DNA of 64,000 bases from Sipunculus nudus (taxonomy: Eukaryota; Annelida; Sipuncula; Golfingiida; Sipunculidae): contig CM049306.1 of NCBI GenBank assembly GCA_026874595.1, positions 79,138,142-79,202,141 on the forward strand, written 5' to 3'. This document shows positions 1 through 64,000 of the stretch, piece by piece; the first letter of the stretch is position 1, and every line of letters starts with the position of its first letter. Both the position numbers and the translations under genes were made by a program. Below the pieces are notes generated by a model that saw nothing but the letters and a program-made list of their open reading frames with translations, was not told the DNA's origin and made no database searches.

Positions 1-2354
1 CGCTTACACTTGCAGAATGCCACCGTGCATTAAAAGAATTCAAACCGGGCAAAAGCCCTGGTCTCGATGGTTTCACATCTGAATTCTATTTATGTTTCTG
101 GGATAGTATATCGGATTTATTCTTACAGTGTATACATTATTCATTCAGAGTTAAGTCGCTTTCAGTGGAACAAAAAAGGGGCCTAATATCGTTAATTCCA
201 AAAAAAGATAAAAACAAAAATTTAATAAAAAACTGGCGGCCAATTTCACTTCTCCCAATTGATTATAAAATAATAGCTAAAGCTTTGTCAAACAGGCTGA
301 AACCTTATCTATCTCACCTAATCCACCCAAATCAAACAGGTTTCGTGCCAGGCCGGTATATTGGTGAAAATATAAGAATAATACAAGATATTATAAACTT
401 ATCCTCTATACATAAAATTCCAAATATACTAATTCTGGTCGACCTAGAAAAGGCTTTTGACACCTTAGAATGGGATTTCTTATGGCAAACATTAAATGAA
501 TATAATATACCCAGTTATTATTTGGAATGGGTGAAGGTTCTTTATACGGACATTAGTAGTTGTGTAATGAACAATGGTTTTATGTCAGATCGATTTCTAA
601 TAAAACGGGGAGTTCGACAAGGGTGTCCATTATCGCACATTTTTTTTGTTTTGGCACTTGAATTATTGTCGATTAATATCCGAAATGACAAGTCAATTAG
701 AGGGGTTACTTTCGGTAATTTAGAAATTAAACTTTCACAGTTGGCAGACGATACCACTTGTTTTGTTGCTGATCTGGTGTCAGGAAAACGGCTTCTCGAA
801 ACTATTAATCATTTTGAAAAAAAAATCAGGCTTAAAAGCAAATCTAGATAAAACGAAAGCCCTGTGGTATGGCTGCAGAGCAGGTAAAGAGGACGGTGAT
901 CTACCAGTTAGATGGACTGTTGGTAAATTTCGTGCACTGGGGATAACATTTTGTAGAAGCGAACGTGAAACTGCGGAATATAATATAAAGGAGAGAATAG
1001 AGAAAATGAAATTATTGTTGAATTCATGGTCTCGTAGATCACTAACACTTAAAGGCAAGATTCTAATCACTAAAACTATCGCTAATGTATTGTATGTCAA
1101 TGTTTAATATACCAGATTTATATATAAAAGAGGTACAGCGCATTATCAATTCATTTATATGGAATAGCCGACCACCAAAGATAAAACATAATGTGTTGAT
1201 AAGGACAGTTCATAAAGGGGATTTAAAGCTTCCAGACATAGAAATACAAAACAAAGCAATAAAGGTTAGCTGGATTAGCAAAACTTTGGAAAGACCTAAT
1301 TCGGTGGTAGGAAATTTAGTAAATGTATACCTGGGGAAGGCTTTTATGTCCTTCAAAGATATTCTTCAGAGTCGTTGTCTATTAAATATTCCTCGAGACT
1401 TGCCACCCTTTTATGAGAATGTTATTAACACGCTTAAGAAAATTCGATCTTACGCATTACCGAACAGCTGCAAAGATATGGAAAAAGAGATAATCTGGTA
1501 TAATACATTTATAACAACAGATAATGGTACAAAAGGCATATTTTATAAACATTGGTACAAAGCAGGGATTCTGCGTGTCAGAGACTTGATCATGAATGGA
1601 GCCATCTTATCCATGGAAGAGTTAAAACAGAAGTTTAAGATAAATATAAATTTTATTGAATATTATGGTATAGTTAATGCAATACCAAAACATTGGAGAA
1701 GTCAGTTATTAACCCAAAGACCTATAACACTAGATGGTCAAGACAGCAGAGAAATTAAAAACAAATCAAATAAATGTAAACATATTTATAATATTGATAA
1801 AAACGAAATACGAAGAACCAACAGCTTTTGCTTACTGGACACAAAACTACAATATCAGTCTTGAACAATTTAATATATTTATAAGCGAACCACTGAGATA
1901 TGTGAGTAGTATTAAAACACAAGATTTTCACTTTAGATTTATGCATAAAATAATTCCGTACAAGGAGAGACTTCAACATATGAAACTTGTAGAAAATAGT
2001 ATATGTGACTACTGCAAAACGAATGTTGACACCATTGAACACAGATTCTTCTTATGTCCGAAATTGAACTCATTTTGGAATAAATGTGAGCGATTATGGG
2101 AAAAATATGATAAAACAAAACTTTCATTATCACTCGACACAATCCTGTTTGGGTCTAACGATAAAACGAAATCGACTCATGCTGATAATCTGAATTTTTT
2201 TATATTACAAGCTAAAATGTTTATACACAGACAAAAATGTTCTGAAAAAGAAATTTTGTTCAGTATTTTCCTTTGTCAAATACGTTCTGAATTAAACTGT
2301 ATTAAGGTAGCTCTTTACAATACAGCAGATGAAAAAATATTTAATGAGCGATGA
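1..2354 (+). pseudogene. Broken L1/Tx1-like LINE ORF2 (reverse transcriptase), 5' end outside window
   Basis: This is the remnant of a non-LTR retrotransposon polymerase. Reading from base 3, the protein shows the L1-type lead-in FKPGKSPGLDGFTSEFY, then NWRPISLLPIDYKIIAKALSNR, VDLEKAFDTLEWDFLW, RGVRQGCPLS and the active-site box LADD (the Tyr of YADD is Leu). The reading frame shifts near 790-820 (at an A-run), again near 1085-1107, and again near 1735-1860, so the ORF track breaks into overlapping pieces at 3-851, 763-1107, 1085-1864 and 1734-2354. The last piece holds a zf-RVT-like knuckle, CDYC...H...C, near 2010-2055. The endonuclease part would lie left of the window. With three frameshifts it cannot make an intact enzyme. 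L1/Tx1-like is my reading of the motifs; the exact clade is not determined. Confidence 0.9.
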
Positions 2355-2919
2355 AAACCCCTCTATAATGCAATTAATACAAAAAGTGAAGATCAATTTG
2401 ATACCGATCAGATACTTCTAGACAATACCTACTCCAGTAATTGATGTAACAACAAAATTGAAATGATCTGTGGAAAGATATTTTCGAACTTATGATACTA
2501 AAGAATAAGCAGGAAATACATGTTTATTGATGTGTATACATGTATGTATATATTTGTTTTGTATATGTATGTAGAGGTATGTGTACGCTTTCAATGCATG
2601 TTACTATAGCGCATGTTGACAGCCTTTTTAATTGATTAATATTGTTTTATTTATCAAGTTTTGTCTTACCTTGGTACAAATTAGAATTTTGTGTCACAAA
2701 TGAACAAGTTACTTATATATTTACTTAAAACATATCACAGTATATACTTTACAAATTATCACAGTATATACTTATCTACATCCTTATTCTTGTTCTGTCT
2801 ATGTAATCAATTAAGCGTCACCTTTTCCAATAAATCTCGACGTCGATGATGAAATATAATACATGTGACAATTTAAACCAGTCTGAGACGTCAAAAAAAA
2901 AAAAAAAAAAAAAAAAAAA
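2355..2919 (+). repeat. Probable LINE 3' UTR ending in a 27-A tract
   Basis: An AT-rich stretch follows the last LINE stop codon and ends in an uninterrupted run of 27 A at 2893-2919, as expected for the tail of an L1-type insertion on the + strand. The link between the ORF and this tail is inferred from order and spacing. No target-site duplication can be checked because the left end of the element is outside the window. Confidence 0.5.
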
Positions 2920-3661
2920 GTTCATTTATTTGCAAATAGAAAAACGGTAAGTTTAACCAACCTTAGATTTGGCACTGGAATTAAATCCCGATAGATGTTC
3001 ATGGCAACTTTTTACAAAATCACGTGTATTAAAACGCGCTAACATTTGCATTCTGGAAAACTTAAGAGGTTCGAGTGCCTTTTCATTTGTTAGTCATGAG
3101 TGGCGAATCGGTTCTTTTGGGCTATGCCATGACAGGAGTTCAAGTAGCTCATTGAAACTCCAGCATTGGTTTAAATTGGAGTGGTCTAAAATCAGTTATT
3201 GTTAATTATTTTAACAAACACAGTTTTCAAACAATCTATTTACAAAGGTGGAAGTACTGGCAAGAAATCTGCAGATAAAACTGATTTTTCTGCAGCCACA
3301 CATCTTTAAACGCTGACAAAATAACATTAAATCTGCCTCGTTGCAGGTCTGTGCAGTATTTCCTTAATAAAAAAATGGTCTTCAAAGGAATTTCTATAAT
3401 AACCCATTTCACACACAATATGATTTTAAACGATGAAGGCAATGCGAATAATCGTTTATTTTGTCCAAACTGCATCTAACTTTAAACAGCAACATATAAA
3501 TTTAATATGTGCAATAATGCAAGGTACAATATGCTGACATAAATATTACGCATACACTATAATCTTGTTGCTTTCTAAATACTAATCTATTTCGGTTTGT
3601 TCAAATGGCATCAATTATAATAATATTCCATAATAGGGGTAATAGAACAAAAGCCTGACCG

Positions 3662-3727
<66 letters not shown>

Positions 3728-4340
3728 TACTCAACTTGTCTGTCACCTGATGAAGGAGCCTGTTCGTGCAACCTTTTTGTCAACTTGTCATCAAAGCATA
3801 ACGCCGTCGGTTTTCTCTTCTTGACTGCATATCTCTGAAAACTGACAGCAAGACGATCGTGTTTGAGTAGTGTTCTTCTTGACAGTAAAATTGAATTGTT
3901 GAATAAGCTGAATAACAGCGAGCTTTAGCAGATGACACTTTTGCTCTTTGGAATGAACTGTTCATTTGTGTGGCCAGACCGCATGCTTTGGCCTCGTACC
4001 TAAACCTGTTTAAGCACAAACGATGTATGAATGATACCACACCAGTGTGTATGCGAGTAAACTGCTTAGTTGTTTGGCCTGACATCCTAGCCCAAGCCGA
4101 TGAAGTTTGCCTGCTTGAGTACAGACGAGATATGGTGGACAAGTGCTCTCGGGTAAACTGCTCCGACGCTTCCTGGGGGTATAAAGGGAATCACACATAG
4201 CGGGACTAGTTTTCACACCTTTGCCCGGCGACAACATCGGCCCAGCACCAATAAGTTAAGGTCACCACTGGGCTTAAACACCTGACTAAAGGCCCTTTTG
4301 AGTCGAAAAACAATAATTTGCATGCTTCACTCAAAATCAG
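2920..4340. other. Intergenic DNA without a supported gene
   Basis: I see no gene here. It contains one long (AT)n tract at 3664-3724. The longest open frames (minus strand 3780-4142, plus strand 2969-3205) have no recognisable domain and no splice context. Confidence 0.6.
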
Positions 4341-4590
4341 GGGTTTGACTGCCGGACCAAGTGGCTCATCAGGCCAGAGCTTATTCCGGTTCCTGTGACG
4401 TGAAGCGAGATAGGAGTTAAACTCCTCCTGGATGAAACGCTAGTTCATCGCACGTTACCTGCCCAGTATTTACTTTGTCCATTTTTAACCAATTAGTGGA
4501 CAGAGGCACACTTGTGGTTGGGACCTTGCCAAGGGTCTTGGCACGTTAGGGGGTCTGGCAAGGTAGGGGGTCTGACCGGGATTCAAAAGT
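4341..4590 (+). repeat. SINE-like dispersed repeat, copy 1
   Basis: This stretch aligns by eye with 7431-7610: both carry cgca.gttacct.cccagta, then a GTGGACAGAGGCAC block, a GGTTGGGACC block and AAGGGTCTTGGCACG, followed by a degenerate tRNA B-box-like GGGAT.CAAAA. Copy 1 extends further 5' (gtggctcatcaggccagagc, ttattccggttcctgtgacg). The general pattern is that of tRNA-related SINEs widespread in marine invertebrates. The assignment is from pattern memory and has not been searched. Confidence 0.6.
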
Positions 4591-6277
4591 TATATTTTAA
4601 TATTATACACCAGAGCGCAAATTAATTGAACTTCAGTATCATAGGGTAATACAGAATCCCCATTAAAAAACCTAGAAAAATATTAATTATCTATATTAAT
4701 TTTCTGGGAATATTATTATTGAATGTTCAAATAATCCAATTTATATACTCATTACTGCTAAAATGAAAGCCCCGAGAATATTCGCCCACGGGCTCTTGTG
4801 TTGCACTTGAAAACTCCAAAGAGTTTATTTTTTCCTTAATACAAGGAATGAAGGACCTACTTTACAGTTTACACTACAGTATAAAATTTTTCTGACCTCC
4901 GATTAAATGCAGTACAGTAAGAGAAGTATGCTGCATTGAGGGCCCAATAACGCATTATTAACGTACATCTTCCAACCGTTATTCCAGTATATCCGTCCTT
5001 CAATATTTCAGCATATCTCCCCTGGTTACCAATAAATACGTCAGCACTCAGCATCAGGTAATATTTACAAATCTAGAATCTAATATAATACTAATAATTT
5101 ATAATTTAACATTTAATTAATCATAGAATAATTAGGGGAAAAATTAATTAAAATTATAATTTAATTAAATAATTATCAATAAAGTTTCATAATTAATGCC
5201 TTTATTAGGTAATGATATATGCCACGGTAGGAGCAATTTGCAGGGAGAAATTGTCCCCGTTTTTTATCAATCGTAGGAACATTTGTAACTGACAATTACA
5301 AGGGGAAGATGCACATTTCACGCAATAACAGTCCTGCCCTCTAGTGGCAGATGTAGGCACGAAATCGACTCCCCCCCCCCCCCCCCCCCCCCCAGCTTTT
5401 TTGGAAAAGTTAAATAACAGGAAAACGCTTTATAACTTGAACTTTTTTCTTACAAGTGAAAAACATACATACTAACTGATCTAAACCGAAAGCTTAAACA
5501 TAGATTGTATATAGACATATGGCAGAAGTAGTTATGGAAGTTTGCCCATTGGCTGTAAGCCTTGGCATTCTAATATATGCTACAAGTGTAACACTGATCC
5601 TTAAAATTGATCAAATCCCGATATCCTACTGCTTGATCATTGCTTTTTCACCTCACCTGAGATAATTCGGTCGCCATATTCAAATTAAATTAAGAAATAA
5701 ACACTTTCACTTGCGTCACTGTGCTCTGCGCAAAACAATTTTGCTGTCTGTCACAGTGGGCCACCAGTTCACGCTGAAGCAACGTTGAGGTGCTCGCTTT
5801 TCTGTTTGAGGACCGTACCCATTCTATTAAATAACATAGTCACTTAATTGAACTCTTGTTTTACAGAAACAAATGTCAATTTTCCTGACTAACCGAAGGA
5901 AACATAAATCCTACAATATCGAGGCAGCTTTCCTAGGTGCAAAGAGGGAGACAGACAGTCATTTTCTGCCCCGCAAAATTTTGAGGGGGCAAACTTGTTT
6001 GCTCTCCCATAGAAATTGACAACCCGGAATATTTTTCTCGGATATTTATATATATATATATGCCATATATTAAGTATATGTATAGTTGATGCATAAATTG
6101 CATTTAATATAACTTTTAATGTTTAATAAATGCCTTCCTATCGATAGCACGTCGAATCAGCTCGTCCAATTTTGTTGCAGAAAAACTCCAGTGTCATCTT
6201 TTGCGATATCTGTCATTTGTGCATGCAAGTGATACGATCGCGAACCCGGCCTGACCGCCCGCCCGCGACATGTATAT
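4591..6277. other. Intergenic DNA, AT-rich, no gene seen
   Basis: There is a poly-C tract near 5371-5392 and AT-rich low-complexity sequence at 5060-5200. No open frame has domain evidence. Confidence 0.5.
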
Positions 6278-6350
6278 ACATTATGTACGAGCAATCAAAT
6301 AAAGTTTTCTCTACTGTATTCTTGTTATTAATTAGTTTCATTCACAATGT

Positions 6351-6428
<78 letters not shown>

Positions 6429-7324
6429 ATACAGTGAAACCTCGTTGTTGTCGAACTCGGTTAAGTCCAATTCCCGCATGTGACGAAGTCGATCGTGGGG
6501 TCCCTGCAAAAATCAGTTAAAACCTTACTAATTTAAATCCGCTTGTGTCGAAGTCGGAAGTGTCGAAAAACCGGATGTGTCGAGGTGTTTTGTTGGTCCC
6601 CAGCTAATATTTCTATCGCTTAACTCGAAGTCATAATTGGATAACAGTTGTGCAGGGCCCGTCAATCATGATTGGGCTGTGATGACCAGTCATAATTAAT
6701 TGATACCGACCAGGCTATCACTCATCAAGCGCGATGGCTCTGTCGACACAAGGTCCAACAATCATACCTACGGCCGCGATGACCAGTTACACAATTAATA
6801 CCGGCAAGGATCTTACTCATCATTTTACTCGATGGCTGACATACCTAGTCTGTTGTTTACTTGTTTGGCCAATGAGTCACTCATGAACATGCCTTTCTTC
6901 TCTCGCCGACATAGCATTAATGAGAAGTTATTGATAAACCAAACATTATCCAATCCTTACCTTTGATGTGTCTGGGATAAATTTGAACTGAAAATGATCT
7001 GAGCAGATCATTTATTGATTTGGGTGCTTTTATACACGCACATGTATGTGCTCTTATTTCACTTTCTTGATTAACCTTTTTCTTATTTTGGTGGTACTTA
7101 TGTGTTTTTAATTATTAATAAAAAATGTACATAAAATCTGTGTTATTCTTTCACGAAAGTATTCATGAGAACTATATGACATAGGCCCTATACATGTGCA
7201 GTATTTATCGATGATAATCGAGGCAGAAGAAGGTTGAATAAAATGATCATCTGTTGTCTCGAACTCCGGTTGTGTCGAAATAAATTCACCAGTCCCTTCG
7301 ATTTCGACACAACGAGGTTTTCAC

Positions 7325-7385
<61 letters not shown>

Positions 7386-7397
7386 TGTGTATGTTAA
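6278..7397 (+). repeat. (TA)n-centred dispersed repeat, copy 1, split by an inserted DNA transposon
   Basis: The left arm (gagcaatcaaa...attagtttcattcacaat) matches the arm at 8787-8853. It runs into (TA)n at 6353-6431. After the inserted element (6432-7326) the (TA)n resumes at 7328-7384 and is followed by ctgtgtatgttaa, matching ctgtgcatgttaa at 8905-8917. The two halves therefore form one copy of a repeat whose core is a TA microsatellite. Confidence 0.65.
6432..7326. mobile_element. Tigger/pogo-like non-autonomous DNA transposon
   Basis: The left terminus CAGTGAAACCTCGTTGTTGT is mirrored at the right end, whose reverse complement reads CAGTGAAAACCTCGTTGTGT. Such CAGTG...ACCTCG ends are typical of pogo/Tigger-like elements, which insert at TA. 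Here TA precedes the left end and CA follows the right end (a mutated TA is inferred). The internal 895 bp repeat tgtcgaa-type motifs near both ends and contain no transposase frame, so this is a non-autonomous derivative. Confidence 0.75.
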
Positions 7398-7430
7398 AAA
7401 GCTATCCATATAAGTATGGATGATTAAGTC

Positions 7431-7610
7431 AATCGCATGTTACCTTCCCAATATTAACTAGTACTAATTTCAAAAGCTGGGTGGACAGAGGCACGCCTTG
7501 CGGTTGGGACCGTGCCCAAGGGTCTTGGCACGGTGGAGGTCTAAACGGGATGCAAAATCACGAATTGTAGATCGTGAGCTCGGCACGTTACCATTGCACG
7601 ACCGCCCCAA
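7431..7610 (+). repeat. SINE-like dispersed repeat, copy 2
   Basis: This is the second copy of the family at 4341-4590. It preserves more of the 3' part: a GGGATGCAAAATC block, then ATCGTGAGCTCGGCACGTTA and CCATTGCACGACCGCC, which resembles the tRNA-like tail of widespread invertebrate SINEs. Confidence 0.6.
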
Positions 7611-8786
7611 CAATATACTGAAGTGGGATTTTATTTCGTGGTTCTCGTGGGAAGGAAATTCCAACTTTAACTTTAAGAAAAAATAACACGTTCTGAGAAT
7701 ATATGGAAGGCAGTTGGTGTTCGTCTTCGTTTATAGTAATTGATGCTGGCTGGTCAAGTTTCAAGAAAGGTATATTATATTGTTTATTATTTTTTAGGCA
7801 TGCGATTGTTACATAAATTAATGTGCTGAAAACTTTCCCTTTTTACTTCCAGTAATATCGGAAAAACATGGCCGATTGAACCAACGATTAATGTTTACAA
7901 TAAACATCACACTGAACTTAAAACTGAAAACATTTTCCAAAATTTCCCTTTTCCAACATCTCGTGTGAAATATTTTTTAGCAATGCCACATTTCTATAGA
8001 CCATGGGGTAGTTTTGACTCGAAGGTACACATGTTCAAATTTCACAAACTCAGCGATGCGCATTTTCATGGTTTTAACAACAAGGGCCATGTAAACTCAT
8101 TTGCATGGCCCCGTAACGCAAACATAAGAAACACTTATACCTAATAATGCCGACCATTCAGATGCGTGCATAATATGAGTCATTAAAAAGAAACGTGGTA
8201 TTGACAATAGTTTATATAAATTTGAACGGTAAGTAAGCGTCACAGAAACTTAGAATACAACATATGCACCACAAATTTTCAGATGAATGAAATCCCGTCT
8301 GGTCGGCCCATTGTGTGTTAATCGGCAAATAGTTTGCACGAACGCTGTATGCCGAGTGAACCTCTTGCCTCACATCCAATACCACGATAGACAGTCGCTA
8401 CATGTGACTACTGCCATGTATTTGAGTAAAAAGTTAAACCTTGTCCATTTTCATATTTCCATCGTTGTCCCATTTTATACTTCTCCGATCAAGTGAGGGT
8501 TCAAGCAAAGGCGCTTGAATCCCTTTTGGTACAAATATTGGCCTAAACAGTTTTCAATCAAATATACAAAGAATCCTTTCCCTTTTCTAAGCGCTAAACC
8601 AGTAAATAATGCTTGTCAGTAACTTGTTTATATAAATATACACGAGGCCGGCATCTTTATTTGCAACTGCATTATATCCATTACTTGGTACTTTCATGGA
8701 AAGGCTCGCACAAAGGTTTTTTGTCATCTTATGATTGACCGTAAACAAGAAATATATAGACTGGTACCCAGCACAATTGAAAGAGC
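7611..8786. other. Intergenic DNA, no gene seen
   Basis: Short open frames only (for example 8287-8496), none with recognisable domains. Confidence 0.5.
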
Positions 8787-8851
8787 CTAATTATACGAGC
8801 AGTCAAATCAGGTTTTCTTCTGTTTTGTTGTTACTAATTAGTTTCCTACAC

Positions 8852-8905
<54 letters not shown>

Positions 8906-8917
8906 TGTGCATGTTAA
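8787..8917 (+). repeat. (TA)n-centred dispersed repeat, copy 2 (uninterrupted)
   Basis: The left arm gagcagtcaaatcaggtttt...attagtttcctacacaat is followed by (TA)n at 8855-8904 and ctgtgcatgttaa. It is the intact counterpart of the split copy at 6278-7397. Confidence 0.65.
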
Positions 8918-9314
8918 CATTTAGTTAAGATTCCGCCGATAGAGGCCGCCACTGCGAATACAGCAGATGTGCGGATCTATGGCCCTGGTTATCACTCCAT
9001 CCCCGGCCTCACAGTTTTTTTTTATTTTAAAACACTTTCTCTAAACTTTTCGGCGGTGTTCAGTGCAAATAATCACCATTGTGCGTTCGCAGACTTATCA
9101 GAATCTGTGTACAGATGACTGCCTACAAAAACAACTCATGCGTGGACTAATGACACTTTACACACGTGTTCTTCCTGGTTTTAAAACATGCCGTTATGCT
9201 GGATGTACGATGCTTTGTTTGTGTCTGAGGTGATGTTGTTCACATTTGGATGTCGCTTTTGACGGACACAAATATTATCATCTCCGAGGGTTACATTCTA
9301 AACCTGACATAGAG

Positions 9315-9393
9315 ATGGCGAAAAGTCAAATATTCTTGATCCTCCTGTTGATGGTGCTGTGGATGTGTTATTTGTGTGCAGGTGCGGGTAAAA
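9315..9393 (+). CDS. Exon 1: start codon and signal peptide
   Basis: ATG at 9315 opens [20 protein letters not shown] followed by CAGAGK. This is a classic hydrophobic signal sequence with small residues (CAGAG) for signal peptidase around residues 21-25. The exon ends AAA A|gtaagt, a perfect donor in phase 1, which matches the phase-1 acceptor of exon 2. The start was chosen because it is the only ATG giving a signal peptide upstream of a phase-1 donor. No upstream 5' UTR exon can be ruled out. Confidence 0.85.
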
Positions 9394-11226
9394 GTAAGTG
9401 GCGGTGAATTATATCTATATTATTTTGTCTGCAGATTACTACTGCACACAGCTTCAGGTCTACAAATAATTTGCCAATTTATTTAATCACAACCAGCTAA
9501 TTTTTCATTAATTATATATATAATTTTATGCAAAAGATGGATATATATATCGGGTGATTCGGAAAAAAAAATTTAAAGTATATATTATTTATACATGTCT
9601 GTAAAAATTTCATTGGCTCGCGGGTACAACTTCCTGATTTGTGGCAAGAATAAATTTACTTAGCGAAATTTGCTATATACAATGCTGGGTTCTGTTTGAT
9701 GTCCCCGGCGGATGTTGTCAAGTGACATCTTGGTACAGGACACTGGTACTGCTATGATGGCCTTTTGCTCCGGGGTGACTAGATAAGTCCCTTTCATGCC
9801 AAAAACAAAATAATATTATTTTTTGTGGAGTTTGATATCGTTGTTATAAGGTTGTTAGTCTTTAGATAGAACATAATTATCAAGGAATAAATTAGGTAGC
9901 CTAATATTCCAATTAAGATATCGGGATCACAAATCGAATGGCGAATGTAGTCTTTATTCTAGATGAACTTGTCCATATGATGTCGTAAACTGATCTCCCT
10001 AGATTGACCCTGACTGACTGACTGACTGACTGAAGATGTTATTGCTTTATCCGGCAGCTACAGGTTGCTATAAGCTAGGACTTCAGACCTGCGCGCTCCT
10101 TAAGCGTAATGTTGATGGAGCCGATAGAAGAGACGCCATGCAAACCAAGCAGGAAACCGTGGAAGGCCGACGTCGTTTTATCCGAACCGGTGACCGAGAA
10201 AGCTACAGCATCCACGGCCCCTAAGCCTCAAGGCAGAAAACAAGCCGGCACCGACATCAACGACAGAGACCCGCCATTCCAGAGGGCAGAACTCTTGCGA
10301 ATGTTTGACTGAACGATCATTATTTTCATCATCAGCAAAATGGGCCCTCTGGCCCCTAATTATAGCCTGAGGGTAGATCGAAACTGCACTAGCTAAGTTG
10401 CGAAAACCTACGTCTTACATAATGGTCGACGGCACTTGACTGGTGACATACAATGAGTGAACTACATTGCTCGGTGTCGTGCAATATTAGGCTATCTAAT
10501 TTATTCCCTGATAATTATGTAACATCTAAAGACTAACAACCTTATAATACCTTGCTGTGTACAGAATGATTGTTAGCTCTGCTGATCAAGCGTTGCTTCG
10601 TGGAAAGGGGATGGAGAGGGGCACGCAACGCAAGAGACTTTCGAGGAAAGGATTTAATCTGCGTTCTGTGAATATGGTGATCAAACTTTCTGAAAGAACT
10701 TTTTATTTGATCGGCAAGCCGGGAGTGGCAGACCAAGTACGGCAAGAACCGAGGCGAACAAAGATTACACTGAAGAGAACATTTTTTTTTTCTTGAAGAC
10801 AACCCGTATACGCATGAGTCCCAGAAGGAAATTGCCAGTAATTTGGAGATGAGTGGAAGATCAGTGCACAGATTGACAAAAAACGAAATTAATCTCTTAA
10901 TGTAAAACTATAATTGACAAACTTAATTACAAACTATAACTGATAAGGCCATCAAACTTGTGCCCAATGATCTGTATGACACCGGATGATATTTGACACC
11001 GACAGCCAGGTGTAACATGCAGTACCCGTCTAGCACTGGATACAACAAATTTTACTATGCAAATTTATTCTTGTCATAAATCATGAAGTGTTACCCCTGG
11101 GCCGATGAAAATTTAGACACCTATTCAAATTCTAGACATCTTTATACACACAAAGTACCAACAATTTACATGCAGTATTTTTATCAAATTAATTACACCT
11201 AACGTTCAGGATTTTTTATGAATCAC

Positions 11227-11288
<62 letters not shown>

Positions 11289-14200
11289 CACTTATAAATG
11301 TTGTTATTTTACAATACAGAGACATGGTGTGCTTCTGGTTGTACAAAAACATGCCCAACGGACTGTATCAGAGCATGTGACAGGAATAGTGGGAATTGTA
11401 CGCAAGGTGAGTGCTCAGAAAACTCAAATGCAACACATGTGCAGCTAATAACACTGGATATATTCCTTGTCTAAGTAAAATATTCATCTAAAGAAATATT
11501 TTTTTTAAATTAAGGATGCAGAGACGGATTCTTCGGAAGCAAATGCAGACGTCGTTGCTCAGATAGTTGCGGTGGAGCGAATAAACCTTGTGAACAGGAA
11601 GGCGGTCACTGCAGTAAAGGCAAGTTTGATCTTCTAAAACAAAATGAGATATAACTGCTAAATGATTGTACTAAAACGTGGCAACGATAAGACCCTGACG
11701 GCATGTTTCATATGACCGAATGTGAATGCAACTGGATTGGTTTGCATAATCGTTCAAGTTAGTTCAGATTACGGCGTAACTCTTAATAATCCAGCCTTTA
11801 ACAAAACTCGCTGTTCGGAAAATTACCATTTAATCTTGCTTCCAATAATTTTTTGTCGGTAAATTCTACTTCATTAATCGATGTGTCTTAAATAAAGCTA
11901 GCTTCAGTTGCGATATTGTTAAATTAGGATTAACTCTGATATGTAAACAAGAGTTAAAACATTTATCTGGTTACTATTGAAAATGGATCAGTGTTGCAGT
12001 CGAATCCACAACAAAAATGCAATTGCAAGTCCAGGTCACTCAACCCCAAATCCTAGTTCTCGAGGTTCTTCCACCATCTTCGAGTGCAAGTCACATGGAA
12101 TCTGACTCCAGTTCCGAGTCAAACATTATTCTCCTTATTAAAAGTACTTTTAAATGGAACTTTTATATTATCACCTGTTTTTATGTTAGTTTACACCTGT
12201 TGTTTACATTAATGTTTATTTACATTTAGCCCCTGATGCCGAACTTAAGCTTTGTAAAAATATTCTTTACTGCAGAGAAGAATTTTCTCAATTAGTTCAC
12301 ACATGTGTTGAAGTTTTTGTACTAACTTCACGATTCCTGATCTCGCAGTAGGAGTCCAGGACCTTCGAGTCCAAGTCTGAGTCTCAAAAACGTGCATTCC
12401 ATTACGGACTCGAGTCCTACATCACAGAACTATTCATTAAGAATAAAGCACAATAGCAGAAACAGTATTGCTTATGGCGCTTTAGAATAATATCAACATT
12501 AATAAGTGTTAAATAATATTAAAATCACTTGGCATTTAACGTTTAAAATTCCTTTTAAAAATATATCCTATTATATAGATAACTATTTTACATCATTATT
12601 AATTTTTCTTGAAAGAAACGTGCAAATCCTTTTGAAGACATTCAAGTCTATCTATGACCTCATATCTATAAGTAACCCGTTCCAAGCTAGTTGTACTTAA
12701 TAATGCTTCAGTGTGAACTACCCTTTTTGGTAATAAGTCTCTAACCAATTGATAATGAGAAACGCCAAACAGTGTAGCCTACTGGATATTAAACTGTGTA
12801 CCGGCGTCTTCTCTGCACCTACAGAGTTTTTCTCTATTTTTTTTTCTTTCATTTTGCAGGCATGATTTAACCAAACTGTTAGCATTGTTGTTAGTTAGCA
12901 AAATGACTGAATCAAGCAGATTTCCAGATCTGAATTTTACTTGTCACTTTGTTATATAAAGTGGTTCTATTATATTTATACGGATGACTGTGTAGGAATG
13001 TATAGTGATGAGATACAAAGGGGTTTTTTCCAAAGGTCAAATGATTATATTATGTTTAACATGTTATCTCTTAATGATTCGGAGATTGCTTCAAAGTAGA
13101 ATGTTGCATTAGTCAAAATTCGTATATTATTTGAATTATACAATTATGTGGGAAAAATGACATTCATTTCAGTATTTACACAATTACATTTTCAGTTAAA
13201 ACTTTTATGAAGAGAATTATTCTTCAAATTTTCTATTTTAACCAGCCTTGAGGGTAAATAATTTTATAACGTTATAAGGGTGTGTTTGGAGACTCTTGAA
13301 TCAAGTAAATCTTATATCTAATATATGGAATCCTATGATCTGGTAAAATATATCATTCTTTAGGTTGCACTCCTGGAAGATATGGGGCAAAATGTAAATC
13401 ACATTGTCCAGCTGAATGCAGAAACCAACAGTGCCACAGCAGTACCGGCAAATGCTTAGAAGGTATAAAACATTAACCCATCTTTAAAGTGAAAACAAAA
13501 GGGTTAATAAAAAGTCAAATTGAATTGTCTGGATTTTAATCAGTCACTCCAGTACTTAATTTATTTGTAATTGCATTTCTAAACATATTTTTTACTATTC
13601 AGTTGGCCGCAAACAGTGATATGTTCACACACCAAGGTATGCAGAATGTTATTCTGAACTTATAATGTTATTTCTGCCTAAATTTAGTTCACCTGCATGC
13701 CAGGATAAATCTAAATAGAATTAAAGGGTCCGTGGTCATCCATACCTTGAAATGAAATTGCCCATATTGCAAGGCAAGTACGCCCAAAGCGGTCAAAATT
13801 AAGAAGAATATTCCGACCAGTTCCTTTTTAGGAGGGGTGGCAAATTACCAGTGCGGGTTTCTTGGGGTCGTGAAATACGTCGATTCGTTTGGATTTTGTA
13901 AACTCTTCGCAACTTTTTGTTTAAGGTGTATTGGCAATGTTGACGGGTAAAGTCGCATTTTGTTACAAATGTTAATAGATTCGAACAGGCTGTTGCTAGA
14001 AAACTAGTAAGCCTACACATGGTCCAGAACTGTACGCTGACGGGTCTCACAAACACCCGCCGAGGCTTTGGATGCACCAACTCAATTTTATACATGGGCA
14101 CTATTTAAGAGAGAAAAAATACTAGCGATGTATATAAACAATTTGTCAAGCCTCAAAGGACACTGTTTCAGATTGACTGGAAGAGTCCAATAATTGAAGA

Positions 14201-17200
14201 AGGGTAAAATGGTTTGACACATTAAATATATAAAATGTACCAGTTCTTTTGAACTTTGCTGATTGACTAGAGGAAAATTTGTGATAAAATCATAACCTGT
14301 TTCGTGACTTTAATACTATGACTTAATTTCACGATAGCTTTTCATTTTCGGAATATGCAATCCTTGCCTTGTCACACATATTGTGCTCTCCAGCACCATG
14401 TTGCCTGCGTGACCTCCCGTTACAGGGATCTACCTGCGTGTTTTACAAAATATTATCCTTCTTACAACAGGAAGGCATATATCAGGAAGACATCTAAAAT
14501 ATTAAGTAAATAATAAAGAAATGGACATACAGTGTAAAAAACGCCAGTTAAATGTCAGATAAGTAGGATTATTTAAATAGGCCTACATATAGTTATAAGG
14601 AAATGAACCACAAAAGTAACAAATTTAACCGAAATCTACACTAACAGCTTCAAGCGTCTTTGTTCTGGGAGCTATGTTTCAATAGTATGTTCCCAGTAGT
14701 TCGAGGCACTTTGGTTTTAATTCTTGTGGAGTTACCTCTGGTGTTAATGAATAATATGGGAATACACATGAGCATTAGAAATAGCGTTAATTTTTTATAT
14801 TTCGGCCGTTTGTTTCGGTTTTATATACTGACAAGTAAATTTCACGCTACGACCGTGACGTCCGGTTATGTCATTCCATTATGACGGCAAAGTTTTTTTC
14901 ATATACAGAGCTGGGTTGACCATGAACTTTTCTCATAAAGAAAAAGCAAAATTACAAAAATTAGGTTGTTCTCTCGGCATTCGCCGGATCGCTATTAAAA
15001 CCCATTGGAAAACCACGTAGAGAAGAAAACGCAAAAAAAACGTAGCGACACGGTTCGGGGAATGGACTATAATTGAAATTGTTTAGATTTTAAGCAGTCA
15101 ATATAGTGCAGCACACCAGGCTATAGACTGGTTGGAGAATACAGAACAAGGTTTAAGTCAGGAAACGGTAATAACACTGCTGTAGGCATTTTTAAATCAA
15201 ACTGTGGGCATGGTTGTTGGTTAGAGAAATGACGAAATCAAGCGACCATTTAGAAGCAGTTTGCCAATCTGAACTTTTCTTGTTAATTTTTCATATAAGG
15301 CGTTTCCATAATACAGATAACGATATAGGAATATAGTTACGATGAGATACAAGGGGATTTACATAGCTCAAATCATCATTTTGTCTTAAATTTTATTACT
15401 AAATGAATTTTGTATTAATTATTTGTATATGGAAGGGAATAAATTGCCGTTTTCGTCCATAGAATACCTAATTAACACATTTTATCCCTTTAACATCTGC
15501 TGTCAAACGAGAAAAAAAACAAGATTTCATGAAAAATTTTATTACTCGGTTGATTTTTTTCACCTAGAGAGGTCACGTTTTCTGCTTTGGATACATTTTA
15601 TAAGCTGTTAGTAAATAAACTCCAAGTCTCGTCATATCTCCCGACACCTACTGTCAAACAGAAAATGTGATGATAATGATTATAATGCGGCTAGATTTTA
15701 AGATAGAGACGTCTAGTGTTCCGTTTTAGGTAGCATTTAATAAGCCCTTAGACACACGATCAAAGTTGCATTAAATGTAATAAGACGGAGTTAATAGACA
15801 ATGCCCTTTATGCTTATAACCCAGTCAGTTTGTATGTATATAAATCAATTATTTTACATGCCACAGAAGTCTAGTATTCTGCTTTGTGTGGTATTTGTTA
15901 AGCTCTATCCACGTCACATCAAATCGCGATTCGTTTGAAAAGAAACGAGAATGTTACGGAATCGATGACAGCTGACCTCCGGACACTGTTGCAGGTATTG
16001 TTACGATTACATCTTGTTTATTAATCTATTTTGGATATTATCAAGCTCATGTTCAAGTTACACAACCTACCCGTGCTACCCTGTTACTGCTCACTTGCCG
16101 TTTACCAAAGAGAAGACCGCCGATGGTGGGTTGGACGGGGTAGGGAAAGGCTTCCCCTGTGACCGCTCGGGGATTGTAGACATCTGATTATGGTCTTACT
16201 TTTAATCCCACATGTCCGTACACAATAGTGTATTTATGATTGTTCTTAAGGTTGTAGCGCTGGGAAATATGGAGACAGGTGTCATCTGCACTGCCCTGTT
16301 GGCTGCGAAAAATTAACAAGTTGTGATCAAAATAACGGAACATGCTCGCAAGGTTAGACTGAGTGATACGTAATCCAGCTGCCTTATAATACATAAATTT
16401 AAGTCGTTCTAAATTTGAATAATGGTATTAAGATATTATTGTTTAAATTTACTTTTACCATCTAAACACTAGTGTATTGACATTGCGGCTAGTTTTGTTC
16501 CAAGATAAATTATAAATATTGTGTTGTATCATAATTTTCAATGTTTTTTGATAATTCATCTTTCCACAAAGGGTGCATAACAGAAAGATACGGAGACTGG
16601 TGTAACAAATCTTGCTCCTTAGATTGCGGGGGAAACAGGACGTGCCACAGGATGACCGGACGCTGTGAAGAAGGTACGATTTTGTTTATACAGAAAAAAA
16701 CAAGGATTTCCTTGCAGACCACATATAGGGAGTACTACATCATTTTATTAAATAAGAGCACCGTAAATGGTGCATTACACGCCCGTTGCATATTTTGTGA
16801 CCTCTGACCTAATTGAATATGCGTGAATTTGCTGAGAAGATTATTCAGGTGAGAAACTGTATTGGTTAAAACTCAGCATGAATTATATTAAAATCCATCA
16901 GGTATTTGGTAAGTCAGGGTGGTGCCACCAAAGTGTTATTATCATTAATAATATAATCTTGGACATTCTTGAAACAACCCTTTACACAGAGGTAACTGTT
17001 AAAGAAAGTATGTACAAAGGTCGTCAGATAATTGATAACTATTGCTCATATATTGTTTAAACTAAACAACTCCGTCTTTAAAGTCAGCTATTCCCCTACC
17101 TATTCTAAAGAATGTATGTGGTTTTTGGCCTCCTCTTAGTTATCTGAAATTATCAGGGCATTTAATAGATTGCCCAAGAAAGAATCGATTAGATTTTGTT

Positions 17201-20200
17201 GCGGATCCAACATCTCCGGATTAAGGAACGTCTTGAAGGAGTACTCACAAATGCTCATTCACTGAAGCACACATGAGCCAGGGAATATGGACCAAAAAGA
17301 AGTGAATGTAAACGCGGTCTGCGTGCACCACGCAGGCCTGCTAACCCATACACATCATGGTCGAGCGCCGTTAACTTTGATTCTAGTGGTTCCTGTAATA
17401 TAGCTTTGGAAATTTCAAATTATGAACTTTATCACCGGGATATCAATGTTTGCAGAGCGTTTTTTTTAATAGATGCTCACAGTAACGAGGCGATTAGCAT
17501 CTAACAATAGGCCAAGCAGTCATGGACAGAATCTCATGAAAATGTTCAGGTCATTTCAGGAAGGGCATGTGAGAAATTTATTACATTTTGGTAAGGATCC
17601 CTCACATGATCCGGATTCAAGAATGTCTTCAAGAAATATTATCGAACGTAGAGTCACGCATACACGAATGGACTAGGGAATATTGGCCGAATAAACAAAT
17701 GCAAGCACTGCTTTAGAGCAGCAACGAACAAAGGGAACCACCACATGGCGGGGGCGTGCATTCCTTGGAATACAAATTTATACTTCTTGTTATATTTTTT
17801 AGGTTGCAGAAGTGGACACTTCGGAGCAAATTGCGAAAAGAATTGTCCTAATAATTGTGCTGATGGTCAGAAATGTAATAGAACATCCGGGATTTGCACA
17901 TCAGGTAAGATGATGTTTTCCTCAACTACCTTACTATAGGCCTGTCCATCTAAAGCAGAAAAACTTAGTAATCCAAGGCACTCTCCGTGGCTTGGATGGT
18001 TGCTTTAGTTAGTCTGTAAGGGTAGAGGAAACCGGAGGATTAAGAGAAACCAACCATTTTTCACGGGCCACAACAACTCGCTCTTCTAGCGGGGACAGCA
18101 TTGCATCTTACCTCTTGTCTTCTGGTACCCTTATACCACTAGACTGAATCCGCCTATATAAAAAGGGGAAAAAAGAAAGAAAGAAAATAATTAAATTATT
18201 CAATAATTTGCATCCGGAGGTCCGAGAAAGTCTCCCCAAACGGATTGAACTAAAGGTTGACATAATAATCTTAACCTCAATTTGAACCCCTAAATATGGG
18301 AGAAAAATTATTAATATGAAAAATTCTTTTTTATGTACTGGTGTATTGTTCGTTATTTCATGTAAACAAAATTCTTGTCATAACAGGATATGTCACCGGG
18401 TATCTTGGATATTCTTGAGACAACTCTACACAGACGTAAATGTTGAGGAAAATCTGGACTAACAATTGCTAACAATTTCTCATATACATTAGATTTTACT
18501 TTTTAGCATTTAAAGCCAGCTATTCACCGGCCTTCTGTATAGAATGTTTTTATTTCCTGCTTCCTCTGAGAGATATTAATGAAAACTAGGCAATTCCTGT
18601 CAAAAAAAAGCTCTTGTAAGGCCTAGAATATTGTACCTTTGTTTAAATCGACTCTTATCAACTCAAAACCTGTGTATTGATGTTTCCGCTAATTTTGTTC
18701 GAAGATAATTTATAAATATTGTGTTACATAATTTACAATGCATTTTGACTTTTCATCTTTCCACAAAGGGTGCATAACAGAAAGATACGGTGAAAGGTGT
18801 CAAAAAATTTGTTCCTTGAATTGTGGAGGAAACAGGACGTGCCACAGGACGACCGGACGATGTGAAGAAGGTACATTTTTGTTTATTCAGAAATGAAACA
18901 AGGATCTTATTGCAGAACACACATAGAGAGTACTTCATTATTATATTTAGAAAGGCAGAAATGAATGATTTTTTTCGTGAGATCTGAAGAACATGTTATC
19001 ATCAAAATATAAAAGAATTTTTCACATGCCTGAGACAATCCTTTACAAAGACGTAAATGTTGAAGAAAGTATGAACACAGATCGTCAGATAATTGCTTAC
19101 AATTTCAAATATATACTTTAGATTTCATACAATTCTGCTTGAAAACTAGCTATTCCCCTACTTTCTCTATATAATTTATGTGATTTCTGGCTGCCTCTGA
19201 GTAATTTAAAATGTTCAGGACATTTTGAAAATGGGCCAAGGAAGAACCGATTAGATTTTGTCGTGGATCCAGCATCTACTCCGGATACAAGAGCGTCATA
19301 AAGAGTTATTCACAAAAGTACAGTCACTTATGCACAAATGTAACTGGCATTATAGATAAAAAAATAAGGGAATGCACACGTGGTCCCCTTGCACCATGCA
19401 GGCCTGTCCACCTGCTCAGGTAACGGTAATGATTCTATAACTTCGGAATCAAGGTGTCCAGTGGTTCTCTGCAATACTGCTTGTGCACACCGGCATTTTT
19501 TAAAGTATGAAATTCACACGGATTTCAATGTTCGCAGAGCGTTTATCTTTAAACGTGAGCTCTCATTAACGGGATGATTAGCTGTCTGCCCAGAGCATCT
19601 AACAGCTGGCCTCTGCCAAGGATTCCAAATTAAAATAAACCGGCCCAAATGAAAAAAAAAAAATCATTACAGCTCCGGTGCCGCCAGGAGGGTAGGTGTT
19701 CAATCTAATTCGTATGTGTTTGTGTGGGTTTTTTTTTTCAAAACATACCTCAAGCACTCATATGCGAAATCTCATGAAATGTTCTGGCCATCTCGGGAAG
19801 AGCCAGTAACCTATGACATTTTGGTAGGAATCCCTTACATGATACGGATTCAGAACGTCTTTAAGGAATATTCACGAACGTAGAGTCACTTTTGCACTAA
19901 TGCACCAGGGAATATGGGCCGAATAAGTAAATGCAAACACTCTTTTAGAGCAGCAACGAACATAGGGAAGCACCAAATGGCAGGGGCGTGCATATCTTGG
20001 AATACAGATTTATACTTCTTGTTATATTTATTTAGGTTGCAGAAGTGGATACTTCGGTGTCAATTGCAAAAGGAAGTGTCCTGATAACTGTGCTGATGGT
20101 CAGAAATGTAATAGAACATCCGGGATTTGCACATCAGGTAAGATGATGTTTTCTTCAAATATCTACTATAGGCCTGCCAATCTAAAGCATTTTTACTTAG

Positions 20201-23200
20201 TAATCCAAGGCACTCTTCATGGCTCAGATAGCTGCTTTCGGTAGTTTGTATGGGTAGAGGAATCGAAGGACCCAGAGAAAACAACCATTTTTCACGGGTC
20301 ATAACATCCCATACTTCTTGATTCCCCGGAAATCGAACGCGGAACTCTAGCGGAGAGGACATGCATCTAACTCCTGGATTGCTGGAACCCTTTTAACACT
20401 AGACGGCATCCGCCTAAATTAAAAAGAAAGAAAAAAGAAAGAAAAAAGAAAATAGTAAAATTATTCAATAATTTTGCACCCGCGGCCCCTAGAAATTCCA
20501 CCCAAACACATATTGAACCAAATGTTCACGTTAAAATTCCAATCTCTGTAAGAGCCCCTCAATATGGGAGAGAAATGGTTACTATAAAAAATTCGTATTT
20601 TGTAAACTGTATTGTTTATTCCTTCACGTAAACAAAATTCTTGTCATAACAGGTTATGTCACCAGGTATCTTGGGAATTCTTGTGTTAACTCCTTACATT
20701 GACGTAAATGTTCCGGAAAATCTGGACACAGGTCATTAGATCATTGCTTACAAATTCTCAATTATATAGTTTAGATTTTACTTTTCAGCCTACAAAGCCA
20801 GTTTTTCACTGGCCTTCTCTATAGAATATTTTTTTAGATTTCCTGCTTCCTCTCAGAGCTTATTGATAAAAACTAGGCAATTCCTGTCAAGAAAAGCTCT
20901 TGTTAAGCCATTTAACAATGTTCCGTTGTTCAAATCGACTCTTATCAACTAAACACCTGTGTGTTGATGTTGCTGCTAGTTTTGTTCGAAAATGAATCAT
21001 AGATATTGTGTTACATAATATACAATGTATTTGGACTTTTCATCTTTTCACAAAGGGTGCATACTAGAAAGATACGGAAAATGGTGTAACAAATCTTGTT
21101 CTTTGAATTGTGGAGGAAACAGGGCGTGCCATAGGACGACCGGACGCTGTAAAGAAGGTAAACTTTTGTTTATTCAAAAAAGAAAAAAAAGATTTTATGT
21201 AGAACACATAGGGAGTACTTCATCTTTAGAAAAACAGAAATGAATGAAGTTTTTTCATGAGATCTGAAAATCATGTTATCTTCATGATATAACATAATCT
21301 TAAAACATTCTTAAGACAATCCTTTACACAGACGTAAATGTTGAAGAAAGTATGAACACAGATCGTCAGATAATTGCTTACAATTTCAAATATATTATTT
21401 GAAAATATTACAATTCAGTTTTAAAGAAGTTCCACAAAATATGGGCTGGTCAATGAAGATGCTGTAAAAAAATATTTAGAATAATGTTAACCCTACTTAA
21501 AGTAATTCGCGATGACCACCCTTACTTCTTGGATAGCATTGAAGAAGAGTGTATACTAATATCAAGGCTGAAGACACCTACATAAATGCTATTTTAAAGC
21601 TACTGAAAATAGACAAGGCCATCATAGAATATGTAAGTGGTACGATAGTTATCAATTCACATCATCCTTGCCACAAAAAGTATATATGTGATTAAGTCAA
21701 CTAGGAGTTAATCATTTTTATCAAAATGATATTTATATAAGGAAATGAAAAAAATAGAATCCCCAGATATGGGGATTTGCACACGATAAAGTCACCTTTA
21801 AACATATTCTGGTTTATATAGTGAAACCTGTGTAAAATGACCCCGAAAATGGACTGGCCAGATGCTGTCTTAATTTACAGGTGGTCTCAATAGACAGGTC
21901 AGTTATAACTAGTGTGTGGAGTTTTCGGTTTACCTAGGTTGTCCTAATAGACAAATGACTGACGGTCTTTCAGACGGAATTAAGACGGATTTACACATCA
22001 AATACATCAAATAATTTTCATTTTATATATTTATATTAATGCTACCATTTAACCTAGATGACACATACAATCTGATCATGCCGACTTAACACAATAGAAG
22101 TATTTCAAAGGCGCCTATGTAATAAGCCTTAACAGATTTCCATAAATGATAATACTAAGTGCAGAAATTATATCAATGATGTTGATAATGCCACCAATTT
22201 GACCTCACTATGTCTTTATCAAGATAAATACAAAGTTTTTTAATGGATATTGCAGAGAAAGTCTATAAATGATCACTAAACTTTACAAAATTTCCTGGTA
22301 TGTCACGCAAGTGCATACGACAGTTCTTGAAAATTGGTTACAGAGATATATGTTGGTACGATACACTTTGTCAAATTTGGAGGATCAACAGTATTATTTC
22401 TGCAAAATAGGTATTATTAAAATTTTTCGAAAACCAGAAAAAAACGCAAAAAATACACATACAATTTTCATAAATGAGTCCATACCTGTTTTATTGTACA
22501 AAATGTAAAGCGGGAAGTGTGTGTTGATCTTTTTTCACTATAGGCAGCCACTAAAAATGTTTACCCCAGAAGCAAAATAAGAAGTCTTGCATTAAGAAAT
22601 CCCAAAACGGTGATTATCAAAGATATGCCCGGTGGATTTATTTTTTCAGGTTGCCAGAATGGATTTTTTGGTAACAACTGCGATAGCAAATGCCCAATAA
22701 GCTGTGCAGATTGGGGCAAGTGTAACAGAACATCTGGTTATTGCACAACTGGTAAGATAAGCATATTCTCACACCATATATACTTTTATGTCTATGCAAC
22801 TGAAAATGAAGATGAAAGATAGATAGGTAGATAGATAGATAGACAGATAGATAGATAGATAGCTGTAGATATGTGTGATATTTGAAAAGCGATATAAGTT
22901 TTGTAGTATCCGAAATAATTAACTTGAATCTGATTGTAAATATTAACAAAACATTCTTTTTATAACAATTTCACGTTATGTTTAGCTAATTCAGTTGGTC
23001 CCTAATTTTCATGAATTACTTGAACTAAGCATGTTGTAGCATGTTTGCCCACATTTTACGCGATACATGCGACAGGAAACGTCCCGCTTACTGTGCAGAC
23101 GGAGGAAAGTGTAACAGGTCATCCCTTTACTGTATATCTGGTACGAGTACTCAGAGTATCCTATGCTCTATGATAATCTAAGGTTGAATTTATGACCCTC

Positions 23201-25852
23201 GTATTTCATAGAGCCGTTGCGTATGTCTCTAAAACAGTTTTTGATTGCTCAGGTTGCCTGAACAAAAGATGGACGGAAACATGCGAGGAAGAATGTTCAC
23301 GTGGATGTAAAGTTCAATGTGACATGCGGAATGGGAGCTGCTCTTGCAGAGATGGATATTATGGAACGCGTTGTCAATTCCAATGTTCAACTAAATGTCA
23401 ACAACCTTTTTCATGCGACAAGTCAACTGGTTACTGTGCCTGCAAGGGAAGCTCTCTTCCCGGCACATGTCAAGATGGTAAAGTTATTTTTTATATTCCT
23501 AAATAAAGTATACTCAGTATATCAGAGATGTCATACGGGTCGTTGGTAAAGCCTTGTGAATTAATCATTTGGTATGCCTCCTATACTGAAATAAGAAAAA
23601 TAGAAACCCCATAACATTTGAAGTACTGCATATTCTTTCCTCAAATTTGATACAAAAGTTGTTTCAAGCAAGTTCTCGGACACGTTGGAACAAGCCTCAA
23701 GGCCAAATCAACCGAAATATAATTTTTGTGAACGCCTCTACTTTTGTACCACTCAATCTATTTACATAAATTTTCATACCAAAATCTTTGAACAGTTACA
23801 AAACTGTGTACCATGACCTTTATCTTCAAGGTAAAATAGATCAACCATAACTGTTGAGGTACTGCATATTCTGTCTCCAATTCGATACTCAAAATGCCTA
23901 AACCAAGTTTCCAGGGACTTTGAAAAGCAAGGAGTTAGGAAACTTGTAACATTGAACTTGACCTTTAAAGGTGCTTTATCACCTATTAAACGTTGAATTA
24001 ACACGAAAAAAAAGATTCTTCCCTTTAAAATAAATTTGTAACAGCCAAAATATTTCCTTGAAACTGATCGCTTACTCCTGCAATCAAATATTAAGACAAC
24101 TGACATGGAACGATGACAGGTGTTTACATAAACACAGTGCGTGCATCTCAGGGCCACAACACGTGTCAATCAGGAGATGCCCTGACTGACATTGTCCAAA
24201 ATGTAATACATGTTCCCGCTGGCTGAGTGTTGTGCGGCTCACAATCGGACCTCTGGTCACGCAGTCTTGTTATGGTAAACAGATACACGTGGACTGTGTT
24301 TATCAACACGCAGAGTCAAAACAAGGTGTTAAACAGCCGTATGCGAGGTATTGAGACTGTGTGTTGGTATGGTTTTGCAAGGAAACTTTTGTATTAAGCG
24401 AAACTGAACGGATAGTTTAAAAGAACAGGCATCATATTGTTCCTGATTATGTCCATTTAAGATAAAATCTTTAAAAAATATTTGTTTTTTTTTTTTTTTT
24501 TAACAAAAAAACTTTTACGTAGTGCATAGTTTTTCTTATATTTTAGGCTGGGGGCCCATGGGAAGGGGAGACATATATCTATATTCGACTGCAAAAACAA
24601 ACTCATTCTAATTACACTATATGTCTAAGAATGAGGATATTTACAGTCGTTCACACAAACTCTACCTGAGAATTTTCTTTTCTTCTTAATTGCTGTTAAT
24701 CATTTTATAATTGTGAAAAATAAAGTGATAAAGGGTGGTATTTTAGATAGCCCACTGCCTGTTTCTCTTGAGAAAATGAGAAACAATGAAATTATTTTAT
24801 ATGCGTACTTTTTGGAAAAACAGGATAAACATAGCCGTGTTGCTCTCATGTTAAAATGTATGACCAAATATAAGCAAACTTCCGACCATGTGATTAAGAC
24901 CTTTAAGAGTTTTCAAAAGGACAGCGGCGTTAGTCTACCTTGCATAAATGTTACAGTTAATCAGTTGCTTAATGACCGAAGTGTTTATGAACTTGCCATT
25001 ATCAAAGAATTCAGTGATTTTGTTTCTCCGAAATGAGATATGAAGCCTGAGCTATGGGCTTTCTGGTGCGCGTGCCTATGGACTGATGGATCCTTAACAA
25101 AACTGGTTAAGAGGGTTTACTTTTTGAACAGGAACAGCCTCATCTAATGGTTTAACCATTTTTGTATGATTGCCTAGGTTCTCATACTAATATGGCAGTT
25201 TATAATTCAAGTATAATAACATCTGTTTAATCTGTTCACTTTGGTGTCATGTATCGATAAAAAGTTCTATAAAGTCATTAAAACATTTGCTGTCAGGCTT
25301 AAAACTATGAACAGTCTATACATTTTCTCGGTTTGGCTAACTTGGTAGGGTTTGATCTGTTTATGTTTTCACAGACCTTGCATATTCCAAGAGAGCCCGC
25401 CAGTCAGGGACCTTTAAAAACCTCACGTCATATCCAGGTTCCCATACCTTTGAAGCTGAATTGGCAGTGATGGGAAATACAAACTGCTTACGAATCCACA
25501 CAACTTCTTTGACGATAGAGGATAATGAACCATGGTGGAATGTCGATTTGGACGGAATGTATAAAGTATTCCAAGTAAATGTCACAGCTAGCATGAGTGA
25601 AGGTATTCTCATTTATTTGCTTATTATAAGCATTTTTTTATATTTTTCTGTCCTTACCGTATTAGACACCTATGCATAGGTCCAAAATGTATATGGGTGC
25701 TTATTATAACTAACGTTTATCCGATCGCCTAAAATTCAATCAAATCTGTCACTGATGTAACAGACATTCGTTAATAAGTAACAACCAACGTTCAATGTGT
25801 AAAAATATCCATTTTATGTCGTAAATTTGCTTGATTAAGAAAGTATATCTTT

Positions 25853-25898
<46 letters not shown>

Positions 25899-28800
25899 TA
25901 CAGGAAAGTACGTAGGCCAGTACGATGTACGCCTCTCCAATCACAGTGGACCTGTTGACAGCTCCTGGGCAATATGTAGGACTGGTATATCAGGAGCGGT
26001 TAGCATCAATTACTGCTTGGATCCCAGCATAGCTGTTGCTACAAGTGTTGGTATTTGGAGACGTAACAATTCGAAGACACTACTTGGTCTTTGCAGAGTG
26101 AATGTTTACGGAAATAAAGGTATTAACAACTTCATAGACACGCTAAGATTAAATACCCACATTACAAGATCAACATTAGAACCAACACAAATACCAAAAT
26201 ACATTTAAATTTCACTCTTACCTCGATTTAATCTAATGGTACGTACGTCACTCTAATAAGAAATATAAGACTAATATTCGTGAAACTGGTGTATGTTTAA
26301 TATGATTTAAGTGTGTGAACTCGGTGAATATGGATCCCATTGCCAGTTCAGCTGTGATGGATGTGTAGATAATGACTGCCATGAACTAACGGGACGCTGC
26401 CGAAGAGGCTGTGTCGAAGGGAAAAGTGGGCCTATGTGTAACAAAAGTAATACAAATATAAACTTTTATTTGATTACATATAATAATAGTGTATAGTAAC
26501 TCACAGTATACTTCTGTTCTCTGAAATCCCTGTTATGACATATCCGCTATAAAAGTATATAAGATAAGAATATTTTTTAGCTCAGCTGACTGAAAGTCAT
26601 CTGAGCTATAGCGATCAATCTTTGTCCGTCGTCCGTCTGTCCGTCTGTCCGTCCGTTAACCAGGCAGAAATCGTAACCGCTGAACCTAAAACCTTATAAC
26701 TTAGGATTCTGAGAGGTCCATGAAAATTCTCCTTGGAAACCAGAAATTAGGTCTCTGTTACCCATATCCTTCGAGCTATGGGGCCCCAAAGTACCCCCCA
26801 GAAAAGTCAAAAATGTCATACAAAAACTTCAATATCTCATTAACTACTTGACTGATGGTCATGATTTTTGGCATACATATTGATCATGAGATGTTCCATC
26901 ACTTCCTACAGACTGGTGGCGCCACCTGTATATTTCGATTTTTTACAATTTTTTTTCTCTATTTTTGAGAACTTTAAAAATGTGAACATCTGTTAACATG
27001 GCACAAATCGTAAAGCCTAGACCTAGAATCTTCATTCTTGATACACTGAGAGGTTCCATGAAAAATCTCCTTGGAAACCAGAAATTAGGTCTCTGTTACC
27101 CATATCCTTCGAGCTATGGGGCCCCAAGGTACCCCCCAGAATAGTAAAAAATTTCATACAAAAACTTCAATATCTCAATAACTACAACACTGATGGTCAT
27201 GATTTTTGGCATACATATTGATCATAAGATGTTCCATAAGTTCCTGCAGACTGGTGGCGCCACCTGTATTTTTCGATTTTTTTACAATTTTTTCCTCTAT
27301 TTTTGAGGCGTTTAAAGATGCTGTCATCTGTTAACGTGGCACAAATCGTAACCGCTGGAAATAGAATCTTCATTCTCGACACACTGAGAAACCTATTAAA
27401 AGTCTCCATGGAAACCATAAATTAGATCTCTGTTACCCATATCCTTCGAGCTATGGGGCCCCAAAGTACCCCCCCCCAGAAAAGTAAAAAATTTCATACA
27501 AAAACTTCAATATCTCATTAACTACTTGACTGATGGTCATGATTTTTGGCATACGTATTGATCATGAGATGTTCCATCACTTTCTGCAGACTGGTGGCGC
27601 CACCTGAATTTTTCGATTTTTTACGAATTTAAAAATGTGAACAGCTGTTAACAGTACACAAATCATAAAGACTGGACCTAGAATCTTCATTCTTGACACA
27701 CTGAGAGGTCCATAAAAAGTCTGCATGGAAACCTGAAATAAGGTCTCTGTTACCCATATCCTTTGAGCTATGGGGGGCTCCCAATAACCCCCCAGAATAA
27801 TGGAAAATTTGATAAAAACAAACTGCAACATCTCAATAACTACAACACTAATGGTCATGATTTTTGGCATACATATTGATCAAGAGGTGTTTCATCAGTT
27901 CCTGCAGACTGGTGGTGCCACCTGTATTTTTTCAAATTTTCACAATTTTTTTTCTCTATTTTCGAGACCTTTCAGGATGTAGTTATCTGTCAACAGGGTA
28001 CAAATCGTAAGGACTGGACTTAGAATCTTCATTGTTGACACACAGGGAGACCCATGATAAGTCTCCATGGACACCTGAAATTAGGTCTCTGTTACCCATA
28101 TCCTTTGAGCTATGGCACTCCAAAGTACAGCTCAGAATTATGGAAAATTTGATACAAAAGCTGAAGTATCTGAACAACTAATGCAGAGATCACCATAATT
28201 GTTTTCATGGATATTGATCATGGAGTGTTTCATCAGTTTCTGCAGAATGGTGGCACCACCTGTATTTGTTCGGGTTTTTTTACGATTTTTTTTCTCTATT
28301 TTTGAGACCTTTAAAGTTATGAACATCTGTTAACAGGGCACAAATCATTTAAAACTGGACCTAGAATCTTCATTCTTGACACACAGGGAGACCCATGAAA
28401 AGTCTCCATGGAAACCTGAAATTAGGTCTCTGTTACCCATATTCTTTAAGCTGTATGGCTCCAAATTACCCCCCAGAATAATGGAAAATTTGATACAAAA
28501 ACTGCAGTATCTCAATAACTACAACACTGATGGTCATGATTTTCGGCATACATATTGATCATGACCTGTTCCATCAGTTTCTGCAGACTGGGTGCGCCAC
28601 CTCTATTTTTTTCAAATTTTTACGATTTTTTTTCTCTTTTTTTGATACCTTTAAAGATCGCAAAGATCGCAAATCGCAACAACTGGACCTAGAATCATCA
28701 TTCTTGTCATGCAAGAAGGCCCATGAAAAGTGCCTGTGGAAACTTAAAATTAGGTCTCTGTTACCCATATCCTTCAAGCTATAGGACTCCGAAGTATCCC

Positions 28801-31800
28801 TCAGAATAATGGACAATTTGATACAAAAGCTGAAGTATCTGAACAACTAATGGGGAGATCACCATGATTCTTTGCATGGATATTGATGTTTGTAAGTGTT
28901 TTTATTAGTTTCTGCAGACTGGTGGAGCCACCTGTATTTTTGTGCTCATATCTCGGGAACCGTTTGACCGATCGGGCCAAAATTTTGCATGTGTATAGAT
29001 CTAACATAGCTCTTTATCACACACAAAACTGGTGGCACCACCTGCAACCATTTTTACACAGCGTCTGTCTGTTTGTCTGCCGTGCAATAAAGTCACTCAC
29101 ATCTTGGCAGTGGTTTGACATATCTGCCTAAAATTTTGCAGTTTTATACATCCTGGATAGCTTTCATGATTTTATGACAGGTGGCGCCACCTTTATTCTA
29201 GTTTATGCTGCAGACATCCAAGCTCATATCTCGGGAACCGTTTGAACGATTGGGCCAAAATTTTGCATGTGTATAGATCTCACATAGGTCTTTATCATAC
29301 ACAAAACTGGAGGGGCCACCTGCAACCATTTTTGCACATTTTGCACAGCGTCTGTCTGTTGGTCTGCCGTGGCCTAAAATCACTCATTTCTCTGTAGTGG
29401 TTTGACATAACTGCCTAAAATTTTGCAGGTTTATACATCCTGGATAGCTTTCTTGATTTTATGACAGGTGGCGCCACCTACATTCTAGTTAACGCTGCAC
29501 ATATCCAAGCTAATATCTCAGGAACCATTTGACCGATTAGGCCAAAATTGTGATTGCGTTTAGATCTCACATAGGTCTTTATCATACACAAAACTGCAAC
29601 CATTTTTGCACAGCGTCTGTCTGTTTGTCTGCCGTGGGCTAAAATCACTCATATCCATGTAGTGGTTTGACTTTTCTGCCTCAAATTTTGCATATGTATA
29701 CAACTTGGACAGCTTTCTGGATTTGTGGTAGGTTGCACAACCTACATACACATTTAGGCTGCATACATCCATGCTAATATGCAACATACCTCACTCTGTT
29801 TCCCCTTGCCACTCAATCCATGCCTCACTTCACTCTGATTTTGGCAGATACACGTAGTCACTTGTCGGCTACCCGTATTCTAGTTTTTAAAGTTTACACA
29901 TTTTTTCTCTATTTTTCAGATATATAAATACAGACTAAATCTTGGCCTGTTGGTTAATCTGTTTGATGCATCAGTTTAATGGATATCTACCATTCTGATG
30001 ATAAAATTTCCTTTTGTGAATCTCTTCCCAGTCAGCTGAGCGTCATGACCCATGGGTCACTTGTTTAGTTAATATCTTTGTTAAATTGTGTACTTGTAAG
30101 TGTTACCGAATGTCATATTTGTATCATGATAGTGCGGTATAGCTTTAGTAATTGGATATTTAGTGTTCATTCATCGTGGAATCCCATTATTCATTTTCTA
30201 GGTTTATTTAATTACCTTATTACTGTAGTCCGCATATCAAAGTAATGCTGTCTAATCAATAGTTTGTGCACCAAAATTTTGTTGATTTTATTACATGAAT
30301 AATTTTGAACGTGTAATATTTTTGTATATAAAATAATTTTAAGTAGTTAATTACATTAATGCTAGCGAAGCCTTATGTATCTTAGACTGTACGTCTAGAG
30401 ATGGCAGTTGTGGTGGTGCCCCCTGTTTGGAAAACTGTCGTGGAGCCTGTCATTCTAAGGATAACTGTACTGAATGCAGAGATGGTTACCACGGAAATAA
30501 ATGTCAACACAAATGTCATGCCAACTGTTTCCGCAAATGTCAACAGAGTGATGGAGCATGTTACAACTGCACAATGAACTTTTATGGAGCAAAGTGCAAC
30601 GTTAGCTGTCCCAAAAACTGTGTAGCAGGCTGCAGCAAATATAACGGTCACTGTTCTGAGTGTAAAGAAAATTTTCATGGACCAATATGTACAGGTACAA
30701 AGTAAAGTCTTTTGGATGTGCAACTTTATAAAATATTAAATGAACACATCTATGTTAGTTTAGTGATGTACATAACTTTAATATGACCATTTTCGGTTTC
30801 CGAAGAAGCGTACTTTCAAGAAGCATTTTCATAATTCTTTTCAAGCAATCAAATTGTCACTACATGTTCCGCCGATAACATACAAGCTTACGAAAGATCT
30901 CAGTTATTTTTATAATTAGACATTTTCTTGTCAGATTTATTCATAGGAAATATAGATTACTAGGGGTCCTTTCCTATATTTTCGTTCAGATTGTATTCCT
31001 CGAATGTATGGTGGCCTTTGTGACCAGCCTTGCCCAAAACATTGCAAAGACAAGTGTGACAAAACGATTGGAAGGTGTTTCGATTGTAAGCCAGGTTTCC
31101 ATGGTGACATGTGCAACAAAACATGTGGCAAAGGTTGTGATGGTAATGGTTCTTGTAATCAGGAGGACGGTACCTGTAGCTGTATAGCTGGTTATAAACC
31201 GACCTTATGCACAGGTAATAGAAAATGAAAACTCAACATAAGTATGAAAAAAAATATACATTTAATAAGGGAGAACAAGAATAAAACTTCATACTTTTGT
31301 TTAAAAACTATGCAAAAGTTAAAGAAGGCATTTTTGTTATTAAACCCCAAAATCCCTCCCCTTGACTTGTGGTTGTGTAAGAAAACTAGTGCGAACTTTT
31401 GTGTATTGATGAGAATTTTCTCCGTCAGCAGTTTACTCGCCAGAACGTACCAACAAAAATGTCCCCTTAATGTACCTATTATCGCACACTTCCGCCACAC
31501 TGTCGTGCCATTTCCTTCATCCTTGCGGTCTCGTTTTCATATTTTCATCTGAGAAAAGAAGAACGAGAGGGGCAAGTACATGTAATACAGAAAAGCTCAC
31601 ACTAGTTTACTAACAAAACCACAAATCACGGGGAGGGATTTGGAGGTTTTATAACGAAAACCCGAACGTAAGCGTTTTCTGTACTAATGTAGAATGACAG
31701 AAAACCCATAGGGAGGGGAGATACAACCTTTAAAGGTTGAACATGATCTTTCGGAGTAGTGTATAGAGGAGACTTTGCAGGAGCCGATGGAAGCGTCGAA

Positions 31801-34800
31801 GCGGTCGAGGAAGTGGTAGGGAAGGTTGAATGAGGTGAGAAGAGAACCTCCTCACTAGCCGCAACTACAGGCCCCATAGAGGAGAGGCCGGAGTATTGTA
31901 GACACACATCACGAAGCTAATAGGTCTTAAAAGTACAAGAAGATGCCTCACTTGATCAAATGAGAAACAGAGACACCCGACAGGTGTACGAAAGTAGCGG
32001 CGATGGCTCGCGAAACTTTATGCGCCTTAACATGGAATGAAGGAAGGACTTCCTTGGGGAAATGTTCGTGAGCAAGTTTGTGTCTTGTATTCATTTACTG
32101 ATAGTAATGAGACGAATTTATTTTGATGAGGCAACCTATTTGGACGAAATTAAAAATTTCTTCCGCCCCCCCCCCCCACCCCCAATTGAAATAGTGGCCT
32201 TGTGATAATATCGCAGGACACGAACAGGACAGGTCGTGACATCAAAACGGTGCTTTCATTCAGGAAGTGCCGGAATATGCCACGGAACATCAGGTTCATC
32301 GAAATCCTGATTTTTACGAAAAATGAATCAGGTGTAAAAGAAGCGTGGTGGACGAACCGGCCGCGACACTTCGCAATGAGAGGAGCGGATCCACGAAGAT
32401 TTCAACGTGGATGCGGCGGAGCAAGACGTTCAAGGTCAGGGGAGACATCGATCGAACGCAGGTGTGAAGGTCGGCGGCAGCAACTCAGCAGTATCTGGAC
32501 CTGAGAGGAATGTACGTACGTAGACTGGTAAGCTAAGCTGCGTGTCCACTTAAGCTGCGTGTCCACTAATGCGGTATGGATACGGATGAGGATGCTGACG
32601 CGTTTTAAATCGCGCATAAGGAATAAAGAAGGCGTGTGTCCACTTAGCGGTGCTGAGTGCGTACGGCATGTGGAAACGGAGACTTTTTTGTTAAAACCGG
32701 ACAACGTAGCCGCGGTTACGGAAATACATACGGAAACGCATGCGGAGAAATGCCATTTTGTAGAGGGGAAAGAGAGTGAAAGACCTAAAAACGCACTGAC
32801 AAACGTATCTAATGGATACACACAAAACAAATCCGCATACATATCCGCACCGCACACTCACCGCATCCGCACAAGTGGACAAGCGGTTTTATGCGGTACG
32901 GATACGGACTCGGATGCGATTTAAATCGCGCATATGGAATAAAGAAGGAGTTTGCCCACTTATGCGGTGCGGAGTGCGTGCGGCGTGCGGAAACGGATAC
33001 GTTTTTTGAAAACCGGACCATGTAGCCGCGGGTACGAAAACGCTTGTGGAAACGTGCCAAAAACGTTTTCGAAAAACCATATTCGTTTCCGCACGCCGCA
33101 CCCACTACACAAGTGGACACACTCCTTCATTATTTCATATGCGCGATTTAAAACGTATCTGCATCCGTACCTCATAAGTGGACACGCAGCTTAAGACCTT
33201 CAACAGAAAGGAACAAACGTGGAGAAACGAGAGATCAGTTGCTAGGCAACAGAGAATATGTAAGAATTAAGCACATCAAATACTGACGAAAAAAAGAACT
33301 CGGTTGCTGGACGTCAGATAAGGACGTTGTCTAAGGCCATAACCTAGATGACCACAGCGAGAAGAAGCCGTTCTGTCCCGTGTCGAGGAAAGAATAGCCT
33401 GAGAAGTGACGTAAAATAAGGTTTTATGTAAAAAACAGAATAAGGAGAAGGGAGTGAGGGTGATCCTAAGACAAGGAACCCAGGCTAACCGTGATAAGTA
33501 TAGCTGACGGAGAAAATTCTCATTAATACACAAAACGCTCACATTCTGGTTTACGTAATAAAACATGTCTACTCTAGGTGTTGATGTTGGCGGAATGGGT
33601 CGCTGTATTGTTGTATTACTGTATTTTTGCATTGTTCCACTGACCAAATTAAATAGATTTTGCATAAAGAAAAAAATAGACAATGTAACCGCAGATTTTG
33701 TTACTCTCTGTTTTGCAACCAAAATAACGTTATAAATGTATCCTAGACTGTGCAGAAGAGAGGTATGGACCAACATGTAACAATATCTGCTCACATAATT
33801 GTTCGGCTGGCTGTGATAAGGACAGTGGGGAATGCCTGGCCTGTCCACGTGATAGATACGGGGAGAACTGCGACAAAATATGTTGGCCTGGTTGTGAGAA
33901 AAGCAGTTGTTTAAATGATAATACCTGCAAATGTAAAGAACACTTACAAGGAGATAGATGCGAAGGTACCTCACATTTTACATGTTTACGTTAACTTTCG
34001 TTAACTTATATACCCTGTTTAATATTTAAATAAGGGCGACCTTTTTTGCAAGAAAACTGGCAGTATGTTGATACTTTATATAAAAATGGATACCTTTTGA
34101 AAGGATAAAAATACCAAAGAATCAGATACATTAATTGTATAATATTTCGATAACATTTGTAATATAAAATTGTATTGAATAGGTATGAAATATCATAATC
34201 CCTTTTATATTCACTAGAATAACTTTAACTAATGACTTAAATAACTTTCAAATGAATAAAAACAAACCAACATGTACATATACACATATTATATATGTAT
34301 TTCAGTGCAAGGTTTGACGGGAAAACAAGCTAATACGGCTGTTCTGGTGGCTGTCCCAGTCATATGCGTTATCATCATATCTGTGTTGGCGGTATTGCTT
34401 ATTGTATGGTTCAGGTCAGCAATAATGCCTTAACACTACTCAGTGTTATCATATGTTTACACAAAATAGTATACTGAGCTGAATTCCTGCCCAATATGGT
34501 CTACAAATACAAAATAAATGTTAAAAATGTATGTGAAAAGCGCTAATAAAATATTTATAAAAAAACAGAACATTTTCTATTGTTAGTCCAGTGTGGTCAC
34601 ATGAAGTCAAAGTTATGAATAGTTTGTTGATTTCTCTCAGGAGAGGAAGACCAAGGTTCTGGAAGAAAGGGGATCCAGGAAATCCATTCCTCGGTAGGTC
34701 AAATACCTGGTGAATGTACTAACTGAAGTTCATGACGGTTTTCTAGACGGTCACAATAAACTAAACTGTCTGTCAACATTACGTTCTTTTACTATATCTA

Positions 34801-37800
34801 TTTTAACAAATAACGCAATGCCATAGAACCAGTGCAAAACTCGACTCAATATTGTGATTTATTATAAGAATCTTTGGAATATAAATCAATTGGACTAAGT
34901 TGTATTGTAGAAAAGTTTCTTTTAATTTAATATACTGGACACACTTACAATGGAGAAGCAGACGTACTCTCTCTCTGTTATATGCTTTTATTGCATTTCT
35001 GTGTATCTAGAAAATCATATGAATGCTGCTTTTGAGGTAAACGGAGATACTGTGGATGCAATTCCATCTTACCAAAATCTTTCATCCTGCATCGCTGTTG
35101 CCGCCTTTCCAAAACATGTCGAAGCTCTGACAAAGACAATGTACGGATTTGATCAAGATTTCAAGGTGAGTATACGTCATTTTATTGTAATTCAAAGAAA
35201 ACATACAAAAACTATAGAAGTAGTCAGAACGTCATGCACATATTCACAATGATATATGCACTTTCATTTTGCAATATATGTGGTTTGCAGCATGTATCAT
35301 ATGAAATAAAATATATAAGGTATTCAATAAATTAAACCGTCCGTTTAACGTTTTGTTCGGAAGGATATTCCTGCAAATCCAATACATTCTTGGGATGTTG
35401 GAGTACTACCCAAGAATTTCCGAAAGAACAGGTTCACAAATGTCATTGCATGTGAGTACATTTCAGTCCGTCCTATCATGGGGGCTCATTCTTTTTTTTA
35501 TATTTCCTAATATGTTCCGTTAAACGTCAACGGGTCAGGTCCTTTTAAAAATATGGGGGGGGGGGGTTTGGTATTTAATCTAAAAGAAAATCATTAAATT
35601 TTTTTTTCGGAGAGTCACACTTGACAAAAATGCTTACCTCTCGGCAAGGTAACTTTATAATATAATGTAAATACCCTTCAGCTTTAACTATCTGTTTTTT
35701 TATAACCATAGAATGTTATCATGTTGAGATGCACAAGTGAAATCACAGACATAGCAATCTCTTTTTTTTTACTCTTCAGATGATCACAGCAGGGTAAAGC
35801 TGGCCACAAATGGTGACGATGACTATGTGAATGCCAGTTATATGAATGTGAGGCCACCATTATGATATTATTCAAGTATTAATATAAACTCTCATATATA
35901 GATGTATATGTAAATATAAGATGACCATGCATATTGTATACTTTGATTTCCTTCAGCGATCCCGCTTAACGTATATTATGCTCATATGCATTTGGTCAAA
36001 CAAGAAAATATACAACCATATTCTTCTCTGTTATAGGAGCAATCTAATTTTCTAATGATATCGTTTAAAATGCGGATAGGCTATAAACTGACCTTGTTAT
36101 TTACTTCATGAATAATACTATATATTTTTAATACTTTTTCAGACACCCGAAGCCCCAAAAAAGTTTATTGCAGCACAAGGTGTGTACAACATATTCATTT
36201 AATTTGCTTGTATGACTACCGAATCTTTTGCGATGTTTCTCTCAGACATTCGGCTTAAGGTGTAGGGTATGGAGTTCAGGGAGAGATATGCCAATTAACT
36301 ACAAATATTTGTTTCTTAGATGTAAATAGTATTATATAGATCCGACATGCATACAATATTGTTCATGGTATCTATATCAGGTATATTCTTATTTCTTCTG
36401 TTCATATATATTTTATTTGCTTTATCGTTTGACACAATCCATTCCAGAGTCACTTTGCTGACTTAAAAAATATCCGATATCACTACCAAATGAATCGATA
36501 TATTTATATATTAGGATGTGAACACGGTGTTAAACACATCTGCATTCCTGAAAGCAGATGCGATATATTTTTTCTGTTTGTTTTCAGGGCCCAAACCTGA
36601 ATCTGTTGATGACTTTGTGTTGATGCTGTTTGAACAGGGAGTCCCCCTTGTTGTCATGGTAACAAATCTAAAAGAGAACAAAAAGGTAATTATTGTAGTA
36701 TCCAAAGTGGATATCTTATCTTTATAGTACAATGATTATTGCCTGATGGAAGTTTTTGTAGAGAAGATATATGTGTAATTGCTGATATTTGTAAGAACTG
36801 ATTATCTGAAAGTCATGTACATCTACGCTTACCTTCTTTAGTCAAAATGCGAGAGGTATTGGCCGACCGACGAGGGCGAGGAAGAAATATTTGGGGAGGT
36901 TAATGTTAAGATGACATCAGAGACTAAGATGCCACATTACATCAGTCGTCAGCTGATCCTGGAGAAGGTATCATCCATTGAAGTTTACATGAAAAGACCC
37001 GGCCACATATTAGGGCATTTGTTTAGTTGTATATAAGGCCATGTCTAACATTATGTTTCACACAAGTTGCAACATGTTCCCCAAACAACCCAGTTTCTGT
37101 CTTAGTGACTTCACAGTGGCCCTTTTTCTTGAGTCTAATTTTAACTGCTCTCAGCGTCTCCTTCAATCCTGTAATCCTATTGGATAACGCCCAACAAATG
37201 TAACCTGATACCGTGTAACATATCACATGAAAATAGAACGTTCTTTTTCTTGAAACATTTTACTGAAGACTGGAAACATATGACATTTACCCGCACGTAT
37301 ATGCAACATTACATGTTCCACAACCTGTTATGCGACACATTCCCTAGTGTGGGATTTTTTTTTATATTAAGAAGTTTTCATTACGTAGTTATTTTGAAAT
37401 CAGATTTTGGACGTCATATAAAAACCAATATCTTAATCAAAGGCTAAATACCATGACTATAATCAATGTAGGATTATGAGTGTAGTTGCACATTTGTAAA
37501 AATATTTAAGAAAGCGGTGTAAAAGTATATACCACAAAGAGTTTTAAATCTTATACAGGATGAAAAGACCCATGAACTGACCCAGCTTCAATACATCTCT
37601 TGGCCCGACCATGGAGTCCCAACAAATGCCGCTTCTTTCTTGAACTTCCACGAAGAGGCTGCTAAACTGTACGCCTTCGACAAAGGTCCAACAGTGGTGC
37701 ATTGCAGGTAGCTATACAGCGCACCTAGGTTGATAATAAAATTCAGTGATTAGACACCGAAAATACTTGGTATACCAAAAAACAGTTAGAGTTATCCGCG

Positions 37801-40674
37801 CGAAACTTACTGGAGACAATGATTTATTACAAGAAGTCCAGTAGGCAAATCGACATTGATTAAATAATAAATCAATATTTATCATCATTATTGAAACAAT
37901 ATTAGAAAGGCAATGTATTTAAAAATTGCTTCAACCTTGAATCATCAACATTGAGAGAATTATTTCAAATCAATAATGATTCAATATTGACAACTTGTCA
38001 AAATTTAAGACTGAATTACTAGTGAAAATTCAACATTGATTCAATGTTGAAACCTAGTTGATCATCAACATTGAATCATCAATGTCAAATCAGCATTGAT
38101 TTAATTTTGAAAATGAGTTGAAAACAGCTTTGCATCATTTCAATTTGTTTTCAATATTGAAACGTTGAGTGCCTACTGGGAGGTGCATTAATTTAAAATC
38201 AAGCAGAATCGTAACCCTGCCTCGATTTGATGGTAACCTTCTTCATTAATCATTTTGTGCCACAAAAAGTCCATCCTGTGTGCAGAACTCGTATGACTAA
38301 ACCCATTGAGCAATACAGACAAAAGAAAATAATGGGAGTTTACTCAGAAGAAACCTGCTAGGTGTTTCATTTTTAAACGTAGAATATTACCTATAAGCTT
38401 TCTTTTATTGCTTCTGTCTTCCAGTGCCGGGGTCGGTCGAACCGGTACGTTTCTGGCGATGGACTATCTTTTACAACAAGCTGACGAAGAAGGGAAGATC
38501 GACATTCCTAAGTACATAAACGAAATGAGAGACAAGCGTGTCTTAATGGTGCAAAGTCTGGTCAGTGTTTCTGTCATGTTTAATATCACATAACAAATAC
38601 CTGACTGGAAATGAAAAGCAGAATGGAGATATTAGAATAACAAAAATTTCAAAATTTTGCTCCCTTTTTAATTCCAAACACGCACATTTTCAGATTCGTT
38701 ATCCTTACTAGCTACCTATCAATTACTTGCAAAAGGGATTAATTTTGATTCAGAAGTTACCATTCCGAAAACCATGTACTTTCCCCAAGAATGTTTTGTC
38801 TATCTCGCTTAAAAGAACGCAGCTCATACAGTATGCCTGAATATATTTATATGAACCTCATAAAAATGTCTCACTTTAACTTAACACTTAAACTTAAAAC
38901 TTAAAAAAACGAGAATGTACCACTTATTTACCTTTGCTTTTCTTTTACTGATTTAAAAGCTACAAAGGTAATTACATCTTGACGAACGTAAATGAATTCG
39001 GAGATACCTAATGAAGCATTGAAGATTTATTTGATTTATTGAAGGTGCAAAAATTCTTATTGTTATCCATGGTTACATATGAACCAATGTTTTGCTATAT
39101 TACATTTATCTTGATGCTTTGCGTGATTTATTTAAAAGAGTCAGTATGTATTCATCCACGAGTGTTTACTGGAGGCTCTGCACTGCGGCAAAACGGTGTA
39201 TCCAGTGGACACTTTCAATGCAGAAGAGCTCTTGTCCTCACAGGACCTGGCCACCCAGTATGAGGTATATACATAGATGTCTGTTTGTTTGCTTTTTTCA
39301 AATCAGGTAATGGTCAAGGTCATAATTAAAGACTGGTAGGAGGTTGATATATCATTGTTGTATTTTTTTCCTTACTCTACAACTCGCTTGATATCGGATT
39401 TTTTTAAAACGGGTAAACACATTTACTATGGTTTTGATTCAGTAGGTTGATGTGAAATTTTATATAAATAGGAAAATGTCTGTGCAACGGCAATTCTTTG
39501 ACAACGCCAAACAGCTGGAACCCCCCCCCCCCCCCCCTATTTTCCTGATTCCTACAAGGACCGAGGATGCATGAAGAGTATTGACAACATTGCAATATCC
39601 ATCATATTTCAAACTGATTCTTAAATTTATTTGATCATTGTAGCATTTTCATCTTCTTCTCCCACCGTTATCTATTTGTGAAAGAGTAATGTGACACTGG
39701 ACATCAAGGAAAACGTTAACGTTAATAAATATTTTAGCTCTGGGATCAGTATTTCGTTAGACCCATGATGGCTTTATTTACATATTTGACAGTAGCAAAT
39801 ATTTCAACTAAATCTACCTGTAAAAGCACGTGTGATATCAGTAAGATAACATTTTAGATGCTGGATATCATGAAAATACCGGTGTGGCCCAATGACGTTG
39901 AAAACGGATCAATATTGAACAAGCATAAAGACCGCGAAGGAACACCAGTTCCAAGAGACAGTCGGCGTCCAGACTTGGTCACTGTGGTCAAAGGGCATGA
40001 CGAATACATCAACGCAGTACTTGTTCAGGTAACCAGTATTATTTAAACCAGTCAAGAACTGCATCCTGAGAACCTAGCAGGAAGAAAGTTATTTTGCATT
40101 TCATCACTGAGAACAAATTTATGAGTCTCCGGATGTGACTGTGAATACTGTGGTTGGCGTCAACTTCGCGGGGTTCAAAGATCACGATCTTTACAGTTTC
40201 ATTGTTTCGTGAGGGTTTCATTTTCGCGATCTCGCAATATGAACAAAAACTACAAATAAATAATTGTTATAGGAATTAATTGCATAACATAATGCGCGCG
40301 TAACATCTTAATAATTGAAAGTCGAAATAATTGTTCATTAATGACATTTACTTTTCGCATTGCCTTACAAGTTGAACATCTTGTTTACAGTTGTTTTATT
40401 TTCGCAATAGTTCCCTTAATAATTCGTAAATATCGAGATTTTGTAAACCTTCGAAAACAGAGGCAACTACAGTATATAGTTCAACACCATCCACCCCTCC
40501 TGATCACTTCTAATCCCCTGACATCACGAATGTAGTACCATTGAAACTGTCGTCACGAATGCAGGATTATATTTTTAGTGCCTGTTTTGTTTTTTTTTTT
40601 TTTTTGTTTTGTTTTGTTTTGTTTTTTTATTTTGGTCTGCATCGAACAATAAGAGACCAACAGTAAAATAACAT

Positions 40675-40706
<32 letters not shown>

Positions 40707-40708
40707 AA

Positions 40709-40744
<36 letters not shown>

Positions 40745-43700
40745 TCGAATACCTCTTTTCGAAAGTACCTACCATTTTTCATATTATTGTGAGTGCGCCT
40801 ATGGATGGTTCCCTTGTACCCTGGCCTGAATAGCTCTATAAACATTGTATTTTAATATAAATTGTCAAGGAAGTTTTGGTAAGGTAATGTATGCTTGTTA
40901 CTGAAATGTGTTTAATGTAATGCATGTGATTTGTACTCCAATGTGTATTGATTTATAATATAAATAAATAACCGCTATCCACAACAGGGCTATTCCGAAG
41001 ACGACAAGGTGCTTGTTACCCAGTCACCCATCGAGAACACCGTGGTTGATTTTTGGCGTTTGGTCTATGACTGCGAGTGCGGTGTCATCCTGGCCCTTAA
41101 TGAAACTGATATTGACGTATGTTAATATATATATTTTTTAACTCTTTGAATAACGCTCGAACTAAGTATGTACTATTCTCGACAAAATATCATAACTGTT
41201 TACCAGTAATTATTATATCAACAGGAATTTTCCACATAGCATTCTGCACATGAGCCATGATACAGGTTGCAAGCTACGAAGATAATAGGATCATTTCCTG
41301 CAGGGTACAAGTCAATGGATTAAACTAGAAGGGGATAACCTGTGCCTTTGCATGTGGTTGTAATTACAAAAACGTAATGCATTAAAGTATGGTTATAAGC
41401 TATAGTGCAACTTCCTTTCATCGTTCCTTTCACCGAGAAAAATAAAATCGTTATATTCTTCCAGATCGAGAAATTGAAAACTTAAAGAGGAACAACATAT
41501 TCTAACATGTTATTATAAGTATATGACTCCATTTACCAGTTTAGTATTTCTTCAATGGCAATTCGTTAAACCCCGTTTAAAGTATCAGGAAGAAAAACGA
41601 TATTGATGTCCTTTGAGATAGTAATAGAACTTGGCAATGGAAAAAATGCAAAAGTTTGGGATTCTAAACTTCATTTATAAAACATGTCTTTAAGGTAAGA
41701 ACTCTTATATCTCTTTGGCTGAGAATACACTGTGACAATGACAGAAAACAAAGGTGTTTGTTGTAGGATTACCCAGGTTATTTGCCAGAGGAGGAGCAGG
41801 TTTATGGCTGTTTTGAGGTGACCCCCCTTTCATGTGAAAAGACCGGGAATTACATCAAAAGGAAACTAATGCTAAAAAGAAAGGCAAGTTTTAAGACTGT
41901 GCGTTAGTTCTTTTATAATAATGTTGCTTATGGGTTGTTGAATAACCTTTTTTGTTATGTTCATTGTAAGATATTTTAACTTACCACCAGACTTTGCTGG
42001 TCTGAATGTGATTAGTAATTCAACATTGTCGTCTAATTAAAGCAGGGAACTGGTTTTGGTAAATGAAAATATTGCACTGTTACTCAATCCCTTTTCCGTT
42101 AAATAATTTTAGAATCGCAAGAACTGGTGGCTTTCAGTGTGTATGATATCCCTTGAGGGATTATTATGACAAGATCTCAAACAACAAGAATCAACTCTTG
42201 CCAAGTACAGGATCATATGACGTATCCATAGATGAACACTAGATATTTTTTTGGGGGGGGGGGGGACCTCGTAGTCAGGGCGACAAGGGTATTCCATATT
42301 ATGAATATCAAGGAAATGAATAATAAAGAAAACGTTTTCACTTTGCTTGGCCATATGATATTCTATACTTTATTCAGGGATACGATGTTAGTAGACTTTA
42401 ATTCTGATGTCAGAGATGATGCTTGATAGGGAACCATACAGAAAAATTGACCATAAAAATTTATTTCCTCTTTGCGTAATTCAGTGAATAGACGAAGCAG
42501 ACAATTAAAAATAAAGATAAAAATAAAACCTCCATGATGAGAATAAATACGATATCCCTGTAAAATATAGTGTATACTATTTGGAAGTCTAAACGTTTAC
42601 GTGTGGGCAAACTAACTTTCTTTAATTAATTTTATTAAGGAGGAAGAGTTGGTTGTGTATCACATCAGGCCCCAAACAATGCCAACACCACAGGAACTGC
42701 CGGAAATCCCCACCATGTTGTCTGTGCTGGAAGAGATCAACAACCTAAAGAGGGACGCGGACGAAAACGGCTTGTTGATCCACTGCCAGTGAGTAGAAGA
42801 AGATATTTATAACCACAATGTTTTAAGAATAGAGCAAATATCAGTAACTATACACTAAATTATGCAGATTGCTAAGATGTTCATTGAAAATGGAGTACAT
42901 GTTTCGGGGAGACGTAGACACAATCAGAAGGGACTCATCTCTGCACAAATGCATCAACATACCTCTGCAACCATGAAATTCCATCTACCCTTGGTCAGAA
43001 TTCAAAACCCATAGTTTTATAAGAGTGTTCATTAAAATTGAAATGACTGCTCTTACACACATTTCAATAAGTACAATTATAGTACTTATTTTAGGATCCT
43101 CGCCCAAGTGCCTGACTGGGTCACAGAAACCAGAACCGCTCTGTTCCTGTTTTTACCGCATCGAACATCCGAATACCATACGATATATCATAAATGTTTC
43201 TTTAATTTAACTTTCATCTTACCTGTTAGTCCTGTATATCATGTAACCATATGTTGCATGTTGCTGTCTTGATTTGTTTCTTGTGAACACTACACATTAC
43301 ATCTATAGAAACTGTTACTCAGATCCCCTAATGACTGCAAAAGGCGTTGAGTATTATATTCGCAAATGTTAACTTAACATACACTATTATTGCATGCAAA
43401 ATATAACATCCTATTTTTACAACTGGTCGGAGACATTTTCCAGTATTATTTACCCTCCCTCCCACTGTGCTAACAAAAAAAACTGACTCCGTTGAACCTA
43501 AATTTCTTGTTGGAAGTAAACATTTTTCGATCATTTCAGACAAGGCGTTGAGTTTTCGGGGTTGTTCTGTGTCCTCGGCATCGTTATTGAAAAGATCAAC
43601 CACGAGCAGGAGGTGGGAGTTTTCCACGCTGTCAAACAAGCCAGGCTCAGCAGACCAGAGTTCATCACCTCAATGGTAGGTTGTTGTATATTTACAAATA

Positions 43701-44010
43701 ACATATACACAACACTATGTACATTCATATGTATTTGTTACAACATTTGTACAAGTAAACTCGTTTCTCCCATGTATCACACATCTTGTCAAAATATAGC
43801 ACACACAATGCAAAAAAAAAACACACGAATAGCCTCTTAGGTAAAAGTAATGATATACAAATAGTTATCAGTGTTATTATATATATAATTATATATATAA
43901 CGATTTTTTTACAGGACCAGTACAAGTGGCTTCATCAGGCAGCGGGCGCCTACATCGAGACATTGACAACATATGCAAATTTTCAAACGCCTGAGTCCCC
44001 TGTAAAATAA
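9315..44010 (+). CDS. MEGF/EGF-repeat receptor-type tyrosine phosphatase with F5/8C-like domain (35 coding exons)
   Basis: Predicted single-pass receptor of 1527 aa. Exons: 9315-9393, 11320-11406, 11515-11619, 13364-13462, 16251-16352, 16572-16673, 17803-17904, 18769-18870, 20036-20137, 21056-21157, 22650-22751, 23253-23477, 25375-25602, 25904-26119, 26312-26446, 30386-30694, 30990-31214, 33747-33965, 34306-34414, 34641-34693, 35011-35165, 35364-35451, 35780-35847, 36143-36179, 36588-36685, 36842-36967, 37559-37707, 38425-38560, 39139-39264, 39858-40028, 40988-41116, 41767-41883, 42640-42788, 43540-43675, 43915-44010. All junctions are AG-acceptor with GT donor except GC donors after exons 3 and 32. 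Phases agree throughout and the total is 4584 nt. Order: signal peptide (about 1-24), EGF array (27-436), F5/8C/fucolectin-like domain (about 437-584), further EGF modules (585-880), TM (about 891-914), PTP D1 (about 950-1262), PTP D2 (about 1263-1515). Role (inference): extracellular ligand binding linked to dephosphorylation of phosphotyrosine at the cytoplasmic face. Non-coding first exons and isoforms cannot be seen. Confidence 0.9.
9545..11234 (+). mobile_element. Tc1/mariner-like DNA transposon relic in intron 1
   Basis: The inverted ends are CGGGTGATTCGGAAAAAA at 9551 and, reverse-complemented from 11229, CCGGTGATTCATAAAAAA, embedded in TA-rich target DNA. Inside, 10557-10900 encodes a degenerate helix-turn-helix transposase start: [20 protein letters not shown], a GKPG...RRTKITLKR stretch and, after a frame break, [19 protein letters not shown]. 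This layout (linker, then a homeo-like helix-turn-helix) is that of mariner/IS630-type transposases. The catalytic DDE region is missing, so the copy is dead. Confidence 0.65.
9844..10547. mobile_element. MITE with about 65-bp terminal inverted repeats, nested in the mariner-like element
   Basis: The left arm TTATAAGGTTGTTAGTCTTT (continuing through cataattatcaaggaataa, ttaggtagcctaatatt) is repeated inverted at 10484-10547 with only a few differences. The 704-bp unit interrupts the mariner-like element. No transposase is recognisable inside; the open frames at 10036-10312 are without domains. Confidence 0.75.
11320..16352 (+). CDS. Exons 2-5: EGF/MEGF-like modules (four single-module exons)
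   Basis: Exons 11320-11406, 11515-11619, 13364-13462 and 16251-16352 are all phase 1-1 (29-35 codons). Each encodes one compact cysteine-rich module, for example [19 protein letters not shown] in exon 4 and [19 protein letters not shown] in exon 5, ending Cys-x-x-Gly with the Gly split by the intron. The C-x5-G-x2-C-x3-C-x3-C spacing is that of MEGF10/SCARF-type EGF-like repeats. Exon 2 is slightly divergent ([20 protein letters not shown]). Exon 3 uses a GC donor (AAAG|gcaagt at 11620), supported by the conserved CxxG end. Confidence 0.85.
12880..13110. repeat. Duplicated intronic segment, copy A (partner 15190-15420)
   Basis: The stretch with gttgttagttagcaaaatga, ...atcaagc..., gatgagatacaaaggggttt is matched at about 15190-15420 (gttgttggttagagaaatga, gatgagatacaaggggattt), 2.3 kb downstream. 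It indicates an older segmental duplication around exons 4 and 5. Confidence 0.65.
15190..15420. repeat. Duplicated intronic segment, copy B (partner 12880-13110)
   Basis: See the partner entry. The shared landmarks occur in the same order and at similar spacing, with roughly three quarters of bases agreeing by eye. Confidence 0.65.
16572..22751 (+). CDS. Exons 6-11: six EGF modules in three A-B pairs
   Basis: Exons 16572-16673, 17803-17904, 18769-18870, 20036-20137, 21056-21157 and 22650-22751 are each exactly 102 nt, phase 1-1. Type A (exons 6, 8, 10) reads [20 protein letters not shown] or close variants, then GNR.CHR.TGRC.EG. Type B (7, 9, 11) reads [20 protein letters not shown] or close variants, then [15 protein letters not shown]. 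The A and B copies are very similar to each other within type, except exon 11, which has drifted ([20 protein letters not shown]). The alternation follows directly from the tandem duplication. Confidence 0.9.
21819..21990 (+). mobile_element. Fragment of a pogo/Tc1-like transposon end in intron 10
   Basis: The sequence tatatagtgaaacctgtgta, with AAAATGACC, then ACTGGCCAGATGCTGTCTTA and AGGTGGTCTCAATAGACAGG, follows the pattern of transposon ends described for many invertebrate pogo-like families. No matching right end was found. Confidence 0.4.
22818..22862 (+). repeat. (GATA)n microsatellite
   Basis: Interrupted GATA/GACA/GGTA repeats in intron 11, about 100 bp after exon 11. Confidence 0.9.
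23043..23140 (+). pseudogene. Dead EGF exon (relic of a type-B module)
   Basis: The 3' two thirds still read [20 protein letters not shown] then YCISG, followed by gtacga, matching exon 11 (CAD-GxKCNRTSGxC) and ending with a plausible donor. The 5' part lacks a GGTTGC start at a proper acceptor, and the interval between the first two conserved TGC codons is 5 nt shorter than in exon 11, which breaks the frame. Exon 11 joins exon 12 in phase without it. Confidence 0.75.
23253..23477 (+). CDS. Exon 12: double EGF-like module
   Basis: A 75-codon exon, phase 1-1, starting [20 protein letters not shown] and continuing [33 protein letters not shown]. Unlike the upstream one-module exons it carries two modules in one exon, with the more typical EGF ending CSCRDGYYG. 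Confidence 0.9.
23600..23975 (+). repeat. Two-copy degenerate tandem repeat in intron 12
   Basis: gaagtactgcatattctttc at 23618 recurs as gaggtactgcatattctgtc at 23850, each followed by a tttgatac/ttcgatac and a caagtt block, so the period is about 232 bp. Only two imperfect copies are visible. Confidence 0.5.
24713..25036 (+). other. Unassigned 107-codon open frame in intron 12
   Basis: An uninterrupted frame begins [20 protein letters not shown] and ends [13 protein letters not shown]. Its composition looks protein-like rather than low-complexity (charged, few rare runs). It has no acceptor or donor that fits phase 1 of the host gene, so it is unlikely to be a receptor exon. It may be part of an old transposon. 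I do not recognise a family. Confidence 0.3.
25375..26119 (+). CDS. Exons 13-14: F5/8-type-C / fucolectin-like (galactose-binding fold) domain
   Basis: Exons 25375-25602 and 25904-26119 (phase 1-1) together give about 148 residues. Exon 13 opens [16 protein letters not shown], the usual 'NLA.GKPA.QSST' start of F5/8C and fucolectin (FTP) domains, continues with [20 protein letters not shown] (family: WWxVDLG..Y.V..V.I), and exon 14 has [20 protein letters not shown] and a terminal [11 protein letters not shown] (family: L.LCEVEV). This fold binds glycans or lipids in relatives; the ligand here is unknown. The expected AVDGN segment is weakened to AVMGNTNC. The acceptor of exon 14 lies directly after (TA)n. 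Confidence 0.85.
25855..25897 (+). repeat. (AT)n microsatellite abutting a splice acceptor
   Basis: An alternating AT tract ends six bases before exon 14 (acceptor ctacag), so it occupies the place of the polypyrimidine tract. Confidence 0.9.
26312..33965 (+). CDS. Exons 15-18: membrane-proximal EGF/laminin-EGF-like modules
   Basis: Exons 26312-26446, 30386-30694, 30990-31214 and 33747-33965, all phase 1-1, have 45, 103, 75 and 73 codons. Exon 15 reads [17 protein letters not shown]...[10 protein letters not shown]. Exon 16 packs several modules ([54 protein letters not shown]). Exon 17 has [20 protein letters not shown] and [20 protein letters not shown]. Exon 18 has [19 protein letters not shown] and [18 protein letters not shown]. 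The repeated CxxCxxGxxGxxC spacing is that of MEGF/laminin-type EGF modules. N-glycosylation sequons occur (for example NCT, NVS, NKT, NCS). Confidence 0.9.
26579..30066 (+). mobile_element. 3.5-kb repetitive element with internal tandem arrays in intron 15
   Basis: The left end AGCTCAGCTGACTGAAAGTC, with ATCTGAGCTATAG and a CCGTC/CCGTCTGT run, and the right end CCCAGTCAGCTGAGCGTCAT with GGGTCACTTGTTT form short inverted termini (GCTCAGCTGAC/GTCAGCTGAGC) of a kind often seen in mollusc repeats. Inside are about seven copies of a 320-350-bp unit marked by TCTCTGTTACCCATATCCTT (26755, 27104, 27430, 27745, 28090, 28430, 28760), then about three copies of a 280-290-bp unit marked by GCTCATATCTCGGGAACCGT (28947, 29222, degenerate 29510). 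No transposase is visible. Confidence 0.7.
29179..29192. repeat. 14-bp perfect palindrome AGGTGGCGCCACCT (also at 29466-29479)
   Basis: The core GGTGGCGCCACC occurs once per repeat unit, for example at 26915-26926 and again near 27253 and 27593, and in decayed form (ggtggtgccacc, ggtggcaccacc, ggtggagccacc) near 27912, 28250, 28921 and 29036. It is the best conserved point of both internal unit types. Confidence 0.8.
31215..33746. other. Intron 17, with GC-richer inserted DNA
   Basis: Between 31640 and 33480 the composition is clearly richer in GC than other introns. A TTAA-flanked element fills 32554-33190. The flanks (31640-32550 and 33195-33480) look alike in base use and may be one inserted sequence of unknown type cut by that element; a minus-strand frame at 31626-31907 is Ser/Thr/Pro-rich without a known domain. 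Confidence 0.5.
32554..33190. mobile_element. 637-bp MITE with TTAA target duplication
   Basis: The left end GCTGCGTGTCCAC is the exact inverse of the right end GTGGACACGCAGC, and TTAA flanks both sides (32550-32553 and 33191-33194). TTAA duplication is the hallmark of piggyBac-type transposition. The interior is built from sub-repeats (tgcggta.ggatacgga, ttttaaatcgcgcata, gtgcggcgtgcggaaacg) in both orientations, giving a strong fold-back. A second GCTGCGTGTCCAC copy sits just outside the left end at 32536-32548. Confidence 0.8.
34306..34693 (+). CDS. Exons 19-20: transmembrane helix and juxtamembrane segment
   Basis: Exon 19 (34306-34414) enters in phase 1 and leaves in phase 2. It encodes [10 protein letters not shown], then about 24 hydrophobic residues beginning [20 protein letters not shown] and ending IVWF. 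Exon 20 (34641-34693) continues with the basic stop-transfer segment [17 protein letters not shown]. Positive residues on the C-terminal side put the phosphatase domains in the cytoplasm. Confidence 0.92.
35011..39264 (+). CDS. Exons 21-29: PTP domain D1, predicted catalytically active
   Basis: Exons 35011-35165, 35364-35451, 35780-35847, 36143-36179, 36588-36685, 36842-36967, 37559-37707, 38425-38560 and 39139-39264. The visible PTP motifs in order are: wedge/N-terminal [20 protein letters not shown]; phosphotyrosine loop KNRF (1007-1010) with [46 protein letters not shown] with the general acid D1142; the P-loop [10 protein letters not shown] with nucleophile C1174 and R1180; and the Q-loop region [19 protein letters not shown]. 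The usual KNRY tyrosine is Phe. In the family this domain hydrolyses phosphotyrosine in proteins. The exon 29 acceptor (atttaaaag|AGT) is weak but is fixed by the frame and by the SQY spacing. Confidence 0.93.
37838..38179. mobile_element. About 342-bp inverted-repeat element in intron 27
   Basis: Termini CCAGTAGGCA (37838-37847) and TGCCTACTGG (38170-38179) are exact inverses. The interior is made of short mutually inverted blocks such as attgattcaatgttgaaa, tcaacattgaatcatc and caacattgat. It therefore can fold back over most of its length. No clear target-site duplication is visible. Confidence 0.7.
39858..44010 (+). CDS. Exons 30-35: PTP domain D2, predicted pseudophosphatase, and C-terminus
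   Basis: Exons 39858-40028, 40988-41116, 41767-41883, 42640-42788, 43540-43675 and 43915-44010 (stop TAA). D2 landmarks are [40 protein letters not shown] and GVILALNE, and the C-terminal [20 protein letters not shown] then [10 protein letters not shown]. The signature loop reads [13 protein letters not shown]: Cys 1450 is kept but the arginine of CX5R is Phe 1456. The WPD position reads RPQ (about 1411-1413), and the KNRY loop is absent. Catalysis is therefore unlikely; in two-domain receptors D2 usually regulates or stabilises D1. Exon 32 uses a GC donor (AAAG|gcaagt at 41884), required by the frame. Confidence 0.92.
40687..40741 (+). repeat. (TG)n/(TA)n microsatellite in intron 30
   Basis: A short tgtgtgtg run leads into imperfect (TA)n, about 250 bp before exon 31. 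A poly-T/TTTTG tract at 40588-40628 precedes it. Confidence 0.85.
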
Positions 44011-44479
44011 TTTATATGAGGATTCTTGTTCATTGCTCAAAAAGGTTAAGCATCTTTCACATTTACTCAGAATTAAAGATTATGTATATATATTTACATC
44101 ATGTCATAGAATGGTCATATATTACATACACGCAATTTTTTAACTTAACTTTTGTCATTTTATGTCACTGATAACAGGTTTATTTTGTGAAAGAAATGTC
44201 ATCCTGATAATTTCATATCTTGATTTTTTATACATATTCAGCAGTAGAATACGACATGTTTTACACAGTTGAAATTATTTTTTGATATCCCACACAATAC
44301 CTCTTAATATTACAATAATTTTTAATGACCAACTTCCTTTGAATTCAATCACCGTGCCGTTTTGTGATTTCCAAAATTATTTCGTAAAAACCCAACGAAA
44401 GTGTGCTAAGCCAGTCTGTGGTGACTGCGTCATTAAATGTTATTTAATGTTCAACATTCGATCATTTATACAAAATAAA
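44011..44479 (+). terminator. Probable 3' UTR with candidate polyadenylation signals
   Basis: After the stop codon at 44008-44010 the sequence is AT-rich and intron-like in composition. A variant signal ATTAAA is near 44072 and AATAAA is at 44474-44479. Which is used cannot be told from sequence alone. Confidence 0.4.
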
Positions 44480-44910
44480 ATCAAATAATAACAAAAATCA
44501 TTATTAATTATGTTTTCCAAAATTATATCTTTGGTTTGTCATTCAGTGTTATGGGTAGATCGGTATTAAAGGTAAAGATATTCAGTTTGGCATATTTACG
44601 ATATTTTGTAACTCAACATTATCTGAATTGTTTGAATCTATTGTTTGAATGGGAATATACACTGAGTTATGATAGTTATCAAACTGAAAGACCGGTGTAC
44701 AACTGAAATGTATATGTTATGCCTTATATTTCGGCAAGGGCAGTTAGCTTGATATATTTTACTCGAGTGCCTGTTTTTATATACTGGTCACATTGATACG
44801 TAATACCCTGTATCACTAGACAACATATGGCTGGTAAGCTGGTACACTTTGTATGATGAAATTCATTTTTAAAGTCTATGGGAGGAAAAAGACATGCTCA
44901 TCTTTTATTA

Positions 44911-45325
44911 TCTCCGCCAAGCGGCGGGGCTGTATTTTTTTTTTTTTTTTTTTTTTGGTGTTGGTTTGTCTGTGTATTTGGCTGTTAGCAACATCACTCA
45001 AAAAGTTATTAACGTATTTTGATGAAATTTTCAGGATAGCTCGACAATGATACAAGGAAACATTGATTAAATGTTGTGGTTATGGGGTTTTATAGCATAT
45101 TCGGATACACGGCGGCGTAGCATGTGGCGATATGACCATCTTTGGAGTGCGTGTCGTGACGTAACACGTGACGTCATTGGGGACGTTTCCCTGAAAGGTG
45201 TCAGTAAATCAACGTACAGCATGGCAGCCATTTTTATAAGGACAAATTTTGCATTTCTGACAATACCATATGGGGGATATGGGCTGCCTTAGCGGAGGTC
45301 AGTGCTCTCTGAGCACATTTCTAGT
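44911..45325. mobile_element. Dispersed repeat with CTCCGCC.../...GCGGAGGT ends
   Basis: The left end TATCTCCGCCAAGCGGCGGG and right end CCTTAGCGGAGGTCAGTGCT, with CTCTGAGCACATTTCTAGT, carry short inverted ends (CTCCGCCAAG against CTTAGCGGAG). Inside are a T-run and the blocks GTTTGTCTGTGTATTTGGCT, TCAAAAAGTTATTAACG and ATTTTGATGAAATTTTCAGG, a layout I know from many mollusc and other marine invertebrate repeats. There is no coding capacity. Confidence 0.65.
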
Positions 45326-48300
45326 ATTTGATATGTAAGCATGTCAAGATGGGGGTTTGTTAATAGGGGTTTTAATGCTATGGTAACTACTGCAAATAAT
45401 GGTTGCAGAAAAACCATACAAGAAAATAAAAGCTTTGCATGTAGAAGTCTTTATAATGTATTAGATAAAAGTGCATGATATCAGTAACAACAATTCAAGA
45501 TCTTTTTGTGCCCAAATGAGTGTGGCAGATGTAATTTCGATATTAATTCATATCGTTTCCAGTATTAAATGTTGCAAAACTGAGCCTTTTTTATTTTACT
45601 TCAAAATGGACGTGTGTGCGTCAGTACTAGTTGAAATTTATATACGGAGAGAACGTGATAAACATATTTTTTACACAGAGGTAAAAGATTCATCTTTTTT
45701 TTTATTTAAAATATATATATATACATTATAAATATAATATATATAAATATATATATACATTATTACCACGTTAATAAATACTAGATATGCACATCTACGC
45801 ATACTAGACAATTTCCTATATATATATATGCACAATATAAAGAGAGAGAGATGTATGAATAGTCATGCTGGTTCATTGTATATAGATGGAAACGGTATAT
45901 ATATATATATAGGTAAAGGGTAAGGAACGTCTTTCAGACTAACTTATTTAGGTGATAATCTAAAATGCATCTTAAAGGCGTCACTCTTACTTTCTACTAA
46001 CACTTCGACTACAGATTAACACGGCAATATACTATTATGTATAATAATACATTACAGAGGAATGAGGTCGTGTCGTGTCCTTAACTTGCGTCTTTGTTCA
46101 TTTTATGAGTATTTTTAGTAAATAACCAGCTGACTCATTCGTGAAATATATTTACCAATTTTTATGCACTTTCCCTTATATATTTTTTTAACTGCATTGC
46201 TTCATGACACGCTATACCCTCACTACAGTGGCGTTACGATTTATGGTCCCATATAATATTTTCATACATGAATGGCTCAGGCGGGCCATTCCGTCATTCC
46301 CAAATAGTGCAGCTCTACCCAGACATGAACATGCGTTCATAAAAAGCCGAGCCACCGAACTTCCTTGAATGTAGAGGAGAACCATTGCTTATGAGGATCT
46401 CCCTGATACAGACACCACTTAATCGTGGACGTTACTCAATTTCGGGTGTTCTACATCTCTGGTAAATAAAGGGCCCTTTTCGATGCGCGCAGAAACTCAC
46501 TGATATATCGCTCTAGTTTAAATTATATTAACCTTTTTTGCTCGGGTTTCTGCACGCGTTTCCGCGAGTATGTAAAATAAACATCAGGCGCAACCTCTGC
46601 ACATGGTCAAGATTTATTGAATAAATGACAGGCTTCTGCAATTGCTTGTTCACCCAACACTCTACTTCAGCGGCTTCGAGGAAACCATGCACTGTATACA
46701 AACATGGCGGTCCACATGGACCGGGACCACTCGGAAATGAATCTTATTTTTTTAACTGAAGGAATGCTGATATACGCCTGAACCTACACTTACGCAAATA
46801 AAAAAACAGCATATTACCCGTTGATTCGAAAATTCTATGCCCCATTGGACCAGTATGCTGTCGGATTTAAGGCCTTGAAAGCTGTATATAATTAGGTAAT
46901 AAGATAATCCGTCAATTCGTCCATCCATCACGCTCTTTCACCTTAAGAAACTATTGGGGTAATTCCTCAACTTTTATTACTATGTTGGAAATTGGGTCCT
47001 TTATTCTTTTACTCTAATTTTTATTAGTTTCCCTTGAAATGTAACTAATAAACATTCTCATAGCAAAAAAATAAGTTGATATGACGGGATGAAATGGACT
47101 ACAACATTCACAACTTTGCTCACACTTTGTAGATTGAGAGAAATATAAATGTCCGGTTAAAGTACCTAGTCGCATTACTTGAGGATCTGGGGCAAAATAT
47201 ATGATTGGTGAGCTAAAAGGAGGTGGTAATGATACAATGATATATATTTGTCGGTCATGAAAAAATAAAGAGACTGTAAAAGAAAAGAAATAAGATGGCA
47301 TCACCGGTATCTTCCATGATCAATAACACGCATATCAAAATTCAGAAAAACTCATTCCCCAATTTGGGAAAAAAAGTATGCTTTTTGTGGGAAATGTTAT
47401 TGAAAATGTACCAACTATGGTGAAATTTTATAACTGTTAGACATACTCTTGCAGATACCTATTGTCGCTACGGGTTTTAATAATCGATTACTGACATAGA
47501 CATACAATATTGTGGTGATTGTCATTTGCTAGTCAAATTAAGGAAGTTGTTGTCTTTGTATTTGTGTCGAACTAATGATATGTCGCCGGGGTCATGCCTG
47601 GCTTGGTTCCAATGCAGCCTGCTTTGCGCCACTCTTTCTGGGACGCCAATTTTAAAGCCCGTCCCTTAGTGGATATATATACATTGCATGTTTCCATTTC
47701 CATTTACAGGCCGAACACGAGTGTTAATGTGGCAAACTTTAGGTCCCAGTAATCAGAGAGCTCAAACGCGGAAAACTTTTAACATAGTCGGTCAACTGTG
47801 ACGATACGCATGACTGATCTATCTGTAAGAGCCGCCCCGAGGCGGTGAGGAAATAAAATATACGCCCGGCTTGATTACATTGCATCCAATACCTGAGACT
47901 CTTTAATTAATAGTCAGGCCATTATAACCTTAGCTGCACGCCGCTTTGTTCATTTTCTTATTATTGCATGTTCTGCTTCAGCCATATAACCATAATAAAT
48001 GACTATGCTGCCACCTACAGTCAGTATAACTGAAATGCTCTTCAATTTTAAAGATACTCATCAAGAGAACCCTGATTTCAAATTTAAAGTAATATATTGA
48101 TGGGTTATTCTACATGTGAACGGCCTGCAGATAAACTAATTTTACAATGAGATTTCTAACAGTAAACTGAGCCATGAAAACCCGTGCCCAAGGTAACATG
48201 TATCAAATCAGGTTCCATTTTCACATTTTACTCAAGAATCTTCGCTCTTATGGTGACAAATCTAACATACAGGGCAACGCAAACGATCACCAGGTTCTAT

Positions 48301-49153
48301 TTTTTTGTAGTTTACTCATGATTTTTTTATCTAACATTCGGAACAACGGCTATAATCACACGGGCTTATAAAGATCCTGTAACAATTTATCCATATATGA
48401 ATTTACAGAGAGATAGACGAAAGGAGAGATGGAGGGTTGAACACGAACCAGGAAGTAACTCCTTAAGTAAGGACTAGCTGCGAGACGTCATACACAGACG
48501 TTGCCTTTTTATCAAGATGTACTATTTCTTTAACGAGCGCGAAGATACGGAGTCCGCCCGGCTTTGTCCTTGTGCAGTGAGCCATCAATGTCAAACATTG
48601 TTAAGACGTATCCGTAACATCGCGCGAATGGTGGAACGTTGATAGTGCTGTCCTCGACTGGTTCCCGCCTGACTTGTCAGCTTGACCTTTATTTTTTTAC
48701 CTGATGTTGCTACAAACAATGGTTTCTTCCAATGCCGGGAGGTTTTAGATTCTTTGTGTGGACGGCCGGTGTTTATCATTGTTCATGCGCAACGAACAAA
48801 TGCATATGATACATGAAATGTGATATCTAGCTGTAAAAAAGCAACTTAATTAAAAGGACGGTAGACCCTGCGTTTGTTGGGACCTCCCTGATGAAGACAT
48901 CAATTAACTGTCAGTGGAATGTGCCGTTGTGGTATCCTTCCTTAAAAAAAAACTATGTTACTGAGAATGGAGCAGTGCGAAATTATGATGTCACATTTTC
49001 GAACATCTGCTCATCTACAGGCATCCACACACGTACAACGTCTATTTCTAAAACAGGTACACACAGGAAACAGTTTATGACTCGACCAGACATTCATTTC
49101 CCTACATAAAGTAAATGTGTTCACAACACTTCGTTTTTCACAGCATACAGTCT
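45326..49153. other. Intergenic DNA without a supported gene
   Basis: AT-rich with TA-rich blocks (45708-45770) and a short GA run near 45841. Islands of higher GC at 46220-46570, 47580-47870 and 48540-48780 could be old repeats. I see no domain-bearing frame. Confidence 0.5.
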
Positions 49154-49161
49154 GTGTGCTG

Positions 49162-50004
49162 TAGTGTTGGGACGATATGGGTTTTTGATATCATGATAAT
49201 TATTCAAATTTTATCGCGATATACCGTGATATCGCGATATTTCTAATTATATATAATGGCATTTATAAGCCATCAATAGATATTTATAACAACCGCCTTT
49301 AAAGTCTTGACTTTATACAAGGCGTTAAGTATTAATATCATTTATACCTATTGGCCAGTACCACAGATTGACTCATTAAGTGATGTAGGTTGCATGAAGG
49401 TCCTGCAGGTGTGCAAGCTTGAGGCGCGGGAAGTCCTGCCCCCATCGTCGAATCACGCTTGTCAGAACTTTCCATCAGTTTCCTATAGCTACATAAAAGC
49501 CGGAGAATCCCGGCGAATTTTCGGAGAGCGTGTCATACCAATCATGGCTAAATATACCATCCCAATTGTATATGGCAAAATATGCAACCCGTATGGAAGG
49601 TTCAATTCAGTGGTGACACTTTTATGTTGACATTTTCGTTCGATGCAATAAAAGCATAAACATGTGTATTTATTGCTCTTTCATTATAATGTTATTTTCT
49701 CCCGGAATTCTCAAGCTTTTGTCCCCTGATTCATCCTGCTACTTTCGGACATTTCCGACTAATCCCGAAGTCTGTAAGCACACGGTTCCACCCATACGCG
49801 TGTATTCAAATACATGTGGTTTATAAAAATAATTGTGATTCTTTGAAATAAATTTATTTTGAACTTCAAGGGCTTGCTTGTGAACCAAAATCGTGAACAA
49901 ATATTGATATCGTGATATCGCGATAATAGGAAAGTTGACGGTATGAAAACCGTAGCTTTCAGATATCGTGATAATACCGTATACCGGTAACCGTCCCAAC
50001 CCTA
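49162..50004. mobile_element. 843-bp non-autonomous hAT-like transposon with 8-bp target duplication
   Basis: The left end TAGTGTTGGGACGATATGGG and the reverse complement of the right end, TAGGGTTGGGACGGTTACCG, are matching terminal inverted repeats. GTGTGCTG flanks both sides exactly (49154-49161 and 50005-50012), an 8-bp target duplication typical of hAT elements. Subterminal sequences are rich in atcgcgatat and tatcgtgat motifs in both orientations. The interior frame at 49307-49630 shows no transposase motif. Confidence 0.88.
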
Positions 50005-50033
50005 GTGTGCTGACAGTACCATCTTCTAAAGCA

Positions 50034-50436
50034 GGGGCGGATTTAGAGGGTGTGCCCCCTCTTTTGAGCTTATGAAAATCAGGGAAACATAAAAATACAC
50101 GTTTATATACCAAAATGCAGCGCCGGATATTGTCTCGCACATTTTTTTTTCTCTGCAAGAGAGTTATATGTCTACTGGTAGTCCGAGCACACTAATTTTC
50201 CTTGGCCAGGTGTTAAACCCCCCCCCCCCCCCCCCCTCTAATGTTTTTTGTTGAGCCAGGTGTCACCCCCCACCCTCTACCCCCATCCCGAACTTTTTCT
50301 TCGGCCAGGTGTATGCCCCCCCCGTAACTTTTTTCATGGTCCAGTTGTCACCAAATCCCCTCTCACTTTTATTGGGGGGGAGGTGGACACCTCCCCCCCC
50401 CCCCCCCTCCTAAAATCCTCTGTCCGTCTCTGTACA
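50034..50436. repeat. Poly-C-rich element with GCCAGGTGT tandem units
   Basis: It opens with CAGGGGCGGATTTAGAGGGT and closes with cctaaaatcctctgtccgtctctg, whose inverse resembles the opening, so the two ends may be diverged inverted repeats. Inside, units of about 60 bp repeat a ggccaggtgt, C-run, aactttttt pattern three to four times (50203-50350). The C-runs reach 18 bases near 50217-50235. Confidence 0.5.
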
Positions 50437-52069
50437 GTATGCAGTTTATGGGATGACAAGACTTTTATATTCTGTCAAAGCATAAGAGTATCTAAATACA
50501 TGTGAAGGACCCGAGTGCCTTATAACTCGGTTCCTTTGTGCACAATGTACGCCCTGGTTATATCAGTCAGATGTTATATTCTAATCTTATGTGTATAATG
50601 AGATATTTCTTATTTATCTTATCATTTGTTATGAAGAAAGTGTACTTTTCTTTGCTTTTGTGCTGTTTCAGGTAAGTGGACGGGGTACATAACCCTGCCC
50701 ACTCCCCCAACACTACATTTTCTCCGATAAATATAACATTGAATATTATATGTAACTCGAATACTTTGAATGTGGGCTACTAAATGAACATGTTCAGTCA
50801 GCTTAGGCAATTGTGCGTGACTAATATTAGTTTTTATACAGTAGCAGTGAATAAATTCTACAAGAACATAAATGTTATAATGCAAAGTATCTCGTTGAAT
50901 AGAGATCTGTACGTGTTGATTAAATGTTAAAGTCTTACGTGAGCGTAGGTTTCTTTGTGGTTAGAATGATGACGTGTTCTTCATTGCTTCCCGGTGACCT
51001 GAAAGGGCACTTAAGATGAAATATACATTAATAATAATTCATACCACGTTAAAAAACACTGACGTCACAAGTAAGTGAATCATTCAGAAACGCTTCATGG
51101 ATTCTTTATGAGTGTTAAGCGTCAGATCACCGCTTATAGCAACCGATATGAAAACATATTGCATGTGAACAGTAAAATTCTGTTGATTTTGTGTGTGTGT
51201 GTGTGTTCGTGTGTGGTTTAAAAATGCTGATTCCTTCATTACATTAACATAATAATTAACCAAACTGTTTCGAGAAGAAAGATTTTGTTGAATTTTATCA
51301 GGACACAATTTCGAATAAAATTATATTTTGAGAAAATACTGCACTGGAGTTACATGACCCATCAAGAGAAGTACCGGAAGGAAATCTGCAAAAAATGGGG
51401 AGAAACGGTCCCAGTGATATGACCCCTGAGCACCACGATAGACAGAAACCAGATGCACCGTCTTGTCATTTGCTTACATATGGCAGGATTCTGTGAAAAT
51501 TATTATGTACACACTAGGATTTTACTTGAACTGAGTGCCCATGCATATACTTAGCATACCTTTGACGAGTTATTCATAAAGATCCATTTCCTATATTTGT
51601 TATTTTGACAATGATGTTATGAAGCCAGTACCGAGGTTTGTATTTGTAATAGCCATAAGCCCACGTGAAAGATTAATATAGCATTTTTTCTGCAATGAAT
51701 AAAGTTCGAAAATGTTTTCTGATGCACAAGTGATGTGAATGAAATGGTTTGCATGGCATTCAGGCTTGATGTGGTGAGAGTGCTGCCATCTGGCAGTTAA
51801 ATTTTGAACTATTAATTACGCTATTTTGGCAGTATATTTCTGGTAAAGATTAACCCTTTACTGTTCAGATTAGCCTGTGGATTGTCACACTCCTACTGTT
51901 CAGATTTATTTTGCATTTTTTCCACATTTTGACATGAATCTATATAAGAGACATTAACTCTGTAACCGTTAAAGGTATCTTTGTGAAATTTTCAGCTTTT
52001 ACTGTCAGGTATATGTCCATCATGTTATTTTATTTATTTTCTATATACCTGGTTTGATATGTATGTAAC
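50437..52069. other. Intergenic DNA, no gene seen
   Basis: AT-rich, with a short (TG)n at 51189-51205. Open frames are short and without domains. Confidence 0.5.
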
Positions 52070-53490
52070 TAAGGTATATACAGGTAAAAACAGGTAAATC
52101 TGTACTAACTGTATTTCCACTCACTGGTATATCACCAAAATGACCCCTTTCATCCTGTTCAGGTAACCCATTAACCCTTTGATAAAAAAAGGGAAATGTA
52201 AGGATTTTTTTCACTCTAAGGTAATTATTAATTAATGGTAAGAAAAAGGTAAATGATTTGGTTTAATACTGGAAAGGGAACCACCAACGAACCAGAATGT
52301 GCAAGTAAATTAGATTTTTCTGTGGAAATCAAATATTTTTCACCTGAAAAGCTTGCTGACCCAAAGAGCACATTCTATGATTATTAACATATAACACATA
52401 TGTTTACCTGTACAGGTAAGTAAAGGTAAATTATTTTTTTTTTCTGAATATGTTAGCAAACACCTTGTTCATCAATATAGTTACTATAAATTAATACCTT
52501 CTCTATTTATGGACTGTATAATTCATTTTGATATAAGAACAGGTGCTTTTAATACAGTAATTAAGTAACCTATGTGAATAGTACCTTTGTTCTTCAACTG
52601 ATCTAATTACCTGTGGCAGTGACAAAATCATGCTGAAAAGTGGCTGAGAAGAATATGGATAAACAAGTGTCAACTGTGTAAAACCATTATATTTTGATTT
52701 TTCAGACATGTAAAACATAAATTGATAATTTTGGTTACGGTTACACATAAAAACATACTCACCTCACCTGTACAGGTGAGATCAGGTAAATACAGGTAAA
52801 TTATTTTTTAATGAAGTATATATTTTATACATGTAATAAGGGAGAAAAAAAACATACAACTTAATTTTGAGTGCCATGTGTAAAATTTATGAATTATAGG
52901 TACTAACTGCACTATTTATTGGGTTACCTGAAATGATACCTTTGATCTTAAACAGATTTAATTACCTTTGTAAGTACAGAATATAAAGACAACTTTTTAT
53001 TTTAAAAGTGGAGAGGAAATTTTTGAAGGAGTTAAAACAATATGCAGAAACTATCTTTTAATTAACTGCACAGCCACGAGACTTGTGGATTTCAATTTTG
53101 CCAATTTCTACCTGTAAAAGTTTACTCACCTGCACAGGTAAGATTAGGTAAATAAAGGTAAATTCTCATTTTTTTAATTTAAATTATATATTATACTGGT
53201 TATAAGGGACATTGCAATAAAAACTATTTACTTTTGTCCAATGTGCAAAATATATAATTTATGGGTGTGAAATGCACTAATTATCTGGTTACCTGTAATA
53301 TACCTTTTTATGTCAAATTAATATATTTTTACATGTGCAGGCAAAAACAAATCGCCGACTGATTTTAAAATAAAATCTGGAAAAATGTGTCTACCCTGTT
53401 TGTTAACATTTCATGCAATAATAAAATTGCTGTTTAGTTGGTCTGTCGCGTTTATCTGCACTTGTAAAAATCCAGGTGCGACAGGTAAAC
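52070..53490. repeat. Degenerate tandem array, about 360-bp period, with CAGGTAAA motifs and palindromes
   Basis: Successive units are marked by TTACCTGTACAGGTAA (52404-52419, perfect palindrome), CTCACCTGTACAGGTGAG (52763-52780, perfect palindrome) and the imperfect ctcacctgcacaggtaag at 53125-53142, each followed by one to three aggtaaa words; weaker traces lie near 52080 and 53480. Between them, blocks such as gatctaattacctgtggcag and gatttaattacctttgtaag recur in the same place. The spacing is 359, then about 361, then about 352. Confidence 0.7.
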
Positions 53491-56400
53491 AGGTGTGCAC
53501 TTGGTTCGATCAACGATTAGCCTAAATAAACGTTGATATATCCAAATCTTTCCCATTCGAAACAGTGCGAATGTACTAAAATTTGAAATAAAAAATCAAA
53601 ACAAATATGTCTTATATATTTCTTTTGAAGTAACCGCCCCTCCGCGGCTGACGGTGATTGAGCGATAATGAGTGAATTTAGCAATATGTAGCATACAAGG
53701 TACATTAACGAGGCGGTTTTGCAGACTTAAGTCACAGAATTATCCTATCTAGTCAATATAACGGAAAAATAAAAATAAATAAAACATTTACTGGACAATT
53801 TAGATGCAAGACGACACGTCTGTTTGGGTTTTTTTTCCTGAACGGTCCAATTTTACCGCGTCATCCCTCAGCCAGCGGTGACGCACTGACGCTGCAAACT
53901 TTTCTCACCCAATCGTATCTACTTTTACATCAGCAAGGTTCACGTGACTGGGTCTGGCGTGTTTATTTTGTAAAGTCTTTTAAATGGACATGGTTCACGT
54001 GACTGAGTCTGGCGTGTTTATTATAAGAAGCATCATGAGATGCTGTGCCGACTGGCGGTCTGATTATTCTTTTTTTTTTGTGGGGGTGGTGGGGGGGGGG
54101 GGGGGGGGAGTTACCTGGAAACATCCTCTCACGTCATGCAATATGTATGCATTAGAATCGATTCTTTCCCGCAGGGATCAGAAACAATGAAAACACTGGT
54201 AGTACTAGTGGAACAATAATTTATTACATATATATAATAAATAGGCCTATGCACATTAATGTAAACAAATCGTTATTAACAAGAATATAAAATAACGGAA
54301 AATCAATATTTGTTATTGTTGAAAAGGTGTTTTTAAAATGTGCTATTGGGGATAATGCACATAATACCAAAGTTTATAAACGTGAGAAAACGATACTAAA
54401 CTGTGAAGTAACACCAAAGAAACATGTTTTCACAGTACATTTTAATGTATGTTAAGTTATTCAAATATATAGGCCTACGTAAGTCCAACAATGCTTATCA
54501 AAATCATGCCTAGTTACTATGATTTCATAGCAGTACATTCTGGCATCTTAGAGGAAAATTGCACGTAGGCTTACATATCTTCATGCACTTACTTATCCAG
54601 GTCTTCAATTTGCACTTTATTTCAGTGACATTTAAATGAAGCATAATTACGTCATATGAAATTAATATAAAATGGAAATATAATATATAATTACATTTAT
54701 TTAATTCAACTTCACTTGAAGAAAAGTAGGAAATTTATTTTATAATTTTGAGATGCACAATTCCTTGGTTAACTAGATGTATACACGAGACTTAACTTCA
54801 AATCATATAGCTAATCTGGTAACCTCCGTATGCAACTTTGTACATTTAGGCCCTCATATAGTCAGAAATCATGCACTGCTGATAAAACTTCAGCTTTAGC
54901 AGGAAAGCATGCGGTCTCCCCAGGCTGCAAGGTGCATGGTGATTTCACGGAGAGGCAGAGTTCCAGTTAATTATAAAACAATATGCAGCAACAATTCAAT
55001 AATTCTTAAGAAGCACCTGGAATGTTCCAAAAACTTCTAATAAGTTATGATCTCTTGGGTGTTTGTTTATTTATTTATTTTGTATTCACCAGTCCCGTCA
55101 ACTGTAGAGACGCGGACCATGACCTACACCTGGCAATTATACATGTCGTTCGGTTCCCGAACATTGTAAATGATGTCATTATCCTTTGATGATTAATGTA
55201 ATTGATGCCAATTTAATTAGTAATTTTCACTCCGAATCCCCGTCTGGTTGGCCACATGTTGTGTGCTGTCTTTCCGCTAAAATCTTCTGTGTGATAGGAA
55301 AATTTCCTTGTGCTAATAAAACTGTCAATCAAACGTGAAAATGACAAGGTCGGTGGGTAAAAATAGAAGCCGACACCCTGTGGTATTTTAGGTCTTCGAA
55401 AGGGGCAAGTTTGAGACAAAGCCATCAAACATTTTGCAATATAGATATATTTGTATACCTGCGTCTTTTAAATCTTATTTTACAGCAATGGAAAGGTACA
55501 ATTAGATTTCAGTCTAATTTGTCCACCTGCATGGTTTCTCGATCGTCATTTTGAATACACCATGCGCATGCATATCGAAAGTCCGCATCTTTGGTCTTAA
55601 TATTTTACTTTCACTGTGTCACCGTCACTATATATATACGCTATAGCTTCTAATTTAAGATTGGCGAATGCATTTTATTCATTTTCTTCCATGTATCATG
55701 ACTGAGACTGACTCCGCCGTATGACTTTAAAGGATTATCATGACCACGACACATTTTCCATATTTAATCCCTGGGCCATGCATGCAAGCGTTGACTGGGT
55801 TTTGAGAGCGATATCAATATAAAGCGGCGTTTATACCGGGTGCACGTACGGTATATATGCAGTCTGCGGTATACGTTATGTATTTTTTATGAATATAGGC
55901 GGCGAATGAACCCGATTTGAGAAACTTTCATGGATGAAATATAAAAAGGAGTTATAAGTTCTGGTATTAGTGATCAGATTTTATGTTTAAAAGGTACAAA
56001 CATTTATAACGCAGTACTATTCCTTACAACAATGAATAGCCTGTTATAGGCAAACGTATTACAAAAAAAAAATTATTTACTTCAATTCATAAAATAATAG
56101 GTTATATTTTTAAAATTTAGTTTGCTATGTGCCATATATATTTAAAGATGTTTTGCAGCTCCGCCCAAAATCTGTTTCACTGGCAGTGACAACTACTGGT
56201 GCTTTTATCAATCACTAATGAAAATTATAATACGCACATAGGCCTATATATATACACACACACACACACACAAAAGCGCGCACACGTGCACGTACACATG
56301 TAGCCTATACATATAAAGGAAGTACTACACATATAAAAATTTGTAAAATCTGTTCAGTATGTGTTAAAACCGTATTAATACATATTTGTTCAAGCGTATA

Positions 56401-59400
56401 AGTCACTCACTGTCTTGTTTTACATATTCAAGGATATGGGTGTATAGGCGTACAGTTCCACGTACGTCGTAAAATAATTACTTCAATGTTTCATGGAGTA
56501 TAAAGTTATCTTTATATTTTACACTGGAAAATTAACTATATCTCTATAATATCTGGCTGTTACGGTATTAATTTTATTTTCAATCCAAAAAGCCTCTTAG
56601 AATGATTGACAGTTCTTGTGCCCGATTACGATTGTACATAAAATGTTTGGCACAGAAATGATCACTAGTAAACAATCAGACATCACATATATATACGACA
56701 TGATATATGACAGTATCTTCGATTTTTAGTTAAGAAAATATGTTAATATTTAAAATAAATACTCATTTTATTATATGATATCGGTTAAAAATGGTTTTCC
56801 AGTGCCAGTACATGACACAGCAAGGAGGTCACGCAGATCACGTGCGTGGTCTGTCAGACGCGTCAGTCAGTCGGACGGCGATCATTGGTCACAAGTTAAA
56901 CCAATAAAAAAGGGGATAATATATGATCTTGGAAATGTTTAACGGAAGTTAAATCTGTAAACACACTGCACTTGATTTTGTCACCAGGATTGATTGCCAA
57001 CATTTGGTAATTTACCGATTTCTGATGAATTTAGCGTAGGAGTCTGATTTTACTCTCGCAGCCGACATGTTACCAGGGCCCACGTAACAAGGCCACGTGA
57101 GTGAAAGTCAATCATTTTTATATTTTTCCAACAAGTCTGCGTTCGCACCAGTTTGGATCTTGGTCACATGTTAGAACAACACTTGACGTTTTTCTCTTTC
57201 ATTTAAGTACAAATATGATGGATGACAATAGACATTTCACCCCCAAAACTTGCCCCAATTACGGGTATGTAAAATGGGCTTTAGCGCGCCCGGGCGGGCG
57301 CCTTTGAACTACAGGCCCGTGACAAACGCGCGCCCTGGCGGGCGTTATTGGAGTTTAAAGCCTTAATGACTATATTCTCAATTGTTTGTATATAAAATCA
57401 TCAACAAGTCCTCTTTCATATATAAATTTATGATTAAATAATAATAACTTCAAACGTTATTAATATTCACACATTCACACATTAATAAGGAAGAAGCGTA
57501 GTAGATTATAAATAAAAAGTTACATTGGATATTTTCATTTATTTGAAATGAACCAACTAGGTACTTTAATCGTTATTACCCGGGGCTTAGAATAACTCAT
57601 TTTATTCAAAAGTGTAATCATAATTATTTATTTTTAAAAAAGGCATTTGCAACTAGTGACCTTTCAGCTTCAGCACACATGTATATGCAACTACCACCTT
57701 AATTAGGCTATATTTTTTTTATTTGTCAACATTGTTGTGTTTACTAATAATTCGTAGATAAACAAGCTCATACATCCATCACAAAGGCTTACAAGAATTT
57801 TTCTGAACAGGAATTGTATAGAGTGCATGTAAGTGTACACAGAGTAAGCAAGAAATCGCATAAATTCTGTGGAAGCGGTAGTTGTATAGCTGGCGTTAAG
57901 GCCAAAAAAAATAAAAGGTATGGTTCTCAGGCACCATGCGGGTCAATTTAAACACCCCCCCCCCCCCATCAAAATTTTTTATTTTGATTTTCATCTTTCA
58001 AGAAGATAAAATAATACAATTTTGATCAGATTTCCTTTGTAATATAGTGTTCTTACCTGTTTAGCAAAAATTTGTTATTTTTATGCTTGTCCCTGATCAT
58101 ATGGCATATATTTATCGAAACATACAACAAAATTTTAAAATAAAATATCGCCCGCCCGCACTGATTTCTGAAAAAAGTGCATGAGAACCAAACCTTTCTT
58201 TTTGGCCTAATGAGTCGACGAACTTGAAATTAAGGGGTAACTTAGTCCTCTTTGTCTACCACAAATAATCTCCAGAGTCGAATTTTTAAGTATTACAAGG
58301 AAATTTTCATAATATCTTGATTATAATCACTTTCAAATCCTTAAAAATACAATCAGCATTCAACAAATTTAAGTTTATATGTAGAAAACCTGACTATTGA
58401 TTTTAAAATAAAAAGAGGAAAACGGAGGACACTTTTTCACGGGTTAGGTGAGGGACAAATTTTAAAAAGCCATGTTGTGTTTACTACTCCTAGGTAATAA
58501 TTATTTCGCTATGTGTAGCCTACTGTGAGTTTATATTACGATTAGACACTAACTTATAATTTATCATTTAAATGTGAGCTTATATATATGCTTACACGTT
58601 GAAGTTTTACATAGGAAAACAACAGCTTAAGATGTCCCATGACAAATACATATGCTGCCATAATAATCCACCACTAACGATTTAAACGATGGCCGACGCA
58701 GGTCATGCACTTTGGAGCAATTTATTAATTCTAGATGGCGCTACCGGTCTGCTCCTGTCACAACATCGGGGGGATATCCCTACACGCCAGATCGAGGCTA
58801 AAGGGAATGCCCCAGATTGGAGAAATAAACAAACGAGGACGTTTCGCACATAGCCTCACAGGCTTGAAAACCGGTCTACCTATATAGCTTACAAAAACGC
58901 CATTATTGAAAAGAGCACACGCCGTATCGGTGCCCTAGAGTTGGCTTGCTTTTGTAAGGTGAGTGTGTAATGGTGACTGTGCAATATGTATCTGGTGACA
59001 AACGATATCTTCTTTTCAGCTTGCAGCTGTCAAGACTCAAGACTTCAAGTTCAAGCTGGATCATCCCTGCAGTATTAATGATAACTTGACACGATGAAAG
59101 TATATATATATATAATATAGGGAGAGAGATTAGCTGTCTTCCACGCAACACGCAGGTATTATGTCAGCTGGTTTGTTGGTGTGTCAAGTTTTCCTTGACA
59201 TTGATCCACCTGCATCAATAATTTTTAGCCTGGGCCTCCTGTGCTAATTAGATAAATTAATAATTTCACATTTGGAGCGATCGATTCTTAACAGGTAGGT
59301 TTATCACTTATCATCAGTCAAAATTTCAGAATCGGAATTTTACATAAACAGAAATATTGCCAGGTGGGGCTTAACCTCAGAATCAATAATCAGTTTGAAC

Positions 59401-59897
59401 GAAATTAATCTGATTAACTAATGAACAAAGTAATTGCATTTTTCTGTTGCAGAGAATTAGCCAAATCTGTCCCCACTTTCCATTGAACCTGTGACCACAA
59501 GCCAGTCCTTGCATGCAGTTAATTAGTGAGGGACGTGTCCATGTCAGTCAATTAGGGGTGTGTCCTTGATACTGTCCACTATGCAGAGTGACTGTCACAT
59601 ACAGTTGTCAACACTGTCTTAATTAAGAATTTGTCACATTCTTTCTTTATAATTCATGTAGAATTTTACATAGTATGAAATTATATAATTTAAATTTTAA
59701 TTTTGATTCTTAAATGCCAAAATGGATGGGAAAACTACAATAAATACCAGCAATCAAAGAAGCAACACAGATTTAACACAAAGTTATTTTCTCCATACAA
59801 AACAAACACAAAACTTACACCACGGTGGGAATTAAACTAAAGCTGGCTACACTATTTATGTTTTATAAATAGTGTAAATATATACATATGCCACATA
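53491..59897. other. Long intergenic stretch without a supported gene
   Basis: I find no exon chain or domain-bearing frame. Notable short items are a 54-bp tandem duplication at 53936-54024, G-run at 54082-54109, a (TA)(CA)n tract at 56244-56272, a GC-rich patch at 57283-57350 and a C-run near 57954-57967. CCAAT/ATTGG boxes near 56874 and 56900 with a following AT-rich stretch could belong to a promoter, but no transcript start or gene downstream supports this. Confidence 0.45.
53936..54024 (+). repeat. 54-bp-spaced direct repeat carrying CACGTG
   Basis: GGTTCACGTGACTGGGTCTG followed by gcgtgtttatt at 53937 recurs 54 bases later with one change (GAGTCTG for GGGTCTG). Each copy holds a CACGTG E-box inside TTCACGTGA. 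Confidence 0.8.
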
Positions 59898-61446
59898 TGC
59901 AGACACTTGAAACAAAACACTATATGTCTATACTGTTCTCTTTACCACTCTAAAAAAATCACAGACTTTTATCACATTTAAATCATATGCAGACGTATTC
60001 AGACACTTGAAACAAAACACTACACTGTTCTGTGTACCACTCTAAACTAAAAAAGATCTCAGACTTTTATCACATTTAAATCATAAGCAGACATATTCAG
60101 ACACTTGAAACAAAACACTACACTGTTCTGTGTACCACTCTAAACTAAAAAAGATCACAGACTTTTATCACATTTTATCATATGCAGACATATTCAGACA
60201 CTTGAAACAAAACACTACACTGTTCTGTGTACCACTCTTAAACTAAAAAAGATCACAGACTTTTATCACATTTATATCATAAGCAGACATATTCAGACAC
60301 TTGAAACAAAACACTACACTGTTCTGTGTACCACTCTAAACTAAAAAAGATCACAGACTTTAATCACATTTATATCATATGCAGACGTATTCAGACACTT
60401 GAAACAAAACACTACACTGTTCTGTGTACCACTCTAAACTAAAAAAGATCACAGACTTTTATCACATTTTATCATATGCAGACATATTCAGACACTCGAA
60501 ACAAATCACTGTACTGTTCTGTGTACCACTCTTAAACTAAAAAAGATCACAGACTTTTATCAAATTTATATCATAAGCAGACATATTCAGACACTTGAAA
60601 CAAAACACTACACTGTTCTGTGTACCACTCTAAACTAAAAAAGATCTCAGACTTTTATCACATTTATATCATATGAAGACGTATTTAGACACTTGAAACA
60701 AAACACTACACTGTTCTGTGTACCACTCTAAACTAAAAAAGATCACAGACTTTTATCACATTTTATCATATGCAGACATATTCAGACACTCAAAACAAAT
60801 CACTGTACTGTTCTGTGTACCACTCTTAAACTAAAAAAGATCACAGACTTTTATCACATTTATATCATATGCAGACGTATTCAGACACTTGAAACAAAAC
60901 ACTACACTGTTCTGTGTACCACTCTAAACTAAAAAAGATCACAGACTTTTATCACATTTTATCATATGCAGACATATTCAGACACTCGAAACAAATCACT
61001 GTACTGTTCCGTGTACCACAGATCTCAGACGTTTATCACATTTATATCATAAGCAGACATATTCAGACACTTGAAACAAAACACTACACTGTTCTGTGTA
61101 CCACTCTAAACTAAAAAAGATCACAGACTTTTATCACATTTTATCATATGCAGACATATTCAGACACTCAATGCAAATCACTGTACTGTTCTGTGTACCA
61201 CTCTTAAACTAAAAAAGATCTCAGACTTTTATCACATTTATATCATAAGCAGACATATTCAGACACTTGAAACAAAACACTATACTGTTCTGTGTAGCAC
61301 TCTAAACTAAAAAAGATCACAGACTTTTATTACATTTTTATCATATGCAGACATATTCAGACACCCAAAACAAAACACTATACTGTTCTGTGTACCACTC
61401 TAAACTAAAAAAGATCTCAGACTTTAATCACATTTATATCATATGC
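59898..61446. repeat. Satellite array A, about 98-bp monomers, about 16 copies
   Basis: Monomers read gcagac(a/g)tattcagacac, tTGAAACAAAACACTACACT, GTTCTGTGTACCACTC, taaactaaaaaagatc, acagacttttatcacattta and tatcata. A variant monomer (cactcgaaacaaatcactgt, with an extra T in cttaaac) recurs at 60494, 60785, 60985 and 61165, so the array also has a multi-monomer order. The first and last monomers are the most diverged, as expected at array edges. Confidence 0.95.
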
Positions 61447-61654
61447 ACACATATAAAGAGGTATAGTTGAGGTAAGACTGAGGTATAGTTATGGTTCATC
61501 AGAACAACTAAAAAAACAGGTTGAATTATTCAGTCTAGTGTCTGTTCAGTCTGAGTCTATCAGTCAAACATAGTGCTAAGATGTCTGTCTGACCTGAGGT
61601 CTCCTAATGCTGTGTTTATGGTAAGTAGATAAGTGGCTCTGTATTCAAAATAAT

Positions 61655-61875
61655 TTGAAAAAATACATGTACTTGACTAGTACTTGAAATGTACTTGATT
61701 TTTCAAGTACATTATTTAGCAAGTACAAGTACAGTACAAGTACTGTTGTACTGTACTTGGTACTTGTACTGTAGTACTTTACTTGGTAAAAAGTACCAAG
61801 TACAAGAAAAGGCCAAGTACTGAAAATTTTGTACTTGATTACAAGTACCAAGTACAAGTACATGTACTTGAACCA
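61655..61875. repeat. Palindromic fold-back sequence of AAGTAC/GTACTT words between the two satellite arrays
   Basis: About 220 bp made almost wholly of tacttg, caagtac and gtaccaag words in both orientations, starting tacatgtacttgactagtac and ending caagtacatgtacttgaacc. The two ends are near inverses, so this could be a short inverted-repeat transposon that landed between the arrays. The family is not identified. Confidence 0.6.
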
Positions 61876-61888
61876 AGCTTGATTATTA

Positions 61889-64000
61889 AAGACACTTGAA
61901 ACAAATCACTATACTGTTCTGTGAACCACTCTAAACTAAAAACAACATCAAAGACCCTTTATCAAATGCAGATTTTTTCAGACACTTGAAACAAAACACT
62001 ATACTGTTCTGTGAACCACTCTAAACTAAAGACAACATCAAAGACCCTTAATCACATGCAGATATTTTCAGACACTTGAAACAAAACACTATACTGTTCT
62101 GTGAACCACTCTAAACTAAAAACAACATCAAAGACCCTTAATCAAATGCAGATATTTTCAGACACTTGAATCAAAACACTATACTGTTCTGTGAACCACT
62201 CTAAACTAAAAACAACATCAATGACCCTTAATCAAATGCAGATATTTTCAGACACTTGAAACAAAACACTATACTGTTCTGTGAACCACTCTAAACTAAA
62301 AACAACATCAAAGACCCTTAATCACATGCAGATATTTTTAGACACTTGAAACAAAACACTATACTGTTCTGTGAACCACTCTAAACTAAAAACAACATCA
62401 AAGACCCTTAATCACATGCAGATATTTTCAGACACTTGAAACAAAACACTATACTGTTCTGTGAACCACTCTAAACTAAAAACAACATCAAAGACCCTTA
62501 ATCACATGCAGATATTTTCAGACACTTGAAACAAAACACTATACTGTTCTGTGAACCACTCTAAACTAAAAACAACATCAAAGACCCTTAATCACATGCA
62601 GATATTTTCAGACACTTGAAACAAAACACTATACTGTTCTGTGAACCACTCTAAACTTAGAACAACATCAAAGACCCTTAATCAAATGCAGATATTTTCA
62701 GACACTTGAAACAAATCACTATACTGTTCTGTGAACCACTCTAAACTAAAAACAACATCAAAGACCCTTAATCAAATGCAGATTTTTTCAGACACTTGAA
62801 ACAAAACACTATACTGTTCTGTGAACCACTCTAAACTAAAGACAACATCAAAGACCCTTAATCACATGCAGATATTTTCAGACACTTGAAACAAAACACT
62901 ATACTGTTCTGTGAACCACTCTTAACTAAAAACAACATCAAAGACCCTTAATCAAATGCAGATATTTTCAGACACTTGAATCAAAACACTATACTGTTCT
63001 GTGAACCACTCTAAACTAAAAACAACATCAATGACCCTTAATCAAATGCAGATATTTTCAGACACTTGAAACAAAACACTATACTGTTCTGTGAACCACT
63101 CTAAACTAAAAACAACATCAAAGACCCTTAATCACATGCAGATATTTTTAGACACTTGAAACAAAACACTATACTGTTCTGTGAACCACTCTAAACTAAA
63201 AACAACATCAAAGACCCTTAATCACATGCAGATATTTTCAGACACTTGAAACAAAACACTATACTGTTCTGTGAACCACTCTAAACTAAAAACAACATCA
63301 AAGACCCTTAATCACATGCAGATATTTTCAGACACTTGAAACAAAACACTATACTGTTCTGTGAACCACTCTAAACTAAAAACAACATCAAAGACCCTTA
63401 ATCAAATGCAGATATTTTCAGACACTTGAATCAAAACACTATACTGTTCTGTGAACCACTCTAAACTAAAAACAACATCAATGACCCTTAATCAAATGCA
63501 GATATTTTCAGACACTTGAAACAAAACACTATACTCTTCTGTGAACCACTTTAAACTAAAAACAACATCAAAGACCCTTAATCACATGCAGATATTTTTA
63601 GACACTTGAAACAAAACACTATACTCTTCTGTGAACCACTCTAAACTAAAAACAACATCAAAGACCCTTAATCACATGCAGATATTTTCAGACACTTGAA
63701 ACAAAACACTATACTGTTCTGTGAACCACTCTAAACTAAAAACAACATCAAAGACCCTTAATCAAATGCAGATATTTTCAGACACTTGAAACAAAACACT
63801 ATACTGTTCTGTGAACCACTCTAAACTAAAAACAACATCAAAGACCCTTAATCACATGCAGATTTTTTCAGACACTTGAAACAAAACACTATACTGTTCT
63901 GTGAACCACTCTAAACTAAAAACAACATCAAAGACCCTTAATCACATGCAGATATTTTCAGACACTTGAAACAAAACACTATACTGTTTTGTGAACCACT
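61889..64000. repeat. Satellite array B, 90-bp monomers with higher-order structure, runs off the window
   Basis: About 23 monomers with exact 90-bp spacing (cagacacttgaa at 61980, 62070, 62160 and so on): GACACTTGAAACAAAACACT, ATACTGTTCTGTGAACCACT, CTAAACTAAAAACAACATCA, AAGACCCTTAATCACATGCA, GATATTTTCA. The first half is clearly the same sequence as in array A; the second half differs. Diagnostic variants repeat 810 bp apart (nine monomers), then 450 bp apart (five monomers). The array continues beyond base 64000. Confidence 0.97.

Follow-up and report, generated by a model that had tools for sequence, protein, structure and literature searches.

A predicted two-domain receptor tyrosine phosphatase with an EGF-like and F5/8C ectodomain in Sipunculus nudus, and its relatives in the same genome

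Analysis of a 64,000-nucleotide stretch of the Sipunculus nudus genome (hereafter the window; C1:79138142-79202141, in a genome of 1.43 Gb) indicated that it very probably carries one long gene, encoding a cell-surface receptor with an intracellular tyrosine phosphatase. The modules of the predicted protein follow each other as signal peptide, EGF-like array, F5/8C domain, further EGF-like modules, transmembrane segment (TM) and two phosphatase domains (D1 and D2). The order F5/8C-EGF-TM-D1-D2 is also found in single uninterrupted open reading frames elsewhere in this genome; the architecture is therefore neither a mis-join nor unique. Based on the sequence data, we consider it probable that one gene encodes a type I two-domain receptor tyrosine phosphatase of an F5/8C-EGF-TM-D1-D2 family, which would act in recognition signalling as proposed below.

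Reconstruction of the gene

The coding region was curated as a chain of 35 exons on the plus strand (9315-44010), reading in one frame of 4,584 nt and yielding 1,527 amino acids with one terminal stop. This rebuild bore out the in-phase chain from signal peptide to stop that a preliminary description of this DNA had given. The chain starts with:

9315..9393 (+): exon 1 with a phase 1 donor, coding for start codon and signal peptide; of the hydrophobic ATG starts in 9000-11320 that have an in-phase donor, the one with the highest score (9-aa hydropathy 3.68)

Introns 1-18 are all in phase 1, followed by a phase 2 intron after the TM exon (intron 19). Phase 1 introns around all of exons 2-18 are as expected for shuffled extracellular modules.

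A separate gene model, calculated by dynamic programming with only the start and the stop being forced, was compared with the curated chain. It agreed with the latter at both boundaries for 27 of the 35 exons and at one boundary for a further six, while two (exons 19 and 29) were missed. In the curated model these two exons were set manually, as were the GC donors used by exons 3 and 32; an intronless relative on C9 has counterparts of exons 29 and 32, and a locus on C15 has a counterpart of exon 29. The 15 additional segments of the dynamic-programming model, four of them of zero length, were all omitted. Homology was not seen in 14 of them; the remaining one (23099-23140), an in-phase piece of a truncated EGF-like module, was dropped by judgement, leaving the frame unaffected either way. 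The truncated module (23062-23142) is a relic with 59% identity over 27 residues to modules of the array, and its part 23099-23140 could splice in phase.

The join between exons 12 and 13 is the least secure of the chain. Taken together, the in-frame chain and the collinear single-frame relatives support the earlier reading as a single receptor gene, with the N-terminal array belonging to the same transcript provided that this join holds.

Several other features were observed in the window. Intron 15 hosts arrays of ~280-340-bp tandem repeats (26650-29780) being about 75-83% identical, and intron 12 contains an open frame of 133 residues (24635-25033). Reverse-transcriptase-like open frames, LINE-type by eye, lie at 3-2351, and direct repeats at 60144-61307 correspond to similar open frames every ~294 bases with the peptide TKKDHRLLSHFIICRHIQTLETKHYTVLCTTL.

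Composition of the ectodomain

The extracellular part is encoded by the following features:

11320..22751 (+): exons 2-11, EGF-like modules (ten, each with 6 Cys and 29-35 residues long), phase 1-1
11320-11406, 11515-11619 (GC donor), 13364-13462, 16251-16352, 16572-16673 (+): exons 2-6, EGF-like
17803-17904, 18769-18870, 20036-20137, 21056-21157, 22650-22751 (+): exons 7-11, EGF-like
16439-18075, 18639-20306, 20926-22758 (the last more diverged) (+): tandem copies of a ~2.2-kb unit of two EGF exons and introns, from self-BLAST
23253..23477 (+): exon 12, double EGF-like module with 14 Cys, inside the SCARF1 match
25375-25602, 25904-26119 (+): exons 13-14, F5/8C (fucolectin-fold) domain, PF22633 with 32.8 bits (cut-off 27.8)
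26312-26446, 30386-30694, 30990-31214, 33747-33965 (+): exons 15-18, EGF/laminin-EGF-like modules with 8, 20, 14 and 14 Cys

A PDB search with the N-terminal array gave a single match at E <= 1, SCARF1 (E 5.1e-5). In combination with the Cys pattern, this agrees with the scavenger-receptor-like EGF modules described before, at the level of a weak similarity. No Pfam EGF model attained its cut-off within this array, and the likeness to SCARF/MEGF/Draper is therefore weak only. Main pieces of the tandem units are 70-85% identical in self-BLAST, introns included, and exon 11 shares 64% identity with exon 7 and 67% with exon 9. Judged from these repeats, part of the array is a product of tandem duplication of the two-exon ~2.2-kb unit. 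Counted by codon position, substitutions among these copies of EGF exons were too few to gauge selection.

A Pfam scan of the 934-aa ectodomain and TM part at E <= 0.01 returned F5_F8_type_C_2 only and no MAM, Ig or FN3 domain, as had been stated in the preliminary description, which saw EGF modules and F5/8C in their place. In the membrane-proximal array EGF_laminin reached 20.5 bits, just under its cut-off of 21, so that the EGF modules of both arrays are of an atypical kind. The F5/8C domain matched FBP32 in the PDB (3cqo, E 1.3e-7), so that the fold of the lectin-like domain proposed earlier stood, backed by both PF22633 and FBP32, but its fucose-contact residues are not kept. We take the fucose-contact triad to be His52, Arg79 and Asp81 of eel agglutinin. 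In the window copy Arg79 corresponds to Ser, Asp81 to Met or a gap, and His52 to a gap or Leu. None of the three positions is thus retained in the window, likewise none in the C15 relative, while the C9 and C10 relatives keep Arg at the second position. For the window copy, binding of sugar through the canonical motif of F-type lectins is consequently unsupported, and since these residues are not kept, a reading as glycan receptor is unproven.

Transmembrane segment and phosphatase domains

The remainder of the chain comprises:

34306..34414 (+): exon 19, transmembrane segment, hand-placed; the C9, C10 and C15 relatives have a hydrophobic stretch in the corresponding position
34641..35165 (+): exons 20-21, juxtamembrane part carrying a Y-x-N motif (SYQNL), and beginning of D1
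35364..39264 (+): exons 22-29 (exon 29 hand-placed), D1 with WPDHGVP and HCX5R intact, PF00102 E 1.4e-77
39858..44010 (+): exons 30-35 (exon 32 with a GC donor), D2 with HCQQGVEFSG and lacking WPD, TTYANF at the C-terminus, stop at 44008-44010, PF00102 E 1.5e-41

Sequence reading and hydropathy place a single TM between ectodomain and D1. The two-domain tyrosine phosphatase of the preliminary description was recovered with both E-values, the motifs being intact in D1 and degenerate in D2. On account of its HCQQGVEFSG motif and the absence of a WPD loop, D2 is predicted to be inactive, as the second domain of classical two-domain receptor PTPs often is. D1 lacks Trp at two usual places (DFVLMLFEQ versus DFWRMVWEQ of LAR). 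It scored best with PTPRT (228.5 bits) and PTPRK (219.5), both single-domain PDB chains, compared with 204.8 for LAR D1; its best two-domain PDB matches were PTPRF/LAR 6kr4 and 1lar. For D2, the best PDB D2 match was PTPRA (96.1 bits), followed by PTPRS (85.1), in three alignments within the best 60 of 242 matches. The R2B chains among these 60 are single-domain and were taken as D1; the comparison was thus made without an R2B D2, and the resemblance of D2 to the R2B type, claimed earlier, could not be substantiated.

Y-x-N motifs are found in the juxtamembrane part of the window gene (YQNL) and of the C9 and C15 relatives (YENI), with none in that of C10. Tail motifs are YANF in the window gene, YSNF in C15 and YSNL in C10, with none in C9. 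The window tail YANF aligns with YANF of PTPRA, a GRB2 site in that receptor. The motif is short, however, and several occurrences fall inside phosphatase folds.

Related loci in the genome

Two intronless open reading frames, obtained from the matches of a Y_phosphatase search of the genome, each encode signal peptide, F5/8C, EGF, TM, D1 and D2 in one uninterrupted frame:

C9:10215765-10219211 (-): 1,148 aa (L039 66-3512)
C10:10511798-10515304: 1,168 aa (L040 199-3705)

Both are collinear with window exons 13-35, with 39% (C9) and 34% (C10) identity, and exons 15-18 align with their EGF regions. In both, the signal peptide directly precedes F5/8C; in the window, the eleven EGF exons 2-12 sit between the two. 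Pfam recognized two PTP domains in each frame. For C9, EGF_laminin scored 32.3 (cut-off 21) and both F5/8C models stayed under their cut-offs (24.2 versus 28.2 and 21.6 versus 27.8); for C10, EGF_laminin was, in the printed values, level with its cut-off (21 and 21) and F5_F8_type_C_2 reached 29.0 versus 27.8. The D1 of C10 is altered in its motifs (WPT, HCDRGVDRTG) and may, by these substitutions, be weak or inactive; not every family member need therefore be active. Modules in the same order, in a locus with introns, were found on C15 (26.19-26.24 Mb): two separate segments matching the window F5/8C exons, EGFs, a TM candidate, D1 and D2. On C6 (22.44 Mb), in a candidate single gene, the PTP domain is preceded by matches to F5/8C, which is weak (E 2e-3), and to EGF (E 8e-5).

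Besides the window, nine phosphatase loci, chosen non-randomly by match strength or position, were examined over their open reading frame or over at least 30 kb before D1. Four of these combine F5/8C with EGF (C9, C10/L040, C15 and, weakly, C6) and five do not, namely the LAR-like loci on C4 and C1, L002, L006, and L003, the frame of which extends beyond the part covered. L002 (C5) and L006 (C3) are open frames of two-domain phosphatases with PTPRU-type FN3 (33.2 bits for L006 at a cut-off of 24.7; 23.0, just under it, for L002), which suggests R2B-like genes separate from the window type. L003 (C10:10503014-10506703), about 6 kb from the EGF-type gene on C10, encodes a Thr/Ser-rich ectodomain, a TM and a pair of PTP domains; as far as its frame was covered, it matches neither F5/8C nor EGF, and its ectodomain has perhaps been swapped. 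In the genome as a whole, a rough count from at least 150 hits gave at least 77-79 phosphatase-domain loci, loci without the F5/8C-EGF architecture included, with dense groups on C2, C6, C13 and C15.

Five of six sampled short D1 loci (L031-L036), the exception being L035, score higher with the window or C9 than with LAR, also in a D1-only comparison. At the position of DFWRMVWEQ, DFV is found in the window, C10, L003, L032 and L034, DFI in C9, C15 and L033, DFW in C4, C1, C6, L035 and L002, and DLW in L006; L031 and L036 gave no match there. DFV or DFI thus marks the window group, and L003 shares this mark in spite of its different ectodomain. The D1 of C6 is about equally similar to C10 (130 bits) and LAR (126). 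Since C6 pairs F5/8C-EGF matches with DFW, ectodomain and phosphatase may have been recombined, a suggestion drawn from few sequences.

Alternative readings of the locus

The window could instead hold two genes: exons 1-12 would form an upstream gene for a secreted EGF array, and the receptor phosphatase would start with its own signal peptide just before F5/8C. We regard this as unlikely, even though the signal peptide right before F5/8C in the C9 and C10 frames speaks for it. In the C15 locus the 17.7 kb upstream of F5/8C are free of the EGF Cys pattern, compared with 11 occurrences in the 16.4 kb of the window, and two ATG exons upstream could serve as signal exon there. Furthermore, reading through exon 12 leads to a stop overlapping an AATAAA located ~25-30 nt downstream. 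Against two genes, of the two hydrophobic ATG stretches in intron 12 (23478-25374) neither has an in-phase donor, and the same applies, at a stricter setting, to all candidates in 11407-23252, though a weak signal exon could escape such a simple scan. Exon 1, in contrast, is a strong signal candidate, and the phases agree at the exon 12/13 join, which speaks for one gene, if indirectly. Very improbable is a decaying family copy without function. It would account for the truncated EGF-like relic, for two donors being GC and for several splice sites being weak, but 4,584 nt in 35 exons are free of stop and frameshift, and D1 retains WPD and HCX5R.

The role of the receptor may also differ from the one we favor. 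An adhesion or developmental receptor phosphatase in the manner of LAR or PTPRM, sensing cell contact or matrix with no immune part, is possible, albeit doubtful. Receptor phosphatases with large ectodomains are classically of the adhesion type, matrix proteins often contain F5/8C and EGF modules, and among single-domain chains the window D1 tops with PTPRT and PTPRK constructs, all of which count for this role. Against it, LAR-like (C4) and FN3_PTPRU-type (L006, L002) phosphatases stand separately in the genome, and receptor-PTP transcripts are enriched in oyster agranulocytes according to a published report (PMC13070813).

Possible role in recognition signalling

For the receptor as reconstructed here, we propose that the EGF/F5-8C ectodomain, on engaging a ligand or surface, would cause the phosphatase to cluster or to be excluded, which would set the threshold for tyrosine-kinase signalling. 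D1 would take phosphate off tyrosines on neighbouring receptors or adaptors, its access to these being altered by the engagement, with D2 as a putative regulatory or docking domain, and the Y-x-N sites in juxtamembrane region and tail, once phosphorylated, could recruit SH2 proteins such as GRB2. The site of action would plausibly be haemocytes, beside phagocytic receptors of the Draper/MEGF type with similar EGF modules. In oyster, more than 40 receptor-type PTPs are reported to be expressed in circulatory agranulocytes, along with dozens of Draper-family receptors, and a PTP-activity set includes proteins with EGF-like domains (PMC13070813). In a snail, 45 receptor PTPs appear in response categories (PMC8791074), and in a vent-snail genome report PTPRK is among the abbreviations in the legend of an expanded-family figure (PMC7895826). 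The oyster and snail expression data are compatible with an immune role; they stem from other species, and the passages concerned do not name the ectodomain architecture. The recognition role represents a reasonable hypothesis, and the immune role stays inference.

A broader reading, which we offer as speculative and on balance improbable, would see diversified, clustered recognition receptors carrying an inhibitory phosphatase in cis. The EGF/lectin-fold ectodomains would read particles or self surfaces, D1 would set the tyrosine-phosphorylation threshold of phagocytic Draper/MEGF receptors whose ectodomains match, and the F5/8C-EGF part would possibly have been combined with at least two lineages of phosphatase (DFW in C6 versus DFV/DFI in the window group). 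If true, invertebrates would here have an equivalent of the pairing between activating and inhibitory receptors. The family is a concrete candidate for tying tyrosine dephosphorylation to surface recognition in invertebrate blood cells, and its intronless members supply full coding sequences, being directly expressible and assayable.

Comparison with known systems

Receptor phosphatases are customarily classified by the ectodomain. The ectodomains of the main vertebrate receptor PTP classes are built from MAM, Ig, FN3 and carbonic-anhydrase-like parts. With R2B (PTPRM/K/T/U) and R2A (LAR, PTPRS, PTPRD) receptors the window gene shares the TM, a D1 with intact motifs and a tandem D2, but it carries EGF and F5/8C instead of MAM/Ig/FN3, and its D2 is more degenerate than the aligned D2s of LAR and PTPRA. 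Judged by the ectodomain, membership was rejected for R2B, as no MAM, Ig or FN3 was found at E <= 0.01, and for R2A, as no Ig or FN3 was found at this threshold; a separate LAR-like gene is located on C4. PTPRA is alike in D2 (96.1 bits) and in the tail motif YANF; unlike the window gene, it has a short, glycosylated ectodomain. SCARF1, MEGF10 and Draper share the Cys-rich EGF-like arrays and are not known to have F5/8C or phosphatase domains; in the window gene, the cytoplasmic part consists of D1-D2 rather than a non-enzymatic tail. The F-type lectins eel agglutinin and FBP32 are alike in the F5/8C fold; the window gene differs from them by the absence of the fucose-contact His/Arg/Asp and by having one such domain inside a receptor.

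Among the matches listed for open-licence PMC text, no description of an EGF-F5/8C-PTP receptor was found, nor of an already well-described family with the same architecture; automatic annotation may well hold such proteins. The receptor PTP sets of oyster and snail, as far as given in passages of the respective reports (PMC13070813, PMC8791074), resemble the situation in this genome in the many receptor PTPs per animal. By its predicted domains, the window gene is a receptor PTP by kind and new by its ectodomain.
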